Source: Oceanirhabdus sp. W0125-5 (GTDB taxonomy: Bacteria > Bacillota > Clostridia > Clostridiales > Clostridiaceae). Taken from it: a stretch of DNA of 64,000 bases. The DNA lies in contig NZ_CP115913.1 of assembly GCF_027938815.1 (NCBI RefSeq), positions 678,001-742,000 of the forward strand, in the 5' to 3' direction. The position numbers and the translations under genes were made by a program. Below, one piece after another: positions 1 through 64,000 of the stretch (its first letter is position 1; each line of letters begins with the position of its first letter). The notes beneath the pieces were generated by a model, which was given only the letters and a program-made list of their open reading frames with translations, searched no databases and had not been told where the DNA came from.

Positions 1-350
1 TAAGTGATAGAATATATAATTGGATTAATGAATGGAATAAAGAGAAAGCAATAAGTATACGAGTAGAAAAAGACAACGAGTATTATGATAGTTTAAGTGA
101 AATAGAAAAAGAATGGCTTGTAGGAGTATGTAATGTGATTGAAGATAGTGAAAATCAGGATAGTCAATTACTTATGAAAGCTTTATATGATGTTTGTCAT
201 GATGAAGATAAGAAGATAAAAAAAGCAAATCAAAAAAGATTATTTAGCATTGTATATAAACTTGTGTTAAATAGCGATAGTGGACCAAGGTTACCATTAT
301 TAATAAACACAGTTGGAATTGAAGAGTGTTTGAGGTTATTAAGGTTTTAA
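1..350 (+). CDS. Class I lysyl-tRNA synthetase, C-terminal part (gene cut by window edge)
   Basis: The reading frame is open from position 3 to the TAA at 348-350, so this is the 3' end of a gene starting left of the window. The visible 115 residues end in NSDSGPRLPLLINTVG, which resembles the GPRLP-containing C-terminus of class I (archaeal-type) lysyl-tRNA synthetases, the enzymes that charge tRNA-Lys and that some Bacillus and Clostridium carry beside the class II enzyme. The catalytic HIGH/KMSKS region lies outside the window, so the call rests on the tail alone. The GTG at 135 is internal to the frame and unlikely to be a true start. Confidence 0.65.
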   Translation, partial: SDRIYNWINEWNKEKAISIRVEKDNEYYDSLSEIEKEWLVGVCNVIEDSENQDSQLLMKALYDVCHDEDKKIKKANQKRLFSIVYKLVLNSDSGPRLPLLINTVGIEECLRLLRF

Positions 351-370
351 ATAATAAAGTATTATAGCGA

Positions 371-393
371 GGCGCGTGAAACGCGCCTTTTTT
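371..393 (+). terminator. Intrinsic terminator after the lysyl-tRNA synthetase gene
   Basis: A GC-rich stem GGCGCGT/ACGCGCC with a GAA loop is followed directly by a run of T. It lies 20 bases after the stop codon and separates this gene from the export operon starting at 643. Confidence 0.9.
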
Positions 394-642
394 ATTTAAA
401 TAATGTAAGAAAAATTATGATTTATTTAACTTGCTACAACATACTATAACTCAAGTTAGATAAGTATTATTAAAATTATTTAATGTGAAAGCATCTCTGA
501 ATGGTAAAATATTACATTAAAGTAATGTAGGCATAGATATAAAATCACATAAAACATGATAAAATGTAGTAAATGGAAATAAATGTAATAACCATAATGA
601 AAATCATGAAATTATCTTTATATCATTCAAGGGGGTATTAAT

Positions 643-1617
643 ATGATTAAAGAAAGGAAAAAAGTTTTAGCTATTTCCATAATTTTATTATTAATCATGA
701 ATCTAACATCTTGTGGGAGTATGATTAAAAGTAAAAAAAAGCAGCCGATATTGCTCACAAGCAAAGAACTTAAATTTATTACTGAGAAGGCAATTAAAAT
801 GGATATAGATGATAAGATTGAGGTTGATGGGAGAGTAGATAGCTATAATTCGGAAAGGTTATCATTTGAAAAAATTGGATATTTAACTTATTATAATGTT
901 TACATGGGTAAAGAAGTGAAAAAAGGAGAACTTTTAGCGGCTCTTGATATAGAGGATATTGATTTTAAAATTAAGGTTTTAGAGTTAAAGGTAAAGCAAG
1001 ACAAGATTAAAATTGAAATAGCTAAAGAATCCGGAGATGCTTTAAAGATAAAAGATTCGGAAATAGAATTGGAACTTCATGAAATGGAATTAGATAAATT
1101 ATATGATCATAGGGAAAATTACTGTTTGATTTCAGGAATTGATGGAATTGTAAGTTCCTATAATGATAAAAACTTAGGAAGTAAAGTCAATGAAAATGAA
1201 TCCATGATAAATATTATGGATACAAATGCTTTATGTATCAAGTTTTTAGTAGATGAAGAAGATGTAAAAAGAGTTGAAATAGGAGACAGAGTTCAGGTTT
1301 GTATAAATGATGAGATTTTTGAATCTGAAATTACTGATATAAATAAGAGGGTTATTACAAGTAAATTACCAGATGAATTAAATGGCAAAGTAACTCCCTT
1401 AAGTACAGTTAAAGTTCAAAAGGTGTTTAAACAGATAAAAGATGCAATTTTAGTTCCTAAAACAGGAATATATACTGATAAATTAGGTGTTAGTACTGTA
1501 CAAGTTATAGAGGATGGAAGAATAATAACTAAAGAAATAGAATTAGGTGAGGAAGTTTTGGATTACTATCAAGTTTTGAAAGGAATTGAGGAAGGGGAAG
1601 AAATTCTTGTTAAATAG
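643..1617 (+). CDS. HlyD/RND-type periplasmic-adaptor-like lipoprotein, first of two
   Basis: A 324-residue protein with a lipoprotein signal peptide (hydrophobic segment about residues 9-22, then LTSC lipobox with Cys24). It then shows the layout of an efflux adaptor: a biotinyl-lipoyl-like half motif (YNVYMGKEVKKGELLAALD), a charged coiled-coil hairpin about residues 115-160, the second half motif, and a C-terminal beta-barrel (VEIGDRVQVCI) and membrane-proximal domain. Family members link an ABC permease to outer layers or present substrate. It is followed two bases later by the FtsX-like permease and then a second adaptor, so the three genes form one operon. The start has a clear AAGGGGGT site. 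Substrate is unknown. Confidence 0.8.
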   Translation: MIKERKKVLAISIILLLIMNLTSCGSMIKSKKKQPILLTSKELKFITEKAIKMDIDDKIEVDGRVDSYNSERLSFEKIGYLTYYNVYMGKEVKKGELLAALDIEDIDFKIKVLELKVKQDKIKIEIAKESGDALKIKDSEIELELHEMELDKLYDHRENYCLISGIDGIVSSYNDKNLGSKVNENESMINIMDTNALCIKFLVDEEDVKRVEIGDRVQVCINDEIFESEITDINKRVITSKLPDELNGKVTPLSTVKVQKVFKQIKDAILVPKTGIYTDKLGVSTVQVIEDGRIITKEIELGEEVLDYYQVLKGIEEGEEILVK

Positions 1618-1628
1618 AGGTGAATGAA

Positions 1629-4508
1629 ATGCTATTTAGATTAATAAAAAAAATTACTAAGAATTTTGGGGTTTTTGCAGCATTATTTTTTGGTATTATT
1701 TTATCTTTGGTAATTATCAATAGTATTGCCATTTATGGAAATAGTTTAAGTGATATGCTACTTCAAAAAGAACTATCAAAATATGAAACAAAATTTAAAG
1801 AGACCGCTGGATCTGTATCTGTATCATATTTTAATTCAGATATAAATTCCGGTTTTTCAGAGGAAATTAGAGATAGTTATATATCTATATTAAGTAAAAC
1901 TAATATGAACATAGAACCAGGACGAATTATGGCTACAGCGAATGAAGGTGCTGTATGGAAAGAAGCTGAAAGTTATAATCCACAAGAGTATTTTTTCTGT
2001 TCAGATTATGACTTAATAAGTATTAAAAATTTTGAAAATCATGTTGAAATAATAGAAGGAAGAATGTTTAATGAGTCTTTTAGAGAAGAAGATAAAAATA
2101 TTATTGAAGTTTTAGTAGATAAAACAACCTTATTGAATTTAGGGTTCAATATTGGAGAACTTTATAGAATAGAATTATTGAATATTCCTACAATCTCAAG
2201 AGTGATAGATGAAATTGAGAGAGTAGACAAAATGAGAATAAGTAAAAATTACTTAAAAATAGTAGGAGTATACGAATTTAAAGAAAATGATTTGTTTTGG
2301 AGAAAAGGAATTTGGGATAATAGTCGAAATCATTTTATAGCTAAGGAAAATTCATTAAGTTTATTGTGTGAGAAAGAAAGTAAGAAGCTTCATTTTAATA
2401 GGGAATATTTCATTAATCTTAGTAATTTGAAATATTCAGAGAGAATGGACTTTATAAAAAAAATAGATCAAATCAACAGTCATTTCAATGAAGTAAATAC
2501 AGCATTCAGTATAAATGTTTACGATTTATTGATAAAAGATAATAATGAAATGAAACTTGTTAATAATATGCTTTGGATTATTCAAATACCATTATTAGTA
2601 ATTGTGTTTCTGTATATCTTAATGATTACAGGAATAATTGTTGATAGAGATAAAGATGAAATTGCTCTTTTAAAAAGTAGAGGAGCAACACAAATAAAAA
2701 TTATAGGGAATTATGTTTTTGATGGATTAGTAATTATGGCAGTAGGATTAGTAATTGCACCTTTTTTATCTTTAAAATTGGCAAGATATATGAGTATTAC
2801 TGATGGTTTTTTACAATTTAATGGGGAAGTAAGTAATAATATATATCTTACTACTAAAAATATATATTTATCATTATTAACATGTATCTTTTTTTTAGGA
2901 GCTCTTATTATTCCTGTTGTTAAGGCATCAAAAGAAAGTATCGTTAATAGAAAGCTATCTAAAGTAAGAATAAGGTTTTCTACCTGGAAGAAATCATTCA
3001 TAGATTTCATATTTATTGGAGTTTCTCTTTATGGACTTTATTCATTTAAAAATACACAAAAAATTGTGTCTACCGTTGAAGTGGATATAAATTCAATATC
3101 TATGGATCCTATTATTTTCATTTCAGTTATTACTCTAACTTTAGGATTGAGTTTGCTATTTTTAAGAATATATCCATACATTATTAAAATAATTTTTGGG
3201 ATTTTTAAGAAAATAATGCCTGCGCACATCTTTGTTTCTTTTTCAAACTTAGGAAGGAAAGTTGGAAAGAGAGAATATACAATGTTATTCATAATGATAA
3301 CTATTAGTATTGGTATATTTAATTTAAAAATCGCTAGGACTATTAATACGAATGTTATAGATAATATTAAGTATATAAATGGAACAGAGATAAAAATGAT
3401 AGGTAATTGGAATAAAGAAAAGATTAAAAATCTTAAAACTAAAATAAACAGAGAGACTTATACTACTGCTGATTTTTTAGCAGGATTACCTGAAGTTTTT
3501 AAAGAGGCTACGAATTTCATTGAACCGGACTTCAATCAATATAAAGAATTAGAAAGTATTGAAGGGGCTACTAAAGTTTTAAAAATTCAAAAGACGAATT
3601 TGGCATTTTCATATGTAGACTATAAAGATATACAAATGGTTGCAATTATTCCAGATGAATACGGAAAGGTAGCTTGGATGAGAGAGGATTTAACACCAAT
3701 ACATTGGTATAATTATCTGAATATTCTGGCTAAGGAGCCTGGAGCGATATTTTTAAGTTCAAATATGAAAAATAAACTTGATTTAGTGAAATTAGAACCA
3801 GGTAAGTTAGTGAAAATTGAAATTGATGGATTTACAGAATTATTTGTTTTTGGTGGATATATAGATTATTGGCCTGAGTATGTAGATAAAGAGTCTGAGT
3901 TAATTATTGGTAACTTTAATTATATATATTCTAAGTTAGCTAGAAAGCCATATGAAATATGGTCAAAGTTGAGGGAAGGAAAGACTTATGATGATCTTCT
4001 AAATGAGATTAAAGAAAAAGACATTAATATAGCAGGGATTCAAAAAGTGGACGTTGATGTAAATTTAAGCATATATCTAAAGGCAATAAATTCATCTATA
4101 ACAATTTCATTTATATTATCAATGTTTATAACCCTTATTGGATTTTTAATTTATTGGTGTATATGTATAAAAGAAAGAGAATTACAATTTGGAATATTAA
4201 GATCTCTTGGATTAAAAATAAGAAAAATATACACCATGATATTTATTGAACAGATTTTTGTAACAGGTGTATCCTTAATTATTGCAGTTTTCATAGGGAA
4301 AATAGTTAGCAACAAATTTCTACCAATTATTTCTCAGATAGTATTTGGGGAAAAGTTAGCAATACCAGTATTTGATTATATAACAAAATATGATTATTTA
4401 CTTATAATGGGTATATTTGTTGTATCAGTAATATTTGTTTTAGGAATTATTTTAAGATATGTTTCTAAGATTAGAATTGACCAAGCCATTAAAATTGGAG
4501 AGGATTAA
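1629..4508 (+). CDS. Large FtsX/MacB-type ABC transporter permease
   Basis: About 959 residues. There is one N-terminal membrane segment (about residues 12-36), a large extracellular domain to about residue 310, three membrane segments (about 315-435), further hydrophobic segments near 450-560, a second extracellular domain, and three final membrane segments (about 820-955). This duplicated FtsX layout is typical of MacB/LolE-like permeases that export lipopeptides, bacteriocins or lipoproteins, or transmit mechanical signals. I chose the ATG at 1629 because GAGGTGA at 1617-1623 is well spaced from it; a GTG at 1620 is in frame but overlaps that site. No ATP-binding subunit is encoded in the operon, so one must be supplied from elsewhere. 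Confidence 0.85.
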   Translation: MLFRLIKKITKNFGVFAALFFGIILSLVIINSIAIYGNSLSDMLLQKELSKYETKFKETAGSVSVSYFNSDINSGFSEEIRDSYISILSKTNMNIEPGRIMATANEGAVWKEAESYNPQEYFFCSDYDLISIKNFENHVEIIEGRMFNESFREEDKNIIEVLVDKTTLLNLGFNIGELYRIELLNIPTISRVIDEIERVDKMRISKNYLKIVGVYEFKENDLFWRKGIWDNSRNHFIAKENSLSLLCEKESKKLHFNREYFINLSNLKYSERMDFIKKIDQINSHFNEVNTAFSINVYDLLIKDNNEMKLVNNMLWIIQIPLLVIVFLYILMITGIIVDRDKDEIALLKSRGATQIKIIGNYVFDGLVIMAVGLVIAPFLSLKLARYMSITDGFLQFNGEVSNNIYLTTKNIYLSLLTCIFFLGALIIPVVKASKESIVNRKLSKVRIRFSTWKKSFIDFIFIGVSLYGLYSFKNTQKIVSTVEVDINSISMDPIIFISVITLTLGLSLLFLRIYPYIIKIIFGIFKKIMPAHIFVSFSNLGRKVGKREYTMLFIMITISIGIFNLKIARTINTNVIDNIKYINGTEIKMIGNWNKEKIKNLKTKINRETYTTADFLAGLPEVFKEATNFIEPDFNQYKELESIEGATKVLKIQKTNLAFSYVDYKDIQMVAIIPDEYGKVAWMREDLTPIHWYNYLNILAKEPGAIFLSSNMKNKLDLVKLEPGKLVKIEIDGFTELFVFGGYIDYWPEYVDKESELIIGNFNYIYSKLARKPYEIWSKLREGKTYDDLLNEIKEKDINIAGIQKVDVDVNLSIYLKAINSSITISFILSMFITLIGFLIYWCICIKERELQFGILRSLGLKIRKIYTMIFIEQIFVTGVSLIIAVFIGKIVSNKFLPIISQIVFGEKLAIPVFDYITKYDYLLIMGIFVVSVIFVLGIILRYVSKIRIDQAIKIGED

Positions 4509-4510
4509 AT

Positions 4511-5575
4511 ATGAAAACAATAAGGAGAATATTAATTATTGCAAGTATGATGTTCAGTGTAATAACAGCGCTTTTATTTACTTCATGTGGTAGTAAAGAA
4601 GAAGCTATTAAAGAAATTGATTCAGAGTATTTTAGCAAAGTAATAGAAGGAATAAAATATGATACTGCAACAGTGACTAGGGGAACTTTGTATGAAAAGG
4701 TTTCAGAAGATACTATGGATATTCTACCAACAAGAGTTAAAGAGTTTAAGTTTAATTTTGATGGATATGTTAATGAGTATCATGTTAAAGCTAATAAAAT
4801 ATTAAAGAAGGGCGACTTGATTGCTGAATTAGATGATAAAAAAATCTCACATGATATTATGATGCAGCAATTTAAGGTAGAAAGACAGCAGGTTATATAT
4901 AATCAGATGAAAACAAAGGGACAAAATGAGAAAGAAATAAAAGTGCAAGAATTAGAAGTTAAAATACAGGAAGAAAAACTTAAAAAGTTACTTAAAGATA
5001 AAGAAAAGCATAAAATTTATGCACCAGTTAATTGCTATATAACTGATTTCTATGTTCGAAAAGGAAACAGCTTCAAGGCTGGTGAAACATTATTCAAGGC
5101 ATCCTATTCAGATAAACCAATTATAAAAACAGCTTATGCTGCTAATTTAGTTAAGTTTGAAAACATTAATATTGGTGATTCTGCTGTAATTAGACAAAGG
5201 TATGGTGAGTATGAAGTAAAAGTATGTTTTATATCATCCCGTAATGACTATGGAAGGGGTGGTTCAATATTTTTTACATTAGATGATGAAAGCAGCATGC
5301 AAGGGTCTATATATGAAAAAATAGTAGCAAATGCAGAGTTTGAATCTAAAGAATTAAAGAATAAGTTGATTGTACCTGAATTAGCGGTAAAACGTAATGG
5401 AGGTATTAGATATGTAGAAATACTTAAAGATGGGAGTAAGAAAATTAGATACGTAGATTGTGGAACCGTAGGTAAGGATGAGAATGGAGTTATGTGTTAT
5501 GAAGTTTTAAGTGGATTAAAAGAAGGGGATGTTGTTATTCTTGGAATAAAAAATAAATTAGACAATGAAATATAG
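4511..5575 (+). CDS. HlyD/RND-type adaptor-like lipoprotein, second of two
   Basis: A 354-residue lipoprotein with a hydrophobic leader and a LFTSC lipobox (Cys26). It repeats the adaptor layout of the first gene: a lipoyl-like half motif (YHVKANKILKKGDLIAELD), a lysine/glutamate-rich coiled-coil hairpin about residues 110-165, a second half motif (VRKGNSFKAGETLF) and a C-terminal domain ending in a YEVLSGLKEGDVVILG-like stretch. It begins three bases after the permease stop, so translation is probably coupled. Two different adaptors flanking one permease suggests a hetero-oligomeric assembly or a duplication; the two proteins are clearly diverged. Confidence 0.8.
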   Translation: MKTIRRILIIASMMFSVITALLFTSCGSKEEAIKEIDSEYFSKVIEGIKYDTATVTRGTLYEKVSEDTMDILPTRVKEFKFNFDGYVNEYHVKANKILKKGDLIAELDDKKISHDIMMQQFKVERQQVIYNQMKTKGQNEKEIKVQELEVKIQEEKLKKLLKDKEKHKIYAPVNCYITDFYVRKGNSFKAGETLFKASYSDKPIIKTAYAANLVKFENINIGDSAVIRQRYGEYEVKVCFISSRNDYGRGGSIFFTLDDESSMQGSIYEKIVANAEFESKELKNKLIVPELAVKRNGGIRYVEILKDGSKKIRYVDCGTVGKDENGVMCYEVLSGLKEGDVVILGIKNKLDNEI

Positions 5576-5590
5576 AGTTTAAAATAAAAG

Positions 5591-5615
5591 GATATGCTGT
5601 GCATGTCTTTTTTTT
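5591..5615 (+). terminator. Intrinsic terminator after the export operon
   Basis: GATATGC and GCATGTC form a 7-bp stem (one G-U pair) with a three-base loop, followed by eight T. It ends the 643-5575 operon. Confidence 0.8.
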
Positions 5616-5727
5616 ATGTTATAATCTATATTAAGAGAAAATTAATATTAATTACTAAGGGATAATTATTTTAAATTGTAATTAATAATTTATTATTTAT
5701 ATATGATGTTTGAGAGGAGAGAAAGAC

Positions 5728-6480
5728 ATGAAATTAATTTCTTGGAATGTTAATGGAATTAGAGCTTGTGTTAAAAAAGGGTTTTTAGATTTTTTTAATG
5801 AAATAGATGCAGATATTTTTTGTATTCAGGAGAGTAAATTACAAGAAGGTCAAATTGATTTAGAACTTGAAGGATATCATCAATATTGGAATTATGCTGT
5901 TAAGAAAGGGTATTCAGGAACAGCTATTTTTACTAAAAAAGAGCCTATAAGTGTTGCTTATGGAATAGATATTGAAGAGCATGATCAAGAAGGAAGAGTT
6001 ATAACATTAGAGTTTGAGGACTTTTATGTTGTAACGGTATACACTCCAAATTCAAAGCGTGAATTAGAAAGATTAGAGTATAGAATGTCATGGGAAGATG
6101 ATTTTAGAGCATATCTTAAACAATTAGAAAGAGTTAAGCCTGTTATAATGTGCGGGGATTTAAATGTTGCTCATAAAGAAATAGATCTTAAAAATCCTAA
6201 GACAAATAGAAGAAATGCTGGTTTCACAGATGAAGAAAGAGAAAAGATGACATTATTATTAAATGACGGTTTTATTGATACGTTTAGATATTTTTATCCT
6301 GATAAAGAGCATATGTATTCTTGGTGGTCATATATGCGTAAAGCTAGAGAGAATAATACAGGGTGGAGAATAGATTATTTCTGTGCATCTGAGGCGTTAA
6401 AAGACAGACTTGTTAGTGCAGATATACACACTGAAATATTAGGATCAGATCATTGTCCAGTGGAGTTAGTAATTAAATAA
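5728..6480 (+). CDS. xth: Exodeoxyribonuclease III (AP endonuclease)
   Basis: A 250-residue endonuclease/exonuclease/phosphatase fold enzyme that cleaves DNA at abasic sites and degrades 3' ends in base excision repair. Diagnostic motifs in order are [19 protein letters not shown] (metal-binding Glu), the active-site block [24 protein letters not shown] and the C-terminal GSDHCPVEL with the catalytic Asp-His. Length matches the ExoA/XthA family. I chose the ATG at 5728, which follows GAGGAGA with normal spacing; an upstream in-frame TTG at 5710 would include the ribosome binding site. It stands alone between two terminators. Confidence 0.95.
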
Positions 6481-6490
6481 TCATAGATAT

Positions 6491-6529
6491 AACATAGAAA
6501 CCAAAGGGTAATCCTTTGGTTTCTATGTT
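6491..6529. terminator. Bidirectional intrinsic terminator
   Basis: A 17-bp perfect inverted repeat (6491-6507 and 6513-6529) lies between the convergent exonuclease III and nitroreductase genes. The outer stem is A/T-rich on both sides, so it can serve both strands. Confidence 0.85.
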
Positions 6530-6556
6530 TATAATAAAATATATTTAGATTATTGA

Positions 6557-7141
6557 TTATAAAGAATAACTATCATAAAAGACTATTTCATCCAAAGGTT
6601 TCTTTGAGGTTGTCTTTAAAGTACCTTGAGGATATCCAAAAGCTAATATTTCAGAAGGATAGAAGTTATCAGGTAGATTTAGTAAAGTTTTAAGCTCTTC
6701 TACATTGAAATATGATATCCAAGTTGAGTATACACCTTTTTCTAAAGCAGCTAATACCATATGTGAACCAGGAATTTTGGTTTGGTGTTCTTCTAAATTA
6801 ATTTTTGAATATAACTCTTTTGGAAGTTTAGAAATAGTTTCTTTTAGTTCTGGACAACGAGAATGTTGAATAAACATTCCACCCTTCTCTTCATCTACAA
6901 TTGTTGCACATAATACAACAAGAAAATCTGCAGATTCAATCCATTTTTGGTTATAACAAATTTTGGATATAGTTTTGATCAGAGATTTATCTTTTATTAC
7001 ACCAAATTTCCAAGGCTGTTCATTCCCACCTGAAGGGGAGAGTCTTCCCGCTTCAAGTATATAATCTATTGTTTCTGAAGGAACTTTTTCTGTACTGAAA
7101 TTTCTTACGCTGCAACGTTTTTTTAATAATTCATTTATCAT
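6557..7141 (-). CDS. Nitroreductase-family FMN oxidoreductase
   Basis: A 194-residue protein with the N-terminal flavin-binding RCSVRNFSTEKV motif and the GRLSPSGGNEQPWKF stretch typical of NAD(P)H nitroreductases. The C-terminal region ILAFGYPQG matches the family's second flavin-contact segment. Such enzymes reduce nitroaromatics, quinones or enone-like compounds using FMN; the physiological substrate cannot be read from sequence. It is the last gene of a leftward operon after the methyltransferase and ThuA-like genes (gap of 77 bases, no terminator seen between). Confidence 0.85.
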   Translation of the reverse strand: MINELLKKRCSVRNFSTEKVPSETIDYILEAGRLSPSGGNEQPWKFGVIKDKSLIKTISKICYNQKWIESADFLVVLCATIVDEEKGGMFIQHSRCPELKETISKLPKELYSKINLEEHQTKIPGSHMVLAALEKGVYSTWISYFNVEELKTLLNLPDNFYPSEILAFGYPQGTLKTTSKKPLDEIVFYDSYSL

Positions 7142-7218
7142 AATATAACTCCTTTAATATTTATAATAGTATTGTAAAAAATTTTAATCATTTTTTCTTA
7201 GTAGACTAAGCCATCTAT

Positions 7219-7830
7219 CTAATAATTTGAACACCATTTAATTCCACTTAAAATCATTTGCATATTTGAATTGGAAAAAAACTGTTCAGAGGAATGTGCT
7301 AAGGAAGTATAAAAAATACGACCTTTTCCATAATTCCTTGTCCATGAGATTGGTGTTTTTATTCCTGAAAAATCAGCCGCGGCTAAAACATTATTACTAG
7401 GATCTACCTGAATATAATACTTTTCACTAATAATATTAAAATCATCTAAACTTACTGTAATAGGATGCTTTTTATCAGTTATTTTAATAGTGTATTCTTC
7501 TTCATTTGAATCATAAAGATATAATGCACCAATCATTTTATAATATTCTTCATCTTCAAACCAATTTATACCACCATGAAATGTAGCTAATCCAACTCCA
7601 TTATTTACTGCTTCCAATAATGGTTTTAAATAATAATTACTTTTTATACCACATGACCATACTGGAACTATAACATCATATTTAATAAGTTTATCATTAA
7701 TTAAAATAGCGAAATCGCATGTTATAGTCACGTTATAATTATCTTTCTCCAATATTTCTCCAATTCTGTTTGCAATCAATTCTGGAGTATGACCTTCCCA
7801 GCCTCCCCATATAATTAAAGCTTTTTTCAT
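7219..7830 (-). CDS. ThuA-like domain protein (glutamine-amidotransferase-like fold)
   Basis: A 203-residue cytoplasmic protein. MKKALIIWGGWEGHTPELIA at the N-terminus, the central VGLATFHGGINWF turn and the terminal GKGRIFYTSLAHS block match the ThuA family (trehalose-utilisation protein fold, related to class I amidotransferases). The family is linked to sugar metabolism but its reaction is mostly undefined, so no substrate is assigned. It sits 48 bases after the methyltransferase and 77 bases before the nitroreductase, in the same direction. Confidence 0.8.
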   Translation of the reverse strand: MKKALIIWGGWEGHTPELIANRIGEILEKDNYNVTITCDFAILINDKLIKYDVIVPVWSCGIKSNYYLKPLLEAVNNGVGLATFHGGINWFEDEEYYKMIGALYLYDSNEEEYTIKITDKKHPITVSLDDFNIISEKYYIQVDPSNNVLAAADFSGIKTPISWTRNYGKGRIFYTSLAHSSEQFFSNSNMQMILSGIKWCSNY

Positions 7831-7878
7831 AATATTACTCCTCTCTATAATTTTTTATTTTAATGTGAATATATAAAT

Positions 7879-8745
7879 TTAAGCTTTCTGAACAACTAAA
7901 CTTAGAGAAGTCGAATTTTCATTAAATGGAGTTCCATCTAAGTCAGCCCATTTCTCAATAATCTCAAATCCATATTTCTTTAACATCTCTTCAAGTTCAT
8001 TTGAAGTGAATAGTTTTTCATAGATTCTATAAGTTTTAATATTATTTTCAGTAACAACAGTATACTGATCTAAGAAAGTTGTTTCATCTTCATAATAAAA
8101 AGTTTTACTTAAAATTGCATAAGGGGACTTATTCCAAAAACCTTCCTCAAAGGAATCCCAATTATTTAGCTTATTCTTTTTATTTTTAAAGTTTGTTGTC
8201 AATACATCAAAGATAAAATAGCCTTTGGGTTTTAATGCATTATAGACATTTTGAATTATCAATTCCTGATTATTTTTATAGTGAGAGCCAAAATCATAAT
8301 AAATCAGTGTGATAATATCATATTCTTCTTGAAAATCCATATCCAAGTAACTGTCATTAATATATTTAATTTCTAAACAATTATCTTTAGCAGAGTTTAT
8401 AGCGTGAGTAATTGAAGTTTTAGATAAATCAATTCCAGTAATATTTGCTCCAGCTTGGGCAAATTTTTCACAGTATAAACCAGGCCCGCACCCCATATCT
8501 AGTAAATTAGTATTTTCATTAATATTAAAATAATTAATTAGATTATTTGTAATTGCATTGATTGTTTTGAAATTTCGGCTTGCTCCATCAATATTTGGAT
8601 TAAGATGAGCTGCTAACATTTGAGTTGAGATGTATTCATCATCCCAAAACTTATCATCGCTTGGTGTATATAATTCAGGTTTAGGAGAAATATCATTAAT
8701 TAGTTTTATTAAATCAATATTTTTATTTATATTAAGTTCTTTCAT
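7879..8745 (-). CDS. Class I SAM-dependent methyltransferase
   Basis: A 288-residue protein with a clear SAM-binding motif I, NLLDMGCGPGLYCEKFA, near residues 85-101, the acidic ITGIDLS strand end, and a YDIITLIYYDFGS motif IV. The N-terminal 60 residues (KFWDDEYISTQMLAAHLNP) resemble clostridial small-molecule methyltransferases of the Methyltransf_25/11 type. Substrate is unknown. It is the first gene of the leftward operon; the start ATG follows AAGGAG with good spacing. It is preceded by an unusually long leader that carries its own terminator hairpin. Confidence 0.8.
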   Translation of the reverse strand: MKELNINKNIDLIKLINDISPKPELYTPSDDKFWDDEYISTQMLAAHLNPNIDGASRNFKTINAITNNLINYFNINENTNLLDMGCGPGLYCEKFAQAGANITGIDLSKTSITHAINSAKDNCLEIKYINDSYLDMDFQEEYDIITLIYYDFGSHYKNNQELIIQNVYNALKPKGYFIFDVLTTNFKNKKNKLNNWDSFEEGFWNKSPYAILSKTFYYEDETTFLDQYTVVTENNIKTYRIYEKLFTSNELEEMLKKYGFEIIEKWADLDGTPFNENSTSLSLVVQKA

Positions 8746-8796
8746 TTTAAAATCTCCTTATAATTGATTTTTGAATAACAATACAATTTTTAATAA

Positions 8797-9078
8797 TAAA
8801 AAAGAGCTACAGATTACTCTGTAGCTCGTAAAAGCGTGTTTCCAATAAGGTGCAATGGAACTATGAGTAATCAAAATCATTTAATAAATTTAGGCAATCT
8901 TAATAATCAATTTTATGTGTAATAATTTGAAGAAATATTACGCTAAAATTGAATCTAATTGTTTCCTAATTTAATTATTAATATGATTTTGTCACACTTC
9001 CATGCTCATTCATGTTATACGATTTTAATAACACTGAATTTGCCGGATATCATCCCACCTTTAATTGTATTATTATTC
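8797..9078 (-). ncRNA. Structured leader RNA with terminator/antiterminator, unidentified class
   Basis: Read on the minus strand, a leader of about 280 nt runs from the promoter at 9085-9113 to a 10-bp terminator stem (8804-8813 with 8818-8827) followed by a U-rich run (8803 downwards), all upstream of the methyltransferase start. Inside it are a 10-bp hairpin (9008-9018 with 9028-9039) and a long imperfect hairpin (8907-8923 with 8936-8952). The eight bases 8865-8872 are exactly complementary to 8812-8819 in the terminator stem/loop, which would form an alternative antiterminator. This is the architecture of a transcriptional riboswitch or attenuator. I could not match it to a T-box, SAM, cobalamin, purine, TPP, lysine, glycine or c-di-GMP consensus. 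Confidence 0.55.
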
Positions 9079-9084
9079 ATAACA

Positions 9085-9113
9085 ATTATACATTATTTTG
9101 TAAAATAAGTCAA
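9085..9113 (-). promoter_or_regulatory. Promoter of the methyltransferase leader
   Basis: On the minus strand: TTGACT at 9108-9113, a 17-base spacer, and TATAAT at 9085-9090, nearly a perfect vegetative promoter. The start of transcription is predicted near 9078. Confidence 0.75.
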
Positions 9114-9120
9114 ATAAGTG

Positions 9121-9196
9121 TTTACATGTATAGAAAATCATGGTAGTATATCATTAAATAATATATCATTAAATGATATATTATTTAATGATATAC
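9121..9196 (+). promoter_or_regulatory. Promoter with 51-bp perfect palindrome, candidate PadR operator
   Basis: TTTACA (9121-9126), a 17-base spacer and TAGTAT (9144-9149) form a promoter. It overlaps a perfect 51-bp inverted repeat (9146-9196, centre 9171) built from repeated ATATCATTAAAT-like half sites. The palindrome covers the predicted transcription start, the usual place for a repressor. The operon's second gene is a PadR-type repressor, so autoregulation is the simplest reading. Confidence 0.6.
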
Positions 9197-9214
9197 GTGA
9201 AAAGGGGAAAATTT

Positions 9215-9943
9215 ATGAATATAGTAATGTATATATTTCAAGCTATTCTTTGTTATTTTTGTGTTATTACTATACATGAACTGGGGCATACAATTGTAGG
9301 CATATTATCAGGATTTCGTTTTGAACTATTTGTTGTAGGACCGTTTGGGGTAAAGCGAGATGAGAATGGTAAAATCATTCCATATATTGAGAAAAATAAA
9401 GCTATGTGGGGAGGATGTGCAGCTACTGTACCTATTAATGATAATAAAGATAATTTTAATAAATTTGCAAATGTGCTAATAGGAGGTCCTTTCGCCTCTC
9501 TTGTGTTTGGAATTATAATGTTATGTTTGTATGCGTATGAATCTAATTTTTTTATATTGTTGTTAGGTTCCATGGCAATCAGTATATCAGTGGCTACTTT
9601 AATACCAATGAGAGCGGGTTGTTTTTATACTGATGGTGGTAGGTGGTTAAGAATAAAGCGTAAAGGATATGATTCAAAAGTTGAAATGGGTATTTTTAAC
9701 TTAACTCAATCTTATTATATAAATCAAAACTATTCAAAATTATCTTTAGAACATACTGAACTATTAATAAATGATAAAGATTATAGAAATCAGTATTTGG
9801 GACACTATTTTGCGTACTGTTATTTTAAAGATAATCAGGATAAAAATAATGGGGATATAAAAGTAAAAGTTATGAAAGACCTTGAAAGTAATGTACCTAA
9901 GAATTTCGTGAAATTACTTCCAATTGAAGATGTTCATATGTAA
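9215..9943 (+). CDS. Membrane protein with M50-type metalloprotease motif
   Basis: About 242 residues. A hydrophobic N-terminal helix carries HELGH (zinc-binding HExxH), two further hydrophobic segments follow (about residues 93-110 and 113-133), and FYTDGGRWLRI supplies the conserved downstream Asp-Gly seen in site-2 proteases of the M50/SpoIVFB group. This suggests an intramembrane zinc protease, or a degenerate relative. I use the ATG at 9215, which follows AAAGGGG; an in-frame ATG at 9173 would lie inside the operator palindrome. It leads an operon with a PadR regulator and a DUF2812 protein; a role in cleaving a membrane-bound factor is inference. Confidence 0.6.
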   Translation: MNIVMYIFQAILCYFCVITIHELGHTIVGILSGFRFELFVVGPFGVKRDENGKIIPYIEKNKAMWGGCAATVPINDNKDNFNKFANVLIGGPFASLVFGIIMLCLYAYESNFFILLLGSMAISISVATLIPMRAGCFYTDGGRWLRIKRKGYDSKVEMGIFNLTQSYYINQNYSKLSLEHTELLINDKDYRNQYLGHYFAYCYFKDNQDKNNGDIKVKVMKDLESNVPKNFVKLLPIEDVHM

Positions 9944-9965
9944 ATAAAAAAATGGAGGAATAAAT

Positions 9966-10316
9966 ATGGCAAGAAAGAGTTCTTTTGATGAAGAGCAGTT
10001 AACAGATTCAGCCTATTATATATTACTCACATTAGTTGAGGAACAGCATGGTTATAGCATAATGCAGAATATAGAAGAGCTGACAGATGGAGAATTAAAG
10101 ATAGGACCAGCATCATTATATACAATATTGAAAAAGATGCAAAGTGCAGAAATGATAAATCAAATTCAAAATGATAATGACAGAAGAAAAGTATACACTA
10201 TTACAGATAAAGGTAGAACAGTTCTTTTAAAAGAGGTTAAAAGAAGAATAAGGATGGCTGAACATGGAAAAACAGTTTTAAACTTGTTAGAGGGGAGAAG
10301 TAAAAATGAAGCATAG
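9966..10316 (+). CDS. PadR-family transcriptional regulator
   Basis: A 116-residue winged-helix protein. ADSAYYILLTLVE-like, EEQHGYSIMQNI, GPASLYTILKKMQ and YTITDKGRTVL are the successive hallmark segments of PadR-family repressors (subfamily with a short C-terminal dimerisation helix). These regulators usually repress their own operon and respond to small hydrophobic compounds or stress. It overlaps the next gene by 11 bases and follows the protease-like gene by 22 bases. The palindrome at 9146-9196 is its likely binding site. Confidence 0.9.
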   Translation: MARKSSFDEEQLTDSAYYILLTLVEEQHGYSIMQNIEELTDGELKIGPASLYTILKKMQSAEMINQIQNDNDRRKVYTITDKGRTVLLKEVKRRIRMAEHGKTVLNLLEGRSKNEA

Positions 10317-10851
10317 CAGAAAAAAATTTAAATTTTCTATGGGGCTAGGGTTTGCTGAAGAGAAAGAGATGAAAATGTTAAGCAATATGGCAGCTAAAGG
10401 ATGGATTTTTTACAAGTTTAAAGGGCTTGGGTATAAATTTAAAAAAGGCGAAAGTCAAGATTTAGTATATAATCTTGATAGCATGAAAATAAGTGGAGAA
10501 GATAAATCAGAATATCTAGAGGTTTTTAAAGCTGCTGGATGGGATTATGTATGTTCTGTTGGGGACTCAATTCATTTCTTTTCTGCAAAAACAGGAACTT
10601 TACCAATCTATTCTGATAAGCATACAAAACAAGAGCGTAATATTAGAACGATAAAGGATACTTTAAAAGCTGCAGGGTATATTATTTTATTTAGTATAAT
10701 ACTTTTATTGGCACAACATATACTTAAGGGTATTTTTAAGAATCATATTGTAAACAAGATATTATTTCTAGTAACAGCATTTTGTATAGGATATGCAGCT
10801 ATGCTTGTGATATGTGTATTGTTCATTAGATTTAAGAAGAGAAAAATATAA
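10306..10851 (+). CDS. DUF2812-domain membrane protein
   Basis: A 181-residue protein with an N-terminal soluble domain (residues 1-110) that begins with a FSMGLGFAEEKEMKMLSNMAAKGW motif, the typical opening of DUF2812, followed by two membrane helices (about residues 123-140 and 148-172) and a basic tail. DUF2812 proteins are very often encoded next to PadR regulators in Firmicutes, as here, where the start overlaps the padR stop. The biochemical role is unknown; a membrane-stress or ligand-sensing partner is only a guess. Confidence 0.8.
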   Translation: MKHSRKKFKFSMGLGFAEEKEMKMLSNMAAKGWIFYKFKGLGYKFKKGESQDLVYNLDSMKISGEDKSEYLEVFKAAGWDYVCSVGDSIHFFSAKTGTLPIYSDKHTKQERNIRTIKDTLKAAGYIILFSIILLLAQHILKGIFKNHIVNKILFLVTAFCIGYAAMLVICVLFIRFKKRKI

Positions 10852-10869
10852 ATGAATAATTGAAAGAAT

Positions 10870-10908
10870 CAGTCAGAGGAGAGACAACTTTGACTGTTTT
10901 TATTTTTT
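10870..10908 (+). terminator. Intrinsic terminator of the PadR operon
   Basis: CAGTCAGAG pairs with CTTTGACTG (10888-10896), followed by a T-rich run. It lies 19 bases after the DUF2812 gene. Confidence 0.8.
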
Positions 10909-11081
10909 ACACTAATAGGCACCGATGGTTATAAATTGCAACTTGAAATTTCATACCATACAATAAAAGCGAATAATTAAAAAAAATGTAGAAATTTGAA
11001 AAATCAAATTGACTATAAATTTTATTCCATGTATCCTTTTAAGTGGAGGAACTACATAATAATCTAAATGGGAGAGATCGT

Positions 11082-13205
11082 ATGATAAAATTTAAAAAAC
11101 TTAGTAGGAAACTTTTGGTGCTAATTGGACTAGCAGTAATACTAACTTTTTCTACAACAATTGGATTTATACTGATTCAATTTGAGAATACGGTTATGGA
11201 TAAAGCGATTAATGAGGAAAGGGAAATGGCTAATAGGTATTCTCTTTATGTCAGGGCAGAATTGGAAGTTGCTATGGATGCAGCGCGGACATTAGCACAG
11301 ACAGCAAAAGGTATTAGGAATTCAGGCAATCCTGATAGAGTGATGTTGAACAATATTATGAAACAAATTTTAGAAGATAATAGTAATTTTCTAACTGTTT
11401 GGAATATGTGGGAGCCGAATGCATTTGATGGTAAGGATGAAGAGTATGCTAACAGGAAAGCTGAAGGATATGATAAGACAGGGAGATTAGCAACTTATTG
11501 GTATAGAAAAGAAGGCAAGACTATCGTTGATTATAATGATGACTATAAGGCTAATTATTATATACTTCCCAAGAATAACAAACAAGAAACAATTCTTAAT
11601 CCATACAAAGATGTTATTGACGTAAAGGAAATATTGATGACTAGTGTAATTGTTCCCGTTATGGAAGGGGATAAAGTACTAGGGGTTATAGGAATTGATA
11701 TTTCACTAGAGTCATTACAAGATATGATAAAAGAATTAAAGTTTTACGGTAATGGATATGCTACTTTGATTTCAAATGAGGGTATAATAGTTGCACATAA
11801 AGAAGACAAGTATATAGATAAGCCTATTGATGAACGTACTGATGATGATATGGGTATTAAAGAAGAAATGATTAAAGCCAAAACTGCTATAAAATCAGGA
11901 AAACCATATGAGACAGTTATTGCATCAGAGGTTATAAATGAAGAGGTCTTTAGTATGTACAGTCCTATAAGTATTGGTAAATCACAAACTCCATGGTCAG
12001 TAGCAGTAAATATACCAACAGATGTAATATTGAAAGAAGCAAATAAAGTGAGAAATTATGCTATTTTTATGTCGGGAGTTTCTTTAATTATTATATTGTT
12101 AATTCTTTTCTTTATTATAAGAGGAACTGTGAAACCAATAAAAGGTACGATTAATATGCTAAAAGATATTGCTGAAGGTGAGGGTGATTTGACAAAACGA
12201 CTAAAGAGTGACTCACAAGATGAAATCGGTGAATTAGTAAAATGGTTTAATTTGTTTATAGATAAGATTCAAGAGTTAATTGGACAAGTTCAAGAAAATG
12301 CTAATACAGTTGCACATTCAACTAACGAAATGACTACAGTAATTGATCATGCTAATATAGGAATGGAGCAAATTTCAAATGATGTAAATTCAGTATCAAG
12401 CAGTATTCAAAATAATGCTGGAATTATTACTGAGATAACATCATCTGTTGAAGATATGGCAATTACTTCAGAGTCCATTTCTAATAGTTCTCAAGCAGTA
12501 TTCTCTGATAGTAAAATGGTATTAGATTCTGCCAATATAGGTATGAGAAATATGAATGAAGTTGTTGAGGTTAATGATAAAGCTAAAAATTCATCTGATG
12601 AAGTATATGGAATCATTAAGGCGCTTCAGGATTCATCAGAACGAGTAGGGGAAATAGTGGAAATTATCACAGGTATTTCAGATCAAACAAATTTACTAGC
12701 TTTAAATGCATCTATTGAGGCAGCAAGAGCGGCTGAACATGGAGCAGGGTTTGCTGTAGTAGCTAATGAAGTCAAGAATTTGGCAGAACAAAGCAAACAG
12801 GCAACTTCTAGAATCAGTGCTTTAATTGAAGAAATACAGAACAAGACTAGTATAGCTGATTTAGCAATTACTAAAGGTCAGGAATATGCTCAGATAAGTG
12901 CACATAAATCAAAAGATACAGAAGATCAATTTAAAAAAATATTAAAATTAATTGAAGACATTACTGGAAAACTAGAAGGAATTTCAGAATCATCAGTGCA
13001 GCAATCAACTGTTTCAGAAGAATTAAGACAGGCTATGGAGGAGATATCAGAAAGTACTCAAAATAGCGCTAACTCCATAAGTAAAATTAACAGTATTCTA
13101 GAGGAAGAAGTTAGTTCATTCGAAGAAATAGGAGCAAGTACAATGGACTTAAATAATATGACAAGAGATTTAAAAGAAAAAACAGATATGTTTAAGATTG
13201 ATTAA
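11082..13205 (+). CDS. Methyl-accepting chemotaxis protein with dCACHE sensor
   Basis: About 707 residues. An N-terminal membrane helix (about residues 11-31) is followed by a roughly 290-residue extracellular sensor with dCACHE-type features, a second helix (about 327-347), a HAMP domain ([20 protein letters not shown]) and a long coiled-coil signalling domain with the kinase-contact hairpin [18 protein letters not shown]. It senses an external ligand and controls CheA. I chose the ATG at 11082, after GGGAGA; the in-frame GTG at 11043 would add a 13-residue hydrophilic extension before the membrane helix. It is a single-gene unit. Confidence 0.92.
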
Positions 13206-13395
13206 TCATGTATATTATATCATCACAAAGTTTTAAGAATTAGAATTGAAATTATCCAAATGGTTAAACTATATGTGTATTATTTGAACTGTACAATATT
13301 TAATTACTGCAAGGGAGTATAAGCGTTCCTTAATAATTAATATGTGAGTTTCAAGTATTGTATAATATTAATTCATAATCTTTGGGGTGATATAT

Positions 13396-13572
13396 ATGTT
13401 AATGAGAAGAGCACAGGAAATTTTTAATTCAAAAGGTGTATTCGATGTTAAGTACAATAATACTAATGTATGGATTAACGAATTAAATTTTGATAAGAAT
13501 ACTGCAATAATTAAAGATTTAAACAATAATCAAGTGATGGAAGTAGAAGTATCAAACTTAATTGAATCATAA
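13396..13572 (+). CDS. sspH: Small acid-soluble spore protein, H type
   Basis: A protein of about 58 residues. RAQEIFNSKGVFDVKYNNTNVWINELN followed by a Val-Glu-Val-Ser-Asn-Leu-Ile tail matches the SspH family, minor small acid-soluble spore proteins packaged in the dormant spore. This is the clearest evidence in the window that the host sporulates. The ATG at 13396 follows GGGGTGA by five bases; a second ATG at 13402 is also possible. I could not identify a convincing forespore-type promoter. Confidence 0.85.
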   Translation: MLMRRAQEIFNSKGVFDVKYNNTNVWINELNFDKNTAIIKDLNNNQVMEVEVSNLIES

Positions 13573-13587
13573 TAAACAGTAAATTGA

Positions 13588-13618
13588 AAGAACTTACATA
13601 TATTTTGTAAGTTCTTTT
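13588..13618 (+). terminator. Intrinsic terminator after sspH
   Basis: An 11-bp perfect stem (13588-13598 with 13606-13616) ends in TTTT. It closes the single-gene sspH unit. Confidence 0.85.
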
Positions 13619-13689
13619 GTTATATAAATAAAGAATTGTATCAATTTAACGATTGTGAGAATAATTTATCTAAGGTAAATTATTATTTC

Positions 13690-13720
13690 TTGACATGGAG
13701 TAAACTCCAACTAATATAAT
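13690..13720 (+). promoter_or_regulatory. MerR-type promoter with 19-bp spacer and operator
   Basis: TTGACA (13690-13695) and TATAAT (13715-13720) are separated by 19 bases instead of 17, and the spacer contains the palindrome TGGAGTAAACTCCA. That is the classic arrangement activated by MerR-family proteins, which untwist an overlong spacer. The MerR gene begins 33 bases downstream. Confidence 0.85.
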
Positions 13721-13752
13721 TTTATTAAGAGTAAAGTGATTGGGGGGATTTG

Positions 13753-14136
13753 ATGAGGATTAGTGAAGTTAGTCAAAAATATGGTATATCTAATGATGCT
13801 TTAAGGTATTATGAAAAGCTAGGAATGTTAAAGCCAGATAGAAGTATGGGAAAAAGAGAATATTCTATTAGTGACTGTAACAAAATAAAGAGTATTCTGC
13901 AATTAAAGAAGCTTATGTTTACTTTAAGTGAAATAAAGGAAATACTTGAAGTTGACCAACAAGTTGATAGTAATATTTCCAAGGGAATAATAAGAGATGG
14001 AGATTTAGAGAGGCTCAAAAAAATTATATCTGATAAATTTGAGTATATTAGGGGATTAGAACAGGATATAAAGACAGCTAAGGAACAGTTAAAAGCTATT
14101 GAAACAAAGATTGAAATATTTTCGAAGGGGAAATGA
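13753..14136 (+). CDS. MerR-family transcriptional regulator
   Basis: A 127-residue protein with an N-terminal MerR helix-turn-helix (MRISEVSQKYGISNDALRYYEKLGML) and a C-terminal coiled coil (about residues 80-120). It lacks the conserved cysteine set of metal-responsive members, so a redox or small-molecule cue is more likely than a metal. The ATG at 13753 follows a GGGGGG site. It precedes the aldo/keto reductase by six bases and both probably come from the MerR-type promoter at 13690, giving autoregulation. Confidence 0.9.
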   Translation: MRISEVSQKYGISNDALRYYEKLGMLKPDRSMGKREYSISDCNKIKSILQLKKLMFTLSEIKEILEVDQQVDSNISKGIIRDGDLERLKKIISDKFEYIRGLEQDIKTAKEQLKAIETKIEIFSKGK

Positions 14137-14142
14137 TATATT

Positions 14143-15330
14143 ATGGAGATTTTTGATAAGGGGTTAAAAATAGGATATGGATGTTACGGATTAAGCGGTG
14201 CTTATGGGAAGAAGTTATGTGAAAGAGATAAAATAAATATACTAAATGCTGCTTATGATATGGGAATAAGATATTTTGATACCGCAAGCATATATGGGCA
14301 TAGTGAAGAAATATTAGGTAAAGCGTTAGGTCGTAGGAGAAATGATATAATAATATCCACTAAAGCAGGTATTCAAAACAATAAAATCAGAATATCAGGT
14401 GATGAATTATTGAAATCATGTGAAAGCTCATTGAGAAGAATGAATACAGATTATATTGATATCTTTCATATTCATTATGGTAGCAAACAAAGTGATATTG
14501 AAGAAACTATAGAAGGGTTAGAATGTTTAAAGAGAAAAGGTTATATAAGAGAATACGGTATAGGTCATATGAATAATGAAGAACTTGGTGAGTACTTGAA
14601 CAAAGGAAAGGTGTTTTCTGTTTTAACAGAGCTCAATATTATAAACAGCGAAAACTATAATTATATAAGAAGGTTTACTTCCAGTAAAAGCAATCAATTA
14701 GATTCAAGGACAAGCGGCGTTAAAATTATTCCCTTCAGTATAACAGCTAGAGGGTTATTGACTGGAGTAATAAATAAAAATACAAGATTTCTAGATAATG
14801 ATATACGGTCTATAGATCCTTTATTTAATAAAGAGAGAATGAAGAGAGTATCAAAAGTAATTAAAGATATAGAAAAGTTAGCAGAAGAACACGGATGTAC
14901 AATGGCACAATTGTCAATTTCATGGGTTACTAATAAAGAAGGGGTTTGGAAAGCTTTGACGGGTCCTACAAAAATTGAACATTTAATAGAGAATGTGAAG
15001 TCAATGGATATTAAGATAGACAAAAGAGTACTGGATAAGATTGATGAATTAATGGAAGCAGAGAGTAAGGTGAAAGATAGAGAAATCTATCAATGGATTA
15101 AAAGCTTTTTAGTCCAGTCGCCAAATAAAGATTTTATTCAAGAAATTAAGGATCTTATATATATTCTTGATTATTGTATAGATAAAGGGAGATTTAATGG
15201 GGACATAGGACTTCAATTATTCACAGAGTTGATTAGTATTAAGAATAATAGGGGTGAAATAGATAATAATATATTAAAGTTGAGAGATATAAAGGAACAA
15301 ATTAAAAGGAATTTAGAGGATTATAAGTAA
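14143..15330 (+). CDS. Aldo/keto reductase with C-terminal extension
   Basis: A 395-residue protein. The catalytic tetrad of NAD(P)H-dependent aldo/keto reductases is visible: Asp and Tyr in FDTASIYGHSEEILGKAL, Lys in ISTKAG, His in DIFHIHYG. The C-terminal GPTKIEHLIENV segment is the cofactor-binding end of the barrel, reached near residue 290. Beyond it are about 80 extra residues rich in charged helices, absent from ordinary family members; their role is unknown. The gene is co-transcribed with the MerR regulator immediately upstream, suggesting inducible carbonyl detoxification. Confidence 0.9.
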   Translation: MEIFDKGLKIGYGCYGLSGAYGKKLCERDKINILNAAYDMGIRYFDTASIYGHSEEILGKALGRRRNDIIISTKAGIQNNKIRISGDELLKSCESSLRRMNTDYIDIFHIHYGSKQSDIEETIEGLECLKRKGYIREYGIGHMNNEELGEYLNKGKVFSVLTELNIINSENYNYIRRFTSSKSNQLDSRTSGVKIIPFSITARGLLTGVINKNTRFLDNDIRSIDPLFNKERMKRVSKVIKDIEKLAEEHGCTMAQLSISWVTNKEGVWKALTGPTKIEHLIENVKSMDIKIDKRVLDKIDELMEAESKVKDREIYQWIKSFLVQSPNKDFIQEIKDLIYILDYCIDKGRFNGDIGLQLFTELISIKNNRGEIDNNILKLRDIKEQIKRNLEDYK

Positions 15331-15680
15331 GGTGATTGATAATATAAGGATAATAGTATAAAATTAAAAGTGTATAATTCTGTAATTTATATAATTGAAT
15401 TTTAAAATATTATTTAGGAGTTGGATGTCTAATGTGTTATCAAATTATTCTTTTAATTGATGTAGCTTAAGAATTGGTGAAGTATACCCTTTTTTAAGCA
15501 TATCAATTAGAATAGTTATGATAACTTTCAACTGAGTTAAGAAATATTTATTAGTTAGAACCAGGAAATTATTATATTTCATTCTATTGATTGCAATTTA
15601 TGATTAATATGAGCGATGGATAATAATAGAGGGGTTCTTTTATTATGTCCATTTTCATAATCAGAAATGGAGAGATAATT
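15331..15680 (+). other. Intergenic region, nothing firm
   Basis: AT-rich stretch between the reductase and the MFS gene. I see no convincing terminator, RNA or coding frame. Two in-frame ATGs for the transporter fall at its right end (15645 and 15681). Confidence 0.5.
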
Positions 15681-17039
15681 ATGAAAAAGTATTTTAATAG
15701 ATTAAGCAGTTTTAATAAAATAAGTAGTTTTAATAAATTAAAAGGTATGCATGCCTTTAAGTTAATGTGGTTTGGACAACTCATATCTACTCTGGGAACA
15801 GAAATGACCAAGTTTACTCTGTTAATATGGGCTTATGAACAAACGGGAAGAGCCACAACTTCAGCTATGCTAGGATTTTGTTCCGTTATTCCATATGTAA
15901 TATTATCTCCTTTAGCAGGAAGCATCGTTGATAGATATGACAGGAAAAAAATTCTTATTATTTCTGACTTAATGTCTGGGGCAATGACAGTTGGAATGTT
16001 CATACTTCTATTAATGGGAAAATTAGAGGTATATCATATGTTTATAATGGAAACATTAGCAAGCGTATTTGGGTGTTTTCAATATCCTGCATACTCTGCT
16101 TCAATAACTGTAATGCTTGATAAAAAGGATTATGTAAAGGTAAACGGTATGCGTTCTTTATCAGGGTATGCATCCACAATGGCAGCACCTTTATTGGCAG
16201 GTATATTACTTAGCATTATTGGAATTGAAGGTGTAATGATTATAGATATAATAACGTTTAGTTTTGCAGTTTTATCATTAACCTTAGTATGCATTCCAGT
16301 TATAAATTCAAGTAAAGGTAACAAAAATTTATGGTTTAAGGATTTTATAGTTGGATTTAAATATTTAAGTAACAAAAAAGGATTACTATATTTAATGGGT
16401 TTCTTTTGTATCATAAATCTTATCAGTACTATGACATACTTTGGGATATTAACTCCAATGATATTAGCTAGAAGTGGAAATAATGAGATGATACTTTCAA
16501 TAATAAGAACACTTCTTGGAATTGGTGGAGTAGTGGGTAGTATATTGGTTACAAGATATCGTTTAAGGGTTAAAAAAGTTAAGATAATATTTTTAGCAGG
16601 AGCATTATCCTTCATAATTGGAGATATACTTTTAGCATCTTGCAATACAATGCTATGGTATGTTGGCGCATTTGCCTCAGCTCTATTTATTCCTTTTATA
16701 TCATCTAATAATAATACTCTATGGCATATAAATGTGGAACCAGAAATTCAGGGAAGAGTATTTTCCATAAGAAGTATGATACAACAATCAACATCTTCTA
16801 TTGGATACGTAATTGGTGGAATCTTAGCAGATTATATATTTGAACCAATGGTTGGTAATAACAGTGTTATTATTGAAATGATGAAAGGATATATAGGTAA
16901 TGGAAAGGGAACAGGTATGGCGATGATGTTCATATGTACAGGATTATTTGGAGGCGTAATATGTTTATTAGGTTATAAAAATAAGGCTATTATTGCATTG
17001 GAAGATGAAAGTGAAGAAACTATATCTATGGGTGCATAG
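15681..17039 (+). CDS. MFS transporter, macrolide-efflux-like
   Basis: About 452 residues with roughly twelve hydrophobic segments. The opening AFKLMWFGQLISTLGTEMTKFTLLIWAYE, the loop motif DRYDRKKILIISD and the late EIQGRVFSIRSMIQQSTSSIGY resemble the Mef/MFS_3 group of drug exporters. The family exports macrolides, peptides or siderophores by proton antiport; the substrate here is unknown. I prefer the ATG at 15681, which has GGAGAG seven bases upstream; the ATG at 15645 also has an AGAGGGG site and cannot be excluded. Confidence 0.85.
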   Translation: MKKYFNRLSSFNKISSFNKLKGMHAFKLMWFGQLISTLGTEMTKFTLLIWAYEQTGRATTSAMLGFCSVIPYVILSPLAGSIVDRYDRKKILIISDLMSGAMTVGMFILLLMGKLEVYHMFIMETLASVFGCFQYPAYSASITVMLDKKDYVKVNGMRSLSGYASTMAAPLLAGILLSIIGIEGVMIIDIITFSFAVLSLTLVCIPVINSSKGNKNLWFKDFIVGFKYLSNKKGLLYLMGFFCIINLISTMTYFGILTPMILARSGNNEMILSIIRTLLGIGGVVGSILVTRYRLRVKKVKIIFLAGALSFIIGDILLASCNTMLWYVGAFASALFIPFISSNNNTLWHINVEPEIQGRVFSIRSMIQQSTSSIGYVIGGILADYIFEPMVGNNSVIIEMMKGYIGNGKGTGMAMMFICTGLFGGVICLLGYKNKAIIALEDESEETISMGA

Positions 17040-17060
17040 GATTATAGAATAATAAATTAG

Positions 17061-17128
17061 AGGGACAGTTCTCAATAAATTGCTATTTGTACAGTTCATT
17101 AAGTACAAAAACTTGAGAACTGTCCCCT
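17061..17128. repeat. GGGACAGTTCTCAA inverted-repeat element, copy A
   Basis: Left arm GGGACAGTTCTCAA (17062-17075) and exact inverse (17113-17126) enclose a 37-base centre. It lies just after the MFS stop codon. Six related elements occur between 17 and 30.6 kb. Confidence 0.9.
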
Positions 17129-17157
17129 GATTTTTGGATAGTATTCAAAATCTAAAT

Positions 17158-17211
17158 TTGCTAAAGTTATAAAGAAAGTATATAATTAAATTAAATTTGA
17201 AACCGGTTACA
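17158..17211 (+). promoter_or_regulatory. Promoter and LacI-type operator of the regulator gene
   Basis: TTGCTA (17158-17163), a 17-base spacer and TATAAT (17181-17186), then the 16-base operator at 17196-17211 with palindromic core AACCGGTT just past the predicted transcription start. A LacI-family gene starts at 17232, so this looks like autorepression. The same 16 bases recur upstream of the phosphorylase gene. Confidence 0.75.
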
Positions 17212-17231
17212 AAAGAGATGGTGATAAGATT

Positions 17232-18236
17232 ATGAAAATGAGTGATATTGCAAAGCTTGCTGGAGTATCTAAAGCTACAGTGTCTAGAGTTATAAATGAT
17301 TCTCAAAATGTAAGTAGTGAATTAAGATTAAAAGTAGAAAAAGTTATAAAAGAAACAGGATATAAACCTAATTTACTAGCTCAAGAGCTTGCAACTAATA
17401 AAACAAATATGATTGGGATAATATTACCTAATATAGGTATAGATACATTTTCAAGTGTAACAGAAGGAATAACAGATATACTGGAGAGTAAGGGATACAA
17501 TGTATTACTTGCAAATTCAAATGAAAATATCGAAAAGGAAGTTGAATATATTAAAATATTTAATAGAAAACAGGTGGATGGTATAATAATTTTCCCAGTA
17601 GATATTACTCAAATGCATATAGATGCTATTGATAGTATTAAGGTTCCAGTGGTTGTAATAGGTCAAGAAAATGAAAATCTTCAGGTATCCAGTGTATTAT
17701 ATGATGATTTTAATGCTGTTAAAGATATTACAAAGTTAATGATTAGAAATGGGCATAAAAAAATTGCATATATTGGATTAGATGATAGAAGAGAATCTAT
17801 TGGAAAGTTAAGAAGAGCAGGATATATAGAAGCTATGAAATTAGCCCAAATACCAATTAGAGAGGAATATATACAAATAAGTAACTTATCAATTCTATCT
17901 GGATATGAAGCAATGAAACATATAATTGATAGAAATAAGGAGTTACCAACAGCAGTAGTTGCTGCAGCAGATAGATTAGCTATAGGCGCTATGAAATATT
18001 TGAAAGAAAAGAAATTTAAAATACCAGAAGAGGTTTCTGTAGTTGGAATAGATAACATGGAGATATCATCGATAATTGAACCAAGTTTGACAACTGTAGA
18101 TTTTGATTATAAAAAGTCAGGTGAGAAGGCTGCTGAAATGATTCTTAATAAAATACAATCAAAGATCAATGAAAATGAGAAATATGTTTTAGGATATGAT
18201 ATTGTGCGCAGAAAAAGTGAGGGTTTATTAAAATAA
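17232..18236 (+). CDS. LacI-family transcriptional repressor
   Basis: A 334-residue protein. The N-terminal DNA-binding domain (MSDIAKLAGVSKATVSRVIND and the hinge helix ELATNKTNMIGIILPNI) is followed by a periplasmic-binding-like effector domain (about residues 60-330) containing RRAGYIEAM and VSVVGIDNMEI. Its operator is probably the CCGG-centred palindrome present before itself and before the downstream purine nucleoside phosphorylase. The effector may therefore be a purine or nucleoside, but sequence alone cannot tell. Confidence 0.9.
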   Translation: MKMSDIAKLAGVSKATVSRVINDSQNVSSELRLKVEKVIKETGYKPNLLAQELATNKTNMIGIILPNIGIDTFSSVTEGITDILESKGYNVLLANSNENIEKEVEYIKIFNRKQVDGIIIFPVDITQMHIDAIDSIKVPVVVIGQENENLQVSSVLYDDFNAVKDITKLMIRNGHKKIAYIGLDDRRESIGKLRRAGYIEAMKLAQIPIREEYIQISNLSILSGYEAMKHIIDRNKELPTAVVAAADRLAIGAMKYLKEKKFKIPEEVSVVGIDNMEISSIIEPSLTTVDFDYKKSGEKAAEMILNKIQSKINENEKYVLGYDIVRRKSEGLLK

Positions 18237-18291
18237 TAAAGCTCATTTTGGCGTTAAAAAAGATATTCAAAATAAAAAGTAATTTATGGGT

Positions 18292-18307
18292 TTTGAAACC
18301 GGTTACA
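18292..18307 (+). promoter_or_regulatory. LacI-type operator before the purine nucleoside phosphorylase
   Basis: Sixteen bases identical to 17196-17211, containing GAAACCGGTTAC, placed 15 bases before the phosphorylase start and abutting its ribosome binding site. A weak TTGGCG...AATAAA promoter may lie upstream. Binding here would block initiation or elongation. Confidence 0.7.
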
Positions 18308-18322
18308 CGAGGAGGAATATTA

Positions 18323-19144
18323 ATGGAAAGAATGTATGAAAAAGTATGTGAATCAGCTAAGTATATTAAGGAAAATGCAACAATGCAGCCAAAGATAGGG
18401 GTTATACTAGGGTCAGGTTTAGGAGATCTTGTTGATGTAATTGAAGATAAGGAGTACATTGAATATAAAGATATACCGAATTTTCCACAATCTACAGTGA
18501 AAGGTCATAAAGGAAGATTAGTTTTTGGAAAAATTAATGGTGTAGAAATAATGGCTATGCAAGGTAGATTTCATTTTTATGAGGGATATACAATGAAAGA
18601 GGTTGCTTATCCTGTATTTGTTATGAAGCAGTTAGGAATAGAAAATATGATTGTTACTAATGCTTGTGGAGGAATAAATACTGATTTTAAACCAGGAACA
18701 TTAATGATAATTACTGATTTTATAAATCTATTTGGGGATAATCCTCTTATTGGAGTTAATGATGAAAGATTTGGAGTGCGTTTCCCTGATATGTCTGAGC
18801 CATATAGCCTTTCTATAATCAGTAAAGCTGAAAGAATTGCAAGTGAATTAGATATAGAGTATAAAAAAGGAATATATGCTGGATTTATGGGGCCATACTA
18901 TGAAACAGCAGCAGAGATTAGATCAATTGGTGGTCAAGGAGCTGATGCAGTTGGTATGTCAACAGTTCCAGAAACAATTGCAGCAAATTATTTAGGAATC
19001 AAAGTATTAGGGATATCATGCATAACTAATATGGCAACAGGAATACAGAAGGTAAAACATTCACATGATAGAGTTGTGGAGACTGCTAAGAAGGCATCGG
19101 TAAATCTTTGTAAATGGGTTGAGAAGATTATAGAAGAGATATAA
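18323..19144 (+). CDS. punA: Purine nucleoside phosphorylase (trimeric type)
   Basis: A 273-residue enzyme that splits inosine and guanosine (and deoxy forms) with phosphate to free base and ribose-1-phosphate in purine salvage. Family markers in order: GVILGSGLGDLVD phosphate loop, KGHKGRLVFG, MQGRFHFYEGY, VTNACGGIN, GPYYETAAEIR and ISCITNMA. The ATG at 18323 follows GAGGAGG; upstream in-frame codons cross the operator and are not used. It is 87 bases after the LacI gene without a clear terminator, so it may be both co-transcribed and separately controlled. Confidence 0.93.
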   Translation: MERMYEKVCESAKYIKENATMQPKIGVILGSGLGDLVDVIEDKEYIEYKDIPNFPQSTVKGHKGRLVFGKINGVEIMAMQGRFHFYEGYTMKEVAYPVFVMKQLGIENMIVTNACGGINTDFKPGTLMIITDFINLFGDNPLIGVNDERFGVRFPDMSEPYSLSIISKAERIASELDIEYKKGIYAGFMGPYYETAAEIRSIGGQGADAVGMSTVPETIAANYLGIKVLGISCITNMATGIQKVKHSHDRVVETAKKASVNLCKWVEKIIEEI

Positions 19145-19156
19145 ATGATAAATCAT

Positions 19157-19266
19157 AAGGGACAGTTCTCAAGAATAAGGGAAAATTAAGGGGACAGTTC
19201 TCAATATTTTAGGATATAAAATAGTATGACAAATATATTTCCGCTAAATATTGAGAACTGTCCCTT
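19157..19266. repeat. GGGACAGTTCTCAA element, copy B (extra half site plus inverted pair)
   Basis: A lone half site AGGGACAGTTCTCAA at 19158-19172 is followed by an inverted pair whose arms (about 19190-19209 and 19246-19265) extend the match through CAATATTT. It lies between the phosphorylase stop and the SDR gene. Confidence 0.9.
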
Positions 19267-19316
19267 AATAATTTTATATAATTATAGATATTTATATAAA
19301 GATTGAGGTGTTTCAT

Positions 19317-19979
19317 ATGAAAAAAGTTCTAATTACAGGAGGCGGAAGTGGTCTTGGAAAAGCTCTTGCAGAGGTATATGGGAAGAAAAATTATCATATT
19401 ATTTTAGTTGGTAGAACTGAATATAAGCTTAAAATAGCTGTAGATGATTTAAAGAATAAAGAAATATCATGTGAATATTTGTTATGCGATATAAGTGAAA
19501 ACAATCAGATAAATGAGCTATTCAAAAATATAAAGGATAAGTACAATAATATTGATTATTTAATAAACAATGCAGGAGTAGGATACTTTGGACCATTAAA
19601 TCATTCAACATTAGAAGAGATAGATAATATGTTTGATGTTAATGTTAAAGGTACTATATTGATGACTCAAAAGTTCATTGCAATTACACAAGAAAGAGTA
19701 TTGAATATAATATCTACAGCAGGTTTAAGGGGAAAAGTTAATGAATCAGTATATGCGGCAAGCAAGTTTGCTGTGAGAGGATTTACGGAGAGTATACAAA
19801 AGGAGTTTAGTCATTTAGATTTAAGGATAACAGCAGTTTATATGGGAGGAATGGATACCCCGTTCTGGGATGAGTCTACTCACATTGCAGATAAGAGTAG
19901 ATTGAGGTCACCTATAGAAGTTGCTAAAGAAATTGAAGCTAATGATGATGGAAGAGAAGAAATACTTATAGGAAAATAG
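19317..19979 (+). CDS. Short-chain dehydrogenase/reductase
   Basis: A 220-residue NAD(P)-dependent oxidoreductase. It has the Rossmann TGGGSGLGKALA motif, NNAGVGYFGPL, a catalytic Ser in NIISTAG and the active-site YAASKFAVRGF (YxxxK). It is shorter than typical family members by loss of C-terminal residues, as in other small clostridial SDRs. The ATG at 19317 follows GAGGTG; an in-frame GTG at 19308 overlaps that site. The natural substrate is unknown. Confidence 0.9.
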   Translation: MKKVLITGGGSGLGKALAEVYGKKNYHIILVGRTEYKLKIAVDDLKNKEISCEYLLCDISENNQINELFKNIKDKYNNIDYLINNAGVGYFGPLNHSTLEEIDNMFDVNVKGTILMTQKFIAITQERVLNIISTAGLRGKVNESVYAASKFAVRGFTESIQKEFSHLDLRITAVYMGGMDTPFWDESTHIADKSRLRSPIEVAKEIEANDDGREEILIGK

Positions 19980-20015
19980 CGTTCCCTAAAGATATGAATA
20001 CTAAATTAATTAACA

Positions 20016-20052
20016 AACCTTGTATAGCTGGAGATTTCCAATTACACAAGGT
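20016..20052. terminator. Hairpin between convergent genes, probable terminator
   Basis: AACCTTGT pairs with ACAAGGTT, with an inner TGGA/TCCA helix. It lies between the convergent SDR and EEP genes. The T-run is weak on both sides. Confidence 0.5.
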
Positions 20053-20071
20053 TATTTATTTTCAGTAAATA

Positions 20072-20884
20072 TTAAATAGAGACTTTATCAAATTCAATTT
20101 CAATTTCAACCCCATAATGATCAGAAACAAAAGGTTCGTTTTTTCCATTGAAAATACATTTTGAGGATAGTACATTCAAGTTTTTATTAGTAAGAATCCA
20201 ATCAATACGGTGTTCTTTGTTTTTACTTCTTCCTTCCCAACCGTGGATTTCAAATTCAATTGTAACCCCATTATCTTTTGTTTGAGCAAGAGAATAAGTA
20301 TCATATAAGTTTTTTGATAGGCAATAATCATATCCTTCTTCAGCAATAAATGCATCATTATTAAAATCACCCATTAAGAAACTAGGAATTTCTTCATCTA
20401 GGTAATTAAGTAATTTATCTATCTGAGAATCAAACTTATCTTGAATATCGTCCCACCATCCAAGGTGAACTGAATAGAAATCATATATTTGAGAATTTAT
20501 TTCTATACGTGTACATATTATTTTTCTAGTTTTCCAATTATCACGAGTGGTTGACGAAGAAACAATAAAAGAATTTTCTTCTATTAAAGGATATTTTGAT
20601 AATATTGCTACCCCTTCTTCATATTTATCAAAACCAATATGGGATATATCCCATGTTAGGTAATATTTATGATCAGATATTTCTTCAAGAAATGTTTTTA
20701 TTAAGAAGGCTGTGTTATCTTTGTGAATATTGTCGTAAACGGTATCTGAGGAAATTAATTGACTAACCTCTTGAAGGGCTATAACATCGTAGTCATTTTT
20801 ATGTATAGTTTCAGCTATAATTTTTAATTTATCAATTTGATTATCTTCTTGCCATGAGTGACAATTTAAAGTTAGTAACTTCAT
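20072..20884 (-). CDS. Endonuclease/exonuclease/phosphatase-family hydrolase
   Basis: A 270-residue Mg-dependent hydrolase of the EEP fold. Motifs in order: LLTLNCHSWQ, VIALQEVSQ (metal-binding Glu), FYSVHLGWWDD, SFLMGDFNNDAF, HRIDWIL and FVSDHYGVEIEI (catalytic Asp-His). There is no signal peptide, so a cytoplasmic phosphodiesterase or nuclease is likely; the family also includes sphingomyelinase-like and inositol-phosphatase-like members and the substrate is not readable. It is a single gene transcribed leftwards with a good AGGAGG site. Confidence 0.85.
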   Translation of the reverse strand: MKLLTLNCHSWQEDNQIDKLKIIAETIHKNDYDVIALQEVSQLISSDTVYDNIHKDNTAFLIKTFLEEISDHKYYLTWDISHIGFDKYEEGVAILSKYPLIEENSFIVSSSTTRDNWKTRKIICTRIEINSQIYDFYSVHLGWWDDIQDKFDSQIDKLLNYLDEEIPSFLMGDFNNDAFIAEEGYDYCLSKNLYDTYSLAQTKDNGVTIEFEIHGWEGRSKNKEHRIDWILTNKNLNVLSSKCIFNGKNEPFVSDHYGVEIEIEFDKVSI

Positions 20885-21153
20885 TTTAACCTCCTCTAGT
20901 ACATCAAGTGTTTATCCAACAACAAGTATACATGGATATTAATGAGAATTCAATTTATAAGTAATTAAGTTTATAATTTATGTATTAAATAAATATAGTC
21001 ATTCTATACCTATTAAATTTATGTCATTTAATAAATAATATAATTATAGAGAGTTGAGTTTAAGAACTCAAGATGTGATAAGCTCTACTTTTCATCAAGT
21101 TATATACGTATTGAATAAAAGAGCAAATTTATATTACAAAAGGAGATGTAAAT

Positions 21154-21216
21154 ATGAAAAAAATGAATATTTCAGAGAGAATTATAAAAAAACAGGCATG
21201 GTGCTTGCAAAGGTAA
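21154..21216 (+). CDS. Leader peptide of the TetM-like gene (20 codons)
   Basis: A 20-codon frame with an AAAGGAG site nine bases before its ATG, ending at 21216, 54 bases before the GTPase start. It encodes a basic peptide ending in QAWCLQR. The codons for this tail (21193-21213) overlap the left arm of a hairpin (21195-21201). Tetracycline ribosomal-protection genes of the tet(M) type have comparable leader peptides, and antibiotic-resistance leaders often work by ribosome stalling. A longer overlapping frame in another phase (21054-21269) lacks such a start signal. Confidence 0.5.
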   Translation: MKKMNISERIIKKQAWCLQR

Positions 21217-21267
21217 AGATTAATTCAATGAAATGTTTTATCAAGTCCATGCCGAAATTGGAGGCAT
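21195..21267 (+). promoter_or_regulatory. Mutually exclusive hairpins before the TetM-like gene
   Basis: GGCATGG (21195-21201) can pair with CCATGCC (21247-21253). The middle arm can instead pair as ATGCC (21249-21253) with GGCAT (21263-21267), which overlaps the GGAGG ribosome binding site of the GTPase. The first pairing frees the site, the second hides it. Which state follows ribosome movement through the leader peptide cannot be decided from sequence. Confidence 0.5.
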
Positions 21268-21270
21268 AAT

Positions 21271-23262
21271 TTGATTAAGAATAAAACAATAATTAATGAA
21301 ATAAATAATAAAAAGAAAATAATTAATTTAGGTATTGTTGCACATGTTGACGCTGGTAAAACAACAGTTACAGAGAATTTATTATATATGAGTGGTGCTA
21401 TAAGAGAAATTGGAAGAGTTGATAATGGTAATACTCAAACAGACTCAATGGATATAGAAAGGAAAAGAGGAATATCTATAAAATCTACCCCTATATCTAT
21501 TACTATAAATGGGAATAAGATAAATATTATAGATACCCCTGGACATGTAGAATTTGTGGCTGAGGTTGAGAGAGCACTGAGTATACTTGACTGCGCTGTA
21601 TTGGTTATATCAGCAAAAGAAGGAGTTCAATCGCATACGAGAGTACTATTTAAGATTTTAAAGTCCTTAGAAATACCTACAATAATATTTATTAATAAAG
21701 TAGATAGACTTGGAGTAGATTGCGAAGAGTTGATTAAAGATATAAGAGAATTATTGAGTGAAAATATAGTGAGACTTCAGAGTATAGATAATCAAGGCAC
21801 TAGAGAAGTAACGATAGGAAATATATTAAATGATAGTGAGATTATTGAGGAAGCTATAGAAAGACTATGTGATATAGATGAGTTAACGTTGGAGAGATAT
21901 TTGGAGGCAGAACTCTTTGAAGAAAACTATGTAATAAATAGGATAATTCATGAGAGTAATAAATGTAAATTATACCCTGTGTTTTTTGGGTCGGCTTTGC
22001 TTGGATTAGGGATTAATGAAATATTTAATTATATACCTGAAATGTTTAATGTTAATGATAAAACTAATAAGGATTTATCAGGTAGGGTATTTAAGATAAC
22101 TCACAATAAAAATGGGGAAAAAGAGATATTTGTTAAGGTCTATGATGGGGAACTTAGCGTTAGAGATACAGTGAAAATTCATGATAGTAATAGAACATTT
22201 AAAGTTAAAAAAGTAAAAGTATTAGAAGAAGGTAGAAATATTGAAGCTAATAAGATTACTAAGGGAGATATAGGGGTTATCTATGGTACTGATAATTTGA
22301 ATGTTGGAGATATTTTAGGATATAGAAGTAGTGATATGAAGGTTGCCAGCATAGCTAAACCGACTATTAAGACTGCTGTAAAGTGTATAAATCCAAGAGA
22401 AAAGGTAGCTCTTTTCGAAGCTCTTAAAAGGTTAAGTATTGAAGATCCATTGTTGAATTTAGAAGTAGATGATTATACAAAAGAAATTTATATTAGTATC
22501 ATTGGAGAGATTCAGATAGATATAATTAAGGAAATATTAGAGGACCAGTTTGGTTTAATGGTTATATTTGATGATGTTCATACTATATATAAGGAAGCAC
22601 CTATTGGAGTGGGAGAGAGTATAATGCCTATTTACAGAGGGAAAAATCCTTTTGCTGCAGGGGTAGGTATAAGAGTAGAGCCAGCTAAAAGAGGAACTGG
22701 AATAATTTATGAAGCAGAGGTTTCATATGGAGATCTTTTAAAACCCTTTCAGAATGCTGTGAGAGAAGCTGTTTTTGATACGTGTAAACGAGGATTAAAA
22801 GGATGGGAAATGACTGATATGAAAGTTATATTTTTCTATTCAGACTATGATAGTGTATGCAGCACACCTGCTGATTTTAGAAATCTTACCCCATTGGTTT
22901 TAATGAGGGCAATAAAAGCGGCGGGTACACAAATTTTAGAACCATATGCTAGTTTTGAACTGAATGTTCCTAAAGCAGTTGGAGGTAAAGCTATTTCTGA
23001 TATTGAAATTATGAGGGGAAAAGTTAATGATATATCAAATTCAAGTAGTGAATTAGAGATAAATGGAATAATTCCCTCCGATACATCGCATAAATATGGT
23101 ACGGTTGTTTCCTCTTATACTGAGGGAAGAGGAATTTTTAACAGTGAATTTTTTGAGTATAGAAAGGTATCAGGGAATATATGCGTTGAAAGGGAAAAGG
23201 GGAAAAATCATCCTTTTAACGAGGAAATGTATCTTATGTATAAGATTAATGCTATAAAATAG
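21271..23262 (+). CDS. TetM-like ribosomal protection GTPase (EF-G-related)
   Basis: A 663-residue translation-factor GTPase. G motifs: AHVDAGKTT, RGISIKST, DTPGH, NKVD and GSALLG. Several stretches parallel tetracycline ribosomal protection proteins (YLLYMSGAI-like opening, VLVISAKEGVQSHTRVLF, YEAEVSYGDLLKPFQNAV, STPADFRNLTPLVL and the C-terminal domain IV loop). It is about 25 residues longer than TetM and diverged, so it may be a chromosomal homologue with a different or weaker role. The start is a TTG at 21271 after TTGGAGG. A leader peptide precedes it. It likely displaces tetracycline-like drugs from the ribosome; that is inference. Confidence 0.8.
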   Translation: MIKNKTIINEINNKKKIINLGIVAHVDAGKTTVTENLLYMSGAIREIGRVDNGNTQTDSMDIERKRGISIKSTPISITINGNKINIIDTPGHVEFVAEVERALSILDCAVLVISAKEGVQSHTRVLFKILKSLEIPTIIFINKVDRLGVDCEELIKDIRELLSENIVRLQSIDNQGTREVTIGNILNDSEIIEEAIERLCDIDELTLERYLEAELFEENYVINRIIHESNKCKLYPVFFGSALLGLGINEIFNYIPEMFNVNDKTNKDLSGRVFKITHNKNGEKEIFVKVYDGELSVRDTVKIHDSNRTFKVKKVKVLEEGRNIEANKITKGDIGVIYGTDNLNVGDILGYRSSDMKVASIAKPTIKTAVKCINPREKVALFEALKRLSIEDPLLNLEVDDYTKEIYISIIGEIQIDIIKEILEDQFGLMVIFDDVHTIYKEAPIGVGESIMPIYRGKNPFAAGVGIRVEPAKRGTGIIYEAEVSYGDLLKPFQNAVREAVFDTCKRGLKGWEMTDMKVIFFYSDYDSVCSTPADFRNLTPLVLMRAIKAAGTQILEPYASFELNVPKAVGGKAISDIEIMRGKVNDISNSSSELEINGIIPSDTSHKYGTVVSSYTEGRGIFNSEFFEYRKVSGNICVEREKGKNHPFNEEMYLMYKINAIK

Positions 23263-23275
23263 AAGAAGATTAAAT

Positions 23276-23376
23276 AGGGGACAGTTCTCAAGAAATTAGA
23301 ATTTAAGGGCAATTTCTTGGGAATTGTCCCTTTGAGTTTTTTAGGCAGAATTACTGATTTCTTGAGAACTGTCCCT
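23276..23376. repeat. GGGACAGTTCTCAA element, copy C (one left arm, two right arms)
   Basis: A left arm (23278-23297) faces two right arms: a diverged one (23311-23330, GGGAATTGTCCC variant) and an exact one (about 23357-23375). It lies between the convergent TetM-like and aegerolysin-like genes. Confidence 0.85.
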
Positions 23377-23381
23377 AAGGA

Positions 23382-23840
23382 TTAGATTTCAGATATAACA
23401 ATTTCAATGTTATGACTCCAGCTATCTAAAACATCTTCAGGAGGATATTGAGTATACTCTATCAGTTCAGAAGGGTAAGAAGTAACATAGTAAGTGCTTT
23501 TTTCAGTACCTAATGGGTTATTCCAGTGTAGTATTATTCTGGGGTTATCTACACCTTTTAGAGGATTGGCTGTAGTATAAGTAACGGAACCTTTGGGGCC
23601 ATTAACATATGATATCCCCTCATTATTAACTGAAAAGGTGGTTTTATCACCTGAAGAAATTATTGATCCAGGGAGTTCCTCATCCTCCCAAGGTCCTTTT
23701 CTGAAATGACCACCTTTTAGTTCTACATTTGTCCGTATTAAGGTAGTATTTAGATTATTTTTTATGGTTATATTAGATTCTCTGATATAGAGATCATTTA
23801 TATCTCTGAAAGTTTCATCGTAACAATCATTATAATGCAT
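23382..23840 (-). CDS. Aegerolysin/Cry34-like beta-sandwich protein (possible pore-former)
   Basis: A 152-residue protein without signal peptide or membrane helix. After about 25 residues it follows the pattern of the aegerolysin fold, including the Bacillus Cry34 insecticidal subunit as I remember it: ITIKNNLNTTL, LKGGHFRKGPW, then GPKGSVTYTT and LHWNNP (compare the remembered LDGGRWRTSP, TEGTIYYSI and LYFDNP). Aegerolysins bind membrane lipids and often need a larger partner; no partner gene is nearby. It is a monocistronic leftward gene. The assignment rests on pattern memory. Confidence 0.5.
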   Translation of the reverse strand: MHYNDCYDETFRDINDLYIRESNITIKNNLNTTLIRTNVELKGGHFRKGPWEDEELPGSIISSGDKTTFSVNNEGISYVNGPKGSVTYTTANPLKGVDNPRIILHWNNPLGTEKSTYYVTSYPSELIEYTQYPPEDVLDSWSHNIEIVISEI

Positions 23841-23969
23841 ATTAATTCCTTCCGTTAATATAAGTAATTCAATGTATTATATGATGTATTAATTATTTTT
23901 GTTCTCTATTGAATATGTAAAAGTGAGTGTATAATTATGATATAAATATTAATGTACAGAGGTACGGAA

Positions 23970-24503
23970 ATGGAAAAATTAAAGAAATTAAGTTGGCATT
24001 TTGAATATATAGATACACCTATAGGAGTTATAGAGATTTGTGGAAATGAAAAAGCTATAACTAGTATATTATTCTTGGATGATTTAAATAAAGAGTCATA
24101 TGTTAATTATATAGAAAAGGAAAATTATAAAATAAATAATAATCATATTGGAGCAGTATCCGAGGTTGTTGCTTTGAGCAAGAAACAGTTGGAAGAATAT
24201 TTTAAAGGCGAGAGGAAGAGTTTTCAAATACCTATAGAATTTGAGGGTACAGAGTTTCAAAAAAAATCATGGGATCAATTGACCAAGATTCCTTATGGAG
24301 AAACTATATCTTATAAGGAACAAGCTATAGCCATGGGAAGAGAAAAATCAGTAAGAGCTGTTGGAGCAGCTAATGGGAAAAATAAAATAAGTATCATTAT
24401 ACCTTGTCATAGGGTGATTGGAAGTAATGGTAAATTAACTGGATATGCAGGTGGAATAGAGAGAAAAGCTTGGTTATTAGAACATGAGAGGAAGCATAAG
24501 TAA
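23970..24503 (+). CDS. ogt: Methylated-DNA-protein-cysteine methyltransferase
   Basis: A 177-residue DNA repair protein that removes alkyl groups from O6 of guanine onto its own cysteine. The active-site IIPCHRVIGSNGKLTGYAGG motif is intact (Cys in PCHRV), preceded by the DNA-binding helix VRAVGAANGKN and TKIPYGETISY. Length and layout fit the Ogt/MGMT type without an Ada domain. The ATG at 23970 follows AGAGG; an earlier in-frame ATG at 23952 precedes that site. Confidence 0.93.
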   Translation: MEKLKKLSWHFEYIDTPIGVIEICGNEKAITSILFLDDLNKESYVNYIEKENYKINNNHIGAVSEVVALSKKQLEEYFKGERKSFQIPIEFEGTEFQKKSWDQLTKIPYGETISYKEQAIAMGREKSVRAVGAANGKNKISIIIPCHRVIGSNGKLTGYAGGIERKAWLLEHERKHK

Positions 24504-24662
24504 GTTGCTAGTCAGCTATAAAAAATCATTTGGATTAATATTGATAGCAAGTAGTTTTTAGGAATCAACCACTTAATATTACTCTAGTTTATTTTTTTTA
24601 AGCTGATATAATAGATTTTAGACAATAATTGATGGAGTAAAACAGAAAAAGAGAGGGATTAC

Positions 24663-26588
24663 ATGAACTTAATTACTTTAGAAAACGTAAGTAAAAGCTA
24701 TAGCGAAAAAGTGCTTTTGGAAAATATTTCATTAGGGATTAATGAAGGAGAAAAAATTGGAATAATAGGTGTTAATGGAACTGGTAAATCAACATTATTG
24801 AAGATTATAGCTGGAACTGAATTTGTTGATAATGGGACTATAACTAAAAAGAATAATATAATTATTGAGTTTCTATCTCAGAATCCTGACTTTGATATGA
24901 ATGCTACAGTTATTGAACAAGTATTCAGAGGTAACTCAAGAGAGATGCAGGTGTTGAGGCAGTATGAAGGGCTATTGAACAAAAAAGACCTGAGTCAAGA
25001 AGAAAATAATAAAATGATTAAGCTCCAAGATCAAATAAATAGCCTTAATTTATGGGATATGGAAGCAGAAGCAAAGAGTATTTTGACAAGATTAGATATT
25101 AATGATTTTAACCAGAAGGTAGGAGAATTATCTGGTGGGCAGAGGAAGAGAATAGCCTTAGCAACAGCATTAATAACTCCATGCGAGTTGTTAATATTGG
25201 ACGAGCCTACCAACCATATGGATAGTGATATAATTGCTTGGATGGAAGAATATCTTAATAGAAGAAAAGGTGCTGTATTGATGATTACCCATGATAGGTA
25301 TTTCCTTGATAGAGTGACCAACAGGATAATTGAAGTTGATAAGGGTAACCTGTATTCATATGATGGTAATTATAGTATTTTCTTAGAAAAGAAAGCAGAT
25401 CGAGAAGAACTTGAAGTATCAGCTCAACGTAAGAGGGATAACCTTTTCAGAAGAGAGCTTGCATGGATTAAAAGAGGTGCAAAGGCAAGATCTACAAAAC
25501 AAAAAGCTAGGATAGATAGGTTTGATAAGCTTAAGGAAGATATGGTTGATATTAAACAAGATAAGCTTGAATTTTCTTCTTTGAGTTCAAGATTGGGTAA
25601 GAAAATTATAGAAATAGAAAATATATCAAAGAGTTATGATAACAAATTACTCATTAAAGATTTTAGTTACAGGATTTTGAAAGACGACAGAATTGGTATT
25701 GTTGGAGAAAATGGAATAGGTAAATCAACCCTAATGAAGATGATTAATAGCGAGATTGAAGCGGATCAAGGTACTATTTCTATTGGTGATACTGTGAAGA
25801 TTGGTATGTTCAGTCAAGAAACTTTTCATATGGATGATAATATGAGAGTTATTGATTTTGTTAAAGAAATTGCAGAATTTCTTCCTCTTGCTAATGGCGA
25901 GAAAATTTCAGCATCGAAGATGTTAGAAAGATTTTTATTCCAACCAGATATTCAATATAATTTTATAGGAAAACTCTCAGGAGGAGAAAAAAGACGTCTT
26001 CATTTATTAAGGGTTCTTATGGGAGCGCCAAATGTATTGTTGCTAGATGAGCCTACAAATGATTTGGATACTACAACATTATCAATTCTAGAAGATTTTA
26101 TTGAAGAATTTAATGGGCCAGTAATAACAGTATCCCATGATAGATATTTCTTAGATAGAATATGCAATAATATTTTTGCTTATGAAGGCGAAGGAAATAT
26201 TGAAAGATATAATGGAAATTACTCAGACTATCTTGAGATAATCAAGCAATTTAAAGATAATAATAAAGAAAAAGTTGCTAGTTCAAAAAAGAATATAAAT
26301 AGTTGTAACTCAGAAGTAAAAAAAGAAGATATACAAAATACTCATATAAGAAAAAAGACAGTTAAATTCTCATTTAATGAAAAACGAGAATATGAACAAA
26401 TTGACATGGTTATTGAAGACTTAGAAAAGAAACTTTCAGATATAGAAAATGAATTAAGGAAAGAAACAAGTGATTATGTCAAAATAAATGAACTCCTTAA
26501 GCAAAAAGAGGAAACAGAAGAATTATTAATGGAAAAGATGGAGAGATGGGAATACTTAAATGAAATAGCTGAACAGATTAATAGCTAG
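24663..26588 (+). CDS. ABC-F family ATPase with C-terminal coiled coil (Uup-like)
   Basis: A 641-residue protein with two ATP-binding cassettes and no membrane segments. Domain 1: GVNGTGKST Walker A, LSGGQRKRIALA signature, LLILDEPTNHMD Walker B. Between the cassettes is the basic linker (RRELAWIKRGAKARSTKQKAR) that reaches the ribosomal P-site/E-site. Domain 2: GENGIGKST, LSGGEKRRLHLLR, VLLLDEPTNDLD. Residues about 560-641 form a charged coiled coil typical of the Uup subgroup. ABC-F proteins act on stalled ribosomes and some give antibiotic resistance; the subgroup here is housekeeping-like. Confidence 0.9.
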   Translation: MNLITLENVSKSYSEKVLLENISLGINEGEKIGIIGVNGTGKSTLLKIIAGTEFVDNGTITKKNNIIIEFLSQNPDFDMNATVIEQVFRGNSREMQVLRQYEGLLNKKDLSQEENNKMIKLQDQINSLNLWDMEAEAKSILTRLDINDFNQKVGELSGGQRKRIALATALITPCELLILDEPTNHMDSDIIAWMEEYLNRRKGAVLMITHDRYFLDRVTNRIIEVDKGNLYSYDGNYSIFLEKKADREELEVSAQRKRDNLFRRELAWIKRGAKARSTKQKARIDRFDKLKEDMVDIKQDKLEFSSLSSRLGKKIIEIENISKSYDNKLLIKDFSYRILKDDRIGIVGENGIGKSTLMKMINSEIEADQGTISIGDTVKIGMFSQETFHMDDNMRVIDFVKEIAEFLPLANGEKISASKMLERFLFQPDIQYNFIGKLSGGEKRRLHLLRVLMGAPNVLLLDEPTNDLDTTTLSILEDFIEEFNGPVITVSHDRYFLDRICNNIFAYEGEGNIERYNGNYSDYLEIIKQFKDNNKEKVASSKKNINSCNSEVKKEDIQNTHIRKKTVKFSFNEKREYEQIDMVIEDLEKKLSDIENELRKETSDYVKINELLKQKEETEELLMEKMERWEYLNEIAEQINS

Positions 26589-26626
26589 TTTAAGTCTTTG
26601 TTTTTAATAAGAGATAGGTAAAGAGA

Positions 26627-26648
26627 TAGGGACAGTTCTCAATATTTA
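26627..26648. repeat. GGGACAGTTCTCAA element, copy D (single arm)
   Basis: One left arm, AGGGACAGTTCTCAATATTT (about 26628-26647), with no facing right arm before the RAYT gene. It is located 160 bases upstream of the transposase start. Confidence 0.85.
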
Positions 26649-26690
26649 GTGATTTAAATAGTATATAATTTTAATATGAAACTTGATGAG

Positions 26691-26727
26691 TTGAGTTAAT
26701 ATCTGATGATATTAACTCAATTTTTTT
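26691..26727 (+). terminator. Intrinsic terminator after the ABC-F gene
   Basis: A 12-bp perfect inverted repeat (TTGAGTTAATAT and its inverse) with a six-base loop ends in seven T. It isolates the transposase gene from the ABC-F transcript. Confidence 0.85.
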
Positions 26728-26807
26728 ATAAAAATAATTACAAAGGAAAAGAATAATTTTACATATTATGGAAAAGATAAAGATATGAAGATAGAGGGGG
26801 AATTGTT

Positions 26808-27725
26808 ATGCCAAGAGGAGCTAGAATAAAAGATGAAAAGTTTATTTATCATATAATGTGTAGAAGCATAAGTGAAGTAAAGTTATTTAGAAAAGATGAG
26901 GATAAAGATAGATACTTAAAAATTATAAAGAAATATCAACAAAAGTTCATGTTTAAAGTTTATGATTATTGTTTAATGGGGAATCATGTTCATTTAATTA
27001 TAGATTCTAATGGTGCAGATATTTCGAAAATAATGCATAGCATTAATCTTTCCTATGTATTATTTTATAATAAAAGATATAAAAGACACGGACATTTGTT
27101 TCAAGAGAGATTTAAGAGTAAAGTTATTGTAGATAATAGATATTTAAAGACCCTTTCAAAGTATATACATCAAAACCCAATGGAATATAAGAAATATAAA
27201 GAATGTCCAGAAGAGTATCCGTATTCAGCTCTTGGAGTTTATATGGGGTTAAGAAAGGATGAGTATGAAATTCTTGAGGAGAAGTACGTTCTTAGTTTTT
27301 ATGGAAAAACTTTAGATGAAGCTAGAAAAAATCATATCAATTGTGTAAGAGGATATGAAGGTGAAGAAGACTCTAAAATTCAGAGAGAGTTTGAAGTGGA
27401 AAATATGGAATTAGGTGAGTATAGGAGCGGAAGAACAATACTCCCTAGAATTAAGACAAAAGAAGAAATAATTAACTTCATAACTAGATTAACTAATTCA
27501 AAAAAAGAAGATATTTACTTGAAATATAATAGAAAAGCAACTAAAACAAGAGCTTTAGTTATTTTCTTTATGAGATGTTTTTGTAATCATAAATATATAG
27601 ATATATGTGAAGCAATAGGTAATATTAGTCTTTCAAGAATCTCAGAATTATGTTCTAAGGGAGTAAAAATAATAAATGAGGAAGAGAGATATTCTTCTTT
27701 GATAAGTGAATTTTTAAATGCTTAA
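26808..27725 (+). CDS. REP-associated tyrosine transposase (RAYT, IS200-like Y1)
   Basis: A 305-residue single-strand DNA transposase of the Y1 family. The HUH metal site is in YCLMGNHVHLII, and the catalytic Tyr is in KYIHQNPMEYKKY; the GHLFQERFKSKVI stretch is also typical. Residues 220-305 form an extra C-terminal domain with a helix-turn-helix-like end (YIDICEAIGNISLSRISEL). Members are domesticated, single-copy enzymes tied to short palindromic intergenic repeats. Here GGGACAGTTCTCAA elements flank it on both sides (copies D and E), and four further copies lie within 10 kb. The start has an AGAGGGGG site. Confidence 0.88.
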   Translation: MPRGARIKDEKFIYHIMCRSISEVKLFRKDEDKDRYLKIIKKYQQKFMFKVYDYCLMGNHVHLIIDSNGADISKIMHSINLSYVLFYNKRYKRHGHLFQERFKSKVIVDNRYLKTLSKYIHQNPMEYKKYKECPEEYPYSALGVYMGLRKDEYEILEEKYVLSFYGKTLDEARKNHINCVRGYEGEEDSKIQREFEVENMELGEYRSGRTILPRIKTKEEIINFITRLTNSKKEDIYLKYNRKATKTRALVIFFMRCFCNHKYIDICEAIGNISLSRISELCSKGVKIINEEERYSSLISEFLNA

Positions 27726-27784
27726 TAAGTTATATTTAAGAATGATGGTATGGTATAAATTTATAGTATAGTCATTAGTAATAC

Positions 27785-27915
27785 AGGGACAGTTCTCAAT
27801 AATTTAAACTTTTATTCTTATTGAGGAATACTAATAAAATTATGTGAATTAAAAAAGGGGCGAAAATATTGCATAGAGCATAATATAATATATAAATTCT
27901 TGAGAACTGTCCCTA
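27785..27915. repeat. GGGACAGTTCTCAA element, copy E
   Basis: Left arm at 27786-27799 and exact inverted arm at 27900-27913 around a 100-base centre, the longest spacing seen. It lies just downstream of the RAYT gene. Confidence 0.9.
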
Positions 27916-28560
27916 GTTTTAAAAGATTACGAAGGTTGACAAGAATATAAAATTACTATATTATTACATATAAGATTAGAATTTAAAATAACACTAAAAG
28001 GTTAACTTAAAATAACCTAATTAAATTTGAGAGGTATTTTATGAGTAGATTGCTGGTTAGATAGTTTAAAATTTAATTAAATAAATCTTTAAAAGGGGTA
28101 TAGTATACCTCTGTTAGTTGAGGATTTATTTAACACTATCTATAAAGTATATGTCTATTTAAGATATCTCAAGATACAAAGATTGTATTAATAGTACCAT
28201 TTCAAGTTTTATATAAATAATAGTATGAAGTTATTTGATAAAATAATGCTGTAAAGAGAATTTATTATAGTAAAGCATTATGGGATTATTTATATATTTG
28301 AATTATTAATAATCAATCTTTATAAATATTTCTAAAACTGATAAACGATATAAAATATATTGATAATAGGTTTTAGAAATAACTAAAAGAGATAATTCTT
28401 CAAGTCACAGACATGTCTGTGGCTTTTTTATATATAAAAATATATGTACTAAATATTCTAATCTTAGGACAGTACTTTATAGGAAATTTTAAAAGTTATT
28501 CATGTAAAACTTAAACAAAATTTAATGAGTTAATAAATTGCTTATAAAGGAGAAAGAACG
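27916..28560 (+). other. Long AT-rich intergenic region with hairpins
   Basis: No coding frame is credible. Visible structure: a GGTATA/TATACC palindrome near 28096-28111, an 11-bp inverted repeat ATTTCTAAAAC with its inverse (about 28328-28380), and a clear terminator hairpin at 28404-28429. A transcript ending at that hairpin would have no gene, so a small RNA is possible but unsupported by a clear promoter. Confidence 0.4.
28404..28429 (+). terminator. Intrinsic terminator in a gene-free region
   Basis: CACAGACA and TGTCTGTG (28406-28421) form a perfect 8-bp stem followed by a run of T. It is 130 bases before the MutS2-like start and has no gene for about 700 bases upstream. Confidence 0.8.
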
Positions 28561-30480
28561 TTGAATATAAATACATTTAATACATTAGGATATAATGATT
28601 TAAAGGAAATAATAAAAGGATACTGTATTAGTGGGTTAGGAAAGCAATTAATTGATAAAATGCTTCCTTCCAGTAATCTAACTGTTATAGAGAAAAAGCT
28701 AAAAGAGACTAGTGAGGCAAGAAAAATATTAGATGACTCAAAGCATATTCCATTAGAAGGAATATATGATATTAGAGTATTAGTGGAGAAAGTTGAAAAA
28801 GGTGGATTATTAGAGGCTGATGAAGTTACTCATATTGGTGATTTTTTAAGGGGGTGCAGGAAAATAAAGAGGTTTATGCTGCAACAAGAATCATATGCTC
28901 CAATTTTAAGTGAGTATGCATACTCTATGAGCGAATTAAGCAATATTGAAGAAGAGATTAATAGAATAATAAAAAATAATAAAGTAGATTCATCAGCAAG
29001 TAAGGAACTAGGGAAAATTAGAAGAAATATAGATGCTACTGAAGGTAAGATTAAAGAGAAGTTAAACAAAATGTTATCATCATCGCACTATTCTAAGTAT
29101 ATACAAGAATTTTTTGTAAGTATGAGAAATGGAAGATACGTTATCCCTATAAAAGCTAATTATAAAAATAAAGTAGAGGGTAATATAATTGACAGTTCAT
29201 CAAAAGGAACTACTGTATTCATTGAACCAGCAGCAGTAAATAAGTTAAATAGTGAGCTTAGTACTTTGAAATATGCTGAGAAGGCAGAGGAATATCAAAT
29301 ATTAGCATATCTTACTGGAATAATATATGAAGGGTTAAGAGAAATAAAAATTAATATTGAGTTAATTTCTGAATATGATATGATTTCAGCTAAGGCGAAA
29401 TATAGTCAAAAAATTGATGGAATTGAACCTATAATTAATACTAGAGGATATATAAAAATCGTCAATGGAATCCATCCATTATTAGAAGGTGACACCGTAC
29501 CTTTAAATTTTGAAGTTGGAGATAAGTACAGAAGTCTTATAATAACAGGGCCTAATGCAGGTGGGAAAACTGTGGCATTAAAGACTATCGGTATACTTAC
29601 ATTAGCAATGCAATCAGGAATTCATGTTAGAGCAAAGAATGGAACAGAACTGTCTGTATTTGATGATATATTTGTAGATATTGGAGATAACCAGAGTATA
29701 AAAAATGCATTGAGTACTTTTTCCTCTCATATGAAGAATATTTCTGATATACTTGATCATGCTAATAATTCTTCTTTGATTCTATTTGATGAAATAGGTA
29801 CAGGTACTGAGCCGAATGAGGGTACAGGATTGGCCATAGCTATCCTTGAAGAATTATATTATTATGGGGCAATAACAGTTGCAACTACTCATTATGCAGA
29901 TATAAAGCGTTATGCATATGAACATCCAGAGTTTCGAAATGCTCATATGAAATTTAATCCAGATACTTTAGAGCCACTGTATAAAATGGTTATTGGAGAA
30001 GGTGGAGAAAGTAATGCACTATGGATATCTAAGAAGGTTGGGGTAAAGGAATCAGTATTAAAAAGAGCTAAGGGGTATATAGATGATAAAAAATATGAAT
30101 ACAACTTAGTAAAAAGAAGTAAATTAAGAAATGATCAGGTTTCTATGGCTATTTCAAAAAAAGCATCAATAGAGTATGAATATAGAATTGGTGATCAAGT
30201 TATATTGCTTGAAAAAGGACAGAAAGCTATAGTTTATCAAGAAAGAGATCAGTTGAATAATATAGTAGTTTTAATTGGAGATGAATATAAGGAAATCAAT
30301 ATTAAAAGAGTTAAGTTAAATATAAAGCGAGAAGAACTTTATCCAGAGGGATATGACTATAATACATTATTTACTGCATACAAAGATAGGAAACTTGAAC
30401 ATGATCTTAAAAGAGGGTCTAAAAAAGCACTTAAAAAAATACAAAAAGAGATTAGAAAAAATAGGAATTTAAATGAGTAA
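28561..30480 (+). CDS. MutS2-like ATPase lacking the Smr nuclease domain
   Basis: A 639-residue protein. The N-terminal half has the MutS2 lever/clamp pattern (GYNDLKEIIKGYC; MRNGRYVIPIKANYKNKVEG; GTTVFIEPAAV) and the C-terminal half the MutS ATPase with Walker A GPNAGGKTVALKT, LFDEIGTGTEPNEG and VATTHYADIK. Canonical MutS2 is near 780-790 residues and ends in an Smr domain; this protein stops after the connector. It is probably a paralogue of the full enzyme. MutS2 splits collided ribosomes and limits recombination; without Smr it may keep only the ATPase role. It starts with TTG after AAAGGAG. Confidence 0.85.
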   Translation: MNINTFNTLGYNDLKEIIKGYCISGLGKQLIDKMLPSSNLTVIEKKLKETSEARKILDDSKHIPLEGIYDIRVLVEKVEKGGLLEADEVTHIGDFLRGCRKIKRFMLQQESYAPILSEYAYSMSELSNIEEEINRIIKNNKVDSSASKELGKIRRNIDATEGKIKEKLNKMLSSSHYSKYIQEFFVSMRNGRYVIPIKANYKNKVEGNIIDSSSKGTTVFIEPAAVNKLNSELSTLKYAEKAEEYQILAYLTGIIYEGLREIKINIELISEYDMISAKAKYSQKIDGIEPIINTRGYIKIVNGIHPLLEGDTVPLNFEVGDKYRSLIITGPNAGGKTVALKTIGILTLAMQSGIHVRAKNGTELSVFDDIFVDIGDNQSIKNALSTFSSHMKNISDILDHANNSSLILFDEIGTGTEPNEGTGLAIAILEELYYYGAITVATTHYADIKRYAYEHPEFRNAHMKFNPDTLEPLYKMVIGEGGESNALWISKKVGVKESVLKRAKGYIDDKKYEYNLVKRSKLRNDQVSMAISKKASIEYEYRIGDQVILLEKGQKAIVYQERDQLNNIVVLIGDEYKEINIKRVKLNIKREELYPEGYDYNTLFTAYKDRKLEHDLKRGSKKALKKIQKEIRKNRNLNE

Positions 30481-30530
30481 TATAAGCCAGTACCTTAATT
30501 ATATAGGTGCTGGCTTTAAATTTACTAAAA

Positions 30531-30588
30531 AAGGGGACAGTTCTCAAGTTTTTATTCATAATAAAAACTTGAGAACTGTCCCTTTTTT
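30531..30588. repeat. GGGACAGTTCTCAA element, copy F, perfect hairpin that can terminate
   Basis: Arms of 21 bases (GGGACAGTTCTCAAG...TTTTA and inverse) with a six-base loop, running from 30534 to 30582. A-tract on the left and T-tract on the right make it a bidirectional terminator between the convergent MutS2-like and DUF2871 genes. Confidence 0.9.
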
Positions 30589-30598
30589 TCTTTAAAAA

Positions 30599-31000
30599 CT
30601 ATTTAATTGAATCATATAAATTCATCATAAAGAATATGAAGCCTAATCCTAAAATAGCATGTCCTAATCCTGACATATGAGCAAGTACAAATTCTTTACC
30701 AATAACCTCAGATACTCCTCTTATTAACATAGAAATAATAAGAAGAATTAAACCTAAATTATATGTTACTAGGAAGGTCTTATTGTATTTATGTGTAGAT
30801 GTGAGAAATAGTTTTTCTAAAATCATAACTATAATAAAAAATACGAAACCTAATATTAGTACATGAGAATGAAGAGTATTCAAAACAGTTTTACCGGTAA
30901 AGCCTTTAAATTTAGTAAATTCTCTAAAGAAAACGCCACTGGATAAACCTAATATTAAATAAAATACAGATAAATAATAAAACTTTTTAATTGATTTCAT
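30599..31000 (-). CDS. DUF2871 membrane protein
   Basis: A 133-residue protein with four predicted membrane helices (about residues 7-25, 41-62, 77-95 and 106-128). The pattern TVLNTLHSHVLILGF and AHMSGLGHAILGLGFIFF places histidines inside helices, as in the DUF2871 family of small haem-copper-oxidase-like folds. Function is unknown. It is a single gene, with an AGGAG site before its start, sharing the repeat-derived terminator with the gene on the other side. Confidence 0.8.
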   Translation of the reverse strand: MKSIKKFYYLSVFYLILGLSSGVFFREFTKFKGFTGKTVLNTLHSHVLILGFVFFIIVMILEKLFLTSTHKYNKTFLVTYNLGLILLIISMLIRGVSEVIGKEFVLAHMSGLGHAILGLGFIFFMMNLYDSIK

Positions 31001-31541
31001 AATAACTCTCCTTTAATTAAATATGTATAAAATTATATTTAAAATAATTCGTAAAAATTGCCGTTATAATAATTATTAATTAATAATAGTTATTATAACA
31101 TGCTATTAGATAATTTACAATAACTAACAATAATTAAAGTTGACCAATTTAGTTGGGTTTGCTAAAATCAGTTATAAAGGATAATTATTTTTAAATAGTT
31201 GCAATAATTAAAGTATTAAATATTCAGAAAATAACAAGTTGCTATATTATATCCTGTTAGATTATGTGAGGAGAAAGAGTGCTAATGACTCCAATACAAT
31301 TAAATTTAAAAATATGACAATAAAATGTCATATTACAGGTATTACAATCTAAAAAGAAAGTGTCCAAGCACCATATGAAAAAAACGTATTTTTTTTATTA
31401 AATTTATAAAAATAACAAGCATGTATTTAAGAGATAATAAATATTTAAAAATAGAAATGCATATGGATTAATAATAGAATAAAATTTTATAAATGAATTT
31501 CCTAAAAAATATTAATAAAGGTAAGGAGGAAGATTAATAAA
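31001..31541 (+). other. Intergenic region before the amino acid transporter
   Basis: AT-rich, about 540 bases, divergent promoters expected. I note a TGACA/TGTCA hairpin near 31315-31333 and a 12-codon frame after GAGGAGAAAG near 31279. Neither is convincing, and no T-box or other riboswitch consensus is visible. Confidence 0.4.
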
Positions 31542-32384
31542 ATGAAAAGAAAAATGAATAAATTAAAGAAAAGCCTTATGATATTAGGGATGGTATCGCT
31601 GGCTTTAACTAGTCTTGTTGGGTGTGGAAAAGGTAATAACTCTGAAAAAAACAAGAGTACTCTTGAAAAAGAAACGATTATAGTTGGAATGGAGTTAAAG
31701 TATCCTCCATTTGAAACAAAAAATGAAAAAGGTGACCCAGAAGGAGCAAGTGTTATGCTTGCTAAGGCATTTGGTGAATATTCAGGTAAAGAAATCAAAA
31801 TAGTAGATGTACCATACCCAAGTTTAATCACTTCATTAGAAACTGGAAAGATAGATATGATTATTTCATCAATGACTATAACTCCTGCAAGAGAAGAACG
31901 TGTTGATTTTTCAAATCCATATACAACAAGTCAACTTATGATGTTAGTTCACAAAGATTCAAAAGTTCAATCAGCAGATGACTTGAATAATTCTGATGTG
32001 GTAATCGCTTCAAAAACAGGAACAATAGGTGCTCTGTGGGCTAAAGAGAATGCTCCTAATGCAACAATTAAGAATGTTAATGAAGAAGCAAGTGCTGTGC
32101 TTGAGGTTGCACAAGGTAAAGCAGATGTATTTATATATGATCCTCTATCAGTAATAAGGCATCATGAGAATTATCCAGATACTACCAGAACTGTCCTAGA
32201 ACCATTACCAAACACAAAAGGATGGGGTGTAGCAGTTAGAAAAGGTGAATCAGAATTAATAGATAAGCTTAATGAATTTATTAAGAATGCAAAAGAAGAT
32301 GGAACTTACGATGAAATAAGAGAAAAATATTTAAAAGACAAGATGAAAGAGTTTGAGGAATATGGTATAGACTTTTTCTTCTAG
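31542..32384 (+). CDS. Amino acid ABC transporter substrate-binding lipoprotein
   Basis: A 280-residue lipoprotein: basic N-terminus, hydrophobic core, lipobox LVGC (Cys28). The mature part is a family 3 solute-binding domain for polar amino acids (VGMELKYPPFETKNEKGDPEGASVMLAKAFGE; ETGKIDMIISSMTITPAREERVDFSNPY). It captures a polar or acidic amino acid outside the cell for the permease and ATPase encoded directly downstream. The specific ligand is not readable. A strong AAGGAGG site precedes the start. Confidence 0.92.
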   Translation: MKRKMNKLKKSLMILGMVSLALTSLVGCGKGNNSEKNKSTLEKETIIVGMELKYPPFETKNEKGDPEGASVMLAKAFGEYSGKEIKIVDVPYPSLITSLETGKIDMIISSMTITPAREERVDFSNPYTTSQLMMLVHKDSKVQSADDLNNSDVVIASKTGTIGALWAKENAPNATIKNVNEEASAVLEVAQGKADVFIYDPLSVIRHHENYPDTTRTVLEPLPNTKGWGVAVRKGESELIDKLNEFIKNAKEDGTYDEIREKYLKDKMKEFEEYGIDFFF

Positions 32385-32398
32385 AAAGAGGCATTAGT

Positions 32399-33139
32399 AT
32401 GAAAAAAACATTACATTTTGTGATTGCAGTTGTAGTATATATAGCTTTCTTCAGGTTTGTTTTATACAGAGCAGTTGGAAATAGACTTGAATTTAACTCA
32501 TATATGGATTACTCACAGTTAATATTGAAGGGATGGATTGCTACAATTTTAATAAGTATATCAGCATTGTTATTAAGTTTAATAGTAGGTTTGTTGTTAT
32601 ACATTATGAGTAATTCTAAAATACTTTTCTTAAGATATATTGCTGAATTTCACAAAACTATAATATTTGGAGTTCCTTTGTTAGTTATTATCATGGCGGC
32701 ATATTACTATATAGGATATGCATTTAATATTGATAATAAATTTATAGTAGGGGTGATTACATTATCATTATATACAGGGGCATATATTGCAGATATTTAT
32801 AGAGGTGCTATAGAATCTGTTCATGTTAGACAATGGCAAGCTGCTAAGATGTTTGGATTCAATAAATATCAAACATATAGATATATAATATTTCCACAAG
32901 TAATAATGTCTATATTACCACCTTTAACAGGGCAATTAGCACTTTTAATAAAAGGAAGTGCATTATTATCATACATGGCATTTGATGAGTTTTTCAATGT
33001 AATTGAGACTACTCAAGCGTCAACATTTGCTTATGCTGAAGGGTTTATAATTTTAGCAGTAGGATATCTAATAATGACAGTTCCGTTGCTATTTGTTATA
33101 AGATTGCTTGAAAAAAGGTTTAATTATAGAGGTGCGTAA
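32399..33139 (+). CDS. Amino acid ABC transporter permease
   Basis: A 246-residue membrane protein with about five helices and the EAA-loop-like segment GAIESVHVRQWQAAKMFGFNKYQTYRYIIFPQ that contacts the ATPase. This matches HisM/GlnP-type permeases. It starts 14 bases after the binding-protein gene and is followed after two bases by the ATPase gene, so all three are translated from one message. Only one permease gene is present; a homodimer is expected. Confidence 0.92.
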   Translation: MKKTLHFVIAVVVYIAFFRFVLYRAVGNRLEFNSYMDYSQLILKGWIATILISISALLLSLIVGLLLYIMSNSKILFLRYIAEFHKTIIFGVPLLVIIMAAYYYIGYAFNIDNKFIVGVITLSLYTGAYIADIYRGAIESVHVRQWQAAKMFGFNKYQTYRYIIFPQVIMSILPPLTGQLALLIKGSALLSYMAFDEFFNVIETTQASTFAYAEGFIILAVGYLIMTVPLLFVIRLLEKRFNYRGA

Positions 33140-33141
33140 AT

Positions 33142-33867
33142 ATGGAGTTAAGAGTTAATAAAGTATTAAAAAAATATGCTGGAAATATAGTTTTAGATGA
33201 AATAAGTTTAATCCTGAGTGAAGTTAATGTGGTAGCTATTATTGGACCAAGCGGAGGTGGAAAATCTACATTTTTAAGATTGCTTGCTGGCCTTGAGGAA
33301 TGTGATGATGGGAAGATTATGATTAATGAACATGACTTATCTAAAGACGACTTAGATAGCTATAGAAAGAAAGTAGGATACGTATTTCAAGATAACAATC
33401 TATTTCCTCATTTGACTGTATTCAAGAATATTAGCTTAGTACTTGAAAAAGTACATGATAGACCAGAGAAGGCTAATAAGGATTTGATTGAAGGATTATT
33501 AAAGCAATATGGGTTATTAGAACATAAAGATAAATATCCTCATCAAATTAGTGGAGGACAAGCACAAAGGGCATCTATAGTAAGAGCTTTGGCTATAAAT
33601 CCTGAAATACTTCTTTTAGATGAGCCAACTAGTGCACTTGATCCAGCTTTAACTTATGAAGTTCTTCAATCAATTAAAAAGCTTAAGGACAACAATAAGG
33701 ATTTTATAATTGTTACACATGAAATAGGATTTGCTAAGCATATTGCAGATCACATAGTATATATAGATAATCAAAAAATAATTGAGCATGGAAGTGTGGA
33801 TATATTGAATAACCCAAAAACTGAAGAACTTAAAAAATTTCTTGATAAAGTTTTGAGCTATGAATAA
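33142..33867 (+). CDS. Amino acid ABC transporter ATP-binding protein
   Basis: A 241-residue ATPase with Walker A GPSGGGKST, Q-loop YVFQDNNLFPHLTV, signature ISGGQAQRASIVRALA, Walker B ILLLDEPTSALDP and switch His in IIVTHEIGFAKHIADH. It matches GlnQ/HisP-type subunits that power polar amino acid uptake. It is the last gene of the three-gene operon, which ends at a terminator about 40 bases later. Confidence 0.93.
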   Translation: MELRVNKVLKKYAGNIVLDEISLILSEVNVVAIIGPSGGGKSTFLRLLAGLEECDDGKIMINEHDLSKDDLDSYRKKVGYVFQDNNLFPHLTVFKNISLVLEKVHDRPEKANKDLIEGLLKQYGLLEHKDKYPHQISGGQAQRASIVRALAINPEILLLDEPTSALDPALTYEVLQSIKKLKDNNKDFIIVTHEIGFAKHIADHIVYIDNQKIIEHGSVDILNNPKTEELKKFLDKVLSYE

Positions 33868-33903
33868 AAATAATATGTAGATTAATTATATTAGCAAATA
33901 TTA

Positions 33904-33928
33904 AAAAGCACGTGCAAGCGTGCTTTTG
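33904..33928 (+). terminator. Intrinsic terminator of the amino acid transporter operon
   Basis: AAAGCACG and CGTGCTTT form a stem with a six-base loop followed by TTGTTG. It is 37 bases after the ATPase stop. Confidence 0.85.
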
Positions 33929-34040
33929 TTGTAGTTTATAAATTTATTGAAATTGTAAGAAATTATTAATATTTATATATAACAGAAATAATGTATAATT
34001 AAATTTAGGACAAGACTTATAGAAACTAAGGAGGAATTAG

Positions 34041-35162
34041 ATGGAGAGATTTGGAGGGGAAAAAAAGAAAATATTAAACTCAATGTTTTTAATTGTTTTT
34101 GGTATTTTGTTTTATTTAATGGTAGGACAAGAGGAAAACTTACATTGGATTTTTAAAATTTTTCAACCTATAATTTTAGCTTTTTCCATTGCATATGTAA
34201 TGGAACCTGTTGTTAAGGTTCTATGCAATAGGTTTAAGTTAAAAAGAGGAATTAGTGTATTAATAATTTTACTTGCATTAATAGGACTTATAGTTATTTC
34301 TATATCATTTATTATACCTACACTAGTTAGGAGTATAAAGGATTTAGTTAATTTAATAAGTATTGAACAGTTAAATAATATAGTTAATGAAATAGTAGCC
34401 GCGATAGGTATGGATCAATCTTCTGAGGTATTTAAACAATTAAGTAATATGCTTGGGAGTTTTGTGAATAAATTTGGAGAAACAATAACTATTCTTCTAC
34501 AGAATTCATTGGGTGCAGCACTACAGGTTACATCCGGGATATTTAATCTTATTGTAAGTCTTTGTATTGCTATATATATGTTATTAGATAAAGATGATCT
34601 TTTAGCAAGAATAAAGAGATTGATGTATGCATTTAACAAGAAAGAAAGTGTAGATGAAGCTTTATCAGTAGGGAAGCGTGCTAATGAAATATTTATAAGA
34701 TTCTTCATTGGAAAGATAATAGATTCTGTGATTATAGGAATTATTTGTTTCGTAGTTATGTTTATCTGTAAAATTCCATACTCACCATTATTGTCAATAA
34801 TTATAGGTATAACAAATATGATTCCTTATTTTGGGCCATTTATAGGGGGAGTTCCAGCGGTACTTATCGTATTGTTTGTAAGCCCAATGAAGGCGCTTGT
34901 GGCTGGAATAATAATTATTATATTGCAGCAGTTTGATGGATTATATTTAGGGCCTAAAATACTTGGAGATAAAGTAGGAGTAGGAGCTTTTTGGATTATT
35001 GTATCAGTAACAGTAGGTGGAGCAATTATGGGAGTTTGGGGGATGTTATTAGGTGTTCCTATAACAGTATTATTTAAAACTCTTATAGAAGAATCGGTTC
35101 AGAGGAAGCTTGATGAGAAAGGTTTAGGAGATATAGAAAAAGATAAATTAAAGGAAGCATAA
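34041..35162 (+). CDS. AI-2E family transporter (PerM/YdiK-like)
   Basis: A 373-residue membrane protein with about eight helices. The pattern PIILAFSIAYVMEPVV, a long middle soluble segment, and the C-terminal ITNMIPYFGPFIGGVPAVL and KILGDKVGVGAFWIIVSV blocks identify the AI-2E (formerly UPF0118/PerM) family. Proposed roles include autoinducer-2 export and sodium/proton antiport; the substrate is unknown. It stands alone between two terminators. Confidence 0.92.
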   Translation: MERFGGEKKKILNSMFLIVFGILFYLMVGQEENLHWIFKIFQPIILAFSIAYVMEPVVKVLCNRFKLKRGISVLIILLALIGLIVISISFIIPTLVRSIKDLVNLISIEQLNNIVNEIVAAIGMDQSSEVFKQLSNMLGSFVNKFGETITILLQNSLGAALQVTSGIFNLIVSLCIAIYMLLDKDDLLARIKRLMYAFNKKESVDEALSVGKRANEIFIRFFIGKIIDSVIIGIICFVVMFICKIPYSPLLSIIIGITNMIPYFGPFIGGVPAVLIVLFVSPMKALVAGIIIIILQQFDGLYLGPKILGDKVGVGAFWIIVSVTVGGAIMGVWGMLLGVPITVLFKTLIEESVQRKLDEKGLGDIEKDKLKEA

Positions 35163-35167
35163 TAAAT

Positions 35168-35197
35168 GAAAGGCACGCATTTCACAGCGTGCCTTTT
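35168..35197. terminator. Bidirectional terminator between permease and AraC gene
   Basis: AGGCACGC with its inverse GCGTGCCT, an eight-base loop, and a T-run. It overlaps the start of the convergent region and probably serves both genes. Confidence 0.85.
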
Positions 35198-36055
35198 TTA
35201 TATAATCTTATTTATCCTAAATTGCGAAGGAGATAAGCCTGTTATCTGTTTAAATGATTTATTAAAATTAGAGGCATTATTATACCCACATATGTATGCG
35301 ATTTCTAGAATGGGAAGAGTCGTTGATACAAGCAGTGTAGAAGCTTTATGAATTCTATATCTATTCAAATAATCTATAGGGGAAATTCCGTTAAGCTTTT
35401 TGAAAAATCTAGAGAAGTAAGAGGGATTCATAAATACTAATTTTGATAAATCCTCAAGCTTTATTGGATTCATATAATTATTTTCAATAAAGGTAAGTAC
35501 TTTTTCAATGTTTGTAATATCGGTAGTTCTGAAAGAGCAATAGCTTGTATCCTCTTCTCCTGCATATCTAATCAATAACACTAATATATTCAATAGTTTT
35601 ACTTTTACCATAAGATCATAACCCAGGTGTTTATTTGCAAATTCATCTTCTAATTCTATCATGAGAGAAGAAATTTTATTATTATAATAGCTACCGGAAG
35701 GAAGCTTATTTCCTTTTATACTATTATTATAAAAGACACTTAAATATTTATAATTGAATACATCATTTGGAGTAGACCAAATAAACCTAGGTTCAAAATG
35801 TATTACCATATTAATTAACTTAGCATCTCCTGTAACTTTTAAACCATGACGCTGAATATTATTAAAGATAAATATATCCCCTTTATCAACGGGAATTATT
35901 TTACCGTCTACAACATATTCACCATGTCCATCTTTAATTAAAGAGATTTCCATTTCATTATGAATATGTCCTGAAGTTTCATCAAAATCACAGTCTAGGT
36001 AATAATTTTCGCATTCTATAAGTGTTTTATCATTCATATTTATAGTGTGAAGCAT
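35198..36055 (-). CDS. AraC-family transcriptional regulator with cupin sensor
   Basis: A 285-residue protein. The N-terminal cupin-like domain (HIHNEMEISLIKDGHGEYVVDGKIIPVDKGD) probably binds a sugar, and residues about 185-285 are two helix-turn-helix units (IKLEDLSKLVFMNPSYFSRFFKKLNGISPIDYLNRYRI; IAYICGYNNASNFNKSFKQITGLSPSQFR). It is divergent from the GH31 gene at 36217, with about 160 bases between, so it most likely activates that gene in response to a sugar. Confidence 0.9.
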   Translation of the reverse strand: MLHTINMNDKTLIECENYYLDCDFDETSGHIHNEMEISLIKDGHGEYVVDGKIIPVDKGDIFIFNNIQRHGLKVTGDAKLINMVIHFEPRFIWSTPNDVFNYKYLSVFYNNSIKGNKLPSGSYYNNKISSLMIELEDEFANKHLGYDLMVKVKLLNILVLLIRYAGEEDTSYCSFRTTDITNIEKVLTFIENNYMNPIKLEDLSKLVFMNPSYFSRFFKKLNGISPIDYLNRYRIHKASTLLVSTTLPILEIAYICGYNNASNFNKSFKQITGLSPSQFRINKII

Positions 36056-36216
36056 GGCTTTTCCTCCGAATAAATAACAGATTTATTAACTAAAGTATAG
36101 AAGCAATACTTGTTTTATTCAAGTAAAAATAGTTGTACTTTTAGAAAAGATAGTTGAAGATATTTTGTAGTAGTGATTGATACAATATAGACATATTAAA
36201 TGTGGGGTGTGTTGGT

Positions 36217-38631
36217 ATGAAAGAATTTAAAGAGTGTTTAAAAGTACCTATGGAGCCTAAGGCTCATGAAGAAGCATTTGTTTACGGAAAAGATGTAAGA
36301 TTTACTGTTATAACATCAAGATTGATTAGGATGGAATATAGCAAAAATAATAAATTTAGAGATGAGGCAACAAAGACATTTTGGTTTAGAAAGCAGGAAG
36401 TTCCTAAATTTACTTATGAAAATAATGATGATAAGTTGGTAATTGAAACAGAACATTTAAGGTTGGATTATACTCCTAATATACTAGGATTTACTCATAA
36501 TTCTTTAAAGATTTTAGTAAAAGACAATGGTTTCCTATGGAATTATGGTATGGATAGTTGGCCAAATTTAAGAGGGACATTGCGTACTCTTGATGATGTA
36601 GATGGAGAAACTCACATTGGCCCTGGTCTTATGTCTAGAGAGGGGTGGGCTACAGTTGATGATAGTGATAGCTTTACTTTTGATAGAGATGGATGGTTTG
36701 TAGAAGAGTTAAGGGAAGCTGGAAGTTATGAAGATATTTATTTCTTTGGATATGGAACTAAATATAAAGAATGTTTGAAGGATTTCATTAAGCTAAGCGG
36801 AAAAGTTCCTATGTTACCAAGATGGGTTTTGGGAAATTGGTGGAGTAGATATTGGGAATATAATGATGAGGAATTATTAGGACTAATGAATAAATTTAAA
36901 GATGAGAAGATTCCTCTTTCAGTATGTATTGTTGACATGGATTGGCATATTACAGATGTACCTAGAGAAAAAAACGGTGGATGGACAGGGTATACATGGA
37001 ATAAAGAGTTATTTAAGGAGCCAAAATCATTCATTAGGGAACTGCATGATTTAGGATTGAAAACAGCTTTGAATTTACACCCTGCAGATGGTGTAAGGCC
37101 ACATGAAGAAATGTATTCTGAAATGGCGAAGTTCATGGGAGTAAATGAGGAAAAAGGAGACACGGTTTTCTTTGATATTACTAATAAGAAGTTTGCTCAA
37201 GGGTATTTGAAATATCTTCATCATCCTCATGAAAAAGACGGTGTTGATTTTTGGTGGATGGATTGGCAGCAGGGAAAGAAGACAAAATGGTCACATTTAG
37301 ATCCTTTGTTTATTTTAAATCATCTTCATTTTGCAGATGCAGCAAAAGAGGAAAGCAAGAGACCGTTTATTTTCTCAAGATGGGGAGGATTAGGGAATCA
37401 CAGGTATCCAATTGGATTCTCAGGAGATACAGTTATATCATGGGAAAGCTTATCTTTCCAACCATATGTAACTTCAACAGCGGCTAATGTGGGGTATGGT
37501 TGGTGGAGTCATGACATAGGTGGTCATATGAACGGAATAGCTGATGGAGAGTTGTATACGAGATGGGTTCAATATGGTGTATTCAGCCCTATAATGAGGC
37601 TTCATAGTACAAAACAGACATTTGCAGATAGACATCCATGGGGATATACAAAAGAGGTACTTGATATAACAGCTTATGTTATGAGATTAAGGCATAGGTT
37701 AATACCATATATTTATACTTTATCATGGAAAAATCACGAAGAAGATATTCCTCCATTTTTACCACTTTATTATGAATATCCTAATGAAGATGAAGCATAT
37801 AAGTGGAAGGATGAATATTACTTTGGAGAAGGGGTAATAGCAGCGCCTTTTGTAAACCCTAAAGATGATGTAACTCAATTAACACGTAAAGTTATATGGC
37901 TTCCAGAAGGTGAATGGTATGATTTCTTTAGTGGAGAGTATTATGAAGGAAATAGACATTATGCTCTTTATGGAAAGTTAGATGAAATTCCTATATTCGC
38001 AAAATCAGGTACTATAATTCCACTGGGTGAAGAAGTAGATTGGGATGGTGTAGATAATCCATCTACAATTGAATTAAATATCTATCCAGGTGATAAAGGA
38101 GAATTTGAATTATTTGAGGATGATGGCGTTTCTCAAGGGTATAAAAACAATAAATATGCATTAACTAGAATTACCCAGGAAAAGAAAGATGATTATATTT
38201 CGATTAAAATCTTTAAGTCAAAGGGTGAATCAGAGTATATTCCTGAAGATAGAGGATATGTTTTAAATATAAAAGCTTTCAACAAACCATCAGAAATAGT
38301 AGTAATTAAAGGAGATATACAGGAAGAGGTGCAATACAAGTATAATGATAATTCTATTATCACAGATAAGATAGAAGTTAGACCTAATGAAGAAGTTGAA
38401 ATTATCATAAAAGAATATAATTCTATTTTGAAAAATAGAAATCAAATAGAAAAGGTTGAAAAGCTTATTAAAGCATGCAAACTTAGAAGTGATAAAAAAG
38501 AATGGTTATGGCAAAGAAGAGAAGAGATAATTAAAGATATTAGTATATTGAGGGAGATAGATTTGCACAATAGTATAGTTGTAGCCTTATGTGAAATTAT
38601 AAATGATAAACCTGTTTTTAATATGCAATAA
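36217..38631 (+). CDS. Glycoside hydrolase family 31 enzyme
   Basis: A protein of about 804 residues without signal peptide, so it acts on imported oligosaccharides. N-terminal galactose-mutarotase-like domain, then a TIM barrel with the substrate-binding VCIVDMDWHITDVPREKNGGWTGYTW, the nucleophile in FWWMDWQQG and the acid/base in GFSGDTVISWESL, followed by a beta-sandwich domain and a C-terminal helical tail. Family 31 comprises alpha-glucosidases, alpha-xylosidases and related transglycosylases; the WWMDWQQG signature points to a less-characterised subgroup. The neighbouring divergent AraC regulator probably controls it. ATG at 36217 is preferred over a GTG at 36202. Confidence 0.9.
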   Translation: MKEFKECLKVPMEPKAHEEAFVYGKDVRFTVITSRLIRMEYSKNNKFRDEATKTFWFRKQEVPKFTYENNDDKLVIETEHLRLDYTPNILGFTHNSLKILVKDNGFLWNYGMDSWPNLRGTLRTLDDVDGETHIGPGLMSREGWATVDDSDSFTFDRDGWFVEELREAGSYEDIYFFGYGTKYKECLKDFIKLSGKVPMLPRWVLGNWWSRYWEYNDEELLGLMNKFKDEKIPLSVCIVDMDWHITDVPREKNGGWTGYTWNKELFKEPKSFIRELHDLGLKTALNLHPADGVRPHEEMYSEMAKFMGVNEEKGDTVFFDITNKKFAQGYLKYLHHPHEKDGVDFWWMDWQQGKKTKWSHLDPLFILNHLHFADAAKEESKRPFIFSRWGGLGNHRYPIGFSGDTVISWESLSFQPYVTSTAANVGYGWWSHDIGGHMNGIADGELYTRWVQYGVFSPIMRLHSTKQTFADRHPWGYTKEVLDITAYVMRLRHRLIPYIYTLSWKNHEEDIPPFLPLYYEYPNEDEAYKWKDEYYFGEGVIAAPFVNPKDDVTQLTRKVIWLPEGEWYDFFSGEYYEGNRHYALYGKLDEIPIFAKSGTIIPLGEEVDWDGVDNPSTIELNIYPGDKGEFELFEDDGVSQGYKNNKYALTRITQEKKDDYISIKIFKSKGESEYIPEDRGYVLNIKAFNKPSEIVVIKGDIQEEVQYKYNDNSIITDKIEVRPNEEVEIIIKEYNSILKNRNQIEKVEKLIKACKLRSDKKEWLWQRREEIIKDISILREIDLHNSIVVALCEIINDKPVFNMQ

Positions 38632-38651
38632 TAAAAAATTCACGTTAAATA

Positions 38652-38680
38652 TAAAGCACATTCAAAAGGATGTGCTTTAA
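38652..38680 (+). terminator. Intrinsic terminator of the GH31 gene
   Basis: AAAGCACAT and ATGTGCTTT form a stem with an eight-base loop, followed by a short T-rich stretch. It is about 25 bases after the stop codon. Confidence 0.75.
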
Positions 38681-38742
38681 TCTTATTATAATTAGATAAT
38701 TGAAAAGTAAAGCAAAAATTAATAATAGTTAATTTTTGTAGG

Positions 38743-38770
38743 TTGACTTTTATTTTATATATGATACAAT
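38743..38770 (+). promoter_or_regulatory. Promoter P1 of the adenosine deaminase riboswitch
   Basis: TTGACT (38743-38748), 16-base spacer, TACAAT (38765-38770), with the riboswitch starting about 23 bases downstream. Confidence 0.7.
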
Positions 38771-38792
38771 ATTGAAAAATAAATAAAAACAA

Positions 38793-38905
38793 ACTTCGTA
38801 TAACCCTAATGATATGGTTTAGGGGTCTCTACCAGGAGCCAATAACTTCTGATTACGAAGAAAATTTGTCATTCAAATTTTCTTCGTAATCAGAAGTTTT
38901 TTTAT
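38793..38905 (+). promoter_or_regulatory. Adenine riboswitch with transcriptional terminator
   Basis: The aptamer (38793-38860) shows the purine-riboswitch core: CTTCGTATAA opening, ATATGG loop-2 segment, TCTACC joining strand and GATTACGAAG closing strand. The base that pairs with the ligand is U (GATTAC, not GACTAC), which by the known rule selects adenine. The 3' part of the aptamer is also the 5' arm of a long terminator hairpin (to about 38898, then seven T). Ligand binding keeps that arm in the aptamer and prevents termination, so this is an ON switch. It controls the adenosine deaminase gene. Confidence 0.92.
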
Positions 38906-38982
38906 ACTTTAATATAAACAGGCCAATAATTGTGAAGGAATTATATAATTCAATAATTTTATAAATAAACTGAAAAAAAGAC

Positions 38983-39019
38983 TGAAAACGTTGGCAGAAT
39001 TAAAAAAATAGAGTATAAT
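38983..39019 (+). promoter_or_regulatory. Second promoter P2 of adenosine deaminase with cre-like site
   Basis: Downstream of the riboswitch terminator, TTGGCA (38991-38996), a 17-base spacer and TATAAT (39014-39019) form a good promoter. TGAAAACGTTGGCA (38983-38996) fits the catabolite-responsive element consensus and overlaps the -35, so CcpA could repress it. Transcripts from P2 would bypass the riboswitch. Confidence 0.6.
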
Positions 39020-39106
39020 AATAAAAGATAAAATACGAACGATGTTTTGAAAGAAATTAATATAAAATCCAAAAGTGTTGGTATATAAAGAGTGGGAGGG
39101 CGAACA

Positions 39107-40102
39107 ATGGAAATTAAGAGATTGCCAAAGATTGAATTACATTGTCATTTAGATGGAAGTGTTAGACCGGAGACTTTATTTGAATTATCTAAAAAAGAAG
39201 GATTAGATTTAGGAGTAGAAACTGTAGAAGAATTCAGAAAACTAGTAGAGGCACCTCAAGATTGTAAATCATTAGATGAATACTTAGAGAAATTTGATAT
39301 AGCAAATAAAGTAATGCAAACTAAAGAAAACATAACAAGAATCACATACGAACTTATGGAAGATGTTGCAGCGGATAATGTAAAATATATTGAAATAAGA
39401 TTTGCACCATTACTTCATATAAATAAAGGATTAACATTTGAAGAGATAGTTGAAAGCGTGATTAGTGGAATAAAACGTGGAGAAGAAGAGTTTGGTATAC
39501 ACGGAAATCTAATATTATCATGTATGAGAACTATGCCAGTTGAAGCATGTTTTGAAGTTGTAGAAAAAGGTGCAAAATACCTTGGTAAAGGGGTAGTTGC
39601 TGTAGATCTATGTTCAAGTGAAAGAGCTGGTTTCCCGGAGGTATTTAAGGCGCCTATCAATTTAGCTAAAAAGTTAGGTTACAGAATTACAATTCATGCA
39701 GGAGAAACAGGAATTGGAGAGAATGTATTAAAATCAATAGAACTTTTAGATGCTGAAAGAATTGGACATGGGGTATATTCAAAAGATTGTCCAGAGGCAT
39801 ATAAACTTCTTAAAGAGAAGAATGTTGTTTTAGAGGTGTGCCCTACAAGTAATGTTCAGACTAAAGCAGTTGTAAGTTATGAAGAGCATCCTATGAAGGA
39901 ATATTTTGAAGATGGAATAAAAGTAACTATAAATACTGATAATATGACAGTATCTAATACAGATTTGAATAAAGAATATGAGATATTAGAAGATATGAAT
40001 ATATTTAATGAAGATGATTATAAACAAATGTATATGTATGGTGTTGAAGCTAGTTTTGCAACAGAAGAAGTAAAAGAAAAATTAAGATCTTATATCTATT
40101 AA
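39107..40102 (+). CDS. add: Adenosine deaminase
   Basis: A 331-residue zinc enzyme that converts adenosine and deoxyadenosine to inosine forms. Metal and catalytic motifs: ELHCHLDGS (two His), ITIHAGETG (His and Glu), RIGHGVY (His) and KVTINTDNMTVSNTDL (Asp; the second Asp of the TDDP form is Asn here). The ATG at 39107 follows GGGAGGG. It lies downstream of an adenine riboswitch and a separate promoter, and works in the same purine-salvage route as the phosphorylase at 18323. Confidence 0.95.
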   Translation: MEIKRLPKIELHCHLDGSVRPETLFELSKKEGLDLGVETVEEFRKLVEAPQDCKSLDEYLEKFDIANKVMQTKENITRITYELMEDVAADNVKYIEIRFAPLLHINKGLTFEEIVESVISGIKRGEEEFGIHGNLILSCMRTMPVEACFEVVEKGAKYLGKGVVAVDLCSSERAGFPEVFKAPINLAKKLGYRITIHAGETGIGENVLKSIELLDAERIGHGVYSKDCPEAYKLLKEKNVVLEVCPTSNVQTKAVVSYEEHPMKEYFEDGIKVTINTDNMTVSNTDLNKEYEILEDMNIFNEDDYKQMYMYGVEASFATEEVKEKLRSYIY

Positions 40103-40121
40103 GAAGTTTAAACTAAGGAAC

Positions 40122-40155
40122 AAAAACCTAATCACAAATGTGGTTAGGTTTTTAT
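40122..40155 (+). terminator. Intrinsic terminator of add
   Basis: AAAACCTAATCACA pairs with TGTGGTTAGGTTTT, followed by T's. It is about 20 bases after the stop codon. Confidence 0.85.
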
Positions 40156-40699
40156 TATTTATAGAGTAAATTGTTGTGAATGTACATTAAAATTATTAAT
40201 ACCATGATTAATTTCTACATTATTATATGTAATTTTAAATAGTTAATATTTAATTTCTTCTGTTAATATATTATTGTATTAGGTTTTAAAAATATTTTTG
40301 ATTATATTTATGTTTTTTTATTAATTTATATAATATTGATTTAATCAAAATATAGGTATTTGTACTTTAAGGTGATGGAATTAGTTTTTTAGAGAGTATC
40401 ACTTGGAAATTGTTAACAAAAACTATGTGAAATTTCACAAAATTTTTAAAATTATTTAATATTAGCTAAGTCTTAGTATATCAAGGGATTTTATAGATAA
40501 ATAATATTAAAAAAGTACCTATAAATGCATATAACAATAGATATAAATCACAAAATATTTGATATGAATTTTTTGAATTTTAAAACTTTAAAATTTATGT
40601 TTTTTTTTGTTGAAATACTTCAAAGTATGTGATACTATATAGAAGTGCTCGAGAGACGGGTACAAAAAAAGAAAAAATAAGTGGTAAATCAAGTGATAT
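40156..40699 (+). other. AT-rich intergenic region upstream of the tRNA cluster
   Basis: No gene or repeat is visible. Near its end TTGAAA, a 17-base spacer and TACTAT (about 40611-40639) form a likely promoter for the tRNA operon starting at 40700. Confidence 0.5.
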
Positions 40700-40776
40700 G
40701 CGTCTTTAGCTCAGCTGGATAGAGCAACGGCCTTCTAAGCCGTAGGTCGGGAGTTCGAATCTCTTAAGGCGTACCA
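40700..40776 (+). tRNA. tRNA-Arg (TCT)
   Basis: Complete cloverleaf with anticodon TCT in the loop CTTCTAA, T-arm GTTCGAATC and encoded CCA. First of seven tandem tRNA genes. Confidence 0.95.
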
Positions 40777-40779
40777 TAT

Positions 40780-40856
40780 CGGGGTGTGGCGCAGATTGGG
40801 AGCGCGCGTGCTTTGGGAGCATGAGGCCGCAGGTTCGAGCCCTGTCACCCCGACCA
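40780..40856 (+). tRNA. tRNA-Pro (TGG)
   Basis: Cloverleaf with loop TTTGGGA (anticodon TGG), T-arm GTTCGAGCC and encoded CCA. It starts three bases after the preceding tRNA. Confidence 0.95.
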
Positions 40857-40861
40857 CTTAT

Positions 40862-40935
40862 GCGGGTGTAGTTCAATGGTAGAACTCCAGCCTTCCAAGC
40901 TGGTAGCGTGGGTTCGATTCCCATCACCCGCTCCA
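40862..40935 (+). tRNA. tRNA-Gly (TCC)
   Basis: Cloverleaf with loop CTTCCAA (anticodon TCC), acceptor GCGGGTG/CACCCGC and encoded CCA. Confidence 0.95.
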
Positions 40936-40938
40936 TAT

Positions 40939-41015
40939 GGTGGACGTAGTTCAGTTGGTAGAGCGCCAGATTGTGGTTCTGGTTGTCGTGGGTTCGAGTC
41001 CCATCGTCCACCCCA
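40939..41015 (+). tRNA. tRNA-His (GTG)
   Basis: Cloverleaf with loop TTGTGGT (anticodon GTG). The extra 5' G at 40939 can pair with the C before CCA, as usual for tRNA-His. Confidence 0.95.
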
Positions 41016-41020
41016 TACAT

Positions 41021-41095
41021 TGGGATATCGCCAAGCGGTAAGGCAACGGACTTTGACTCCGTCATGCGCAGGTTCGAATCCTGCTATCCCAGCCA
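41021..41095 (+). tRNA. tRNA-Gln (TTG)
   Basis: Cloverleaf with loop CTTTGAC (anticodon TTG), acceptor TGGGATA/TATCCCA and encoded CCA. Confidence 0.95.
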
Positions 41096-41096
41096 A

Positions 41097-41122
41097 ATGA
41101 GATCTGTGTCAATAGATCTCAT
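41097..41122 (+). other. Hairpin inside the tRNA cluster
   Basis: ATGAGATCT and AGATCTCAT form a perfect 9-bp stem with an eight-base loop, followed by ATTTTC. It separates tRNA-Gln from tRNA-Leu and could be a weak terminator or a processing signal. Confidence 0.5.
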
Positions 41123-41172
41123 ATTTTCAATCATGATCTCCGAAGATTTAATCTTTGGGAATCATAACACGT

Positions 41173-41257
41173 GCAGGTGTGGCGGAATTGGCAGACGCAC
41201 TAGACTTAGGATCTAGCGCCTTCGGGTGTAAGGGTTCGACTCCCTTCACCTGCACCA
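41173..41257 (+). tRNA. tRNA-Leu (TAG)
   Basis: Class II tRNA of 85 bases with loop CTTAGGA (anticodon TAG), a long variable arm and encoded CCA. Confidence 0.95.
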
Positions 41258-41269
41258 ATTTTTTTATGT

Positions 41270-41345
41270 GCGGTAGTAGCTCAGCTGGTAGAGCGCCACC
41301 TTGCCAAGGTGGAGGTCGCGAGTTCGAGCCTCGTCTACCGCTCCA
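41270..41345 (+). tRNA. tRNA-Gly (GCC)
   Basis: Cloverleaf with loop TTGCCAA (anticodon GCC), acceptor GCGGTAG/CTACCGC and encoded CCA. Second glycine tRNA of the cluster and last gene. Confidence 0.95.
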
Positions 41346-41400
41346 TTAAAAAAATGTATTATTAGGGTAGATTTCCAAAACACGTTTATGTCCTCAAAAT

Positions 41401-41430
41401 CCTCTCGATGAATCGGGAGGTCTTTTTTTT
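41401..41430 (+). terminator. Intrinsic terminator of the tRNA cluster
   Basis: CCTCTCGAT pairs with ATCGGGAGG, followed by TCTTTTTTTT. It lies 55 bases after the last tRNA. Confidence 0.85.
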
Positions 41431-41499
41431 ATTCTTAAGAAAATTAAAAAAATTACTTAAGAATAAAAAATGAAGTGGATGTATGTGAAGTATAAAAGA

Positions 41500-41750
41500 T
41501 AATGTATAATGTAGAATGGATAATGTATAATGATGGACATTTCACTTCGTGAAATTTTGATATTATTGTTCATTGGATAATAAGGATTTTACTCGTTTCA
41601 TTAGAAATGAAACATTGCATTTTAAATACAATATTTTATCTTAGGATAAAATGAGTAAACCTTTCTTTATTTAAAGAACAATAAAATGTAGCTTCTCATG
41701 TAAGTGAGAAGCATCCATCATTATACATTATACATTATCAATTATACATT
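41500..41750. repeat. Multi-hairpin structured repeat, copy 1
   Basis: About 250 bases with nested hairpins: 41539-41555; 41595-41613; 41632-41651; 41691-41712; an enclosing pair TTATTGTTC/GAACAATAA (about 41563-41571 with 41676-41684); and an outermost TGATGGA/TCCATCA (41531-41537 with 41714-41720). Imperfect terminal repeats of the GATAATGTATAATG type flank it. Long blocks match the element at 57211-57455. There is no coding frame. Confidence 0.85.
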
Positions 41751-41885
41751 TTTTTTTAATCCTACGCATAGTATGCATTTGTTCTTCAAGGTATTTTTAA
41801 CTATTTTCCATAGATGTTTTAAAAAAAATATAATATAATCATTAAGGATGATAAAACTCTATTTTGAAATAAAAAGGAGAGTAAA

Positions 41886-43103
41886 ATGATAAAAAGCGTA
41901 CTTATAATATTGTTCTTTGGTTTTTTAGGAAATAAAATATTTTCAAAAATTAAATTACCAGGATTGCTTGGGATGATTATCGCAGGTATAATAGTTGGAC
42001 CATATGCTCTAAACCTTATTGATGGGGCAATACTTGATAATGCAGCAGACATAAGAAGTATGGCGTTAATAATAATTCTTTTAAGAGCTGGGTTAGGTAT
42101 AAACAAAGAGACCTTGAAAAAGGTTGGAAAGGTTTCAATGAAGATGGCCTCAATTCCATGTTTATTAGAAGGTGGAACTATACTGTTAATAACTCATTAT
42201 TTATTAGATTGGTCCTTTATTCAGTCAGGTATATTAGCATTTATAATTGCTGCAGTTTCTCCTGCGGTTATAGTGCCATCAATGCTTAAACTAAAAGAGT
42301 CCGGTAGAGGTATGGATAAGGGGATTCCCGTATTAATATTAGCTGGATCTTCAATCGATGATATATTTGCAATGACATTATTTGCTGTATTTATGGGACT
42401 TGAAAAGAATACAGGAGTTCCTTTAGGAAAGCAGCTTTTAGCAATTCCTTTTGAGATAATAGGTGGAATATTACTAGGATGTATTTCAGGTTATATGATC
42501 ATAAAGATTATGAAGATTTTTAAGACAAAATTTTCTAAGCAAGATAAGTTATTAATATTATTAGCATCTTCTTTCGGGGTATATATTTTAGGAGGTGTTA
42601 TTAAAGTATCAGGTCTTTTAAGTATAATGACCATAGGTTTCTTACTTCTTGAGTACAGTAAAGAAACTGCTGAGGAGATTCAACCATCATTAAATAAGAT
42701 CTGGTATTTTGCACAGATATTCTTATTCATGTTGATTGGTGCTGCGGTGGATATTAATATTGCTATAAAAGCAGGATTAGTAGGTTTATTAATAATTTCA
42801 ATAGGACTTATTGCTCGTACTATTGGAGTCGTAATAGCTCTTATGAAGTCAGGGTTATCAATGAAAGAAAAGCTGTTTTGTGCTATTGCATATGTTCCAA
42901 AGGCTACAGTACAGGCTGCTATTGGGGCTAAACCACTAGAAGCAGGTGTAGTTGGAGGAGAATTGATGTTAGCCATAGCTGTATTATCTATAATAGTAAC
43001 AGCACCATTGGGAGCTATTGGAATAAAGATTTCTGCACCAAAATTATTGAACAAAGTTAAGATTGTTAATGAGGAAGACATAGAGAAGTTATCTGCATCA
43101 TAA
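41886..43103 (+). CDS. Cation/proton antiporter (CPA family)
   Basis: A 405-residue membrane protein with about twelve helices. GLLGMIIAGIIVGPYALNLI, AVSPAVIVPSMLKLKESG and ILAGSSIDDIFAMTLF carry the conserved residues of the Na+/H+ exchanger core (the Asp-Asp pair in SSIDDIF). It exchanges Na+ or K+ for protons and supports pH or salt homeostasis; ion choice is not readable. It has no C-terminal TrkA or USP domain. It is a single gene ending at a terminator. Confidence 0.9.
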   Translation: MIKSVLIILFFGFLGNKIFSKIKLPGLLGMIIAGIIVGPYALNLIDGAILDNAADIRSMALIIILLRAGLGINKETLKKVGKVSMKMASIPCLLEGGTILLITHYLLDWSFIQSGILAFIIAAVSPAVIVPSMLKLKESGRGMDKGIPVLILAGSSIDDIFAMTLFAVFMGLEKNTGVPLGKQLLAIPFEIIGGILLGCISGYMIIKIMKIFKTKFSKQDKLLILLASSFGVYILGGVIKVSGLLSIMTIGFLLLEYSKETAEEIQPSLNKIWYFAQIFLFMLIGAAVDINIAIKAGLVGLLIISIGLIARTIGVVIALMKSGLSMKEKLFCAIAYVPKATVQAAIGAKPLEAGVVGGELMLAIAVLSIIVTAPLGAIGIKISAPKLLNKVKIVNEEDIEKLSAS

Positions 43104-43128
43104 AGAAAAAGCATAATATTTTTATATT

Positions 43129-43159
43129 GCACTAAGAGTGAAAGCTCTAGTGCTTTTTT
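43129..43159 (+). terminator. Intrinsic terminator of the antiporter gene
   Basis: GCACTA(AGAG) pairs with (CTCT)AGTGC around a short loop, then TTTTTT. It is 25 bases after the stop. Confidence 0.8.
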
Positions 43160-43270
43160 AAAACACTGCAATGTAAAATATTACTAAAAATGAAATAAAG
43201 TGTTATAATGTATTTAGGTAAATTTATATGCAAAAGAATTAAATAGTTAAAAAGGAAAGGAGGATAACTA

Positions 43271-44104
43271 ATGGAAGATTTGAATGTTCTAAGATTTATC
43301 CAAGATAATATACGAGAAGGGATAAGATGTGCTATTGCTATTATGACTGATACATATGGTTCTTCCCCTAGAAAAGAAGGTACAACCATGGGAGTTGATG
43401 AGAATGGAAATATTTCAGGGACTATAGGTGGAGGAGCATTAGAAAAAGAGGTAATAGAGAGATCTGTTGATGCAGTGAAAAAAGGTGAGAATAAGCGGCT
43501 TACTCTTGAATTGAATGATGAGGGAGAATTACATATGCAATGTGGAGGAAAGACAGAAATATATATAAAGGTGTTTGTTCCTAGTGACAGGATAATAATT
43601 GCAGGGTGTGGTCATATTGGTAAGGAATTATATTTTTTAAGTAATTATCTCAATTTCAGAACTGTTATGTTGGATGATAGAGAAGAGTTTGCTAATGAAG
43701 ATATTTTTAGTAATAGTGAAGAGGTATTAAAAGGAGATATATATGAAAATCTTAAGGGGATTAATATTACATCTAATGATTATATAGTTATTGTAACAAG
43801 AGGGCATAAGTATGATCAGGATGCTTTAGAAGCAGTTGTTAATTCTAATGCCAAATATATTGGAATGATAGGTAGTAAACATAAAATAATTCACACCCTT
43901 AATAGTTTAAAAGATAAAGGGATAACTGAAAAATCATTAAATAGAGTATATGCTCCAGTGGGGCTCGATATATCAAATGGAGAACCTAAAGAGATTGCAT
44001 TTGCTATTCTTGGAGAGATACTTAAGGTAAAGAATACAGGAAGTGGGGAGCACTTAAAGAAGGTAAAGTTTGGAGGAGATTTTTTTGAAAAAGAAACCTG
44101 TTAA
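43271..44104 (+). CDS. XdhC/CoxI-family molybdenum-cofactor insertion chaperone
   Basis: A 277-residue protein. The N-terminal XdhC_CoxI domain (GSSPRKEGTTMGVDENGNISGTIGGGALE) and the C-terminal Rossmann domain (IIIAGCGHIGKELY; AKYIGMIGSKHKI; YAPVGLDISNGEPKEIAFAILGEI) match XdhC, which sulfurates and inserts the molybdenum cofactor of xanthine-dehydrogenase-type enzymes. It heads a five-gene operon with a molybdopterin-binding protein and a molybdate transporter. No molybdenum hydroxylase gene lies in this window, so its client is elsewhere. Confidence 0.9.
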   Translation: MEDLNVLRFIQDNIREGIRCAIAIMTDTYGSSPRKEGTTMGVDENGNISGTIGGGALEKEVIERSVDAVKKGENKRLTLELNDEGELHMQCGGKTEIYIKVFVPSDRIIIAGCGHIGKELYFLSNYLNFRTVMLDDREEFANEDIFSNSEEVLKGDIYENLKGINITSNDYIVIVTRGHKYDQDALEAVVNSNAKYIGMIGSKHKIIHTLNSLKDKGITEKSLNRVYAPVGLDISNGEPKEIAFAILGEILKVKNTGSGEHLKKVKFGGDFFEKETC

Positions 44105-45104
44105 AGAATCAATAGGGATGATTCTATGTCATGATATCACTCAAATAATACCTGGTGAATTTAAAGGAAGAGCTTTTAAAAAAGGACATGTTATAAGAGA
44201 AGAAGATTTACCAGTTTTATTATCACTGGGAAAAGACAATATCTATGTGTGGGAAAATGATGAAACTATGACCCATGAGAATGATGCAGCAGAAGTATTA
44301 AGGGAGATTTCGGCTGGTGAAGGCTTGGAATTTACAGAGGTTAAAGAGGGGAAGATAAACTTTATATCTTCACAGGATGGTTTATTAAAGGTAAATAAAG
44401 AAATGCTATTTAAGTTCAATTGTTTTGATGATATAGTGTTAACTACATTTCATAATAACACTCCTGTAAAGAAGGGGGATATTGTAGCTGGAACTAGAAT
44501 AGTACCTCTAATTATAAAGACAGATAAATTAGATGAAGTAAGAAAAAATATCAATGAAAAAATAGTGGAAATAAAACAATTTAATAAAATGAAGGTGGCT
44601 GTTGTTACAACGGGGAGTGAGGTATTCTATGGGCGAATAAAGGATAGTTTTGGTCCTATTATAAAAGAAAAATTTCAAGAGTATGGTTCTAGAGTTATAA
44701 ACCAAGTAAAGGTGCCAGATAATAAGGAGAAAATTGTACAAGCTATAAATAGAGGACTTGAGAGTGAGGCTGATATAGTTGTTTGTACTGGAGGAATGTC
44801 GGTAGATCCTGATGATCTTACACCATCTGCAATAAGAGAGTGTGCAGATAAGGTTATAAAATATGGAGCACCTGTACTTCCAGGTTCTATGCTATTGGTA
44901 GCATATAGTGGAAATAAAGTGATTTTGGGATTACCTGGATGTGTTATGTATTCTAAAAGAAGTGTATTTGATTTACTTCTTCCTAGAATATTGGCTGGGG
45001 AAAAGCTTGAGAAGATGGACATTATAAAGCTAGCTCATGGAGGCTTGTGCTTGAATTGTGAAAAATGTGTATACCCTAAATGTTCCTTTGGAAAGGGTGA
45101 ATAA
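44085..45104 (+). CDS. Molybdopterin-binding (MoeA-like) protein
   Basis: About 339 residues. The N-terminal part carries a SAF-like segment and the C-terminal part the MoCF_biosynth domain with KVAVVTTGSEVFYGRI and VVCTGGMSVDPDDLTPSAIRE, plus PGSMLLVAYSGNKVILGLPG. It ends with CLNCEKCVYPKCSFGKG, an unusual cysteine-rich tail. Known relatives act in molybdenum cofactor maturation or nicotinate/xanthine dehydrogenase assembly. The start is probably TTG at 44085, after GGAGGAG, overlapping xdhC by 20 bases. The cysteine tail could bind a metal; that is inference. Confidence 0.8.
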   Translation: MKKKPVKESIGMILCHDITQIIPGEFKGRAFKKGHVIREEDLPVLLSLGKDNIYVWENDETMTHENDAAEVLREISAGEGLEFTEVKEGKINFISSQDGLLKVNKEMLFKFNCFDDIVLTTFHNNTPVKKGDIVAGTRIVPLIIKTDKLDEVRKNINEKIVEIKQFNKMKVAVVTTGSEVFYGRIKDSFGPIIKEKFQEYGSRVINQVKVPDNKEKIVQAINRGLESEADIVVCTGGMSVDPDDLTPSAIRECADKVIKYGAPVLPGSMLLVAYSGNKVILGLPGCVMYSKRSVFDLLLPRILAGEKLEKMDIIKLAHGGLCLNCEKCVYPKCSFGKGE

Positions 45105-45134
45105 GATGAAGAAATTAGTGTGGAGAAAATGTAA

Positions 45135-45914
45135 ATGAAGAGTAACATTGGAGCTGTAATAATAAAAGTAATTTTGGTTCTTGTTATAGGATTTTTTACA
45201 GTACCAATAATATCACTCATAGTATATTTGCTAAATCAAGGTGGAATTTGCATTGGTGAGAGATTTATAGATGGTCTAAAGGTGAGTTTAAAAAGTACCG
45301 GAATTACTATGCTAATAAATATAATATTAGGAGTTCCTATAGCGTACTATCTATCAAGAAACCAATTCAAGGGCAAGAGGATAATATCTATGATATTAAA
45401 TATTCCAATATTATGTCCTCCTTCTGTTGCTGGGATAATATTGCTTTTAGCCTTTGGGAGAGAAGGGATGATAGGTAAAATTTTAATTGTATTAGGAGTA
45501 AGCATTCCATTCACCTTCTTTGCTGTTATTATGGCGCAATGTTTTGTATCTCTGCCTCTTTTTATTCAAATAGCTAAAGAGGCCTTTGACAAGGTGGATG
45601 TGGAAATAGAGAAATCCACCTTAGTGTTAGGAATTAGCCCTATAAAGGTTTTTATTAAGGTGACTATACCTATGGCGTTATTTGGGTTATTGAAAGGGTT
45701 GCTTATGTCTTGGGGACGAGCTTTTGCAGAGTTTGGTGCAACAATAATCTTTGCAGGAAATCTAATTGGGGAAACACAGACATTACCACTAGCTATATAT
45801 TCCGCTATGGAAGGTGATTTTAATGAAGCTTTGGCAATGGCGCTAATTATGATAGTGATAGCTATTATGGTGCTTATAGTAGTTACTTTATTGGGTAGAA
45901 AGAGTTGGGATTAG
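45135..45914 (+). CDS. modB: Molybdate ABC transporter permease
   Basis: A 259-residue membrane protein with about six helices, including the EAA-type loop KEAFDKVDVEIEKSTLVLGISPIKVFIKVTIPMALFG, PSVAGIILLLAFGREG and AFAEFGATIIFAGN, the hallmarks of ModB/CysT permeases. It is followed by the ATPase (gap of four bases) and the binding protein. Imports molybdate (possibly tungstate) for the cofactor genes upstream in the same operon. Confidence 0.9.
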   Translation: MKSNIGAVIIKVILVLVIGFFTVPIISLIVYLLNQGGICIGERFIDGLKVSLKSTGITMLINIILGVPIAYYLSRNQFKGKRIISMILNIPILCPPSVAGIILLLAFGREGMIGKILIVLGVSIPFTFFAVIMAQCFVSLPLFIQIAKEAFDKVDVEIEKSTLVLGISPIKVFIKVTIPMALFGLLKGLLMSWGRAFAEFGATIIFAGNLIGETQTLPLAIYSAMEGDFNEALAMALIMIVIAIMVLIVVTLLGRKSWD

Positions 45915-45918
45915 AATT

Positions 45919-46554
45919 ATGTTAAATATTGAGTTTGAACAAGCATATGAGAATATTAATTTGAACATAAATTTGAGAATTAAATCTATGAGATGTGCTA
46001 TTGTGGGACCATCAGGTGCTGGAAAGACCAGTGTTTTTGATGTTATATCTGGTTTGAAGACTCCAACTAAAGGGAAAGTTGTTTTTGGAAAGGATGTACT
46101 ATATTCATCAGAGGAGAAGGTGAATATTCCTATTCATAAAAGAAGAATTGGGTATGTAAGGCAGAAGAGTTTTTTGGTTCCTCATTTAACAGTAGAAGAT
46201 AATATAACTATGGGATGCAATATTGATAATAAGGACTATATTGATATTCTTAATAGACTTGATATAAAGGATATACTGAGGAAACAACCAGGAGAATTAT
46301 CTGGAGGGGAATTGAGAAGAGTTGATATAGCAAGGATGCTGAGTATAAGACCTAGATTATTTCTCATAGATGAAGGTTTATCTTCTTTGAATGAAAATCT
46401 AAGAGAATGTGTACTTAAGTGTATTATAGATAAGTGTACAAAGTGGAATGCAAGAATGATGATTATAACGCATAACCAATTATATGTAAAAGGCTATGTG
46501 GATAGTGTGATTAAGATAAATAATGGAAAAATAATTAATGGGGAAATTATTTAA
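45919..46554 (+). CDS. modC: Molybdate ABC transporter ATP-binding protein, short form
   Basis: A 211-residue ATPase: Walker A GPSGAGKTS, Q-loop GYVRQKSFLVPHLTV, signature LSGGELRRVDIARML and Walker B LFLIDEGLSSLN. It stops right after the ATPase core, lacking the C-terminal molybdate-binding TOBE/MOP domain of longer ModC proteins that inhibits transport at high molybdate. So feedback control of uptake is probably absent or located elsewhere. It overlaps the region of the following binding-protein start. Confidence 0.85.
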   Translation: MLNIEFEQAYENINLNINLRIKSMRCAIVGPSGAGKTSVFDVISGLKTPTKGKVVFGKDVLYSSEEKVNIPIHKRRIGYVRQKSFLVPHLTVEDNITMGCNIDNKDYIDILNRLDIKDILRKQPGELSGGELRRVDIARMLSIRPRLFLIDEGLSSLNENLRECVLKCIIDKCTKWNARMMIITHNQLYVKGYVDSVIKINNGKIINGEII

Positions 46555-46567
46555 GAAGGTGAGAGTA

Positions 46568-47347
46568 TTGAGAAATAATAGGAACAAGAAAGCATGTATT
46601 ATTATGATTTTCTTGATTGCAGTAGTTATAATAGCATGTGGAAAGAAAGAATTAAAGGATAAGAAAGTAATAATATATGCTGCAGCATCAATGACAGAAT
46701 CCTTAAGTGATGCTGTTGAAGAAATAACAGAAAAACATCCTGATATTGAGATAAAGGTTAGCTTTAATAGTAGCAGTAAATTAAGATTGCAGATAGAACA
46801 AGGCGCAGATGTGGATATTTATATATCTGCTAGCAAAAGTCAATATGATAAGCTGAAAGAAAAGGTTGACTTTGAAAAGGATAAGAAGTTTTTATCAAAT
46901 GAGATAATAATAGCTGTTAATAATAAAAACAATATTGAGAAATGGAATGAGATACATAGAGATTATAAAGTGTTGAAAGCAGAAGATTATGTTCCAGCCG
47001 GAGAATATGCAAATAAGTTACTTAAAAAACTTAATGGTATTGAAAATGGGTTTAGCGAAAAGGTTTTGAGCAATGTTGTTTCTGAGGAGATAAATGTTAA
47101 GCAAGTTGTTAATAAGTTATATCTTGGAGAAGGGGATGTTGGATTTATATATAACACAGATCTCACAGAAAAAGTAAAGGATAGATTATATAAATTAGAT
47201 GTTCCAGAAGAGATGAAAGTGAAGAGTAATTACTATATATGTCTTTTAAAAAATGAAGAGGATAATATAGAAGTTTTTAATGAGTTACTAAGTTATGATA
47301 TTAAGAAGATTTTTCGTAAATATGGGTTTTCAATAGTAAAAAATTAG
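46568..47347 (+). CDS. modA: Molybdate-binding lipoprotein
   Basis: A protein of about 259 residues with a signal peptide and lipobox VIIAC, then the ModA fold: VIIYAAASMTESLSDAVEEI, FNSSSKLRLQIEQGADVDIYISAS and GDVGFIYNTD. It binds molybdate or tungstate outside the cell for the ModBC transporter encoded just upstream. I prefer the TTG at 46568, which follows an AAGGTGAG site; an in-frame ATG at 46538 lies inside the modC gene and gives a longer, more basic leader. Confidence 0.87.
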   Translation: MRNNRNKKACIIMIFLIAVVIIACGKKELKDKKVIIYAAASMTESLSDAVEEITEKHPDIEIKVSFNSSSKLRLQIEQGADVDIYISASKSQYDKLKEKVDFEKDKKFLSNEIIIAVNNKNNIEKWNEIHRDYKVLKAEDYVPAGEYANKLLKKLNGIENGFSEKVLSNVVSEEINVKQVVNKLYLGEGDVGFIYNTDLTEKVKDRLYKLDVPEEMKVKSNYYICLLKNEEDNIEVFNELLSYDIKKIFRKYGFSIVKN

Positions 47348-47414
47348 CAGGAATAGTGGAGATATTAAAATATTAATCATATATTATTAATGGAAATAAT
47401 ATCTGGAGGCTATT

Positions 47415-48497
47415 ATGCAGAATAAGACAAGTAAATCCTTATTCGGAGTAGATTTAAATCAATACAGAGCAAATGCAGATTTTAAAATACTGGCAACTAA
47501 ATGTGACTTCATTTTCCTGAGATCATCAGGCTCAGGAACTGGTAAGTTCAAAGTGGACACAAAATTCCTTGAATTAGCAAAAAAGTGTAGGGATTTTGGA
47601 ATTCCCTCAAGTGCGTATCACTTTGCTGTTCCATCAGCAGACCTTTCTACAGCAGATTCACAATGTGATGATTTCATAAACATATTGCAAGAGGGGTATG
47701 GTAAAGGAAATTATGGAGAATTATTCCCTGTAGTGGATGTAGAAGTACCGTTAGATAAATCAATATCTACTGATAATCTTCTAGATTGGATAGATAGATT
47801 TAGAAGAAGATTCGAGAGCAAAACAAGAAGAAGATTAATGTTATACACAGGTGCATTCTTTATAGAGATGTACAATAATTTCAAGCATTCTAAAAAGGGA
47901 TATATTTTATCAGATATGCCTCTTTGGATTGCCATGTATACGGATATTCCAACAAATCCACCATTCCCTAATGACGCAGGCGGATGGACTAGATGGAGAG
48001 TATGGCAATTCTCAGAAAAGGGAAAAGTTGCTGGTATAGATCTTCCAGTAGATGTTAACTGGGGTCCTGACCATATAGATCTTTTAAGAATGCCTAAACC
48101 AGTATCAAATGTGAAAGCGACTATCCATGGTGGTATGGCTAAGGTCACTTGGAATAAGAGCACAGATATCGATCTTAACGGATATAATCTATTTGTGAAT
48201 AAGGAATATATAACTACTCTAGATAAGAATGCTGTAGCTTATAATATAGACTTGAGAAAAGTTCCTCGTCTAAAAGCGGGAATGGAAGTGGTAGTAGGGA
48301 TTGAGTCATTTGATTTAGATGGTGAGTTTTCTAAGAGAGTAGAGGTTAAAGCAGGGACAAGAGATAATGAAATGGAACCAGAAGAAAGAATCCAATTAGA
48401 AGATCAAATGGAATTCCAAGAGTTTAGGTATGATAGCAAAGAAGATGAAGAAGAAGAAACATTCTTTATTAGGTATCCTAAAGGATGGAGATTATAA
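47415..48497 (+). CDS. Glycoside hydrolase family 25 lysozyme-like protein with fibronectin-like domain
   Basis: A 360-residue protein. Residues 8-220 form a GH25 (1,4-beta-N-acetylmuramidase) barrel: FGVDLNQYRANADF, PSSAYHFAVPS, LFPVVDVEVP and RRRLMLYTGAFF; the catalytic Asp and Glu are present (VDVEV). A fibronectin-III-like domain (about 230-320) follows, then an acidic tail. There is no signal peptide, so export or release by lysis is required for it to reach the wall. Possible roles are spore or mother-cell lysis, or phage-derived lysis; no phage genes adjoin. Confidence 0.85.
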   Translation: MQNKTSKSLFGVDLNQYRANADFKILATKCDFIFLRSSGSGTGKFKVDTKFLELAKKCRDFGIPSSAYHFAVPSADLSTADSQCDDFINILQEGYGKGNYGELFPVVDVEVPLDKSISTDNLLDWIDRFRRRFESKTRRRLMLYTGAFFIEMYNNFKHSKKGYILSDMPLWIAMYTDIPTNPPFPNDAGGWTRWRVWQFSEKGKVAGIDLPVDVNWGPDHIDLLRMPKPVSNVKATIHGGMAKVTWNKSTDIDLNGYNLFVNKEYITTLDKNAVAYNIDLRKVPRLKAGMEVVVGIESFDLDGEFSKRVEVKAGTRDNEMEPEERIQLEDQMEFQEFRYDSKEDEEEETFFIRYPKGWRL

Positions 48498-48519
48498 TTT
48501 AGGTATGTAAATATAAGAT

Positions 48520-48560
48520 AATCCCTCACATAACTAAAAGTTGTGTGGGGGATTTGTTTT
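48520..48560 (+). terminator. Intrinsic terminator of the GH25 gene
   Basis: A 15-bp imperfect stem (48520-48534 with 48540-48554, G-U pairs) is followed by TTGTTTTT. Confidence 0.8.
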
Positions 48561-48662
48561 TGAGTGTAGTAGGTAATTAAAAAAATTAAACCTATATTTT
48601 ACAATAATATGAGTATAATGTAGAATGTAAGTAGTAATTTAACATAAATGAGAGTGAGAAAA

Positions 48663-49580
48663 ATGAAAAATAATTCAACTATAGATGAAATACTAAAAAA
48701 AACAGCTAGCCAGCTTAATATTATCCAATATGGTGTTATAAAATGTGAAGTATTTGAAGAAATAAGAGAAATACTCCGAATAAGAAATGCAAAAGGGGAG
48801 TTAACTGGATTTGAGGAGGAAGATCTTGAAAAGCGAATAAATCCTAGGCTAACTATGGAGGATTGCAAGTCAATTATTGTAGGGGTGTTTCCCTATTATA
48901 AGAAGAGTAGTGAAGAAAGCAATTTAGCTAAGTACACACAAGGAGTAGACTATCATTTTGTAATAAATGATATGATGAATCTTTTGGGGGATAAAATAGG
49001 AGAAGAAGTTGAGAACTTTAAATATATGAGTTTTACAGATTCAGGTCCTTTGGTTGATAGATACGTTGCATATAAAGCTGGGTTAGGCTTTTGGGGAGTT
49101 AACGGACATATTATTAATGAGAAATACGGTTCATATATTCTAATTGGATATATGCTAACTAATAAAGAATTTAAAGAGTATAATACTCCTCTTGAGAACG
49201 GTAGTTGTATGAGGTGTATGAGATGTGTAAAAGTTTGTCCTGGTGGAGCTATAAAAGGTGATTATGATATAAATCCATTAAAATGTAAATCCTATATAAC
49301 TCAAAAGAAGGAAGAACTCACATGTGAAGAAGAAAATATACTCAGGAAGAGCCACGTTATATTTGGTTGTGATATATGCCAAGATGTATGTCCGCACAAT
49401 AAAAATATTGAAGAAACCCATATTGCAGAATTTAGTGAGGATTTAATAAGAAAAATTACAGAAGATGAAATAAATGAGCTATCAAATAAGAAATTTAGGA
49501 AGATATACGGAAGAAGAGCTTTTGGGTGGAGAGGAAGAAAAATCTTAGAGAGAAATATGAAAATAATTAAAGGGGAATAG
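48663..49580 (+). CDS. queG: Epoxyqueuosine reductase QueG-like
   Basis: A 305-residue iron-sulfur enzyme of the last step of queuosine synthesis in tRNA, where epoxyqueuosine is reduced with cobalamin. Two ferredoxin-type [4Fe-4S] motifs are visible, CMRCMRCVKVCP (about 199-210) and CDICQDVCP (about 247-255), plus the QueG-specific SFTDSGPLVDRYVAYKAGLGFWG. It lacks C-terminal HEAT repeats, as in short bacterial QueG relatives. ATG at 48663 is preferred over 48648. It leads an operon with GH20 and DUF4438 genes, an unusual context. Confidence 0.85.
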   Translation: MKNNSTIDEILKKTASQLNIIQYGVIKCEVFEEIREILRIRNAKGELTGFEEEDLEKRINPRLTMEDCKSIIVGVFPYYKKSSEESNLAKYTQGVDYHFVINDMMNLLGDKIGEEVENFKYMSFTDSGPLVDRYVAYKAGLGFWGVNGHIINEKYGSYILIGYMLTNKEFKEYNTPLENGSCMRCMRCVKVCPGGAIKGDYDINPLKCKSYITQKKEELTCEEENILRKSHVIFGCDICQDVCPHNKNIEETHIAEFSEDLIRKITEDEINELSNKKFRKIYGRRAFGWRGRKILERNMKIIKGE

Positions 49581-49592
49581 AGGGGGCAGTGT

Positions 49593-51488
49593 ATGAATAT
49601 TTTACCTAAACCAAGGGTTATGGAAAAGTTAAATGGTGAATTCTTATTTAAGAGTCACATGAGTATTGAACTTGATACTAGTTGTGGAGAGAGAGAGCTG
49701 TATTCAGCAAAAATTCTTAAGTGTGGATTTGAAGAATTAGAAGTAGATTGTTCAATAATAAAATCACTACCTAATAGGGCCGTTGGAGATATAAGAATTA
49801 AAATAGAAAAAGAGATGCAACAAACTCAAAATCTAGAGAATGAAGAAGAGGCATATATTATTGAGATAAAAGAAGAATATATTTCTTTGATAGCAACAAA
49901 TTCTAAAGGGATATTCTATGGTGTTCAAACATTAAAGCAGATTATTCAAAGTGGAGCTAGAAGAATATCATGTGCTAAGATTATTGACTACCCAGAATTC
50001 AAAGTTAGAGGATTTTATCATGATATAACACGTGGGAAAGTTCCTACACTTGAAACTTTAAAGGGCATTGTGGATGATCTTGCAAAATATAAGATAAATC
50101 AGTTTCAATTATATGTTGAGCATGTATTTCCTTTTAGAGGACATGAAGAAGTGTGGGCACATAAAGATCCTATAACCCCTGAGGAAATATTAGAGCTTGA
50201 TAAATATTGTATGGATAATCATATAGAGCTTGTTCCGTCTATAGCTACATTTGGTCACCTTTATCATTTATTAAGTTCAGAGCATTTTGGGCACTTATGT
50301 GAATTAGAAGGAAGTAAGGGAAAGGGATTTTCTTGGGTAGATAGAATGAGGCATCATACCATAGATATTAGCAACAGTGATAGTATAAAGGTTATAGAAG
50401 GTATGATAGAAGATTATTTACCTTTATTCACAAGTAATAAGTTCAATATATGTTGTGATGAGACCTTTGATTTAGGAAAAGGAAGAAGTAAAGGGTATGT
50501 AGAAGAAATTGGTAAAGGAAGAGCGTATTTAGATTTTCTAAATAAACTTATACATATAGTTAAGAGAAATGGTAAGACACCAATGTTCTGGGGCGATATT
50601 ATTCTAAATTATCCTGAGTTATTAAATGAGATAAGTGAAGATGTTATATGTTTAAATTGGAATTATAGTCCTGAGGCAACAAATAGTTCAACTAAGACTC
50701 TAAGTGAAAGTAAACGAAAATTTTATACATGTCCAGCAGTATGGGGATGGGATAGATTCATGAATGATATTAAAGGTTCTTTTAGTAATATCAAGAAGAT
50801 GGTATCATATGGTAAGGAGTTTGGTGCAGAAGGGGTATTATGTACTGATTGGGGAGATTACGGACATGTTAATTCTTATGCATCATCTAAGCCTGGAATG
50901 ATATTAAGTGCTGCTTTAAGTTGGAATAGTGATCTAAACATAGAAACACTAGAATCACAAATTTCAGAGGTGGAATTTGGAGATAGAGATATTGTGTCTT
51001 TAATGAAAGAACTAGGTGAGCAACAGTATGTATCTTTTATGGAGATTGTATGGTGGATGGAGAATAAGAAGAAAAAGACAACTTTGTTAATGGAACGTCC
51101 AGAACTAATTGAAAAATATATGCTCAACAAATCAGAGGAGGAGTTGAAGCAGAGTTATAGTGCAGCAGTTAAAATTGAAGAAGTTTTCAAGGATAAAATG
51201 TATGAACATTCTAAATGTAGAGAAGATATAAAGAGTTTTATATTAAGCGCTAGAGTAGTGGGATTATTGAATTCATTATATTTATATATTAAAGAGTGGG
51301 ATTTTAACGAGAAGGTAGATGGATTTATACATGATAATGAAGAACTTGCAACTTTGTTTGAAAAGTGGTTGAATGAGTATAAGGAAATTTGGAGAAAAGA
51401 TAATAAAGAAAGTGAATTGTATAGAATTGAAGAGTTTTTTATTGAAGTTTGTATATATTTAAGAAGAGGAGATGGAAAAGTATGTTAA
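49593..51488 (+). CDS. Glycoside hydrolase family 20 beta-N-acetylhexosaminidase
   Basis: A 631-residue protein with an N-terminal zincin-like domain (about 1-130) and a TIM barrel (about 135-470). The family's catalytic Asp-Glu pair is in NICCDETFDLGKG; substrate-contacting stretches include RGFYHDITRGKVP, WGDIILNYP and TDWGDYGHVNSYA. The C-terminal 150 residues form a helical domain. No signal peptide, so it acts on imported or recycled GlcNAc oligosaccharides or murein fragments. It overlaps DUF4438 by seven bases. Confidence 0.88.
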   Translation: MNILPKPRVMEKLNGEFLFKSHMSIELDTSCGERELYSAKILKCGFEELEVDCSIIKSLPNRAVGDIRIKIEKEMQQTQNLENEEEAYIIEIKEEYISLIATNSKGIFYGVQTLKQIIQSGARRISCAKIIDYPEFKVRGFYHDITRGKVPTLETLKGIVDDLAKYKINQFQLYVEHVFPFRGHEEVWAHKDPITPEEILELDKYCMDNHIELVPSIATFGHLYHLLSSEHFGHLCELEGSKGKGFSWVDRMRHHTIDISNSDSIKVIEGMIEDYLPLFTSNKFNICCDETFDLGKGRSKGYVEEIGKGRAYLDFLNKLIHIVKRNGKTPMFWGDIILNYPELLNEISEDVICLNWNYSPEATNSSTKTLSESKRKFYTCPAVWGWDRFMNDIKGSFSNIKKMVSYGKEFGAEGVLCTDWGDYGHVNSYASSKPGMILSAALSWNSDLNIETLESQISEVEFGDRDIVSLMKELGEQQYVSFMEIVWWMENKKKKTTLLMERPELIEKYMLNKSEEELKQSYSAAVKIEEVFKDKMYEHSKCREDIKSFILSARVVGLLNSLYLYIKEWDFNEKVDGFIHDNEELATLFEKWLNEYKEIWRKDNKESELYRIEEFFIEVCIYLRRGDGKVC

Positions 51489-52333
51489 AGAGCAACAGAG
51501 AAAGAATTGTAAAGTGGTCTGTACAAGGAAAGATTCATCATCCATTAGGAGGCAATTACAGAATTACTCATGAGGGAGAACCAAGAATTCTGCCTGCAAC
51601 TGGAGGTATAACTTATAATGTAAAGTTAGGTGACCCTGCATTTGGATGGGTAGGAGATCATGTTGAACCTGGAGTTTCTATAAGAAATGAAGATAAGGCT
51701 CAAAATGCAGCATTAACTACATTTGCCTGTGTTGGAAATGAGGCTAAAGTTGTATCAGGAGATGCAAAAGGGGCTATAGGATATGTTATTGGAGTTCATG
51801 GTGGTATAGATCACACAATTATTCATTTTGAACAAGAAGATCTTGAGAACATGGCGATTGATGATAAAATTTTAGTAAGAGCATATGGACAAGGATTAGC
51901 TTTAGACGATTACCCAGATGTTAAAATTCAGAGCATAGATCCTGAGTTATTCTTTAAATTAGGCATAAAAGAAGAAGATGGAAAATTGGTTGTGCCTGTT
52001 GTTGCGGAAGTTCCACCTTATTTGCTTGGATCAGGAATTGGATCAGGCAATGCATATACTGGTGACTATGATATAATGACAGCTGATGAAGAAGAAATCA
52101 AAAGACTTGGTTTAGATAAACTTAAGTTTGGAGATCTAGTACTTTTACAGGATGCTGATAATACTTTTGGAAGAGGTCATTACAAAGGTGCAGTTAGCAT
52201 AGGTGTTGTTATTCATAGTGATTGTGTTAAAGCGGGTCATGGACCAGGGATAACAACTATAATGAGTTGTAAGAAGCCAATGATTAAAGGGGAAATCGAT
52301 TCAACTTCAAATATAGCAAAATATTTATTATAG
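51482..52333 (+). CDS. DUF4438 protein
   Basis: A protein of about 283 residues matching DUF4438 by its opening WSVQGKIHHPLGGNYRITHEGEPRILP, GVHGGIDHTIIHF and the late GPGITTIMSCKKP blocks. The family is found in clostridia and other anaerobes with unknown function; conserved His and Asp residues suggest a metal-dependent enzyme. The ATG at 51482 follows GAGGAG and overlaps the GH20 stop, implying coupling; a link to amino-sugar use or to queuosine is only contextual. Confidence 0.8.
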   Translation: MLKSNRERIVKWSVQGKIHHPLGGNYRITHEGEPRILPATGGITYNVKLGDPAFGWVGDHVEPGVSIRNEDKAQNAALTTFACVGNEAKVVSGDAKGAIGYVIGVHGGIDHTIIHFEQEDLENMAIDDKILVRAYGQGLALDDYPDVKIQSIDPELFFKLGIKEEDGKLVVPVVAEVPPYLLGSGIGSGNAYTGDYDIMTADEEEIKRLGLDKLKFGDLVLLQDADNTFGRGHYKGAVSIGVVIHSDCVKAGHGPGITTIMSCKKPMIKGEIDSTSNIAKYLL

Positions 52334-52343
52334 ATTCAAAAAT

Positions 52344-52374
52344 AGCCTTGAAGAAAATTCTTCAAGGCTTTAAT
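52344..52374. terminator. Bidirectional terminator after the DUF4438 operon
   Basis: AGCCTTGAAGA and TCTTCAAGGCT form an 11-bp perfect stem with a four-base loop; A-rich and T-rich flanks suit both strands. It sits between the convergent DUF4438 and CPBP genes. Confidence 0.85.
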
Positions 52375-52397
52375 ATTGTAGAATTATTTAAGTCAAG

Positions 52398-53375
52398 TTA
52401 TTGAAAATACATTAGTGTAGATAAACCTAAGAATATTATTACTAACAATACAAATGAAATATTTATAATACCAACTTTTTTATCACTAGTGTATTCTCTA
52501 GCAAGATTATCAGATGTGTAATGTGGTTTGTAATTTATGGAATCCTCATCCATATTTATTATATCATCATTTAATTGTGTATCTTCATTTACATTATAAT
52601 TTTCTTCTAGCTTATCCATATTATTTTTCTTTATAGCGCTTAGGAAATAATAAGTTAAATATACAGATCCCATTAATACAACTACAGAAACTACAATATT
52701 GATTGATGAAGAGGAAAATTGCTCTGCTTGCTTAAGGGTCTCTTGATCAGCTTTAAGAAAAAAGGATAGTGCTACGGATAATCCGTTATTCACAAGATGC
52801 ATAATAATACTGGCAAATATAGATTTTGTATACCATACAACCGTTGCAAAAATAATTCCTAAAAAAGCAGTATAGAAAAATTGATGGAAATTCATATGAA
52901 GCATACCAAAAAGTACACCGTTAAGTATTATTGCTTTTTTAAATCCGAATTTTCTATATCCATCTAATACAACCCCTCTCATGATTACTTCTTCACAAAT
53001 AGCAGGAGTTATTGCTATAACAAAAAATAGATAGGGAAAAGAAAATTGTGTAACAATATCATTCATAAAATCAGTTATGGGACTGCCAAATATTTTAGAT
53101 GCTATGTTAGATATTACCCCTGTTATTGGTAGTATAACTAATGTTAGTGCTATTAATCTAAATACATCAGATAACTTTAAGGGGTTTAGTTTTAGAGTCT
53201 TTTTTATATCCATCTTGTTTGCTAACATGAATAAAATACAGGGTATTAATATAAATAAATATTGGTTTAAGGCTAATGTTAATTTAGTTGGCATGTTTCT
53301 TAGGAATAGTGTTCCTAAAACAGGTAAAAAAACACATGTAATAATCAATAAATTGGATTTTTGTACTTTGCTCAT
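52398..53375 (-). CDS. CPBP-family intramembrane glutamic endopeptidase
   Basis: A 325-residue membrane protein with about eight helices. The CPBP (CAAX protease / bacteriocin-processing) motifs are present: CEEVIMRGVVLDGYRKFG (EExxxR), GMLHMNFHQF (FxxxH type) and IMHLVNNGLSVAL. About 60 residues near the C-terminus form an acidic cytoplasmic loop before a final helix. Relatives cleave membrane proteins or give self-immunity against bacteriocins; no substrate gene is adjacent. Single leftward gene. Confidence 0.9.
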   Translation of the reverse strand: MSKVQKSNLLIITCVFLPVLGTLFLRNMPTKLTLALNQYLFILIPCILFMLANKMDIKKTLKLNPLKLSDVFRLIALTLVILPITGVISNIASKIFGSPITDFMNDIVTQFSFPYLFFVIAITPAICEEVIMRGVVLDGYRKFGFKKAIILNGVLFGMLHMNFHQFFYTAFLGIIFATVVWYTKSIFASIIMHLVNNGLSVALSFFLKADQETLKQAEQFSSSSINIVVSVVVLMGSVYLTYYFLSAIKKNNMDKLEENYNVNEDTQLNDDIINMDEDSINYKPHYTSDNLAREYTSDKKVGIINISFVLLVIIFLGLSTLMYFQ

Positions 53376-53700
53376 TTCGTAATCTCCTTAAATTAAAGTC
53401 ATATTCATTATATATTAAATATATCTTTACTTCCATAAGTATATACAATATTTACAATACATTAAATAAATTGGACGTTTGTGGTTACAATAGAATCATG
53501 TTAATATTTCAACATAAAATACACAAATATATTGTGATGAAATTAATTTCATAAATATAAAAAATATCAGTAAATCGTAGTAAATTCAAATAAAATAAGT
53601 TAAAATATTCTTAGAACAATGAAAAATTTTCGGTAGTGTCAAAAGTATATGAAAATTGATATGGAATATAAGGATTTAAAAACAAGAAGATTATTTAATT

Positions 53701-53790
53701 GAGAATTGAGAATTGAGAATTGAGAATGTCGGATATTTCTCTCCGAGAAATTAAAATGATTGCTATTTTTTATCCCGAAAGGGATGTGTG
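53701..53790. repeat. Heptamer tandem and partial structured repeat inside the IS
   Basis: Four tandem 7-base units (GAGAATT, last GAGAATG; 53701-53728) are followed by the same TTTCTCTCCGAGAAAT hairpin found in repeat copy 2 and by a second short hairpin (ATCCC/GGGAT). The remaining hairpins of the full element are absent. It lies between the transposase stop and the left IS end. Confidence 0.8.
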
Positions 53791-53852
53791 ATTCTAAAAA
53801 AGGGTATGGCAAATAAACCTATAATATAGGTCGATTTTAAAATAATGCGATA

Positions 53853-55247
53853 TTAAGATTGGCAGTATGACTCAGCTAATTTCATTAATTTGCACCAACG
53901 TGCAGGCATGGTTTCCAACTCTTCAAGTTCTGGAATTATTACAGGAACTTTTTGTTCTAAGCTTGCATGAGGTTTCAAGAAATTGAAGTATGTACAAAAA
54001 AGAATTATATGAGTTATAGAGCCGTTTGAGCTATTGTAGCCATTAGTAGTCTTATAACTTCTCTTAAAGGTTCTGTTTAATCGTTCAATAATCTGTTTTA
54101 AAGGACGATATTCAGCTGAAACTTCATCATCATTGGTAAGTCCAATTACTTGCATGACATCAAAATTAATATCGTGATTAGCGAAGAAAACTTCTGCTAA
54201 CAGATATATTGGATTACCATCAACTACTAGTTTAAGGCTTTCAGGAAGTTTTTCGTACTTAGTGATAACATCGTAGATGGCTCTACAAGCTAAGAAAGTA
54301 TCGCGATTAGGCGAAACTCTATACGAGAGAATTATCTTTTTAACAGCATCAAAGAAGAAACATATATAGTTCCATTTACCATTGACTTTGATGTATGTTT
54401 CATCGCCGCATATAGATTCTGTTGGATTATAGGGATAGTTGTCCACCATTGGTTTTAGTAGAACAGAAGCAGCTGCAGCGTAGTTTAGCACAGTTTGATG
54501 TGATATTTTAACACAATGAACTTCTCTCATGATAGCTGCTGTTTTTCTTGAAGATAATCCGTAATTTACGTAGTAAGTCATTATTAAGCCAAATACGTGG
54601 GATGATGAATACATCTTGGATAAGGATATATTACTTTGCACAGGACTATCGCCCTTTAGAGATGCAAAATCGAAATCAAATTCTCTAAATATATATCTAA
54701 CTTTAGTGTCATAGGGTTTTTCTTTGGTAATAGACTTTAAGTTGTTTTTATAAAAAGAACAGTTGTTGTTTCGGCATTTGTAAATGGTAAAATTACTACG
54801 ATTTTTAATTCGTTCTAAAAATTTATTGCAATGAGGACACTTAAATCTTACCTGCTTATCATAAAGGTTTTTAGTGTTAAAGTTAGTGGAACAGACTTTG
54901 CATTTATATTGACCACGCCCTCCATTGTTATCGTATAGATAAATATTTGGAGCATTGCATTTAGGACAACTGATTTTAGAACTCACGTGAGAACGTCCTT
55001 TTTGAGTTCTAACAGGAGCTAACTCTTTACCTTTGAGTTTATAATGCTCCGATAGGAGTTCTCTGTAATCTAACCTTTCAGGTTTCACAATTATTGGTTT
55101 ATCATCCACTTGTATTTTCCTGTAAGGTTTATCTAAAGTATCAGAATTGGGGATCTTATTGAGTCCTTTTCCAGTCAATAAAATAATGAGTAGATTTATA
55201 ACTTGCTTAAGAAAAACAATATACAAAACTAAATAATAATTAATCAT
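53853..55247 (-). CDS. DDE-type transposase of the insertion sequence
   Basis: A 464-residue transposase. An N-terminal membrane-like or leader segment is followed by two zinc-ribbon-like pairs of CxxC motifs (ISCPKCNAPN...KCKVC and FKCPHCNKFL...CRNNNC), a helix-turn-helix region and a DDE/RNase-H core with Asp in SICGDETYIKVNG, Asp in LKLVVDGNPIYLL and Glu in LKQIIERLNRTFK. The spacing resembles IS6/IS240-type enzymes. The frame is intact, so the element may still be active. Its start follows AAGGAGG. Confidence 0.88.
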   Translation of the reverse strand: MINYYLVLYIVFLKQVINLLIILLTGKGLNKIPNSDTLDKPYRKIQVDDKPIIVKPERLDYRELLSEHYKLKGKELAPVRTQKGRSHVSSKISCPKCNAPNIYLYDNNGGRGQYKCKVCSTNFNTKNLYDKQVRFKCPHCNKFLERIKNRSNFTIYKCRNNNCSFYKNNLKSITKEKPYDTKVRYIFREFDFDFASLKGDSPVQSNISLSKMYSSSHVFGLIMTYYVNYGLSSRKTAAIMREVHCVKISHQTVLNYAAAASVLLKPMVDNYPYNPTESICGDETYIKVNGKWNYICFFFDAVKKIILSYRVSPNRDTFLACRAIYDVITKYEKLPESLKLVVDGNPIYLLAEVFFANHDINFDVMQVIGLTNDDEVSAEYRPLKQIIERLNRTFKRSYKTTNGYNSSNGSITHIILFCTYFNFLKPHASLEQKVPVIIPELEELETMPARWCKLMKLAESYCQS

Positions 55248-55421
55248 GTTAAAAACTTGCCTCCTTATCTTTGGTTATATATTTTTTTTCGCAAACTAAA
55301 ATTAACACCTTTAGAGGGAGGGGGCAAGTCTAATATAGATAAAGTATTGAAAATCAAGGGGTTACGTCGAAAGTACCATTAAAACTTTTGACAATACCAA
55401 ATTTTCATGGAGGGTAGAGAT

Positions 55422-57194
55422 ATGAAAAAGAGTGTTGAATTGTTACTTAATAGGATGGAAGAATTAGGTATAGATGCATATGTTATACCAAGTTCAGATG
55501 CGCACATAAGCGAGTATGTAGCTGACCATTGGAAGAGTAGAGCTTGGATATCAGGATTTACAGGTTCTGCAGGGACTGTAGTTATATCAAAAGAGGGAAA
55601 TGGTTTATGGACAGACGGAAGATATTTCATTCAAGCTGCAAAGCAAATAGAAGGAACGGGTATTAAATTATTTAAGATGGGGCAACCAGGAGTTCCGACT
55701 ATAACACAATGGTTTAATAAAAATCTTGATAATGGAAGCACAATAGGTTTCTGTGGAGAGAGTACATCATTACTGTTTAAGAGAAATCTAGAAAAAGAGT
55801 GCAAGGATAAAGGATTTAAGATAGTTCCTGAGTTCGATCTTATAGATGATTTATGGGAGAATAGACCTGATATTCCTAAAACACAAGTATTTGTACTTGA
55901 AGAAAAATATGCAGGATGTAGTTTTAAAGAAAAATTAAGTAGTGTAAGAGAGAAGATGAAGGAAAAGGGCACAAATACTTATGTTATTAGCAGTTTAGAT
56001 GATATAGCATGGTTATTTAATATAAGAGGGAACGATATACATAACTATCCTGTAACAATCTCTTACGCAATAATAACCCTTGATGAAGCAAATCTTTTTA
56101 TAGATGAGACAAAACTTGACAATGAAGTTAAGAAATATTTAAAAGATAATGATATTAATGTATTCCCATATGAAGATGTATTTAATAAGGCAGGGGAATT
56201 CAAGAAAGAGGATGTTATATTCTTTAATCCTTCAAAGTCTAATTCGAAATTATATATGGCTATGCCTGATGGTTGTAAGAAAAAAGAGGGAAGAGACATA
56301 ACAACAGATTTAAAAACTATAAAAAATGAAGGTGAGCTTGCAAACCTGAGAAATTGTCATATAAAAGATAGTGCAGCCATGATTAATTTCCTACACTGGC
56401 TAGACACTACTGTAGGTAAGGAAGAAATCACTGAAATGTCAGCTGATGATAAGTTACTTGAGTTCAGAAAAGAACAAGATTTATTCATTGGAAGAAGTTT
56501 CGATACAATAGCAGGATATAAGGAACATGCTGCAATGATGCACTATAAGGCAACAGAAGAACAGCAATACAAACTTGAAAAGAAAGGATTATTCCTTATA
56601 GATTCAGGTGGACATTATCTAGACGGAACAACAGACATAACTAGAACAATTGTACTTGGTGATCTTACAGAAGAGGAAAAGTTCCACTTTACATTAGTTG
56701 CCAAGGGTCATATAGCATTGAATAATCTTAAGTTCTTACATGGAACAACAGGATCAAAACTTGATATGATAGCTAGATATCCATTATGGCAGCATGGTAT
56801 AGATTATAAATGTGGAACAGGTCATGGGGTAGGCTTTATACTGAATATTCATGAAGGACCACAAGGGCTTACTATGAGACCTAATAATGTTGTCTTTGAA
56901 AAAGGTATGATATTAACAAATGAGCCTGGAGTATACATGGAAGGCAAGCATGGAATAAGAACAGAGAATACTATGGTTGTTCAAGAGTGGAAGGAAACTG
57001 AATCAGGACAATTCATGGAGTTTGAAGTTATTTCATTTGTACCTATTGATTTAAGAGGAATAAATGTAGAACTATTAACTTGTGAAGAGAGAGAATGGCT
57101 TAATAATTATCATAAAGAAGTATATGAGAAGGTATCACCACTTCTAAATGATGAAGTAAAAGATTGGCTAAAAGAGGCTACAAGAGCCATCTAA
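55422..57194 (+). CDS. pepP: Aminopeptidase P family metallopeptidase
   Basis: A protein of about 590 residues that removes N-terminal residues preceding proline. Two creatinase-like N-terminal domains are followed by the pita-bread domain with metal ligands in LIDSGGHYLDGTTDITRT (two Asp), HGTTGSKL, GHGVGFILNIHEGP (His) and NEPGVYMEGKHGIRTENTMVV (Glu). The long form fits cytoplasmic clostridial enzymes. Start ATG at 55422 follows GGAGGG; an in-frame ATG at 55407 spans the IS junction. The insertion sequence separates it from its old promoter. Confidence 0.93.
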   Translation: MKKSVELLLNRMEELGIDAYVIPSSDAHISEYVADHWKSRAWISGFTGSAGTVVISKEGNGLWTDGRYFIQAAKQIEGTGIKLFKMGQPGVPTITQWFNKNLDNGSTIGFCGESTSLLFKRNLEKECKDKGFKIVPEFDLIDDLWENRPDIPKTQVFVLEEKYAGCSFKEKLSSVREKMKEKGTNTYVISSLDDIAWLFNIRGNDIHNYPVTISYAIITLDEANLFIDETKLDNEVKKYLKDNDINVFPYEDVFNKAGEFKKEDVIFFNPSKSNSKLYMAMPDGCKKKEGRDITTDLKTIKNEGELANLRNCHIKDSAAMINFLHWLDTTVGKEEITEMSADDKLLEFRKEQDLFIGRSFDTIAGYKEHAAMMHYKATEEQQYKLEKKGLFLIDSGGHYLDGTTDITRTIVLGDLTEEEKFHFTLVAKGHIALNNLKFLHGTTGSKLDMIARYPLWQHGIDYKCGTGHGVGFILNIHEGPQGLTMRPNNVVFEKGMILTNEPGVYMEGKHGIRTENTMVVQEWKETESGQFMEFEVISFVPIDLRGINVELLTCEEREWLNNYHKEVYEKVSPLLNDEVKDWLKEATRAI

Positions 57195-57210
57195 TGAAAA
57201 GATAAAAGCG

Positions 57211-57455
57211 AATTGAGAATGGATAATGGAGAATGGAGAATGGTTGACATTTCTCTCCGAGAAATCTTAGTTTTATTGTTCCTTGGACAAAAAGGTAACT
57301 CGTTTCATTAATATGAAACATTGTATTTGATATACAATATTTTATCTTCAAGATAAAATAAGTAAAAACTTCTTGCGCTAAAGAACAAAAGGATGTAGTT
57401 TCTGCGTATGCAGAAACATCCATCATTCTCAATTCTCCATTCACAATTCGCAATT
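57211..57455. repeat. Multi-hairpin structured repeat, copy 2
   Basis: About 245 bases with the same hairpin order as copy 1: 57249-57265, 57302-57319, 57339-57359, 57398-57417, and an enclosing TTGTTC/GAACAA pair. Flanks are imperfect inverted repeats of GAGAATGG type. Several stems differ from copy 1 by paired changes that keep pairing. It lies between pepP and the glycosylase gene. Confidence 0.85.
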
Positions 57456-57462
57456 TGTTTTC

Positions 57463-57486
57463 AAAGCACGCAATGGCGTGCTTTTC
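57463..57486 (+). terminator. Terminator-like hairpin just before the glycosylase gene
   Basis: AAAGCACGC and GCGTGCTTT with a four-base loop, then TTCTT. It can end the pepP transcript, but being 20 bases before the next start it may also act as an attenuator. Confidence 0.7.
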
Positions 57487-57504
57487 TTGTAGGAGGTAAT
57501 GAAT

Positions 57505-58122
57505 TTGGAGAAAATTGAATTAGACTTTAATAAGAAACTTAATAGAGAATTTTATACAAGAGATGGCATAACTTTAGCAAAGGAACTTCTAGGCAAAATC
57601 CTTGTAAGAAGAATAGAAGATGAATTTATAGCATGCAAGATTGTTGAGACAGAAGCTTACATGGGACCAGAGGATAAAGGGTGCCATGCATATGGTAATA
57701 GAAAGACTAAGAGGACAAAAACAATGTTTTTTGAGGGTGGTCATTCATATGTGTATCTTATCTATGGTATGTATAATTGTCTTAATGTTGTAGCGAATTC
57801 TGAAGGAAAGCCTGAAGCGGTATTAATAAGAGCTGTTGAACCATTACATGGTATTGAATATATTAGGGAGTTTAGAAAAATAAAGAGTAATAAGACTCAA
57901 AACTATACTAATGGTCCAGGGAAATTATGTATGGCTCTAAACTTAGATAAAAGTCATGATGGGTTGGATCTTGTTCATAGTAATGAAATTTTTATTTTAG
58001 ATAATGAACAGCAGGTTGATATAGTTGAGAGTAAAAGGATAAATATCGATTATGCTGAGGAGTTTAAGGATAAGTTATGGAGGTTTTATATTAAAGATAA
58101 TACCTTTGTTTCTAAGAAATAG
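57505..58122 (+). CDS. DNA-3-methyladenine glycosylase (AAG/Mpg type)
   Basis: A 205-residue base-excision repair enzyme that removes alkylated and deaminated purines. Markers: AKELLGKILVR, the catalytic Glu in KIVETEAYMGPEDKGCHAYG, RTKTMFFEGGHSYVYLIYGMYNCLNVV and GPGKLCMALNLDKSHDG. Length is normal for bacterial AAG homologues. A TTG at 57505 lies eight bases after AGGAGG and is a better start than the ATG at 57499, which is only two bases from it. Confidence 0.92.
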   Translation: MEKIELDFNKKLNREFYTRDGITLAKELLGKILVRRIEDEFIACKIVETEAYMGPEDKGCHAYGNRKTKRTKTMFFEGGHSYVYLIYGMYNCLNVVANSEGKPEAVLIRAVEPLHGIEYIREFRKIKSNKTQNYTNGPGKLCMALNLDKSHDGLDLVHSNEIFILDNEQQVDIVESKRINIDYAEEFKDKLWRFYIKDNTFVSKK

Positions 58123-58130
58123 AGTACAAT

Positions 58131-58276
58131 AAAGAAAACCCTCCTGTATGGCAGCAGGAGGGTGGGGAGTATGGCTTGATCTTTAAATCAAATATTAAAT
58201 GATCAGCTAATACGTTCTAAGTATTTTTGTGTTTCTTCTACAGGTAATTGTGTTAGTTAGCAATTAAGTTTTCTAT
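58131..58276 (-). ncRNA. Candidate small RNA on the minus strand (about 145 nt)
   Basis: A near-consensus promoter (58283-58311) fires leftward, and a GC-rich 9-bp hairpin ACCCTCCTG/CAGGAGGGT (58138-58163) followed on the minus strand by TTTTCTTT ends the unit about 145 nt later. In between there is no ORF with a plausible ribosome binding site; the only notable frame reads LTQLPVEETQKYLERIS but lacks a start codon. An inner GATC...GATC hairpin is visible. Such a promoter-terminator unit is typical of an intergenic small RNA. No known family is recognised. Confidence 0.5.
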
Positions 58277-58282
58277 GAGTTT

Positions 58283-58311
58283 ATTATACAATACAAAACA
58301 ATAAGAGTCAA
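58283..58311 (-). promoter_or_regulatory. Promoter of the minus-strand small RNA
   Basis: TTGACT (58306-58311) and TATAAT (58283-58288) on the minus strand with an exact 17-base spacer. Confidence 0.7.
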
Positions 58312-58419
58312 TAACAAATATTAATAGATAATAATTATCTTTTGATATATAAAATTTCTAGATGAAGTTTTATATGAGTTCAAGATTATAAAAGAAAATT
58401 CTGATAATTCCTAATCGTA

Positions 58420-58448
58420 TTGACACAAGAAAATATATAGCTTACAAT
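58420..58448 (+). promoter_or_regulatory. Promoter of the carAB operon
   Basis: TTGACA (58420-58425), 17-base spacer, TACAAT (58443-58448); transcription should start near 58455, just before the PyrR-like element. Confidence 0.75.
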
Positions 58449-58477
58449 CATAAATAAGATTTTCAACTATCTTTAAA

Positions 58478-58504
58478 TTAGTCCGAGAGACTAGTAAGGG
58501 AGGA
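58478..58504 (+). promoter_or_regulatory. Candidate PyrR-binding RNA element
   Basis: TTAGTCCGAGAGACTAGTAAGG resembles the PyrR binding-loop consensus (ARUCCNGNGAGRCU...AAGG). It overlaps the GGGAGG ribosome binding site (58498-58504) of the following small ORF. I see no terminator/antiterminator pair after it. UMP-bound PyrR may therefore act on translation here rather than by attenuation. Confidence 0.6.
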
Positions 58505-58513
58505 AAAATAGAC

Positions 58514-58717
58514 ATGTTATATTTGGTGAGCATTTTTAAAAAATTCAGACAATTTAATAATTTAGATTTATTTAATTTGGGTCTATTAAACTTAATGAAA
58601 AAGGTATTGGTGTCTTTCTATTCGGCATTGGTAGCTTATTTTTTTATGCCTATTCAGAGAAATGAATTATTCATAAGAAAAGAGCTTAAGGAGGACATCA
58701 TATGCAAGGCTATCTAA
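58514..58717 (+). CDS. 67-codon leader ORF overlapping carA
   Basis: A 67-residue frame starting after GGGAGG and ending 16 bases inside carA in another phase. The peptide is hydrophobic in the middle (VSFYSALVAYFFMP) and rich in Leu, Phe and Asn elsewhere; no family is recognised. Because its start site overlaps the PyrR-like element and its stop overlaps carA, it could couple carA translation to PyrR control. It may be a regulatory leader rather than a working protein. Confidence 0.45.
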   Translation: MLYLVSIFKKFRQFNNLDLFNLGLLNLMKKVLVSFYSALVAYFFMPIQRNELFIRKELKEDIICKAI

Positions 58718-59772
58718 TTTTACAAAATGGAATGAAGTTTAAAGGGCAATGTTTTGGTGATACATCGATGGTTTCAGGAGAGGTAGTATTTAATACTGGA
58801 ATGACAGGTTATGAGGAAGTACTAACAGATCCTTCGTACTATGGACAAATTGTTACTATGACATATCCTTTAATAGGGAACTATGGAATCAACCTTGAAG
58901 ATAAGGAGTCAGCTAAACCACAGGTTAAAGGGTTTATAGTTAGAGAAAGATGTAAAACTCCTAGTAACTGGAGAAGTCAGATGGCTCTTGAGGAGTTTTT
59001 AAAAGAGAATAATATCATTGGAATTGAGGGTGTAGATACAAGAGCTATAACAAGTATTCTTAGAGAAGCAGGAACTATGAGAGGTATTGTGACTACAAAG
59101 GAATTCACAGATCAAGAGATAAGTGAAATGTTCTCAAACTATCAAGAAGAGGATTTTGTTCAAAAGGTATCTACAAAGTGCATATACAGAATCAGCGGAA
59201 ATGGAAAAAAGATTGCATTGATAGATTTCGGTGTTAAGAAAAGTATTATTGAGTCATTTGCAAAAAGAGATGCTGAAATAACAGTGTTTCCTCATGATAC
59301 TAAATATGAAGATATTAAAGGGTATAATCCAGATATGATATTCTTATCAAATGGGCCTGGAGATCCAGGAAAAATGGACAGTGTGATTAATAACATTAAA
59401 GAGATGATAGGGAAAAAGCCTATAACAGGAATTTGTCTAGGTCATCAATTATTAGCACTTGCATTAGGTGGAGGAACTGGGAAGTTAAAGTATGGACACA
59501 GAGGATGCAACCATCCAGTTAAAGATTTTAGAACTGGAAAAATCGGTATTACATCTCAGAATCATGGATACTATGTTAATAATGTTCCAGAAAACATGGA
59601 AGTTACTCATGTAAATGTAAATGATGGAACTGTAGAAGGGTTCATGCATAAAGAATTACCGATCTTTAGTGTTCAATTCCATCCAGAGGCAAGCCCTGGA
59701 CCAGGAGATATGGATTATATTTTTGATGATTTCATGAAGTATGCAGGAGGGGAAAACTATGCCGTTAAATAA
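58702..59772 (+). CDS. carA: Carbamoyl-phosphate synthase small subunit
   Basis: A 356-residue glutaminase subunit. N-terminal CPSase_sm_chain domain ([38 protein letters not shown]) and a class I amidotransferase with nucleophile in [15 protein letters not shown] and the His/Glu pair in [11 protein letters not shown]. It passes ammonia from glutamine to CarB to make carbamoyl phosphate for pyrimidines and arginine. It starts after AAGGAGG and overlaps carB by 14 bases. The PyrR-like element upstream suggests pyrimidine control. Confidence 0.96.
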
Positions 59773-62700
59773 ATCTATTAAGAGAGTACTTGTTGTAGGA
59801 TCTGGACCAATAATTATAGGACAAGCTGCAGAATTTGATTATTCTGGAACGCAGGCCTGTACTGCATTAAGAGAAGAAGGGGTAGAGGTTATCTTAGCTA
59901 ATAGTAATCCTGCTACAATCATGACAGATAGTGAGGTTGCAGATAAGGTTTACATTGAACCTCTTACTGTAGAAGTATTAGGGAAGATCATTGAGAAAGA
60001 AAGACCAGATAGCATATTACCTGGAATGGGTGGACAGTGTGCATTAAACTTGGTTAGTGAGCTTTATAATAAAGGTATATTAGAGAAATACAAAGTTAAT
60101 ATAATCGGAACGGAAATGGAAGGTATAATCAGAGGGGAAGATAGAGATGAGTTTAAAAAGCTTCTGATTAAGATTGGCCAACCTGCAATAGAAAGTACAG
60201 TAGTTAATACTATTGAAGAAGGAATTGAATTTGCTAACAAAGTTGGTTACCCATTAGTTGTTAGACCAGCATATACAATGGGTGGTGCTGGAGGCGGTAT
60301 TGTTGATAACGAAGAAGAGTTAATCAATATCGCATCAGTAGGATTAGATTTAAGTAGAGTAGGTCAAGTTCTTCTTGAGAGAAGTATAAAAGGATGGAAA
60401 GAGATTGAGTATGAAGTTGTAAGAGATGGAGCAGGAAACTGTATAACAGTATGTAATATGGAAAACTTAGACCCTGTTGGAGTTCACACTGGAGACAGTA
60501 TAGTTGTGGCACCTAGCCAAACTATAAGCGATAAGGAATATCAGATGTTAAGAAGAGCATCAATTGACATTATTAACGAAGTTGGTATTAAAGGGGCATG
60601 TAATGTGCAATTAGCATTAAATCCAGATAGCATGGAATATGCTGTAATTGAAATTAATCCAAGAGTAAGTCGTTCATCAGCACTTGCCTCAAAAGCTACA
60701 GGATATCCAATAGCTAAAGTAGCAGCTAAAATTGCTCTTGGATATACTTTAGATGAAATTAAGAATGAGGTTACAGGAAAGACATATGCATGTTTTGAAC
60801 CAGCTCTTGATTATGTAGTTACAAAGATACCAAAATGGCCATTTGATAAGTTCAATACTAGTAATAGAAGACTTGGAACTAAGATGATGGCTACGGGAGA
60901 GATAATGTCTATTGGTAATAGCTTTGAGAGTTCTTTCTTAAAGGGAATAAGATCATTAGAAGTAAATCAATATGGTATGAAGCATGATAAGAGTGCAAGA
61001 TTATCAACAGAGGAATTAAAGGCTAGAGTACACACTCCAGATGACGAGAGAATATTCCAGCTATGCGAGTTAATTAGACGAGGAATTACGTTAGAAGAAT
61101 TACATGAAATAACACAAATAAATATGTTCTTCTTAAGTAAGTTAAATAATATTATTCAAGAAGAAAAGAAATTAGAAGAAACTACAATTGATGCGTTAAC
61201 TAAAGAGTGGTTATTAAAATTAAAGAAATATGGGTTCTCTGATAAAGGAATAGCAGGTTTTATTGGATGTAATCCAGATGAAATATACCAGAAGAGAAAA
61301 GAGTTTGATATAAAACCTTCATATAAAATGGTTGACACTTGTGCTGGAGAGTTTAAAGCTGTTTCACCATACTACTACTCAACATATGATGAATATGATG
61401 AAGTTGAAATCTCTGAAAAGAGAAAAATAATGGTGCTTGGTTCAGGACCAATAAGAATTGGTCAGGGAATAGAGTTTGACTATTGTTCAGTACATTCAGT
61501 ATTAGCTCTTAAGGAAATGGGAATAGAGACTATAATAGTTAACAACAACCCAGAAACAGTAAGTACAGATTTTAATGTATCTGATAAGTTATACTTTGAG
61601 CCTTTAACTGAGGAAGATGTATTTAATATAATTGAAAAAGAAAATCCTGAGGGCGTAATTGTTCAATTTGGTGGGCAAACAGGAATAAAACTTACTAAAT
61701 TTTTAAAAGAAAAAGGTGTAAATGTATTAGGGTCAGCACCTGAGAGCATTCATGCTGCTGAGGATAGAGATGAATTTGAAGCTATCCTAGATAAACTTAA
61801 TATTGAAAGACCAAAAGGAATAATTGCTTGGAATAAAATCGATGCTATGAAAGGAATTCAAGAATTAGGATTCCCAGCATTAATTAGACCTTCTTATGTT
61901 TTAGGTGGTCACGGAATGAAAATTGCAAACAATAATGAAGAAGCTGATGTATACCTTTCAGATGCCTTTGAGAAAGCTCGTAATAACAGTGTTTTAATTG
62001 ACCAATATATAAGGGGAAGAGAAATTGAAGTTGATGCTATATGTGATGGGGAAGAGATATTAATTCCTGGAATCATGGAGCATCTTGAGAGAGCGGGAGT
62101 TCACTCCGGGGATAGTATAACTATATACCCTTCAAAGAATATTGCTCAAGAAATTAAAGATGTAATTCTTGATTACACAAGAAGATTAGCTTTAGAGTTA
62201 AATATAATTGGTATGATTAATATTCAGTACATTGAGTACAAAGGTAAAGTATATGTGATTGAAGCTAATCCAAGATCAAGTAGAACAGTACCTTATATAA
62301 GTAAAGTAACTGGAATTCCTATAGTAAGTGTTGGTACACAAGTAATGCTAGGAAAGAAATTAAAAGATCTGATCTATGGTACAGGGGTATATAAAGAAAG
62401 CAAGTTAACATGTGTAAAAGTACCTGTATTCTCGAGTCAGAAACTTGATGATGTTGAGATAAGCTTAAGTCCAGAGATGAAATCCACAGGAGAGGTTCTA
62501 GGTGTAGGAACAACATTGGAAGAGGCACTGTACAAAGGATTCTTAGCTGCAGGATATAGCATGAAGATGAAGAATAACAGAATTTTATCCACAATTAGTA
62601 ATGATAAGAAGGATGACTTTGTGGATATGTTAAAAGATATTAACATGCCAGAAATAGAGTACTATGCTACAGAAGGAACAAATGCAAAATTAAATGATTG

Positions 62701-62959
62701 TGGTTTTAATGTAAGACAGTTTGATCATATGAAATTAAGTGAAATATTAAGAGATAGAAGTGTAGACTTTGTTGTAAGTACAGCTACTAAAGGAAATTCT
62801 TCTGAAAGAAATGGATTTAAAATAAGAAGAGCAGCTGCTGAAAGCTATACTGATATATTCACATCATTAGATACAGCTAAAGCATATCTTAATGTTATAA
62901 AGAGTGGTCTTACTGAAGAAAAAATAAATGTATATGAATTAGATGAGTATGGAATTTAA
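59759..62959 (+). CDS. carB: Carbamoyl-phosphate synthase large subunit
   Basis: A 1066-residue subunit with two homologous ATP-grasp halves ([21 protein letters not shown] near the start; [19 protein letters not shown] near residue 555), each with an ATP-grasp core ([24 protein letters not shown]), an oligomerisation region between them and a C-terminal MGS allosteric domain (about 930-1066). Complete and of normal length. It ends at a terminator about 70 bases later. Confidence 0.97.
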
Positions 62960-63027
62960 TTTACTAAACAAAAATAAAATGTAGTATTTATGAATGAAGA
63001 AACTTTAGTATTTTTAAATTGTTTTAA

Positions 63028-63054
63028 ACGCACGGAGTAACCGTGCGTTTTTTA
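63028..63054. terminator. Intrinsic terminator after carB
   Basis: ACGCACGG and CCGTGCGT form an 8-bp GC-rich stem with a five-base loop, followed by T's. It also overlaps the 3' end of the convergent ATPase gene. Confidence 0.9.
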
Positions 63055-64000
63055 TTGAGTCTCTATATTTAGTACATCATCAATAATTTTATCTACATCT
63101 AATAAAATAATGTTTCCATGATTCCTACTAAATTCGATAACATCATCTTTAAAACCACATTTAGAAAAGAACATATAATACTTATTTTCACAATTAAATA
63201 TTTGAGATTTTTCAATAAGTGAATTTACAACTTCCATTCCTAAAGTTTCATTCCTCCACTTACATTCACCAAATAAAATCTGGTCATTATTTCTACAGAT
63301 TATATCTATTTCCTCTTCTCTTCTTTTTTTAGGATTATTTCCCCACCATCTACCAATGGATTCAAAAATGAAAGGGATGTCTTTACTGAAGTTTTTTCTT
63401 CGCAAATATTGTATACAGATTTCTTCAAATACAAACCCTAAGTAATTACTTATGAATGTAGCTACTTTTTTTTCGTAAATATAATCAATTTTTTTTTGTT
63501 CTATTAGTTCAGTATTACCAAATACAAATCTAAACCAAAATGAGAACATGTTATCTTTAATTTTATATATGGTTTTTCGCGAACTTTGTTTTTCTCCTAA
63601 AGGAATTTCTTTTTCTACAATACCAAGCTCACAAAGATTTTTTATATATTTAGAACATTTATCTGATGACTCGCCAACTTTAGTGGAAATTTCATTTAAT
63701 CTGGTGGCACCTTTTGCAATAGTTTCTATTATTGAGTTATAAAACATAGGTTCTCTAAGTTCTTGTTGTAGTATATTTCTAGGTTCATCATAGAAATAAG
63801 AATTTTTATTGAAGAATGAGTTTTTAATGTTTTCTTTTACTGATAAATTATAATCAAATTTTTCTAAGTACTGGGGGATTCCACCAAGCACGCCATAACA
63901 AAAAACTTTATCTTCATTACTGTATTTTTTAAAGAATTCACAAGAAGTAAAAAAGTCAAAGGACTCTATCTTAAATTGTGCAGTTTTTCTTCCGAAAAGA
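63052..64000 (-). CDS. AAA/DUF234 ATPase, C-terminal part (gene cut by window edge)
   Basis: The frame is open from 63052 to the window end (over 315 residues visible). The visible start LFGRKTAQFKIESFDFFTSCEFF and VFCYGVLGGIPQYLEKFD match the lid region of archaeal/bacterial AAA ATPases, and the rest matches DUF234: a winged-helix (IIETIAKGATRLNEIS) and a PD-(D/E)XK-like nuclease core (REEEIDIICRNNDQILFGECKWR). The Walker A part lies outside the window. Such proteins are often in mobile or defence-like accessory loci. The GTG at 63891 is internal. Confidence 0.8.
   Translation of the reverse strand, partial: LFGRKTAQFKIESFDFFTSCEFFKKYSNEDKVFCYGVLGGIPQYLEKFDYNLSVKENIKNSFFNKNSYFYDEPRNILQQELREPMFYNSIIETIAKGATRLNEISTKVGESSDKCSKYIKNLCELGIVEKEIPLGEKQSSRKTIYKIKDNMFSFWFRFVFGNTELIEQKKIDYIYEKKVATFISNYLGFVFEEICIQYLRRKNFSKDIPFIFESIGRWWGNNPKKRREEEIDIICRNNDQILFGECKWRNETLGMEVVNSLIEKSQIFNCENKYYMFFSKCGFKDDVIEFSRNHGNIILLDVDKIIDDVLNIETQ

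Follow-up and report, generated by a model that had tools for sequence, protein, structure and literature searches.

The 64-kb window of the Oceanirhabdus sp. W0125-5 genome analysed here contains two intergenic repeats on the + strand, at 41497..41755 and 57207..57460, both lying between protein and tRNA genes. They lack genes and belong to a large family of DNA elements that are rich in hairpins and tipped with heptamers. The initial annotation had placed two hairpin repeats here, and arm-profile matches locate both, at 97.5 bits (left, +) and 85.8 bits (right, +) for copy 1 and at 107.4 and 115.7 bits for copy 2; for copy 2, 39 further copies scored at 79-87% identity. Copy 1 begins with a left array of five 7-mers (41498..41532), followed by the left end hairpin HP1 (ATTTCAC-TTC-GTGAAAT, 41539..41555), which is read from the sequence and from pair counts as helix 1 of the alignment. 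An enclosing stem, TATTGTTC/GAACAATA (41564..41683), and an inner stem inside it, TTTACTC/GAGTAAA (41588-41594 with 41653-41659), make up helices 2 and 3. Within these stems stand hairpin HP2, GTTTCATT/AATGAAAC (41595..41613; helix 4, with two-sided change at 6 of 8 pairs), the central hairpin HP3, ATTGCATT/AATACAAT (41614..41632; helix 5), and HP4, ATTTTATC/GATAAAAT (41633..41652; helix 6). HP5, the hairpin of the right end (GCTTCTCA/TGAGAAGC, 41691..41712; helix 7), has GTAG at its foot and is followed by a right heptamer array (41719..41753) that is inverted relative to the left one.

Copy 2 has a left heptamer array at 57215..57242, HP1 (ATTTCTC-TCC-GAGAAAT) at 57249..57265, HP5 (GTTTCTGC/GCAGAAAC) at 57398..57417 and a right array at 57424..57455, of which 57424-57437 were assigned by pattern and the remainder by eye; all are on the + strand. 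The compensatory changes first read from HP1 and HP5 are present as quoted, and the TTGTTC/GAACAA stem occurs in both copies. The flanking inverted repeats described with them are also conserved, but they are really tandem 7-bp arrays. A third trace of the family, a lone left-end module of heptamers and HP1, lies inside an IS at 53697..53752 (+). Compared with 200 shuffles per copy, the two repeats fold with z scores of -11.7 and -8.9, and no shuffle folded as well. An Rfam search of the window returned a purine riboswitch and tRNAs only, with no family for the repeats at gathering score. The window contains no rRNA gene, so neither copy is inserted in one.

An alignment of many copies bears out the initial annotation's claim of covariation. 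We aligned 69 copies, taken from 84 of the right size and clear orientation after leaving out 15 without a text anchor, and found the same fold. Two-sided changes occur at 25 of 52 pairs and fill 123 cells, where shuffles give 36.2 +- 6.1. The paired share of cells is 92.5%, compared with 40-48% when partners are slid.

The portion of the W0125-5 genome that was read, 1.619 Mb of 5.775 Mb (28%), holds 144 two-ended elements, most of them gene-less. Each arm (~125 bp) combines an array of 7-bp tandem repeats with a hairpin at the end and stems further in, and the arrays at the two ends are inverted. Heptamers agree between left and right of one element at 0.62, compared with 0.43 (left) and 0.49 (right) for the nearest relative by core and 0.28 at random. 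The arrays change sequence fast yet remain self-complementary, so that pairing, not sequence, would be the recognised feature, which is directly testable. Sixteen of the 144 elements are longer than 480 bp, and ordinary genes (GNAT, APH-like, GGDEF, racemase, DUF2785) are carried by most of these; in four inspected gene-carrying relatives the gene sits at the position of the central hairpin, HP3. Of the 12 long elements first sampled, two match only weakly at one arm (1399569, 37.4 bits; 4131992, 40.2 bits). The class of 380-480 bp (12 sequences) was considered as one conserved small RNA and rejected, as its alignment shows a mixture of terminator hairpin types and no one RNA conserved throughout. 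The heptamer arrays, the cargo genes of relatives elsewhere in the genome and the link to S23 described below were absent from the initial annotation. Searching 206 genomes of the host family for the core at the DNA level, with up to four candidates scored per genome, gave matches in 15, of which 2 were convincing and the other 13 short and chance-like. IMG/VR, scanned for exact occurrences of the left-hairpin pattern, gave none, and our search of PMC papers, in the parts of their text that were available, did not find the family.

Comparison with O. seepicola provides evidence on how the elements behave at their sites. Among 77 paired orthologous sites, 43 hold an element or remnant in the other genome, 19 are empty within 60 bp and 15 are other cases. 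At orthologous sites O. seepicola can have an element, no element or different cargo, and the same site was found with and without a gene. The elements probably transpose rather than spread by recombination; no excision or insertion event was seen. One apparent O. seepicola element of 867 bp (C2:567657) proved to be a pairing artefact around a gene that, in W0125-5, lies between two separate elements. Elements occupy 23 of 80 convergent intergenic regions, and a terminator-like hairpin lies within 12 bp of an element end in 22/102 cases compared with 18/560 random intergenic points (Fisher 1.9e-9). Their orientation tracks replication and not neighbouring genes or transcription. Between convergent genes, 42 of 51 are aligned with replication (25/30 in the first sample, 8/10 in a held-out stretch and 9/11 in O. 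seepicola), and the lagging-strand tandem contexts of the same three samples give 5/5, 2/4 and 2/2. Such orientation suggests movement via single-stranded DNA, with the lagging-strand template as the probable route and the folded strand as the probable substrate of transposition. Examination of the flanks for target duplications, as had been proposed, revealed no clear one at the inspected empty sites, which are homopolymer tracts (A/T tracts at terminators). The suggestion of a small non-autonomous mobile element moving as a folded strand fits best, given the empty orthologous sites, covarying hairpins and replication-tied orientation; the element itself is observed, and its movement is deduced from these features.

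Three 23S-intervening-sequence (S23) genes were found in W0125-5 and O. seepicola, and 3/3 lie just behind a left arm, compared with 32/1074 genes. A right arm follows within 1.5 kb in two of the three loci, one such arm belonging to an adjacent element, and the locus at W0125-5 1473622 was missed by our arm-pairing rule. These are 3 loci against 176 two-ended elements read. S23, which matched structure 2rld at E 1e-31, is a four-helix-bundle protein (23S_rRNA_IVP). It has no catalytic motif known to us, and cutting and joining would fall to a host enzyme or to a partner yet to be found. Elsewhere, in five bacterial phyla and viral contigs, S23 genes have 7-bp-periodic, mostly inverted flanks. 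The best lag is 7 for 24/26 S23 genes (13/14 and 11/12 in two sets) compared with 29/125 controls (14/76 and 15/49). Strict inverted 7-bp flanks occur at 18/26 (9/14 and 9/12) compared with 0/76 and 2/49 controls, comparisons whose P values are too small because several of the plasmid S23 loci are mutually related. L263 and the two S23 loci from phage records lack such strict flanks, and at the plasmid locus L260 the inverted flanks are strong but show no 7-bp period. These flanks point to an S23-associated class of mobile element that was apparently amplified and loaded with cargo in Oceanirhabdus. S23 may nevertheless be merely a frequent cargo, since it is present in 78/206 host-family genomes while Oceanirhabdus arms are convincing in 2/206, and it was not found in a heptamer-rich genome (G188).

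The available text of PMC4990558 describes S23/IVP as a protein without known function and, in the Coxiella IVS, tandem heptamers before the S23 start. This was the sole hint in our search of PMC papers, within the text available, where no general association of S23 genes with heptamer-array ends was found. The 23S rRNA IVS with S23/IVP (PF05635, TIGR02436) has its S23 gene within an inverted-repeat element, with these heptamers in Coxiella, and the same protein family stands behind left arms here. Unlike the IVS, the present elements lie between genes where inspected and have been amplified to hundreds; S23 is absent from most of them, and they can carry genes of other kinds.

As is supposed for REPINs and RAYT, a RAYT-like Y1 HUH transposase could mobilise the elements in trans, leaving S23 as mere cargo. 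Both kinds of element are inverted hairpin pairs, intergenic and of high copy number, with GTAG at one hairpin and Y1 genes in the genome (in the parts of PMC6006769 and PMC3733652 available). W0125-5 has four orphan Y1 genes of 305-312 aa, one of them in the window, O. seepicola has three of 305-312 aa and one of 204 aa, and replication-tied orientation is documented for IS200/IS605 Y1 enzymes in the accessible text of PMC6006769. By text pattern, 53/69 copies have GTAG at the base of their right hairpin. In the left hairpin consensus, however, the corresponding position on the complementary strand reads TAAA, so that GT[AG]G, which REPIN/RAYT systems have at the foot of both hairpins, is found on the right side only. 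No arm match or inverted heptamer pair lies within 1.5 kb of any Y1 gene, whereas the REP-associated RAYT subclasses mostly have REPs within 1 kb (PMC6006769, in the same available text). RAYT-like matches also occur in 110/206 host-family genomes, far from the distribution of the arms, and the elements differ from REPINs in their length of about 250 bp, their internal stems and hairpins and their ability to carry genes, while Y1 genes are not flanked by them. We consider this reading unlikely; an attempt to link the elements to RAYT genes found neither arms beside these genes nor agreement in distribution. Reverse transcriptases were checked and rejected as partners; the two matches in W0125-5 and three in O. 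seepicola gave no arm match up to E 1 at those five loci.

The elements could instead be conventional MITEs and mobile insertion cassettes that descend from a DDE insertion sequence now lost or outside the portion read; they show the pattern of such cassettes, with long inverted ends, an optional passenger gene and no transposase of their own (PMC3129680, in the part of the text available). The search covers 28% of the genome, and an autonomous copy could exist in the remainder. Against this, none of the 144 two-ended W0125-5 elements carries a transposase (one TnpB only), no IS with ends matching the elements was found in the 1.619 Mb read, and the heptamer-HP1 module occurs in two IS copies, at just one side of each. 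Among the termini no one repeat stood out as conserved, and no clear target duplication was seen. Heptamer arrays and covarying hairpins serve as ends, the orientation is tied to replication and the parent IS is not found in the part of the genome read. This origin, too, seems improbable to us. The other reading proposed was a structured non-coding RNA family; such an RNA, or else a signal for RNA processing (attenuator, terminator, RNase III site), would account for the strong folding and covariation and for the 3'-end positions in convergent regions. G-U is also somewhat commoner than A-C among one-transition pairing losses (112 vs 83). With that many A-C losses, however, two end hairpins that are almost purely Watson-Crick, orientation by replication and not transcription, no Rfam match, and gene cargo with empty orthologous sites, we regard an RNA as very improbable.

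We think it about an even chance that the window copies are gene-less family members that travel in folded, single-stranded form at replication forks, land beside terminators and are probably served by S23. The element strand would fold via its covarying hairpins when single-stranded at the fork, and the lagging-strand template would provide the path to a new site beside terminators. S23 may help the movement, with cutting and joining by a host enzyme or partner. Gene-less copies are probably end pairs mobilised in trans, and some larger members hold ordinary genes in the central hairpin. A broader and more tentative proposal, which we hold at rather less than even, is that S23 marks a bacterium-wide class of mobile elements, distinct from IS, introns and integron cassettes, with ends that are inverted arrays of a freely changing 7-bp unit. 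S23 would then be a mobility or replication-fork factor, the rRNA IVS and scattered heptamer repeats would be relics, and in Oceanirhabdus the element would have become a system of gene cassettes in which self-complementary arms enclose the loaded genes. If true, this would give a home to S23, a protein family with solved structures whose function is not known in the available text of PMC4990558, provide a reason for sporadic rRNA intervening sequences and their occasional heptamers, and add a route by which bacteria carry individual genes from one intergenic site to another with no transposase linked to them. In Beggiatoaceae and other bacteria, the TAACTGA heptamer repeats, described in the accessible text of PMC4679880 mainly as direct repeats upstream of genes, with no paired arms or S23 link there, are likewise abundant intergenic tandem 7-mers of related sequence.

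Two gene-less intergenic elements, at window positions 41497-41755 (+) and 57207-57460 (+), confirm the two multi-hairpin repeats of the initial annotation. They share the same orientation and a mean column identity of 88%, and both fold much more strongly than shuffled sequence. The flanking repeats described there are indeed inverted, left versus right, but each is actually a tandem array built on a 7-bp unit (N-A-G/T-A-A-T-G/T and variants); the unit reads forward in the left array and as its reverse complement in the right one. Each heptamer array is followed inward by an end hairpin, HP1 on the left and HP5 on the right, and between these two lie an enclosing stem and three inner hairpins. 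The compensatory pairing proposed from the two copies holds across 69 aligned gene-less copies, in which 25 of 52 pairs have changed on both sides. Such two-sided changes occupy 123 cells versus 36.2 ± 6.1 after shuffling, and sliding the partners lowers pairing from 92.5% to 40-48%. Watson-Crick pairs fill 955 of 966 cells in the two end hairpins. Pairing losses by one transition over all helices (112 G-U versus 83 A-C) lean only slightly towards RNA and are compatible with DNA hairpins. The heptamer arrays evolve faster than the core, yet remain matched inside one element: across 82 elements, third-base agreement is 0.62 between an element's own two arms, 0.43 and 0.49 with the same arm of the nearest relative, and 0.28 at random. 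Seven tRNA genes in a run (40700-41342) directly precede the first copy, and a purine riboswitch (RF00167) lies at 38776-38875.

A DNA search of the W0125-5 genome (5.78 Mb, single contig) gave 477 first-look candidates; the 40 that were scored comprise the query and 39 copies at 79-87% identity. The heptamer-array pattern matched 975 times versus 8 for the reversed pattern. The family is also present in the other species of the genus, Oceanirhabdus seepicola ZWT, and among 206 genomes of the bacterial family convincing core matches were confined to these two. Left-arm and right-arm profiles were made from 31 copies. Two-ended elements numbered 102 (with 55 single ends) in a first W0125-5 sample of 1.219 Mb partly picked for heptamers, 42 (with 10) in an additional contiguous, held-out 0.4 Mb, and 32 (with 21) in 0.855 Mb of O. 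seepicola. In these three sets, respectively, 78, 30 and 18 elements cluster at 225-270 bp; 3, 0 and 4 fall below that range; 9, 8 and 8 measure 271-480 bp; and 12, 4 and 2 exceed 480 bp. Two other Clostridiaceae genomes, G166 and G188, hold elements of about 105-180 bp (loci L071-L079) in which inverted heptamer arrays enclose quite different hairpins.

Every one of the 12 long elements in the first sample carries an ORF of 150 aa or more, and in the four whose junctions were inspected the genes sit within the central hairpin (HP3), between the halves ATTGTATT and AATACAAT. The cargo is ordinary accessory genes: a WYL regulator with AlkZ-like and GNAT-like proteins, a CAAX-protease-like protein, a GGDEF protein, an alpha/beta hydrolase with a GNAT, more GNATs, an Asp/Glu racemase, a DUF2785 protein, an HTH regulator, an APH-family kinase, one TnpB and one protein with no Pfam match. 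In O. seepicola, a serine hydrolase of beta-lactamase fold and a DUF4177 protein extend this list. In the held-out stretch, the four long elements have either small ORFs of up to 139 aa or no ORF reaching 60 aa. Several gene-carrying and 380-480 bp elements share an internal terminator of the type GTTGGYGAC...GTCRCCAAC.

Both flanks could be matched in O. seepicola for 77 W0125-5 sites; O. seepicola has an element or remnant at 43 of them, is empty within 60 bp at 19 and has another state at 15. At one site the W0125-5 element spans 1283 bp and carries a CAAX-like gene, versus 462 bp and no gene in O. seepicola; at another the left arm is the same and a GNAT gene is swapped for a different gene. 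All six clean empty sites inspected lie at intrinsic terminators, in or adjoining the stem's A- or T-tract, and remnants are present at some of the remaining empty sites. Of 102 elements, 22 have an end no more than 12 bp from a terminator-like hairpin, versus 18 of 560 random intergenic points, and any target duplication is indistinguishable from homopolymer length. Occupancy is 23/80 in convergent, 55/465 in tandem and 7/100 in divergent intergenic regions; selection against promoter-near insertion could contribute. Heptamer-only palindromes of 40-70 bp occur in O. seepicola (contig C2, 151407-151476 and 474800-474857) and in G188 (locus L075, 9171-9212). The two in O. seepicola occupy sites of full W0125-5 elements, as expected of interior deletions or excision scars.

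With replichores defined from GC skew and gene strand, element orientation tracks the replication fork, not transcription. Elements of unclear orientation (7/102 in the first sample, 7/42 held-out, 9/32 in O. seepicola) were excluded, and the W0125-5 and O. seepicola sets are not independent because some elements are orthologous. In that same order, elements point with the fork in 25/30, 8/10 and 9/11 cases between convergent neighbours and in 44/53, 12/15 and 8/10 leading-strand tandem pairs. In lagging-strand tandem pairs, 5/5, 2/4 and 2/2 share the fork's direction and oppose that of the genes. Divergent neighbours gave 5/7, 2/6 and none.

On the premise that four-helix-bundle genes lie near heptamers, we searched with TIGR02436 for the 23S-intervening-sequence protein (S23). 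All three matches (two in W0125-5, one in O. seepicola) start at most about 170 bp behind a same-strand left arm (E 2e-26 to 1e-20), compared with a left arm at 50-250 bp for 32 of 1074 W0125-5 genes. Both W0125-5 proteins belong to PF05635, and the closest PDB entry for one is 2rld. Outside the genus, at 14 plasmid S23 loci from Clostridia, Bacteroidota, Spirochaetota, Cyanobacteriota and Chloroflexota, the best flank period was lag 7 in 13, versus 14 of 76 other genes on the same records. Median lag-7 identity was 0.84 versus 0.46 (p 2e-8) and the inverted-repeat score 43.5 versus 18 (p 5e-9), P values that are optimistic because some loci are related to one another; lags 5, 6, 8, 9 and 10 showed no difference between these loci and controls. 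A strict test, lag 7 and inverted repeat together, was passed by 9/14 versus 0/76; the clostridial locus is weak (inverted-repeat score 21). In a second set of five viral contigs, two phage records and five plasmids, lag 7 was best in 11/12 versus 15/49 controls and the strict test was passed by 9/12 versus 2/49, both phage-record loci failing it. The unit varies with the genome (e.g. TTAGTGA, AATTCGT, GTCGCAA). Some S23 genes with 7-bp-periodic flanks (loci L247, L251, L252, L255 and L259) are located within defence genes or between them (hsdS-hsdR, cas2-cas1, csx2-cas1, DISARM-BREX), as if inserted there. One S23 gene and a reverse transcriptase gene lie about 3 kb apart (L246, L239; W0125-5 985649 and 988850). 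In the part of the literature consulted, the single hint of heptamers by S23 genes is Coxiella, where tandem GACAGAT heptamers precede the S23 gene of the 23S intervening sequence; the same source carries an older idea that this ORF acts in mobility (PMC4990558).

We read the elements as behaving like mobile insertion cassettes or MITEs with ends recognised as folded strands, and place them with the S23-carrying heptamer-flanked elements. S23 would be either a mobility factor or a favoured passenger. Either is plausible: S23 is present in 78 of 206 family genomes, almost all without the Oceanirhabdus elements, G188 has heptamer elements and no S23 match, and S23 is not known to have catalytic residues. 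The main rival catalyst is a RAYT-type enzyme, genes for which occur in the genome as orphans. No arm of the family lies closer than 1.5 kb to the RAYT-like Y1 transposase gene in the window, at 26808-27725 (+) (305 aa, PF01797). Three further RAYT-like Y1 genes (307-312 aa) lie elsewhere in W0125-5.

Left-end modules (heptamers and HP1) also occur outside full elements. One is internal to an IS at window 53632-55431, whose minus strand encodes a 464-aa DDE (IS240-like) transposase. W0125-5 also has a 91% identical copy of this IS, with the same module, at 1518479-1520300, as well as a deletion derivative at 1155161-1155488. Single modules, identified by eye, adjoin several displaced Rhs C-terminal pieces (locus L050, 5138-14144; W0125-5 4.41-4.47 Mb).
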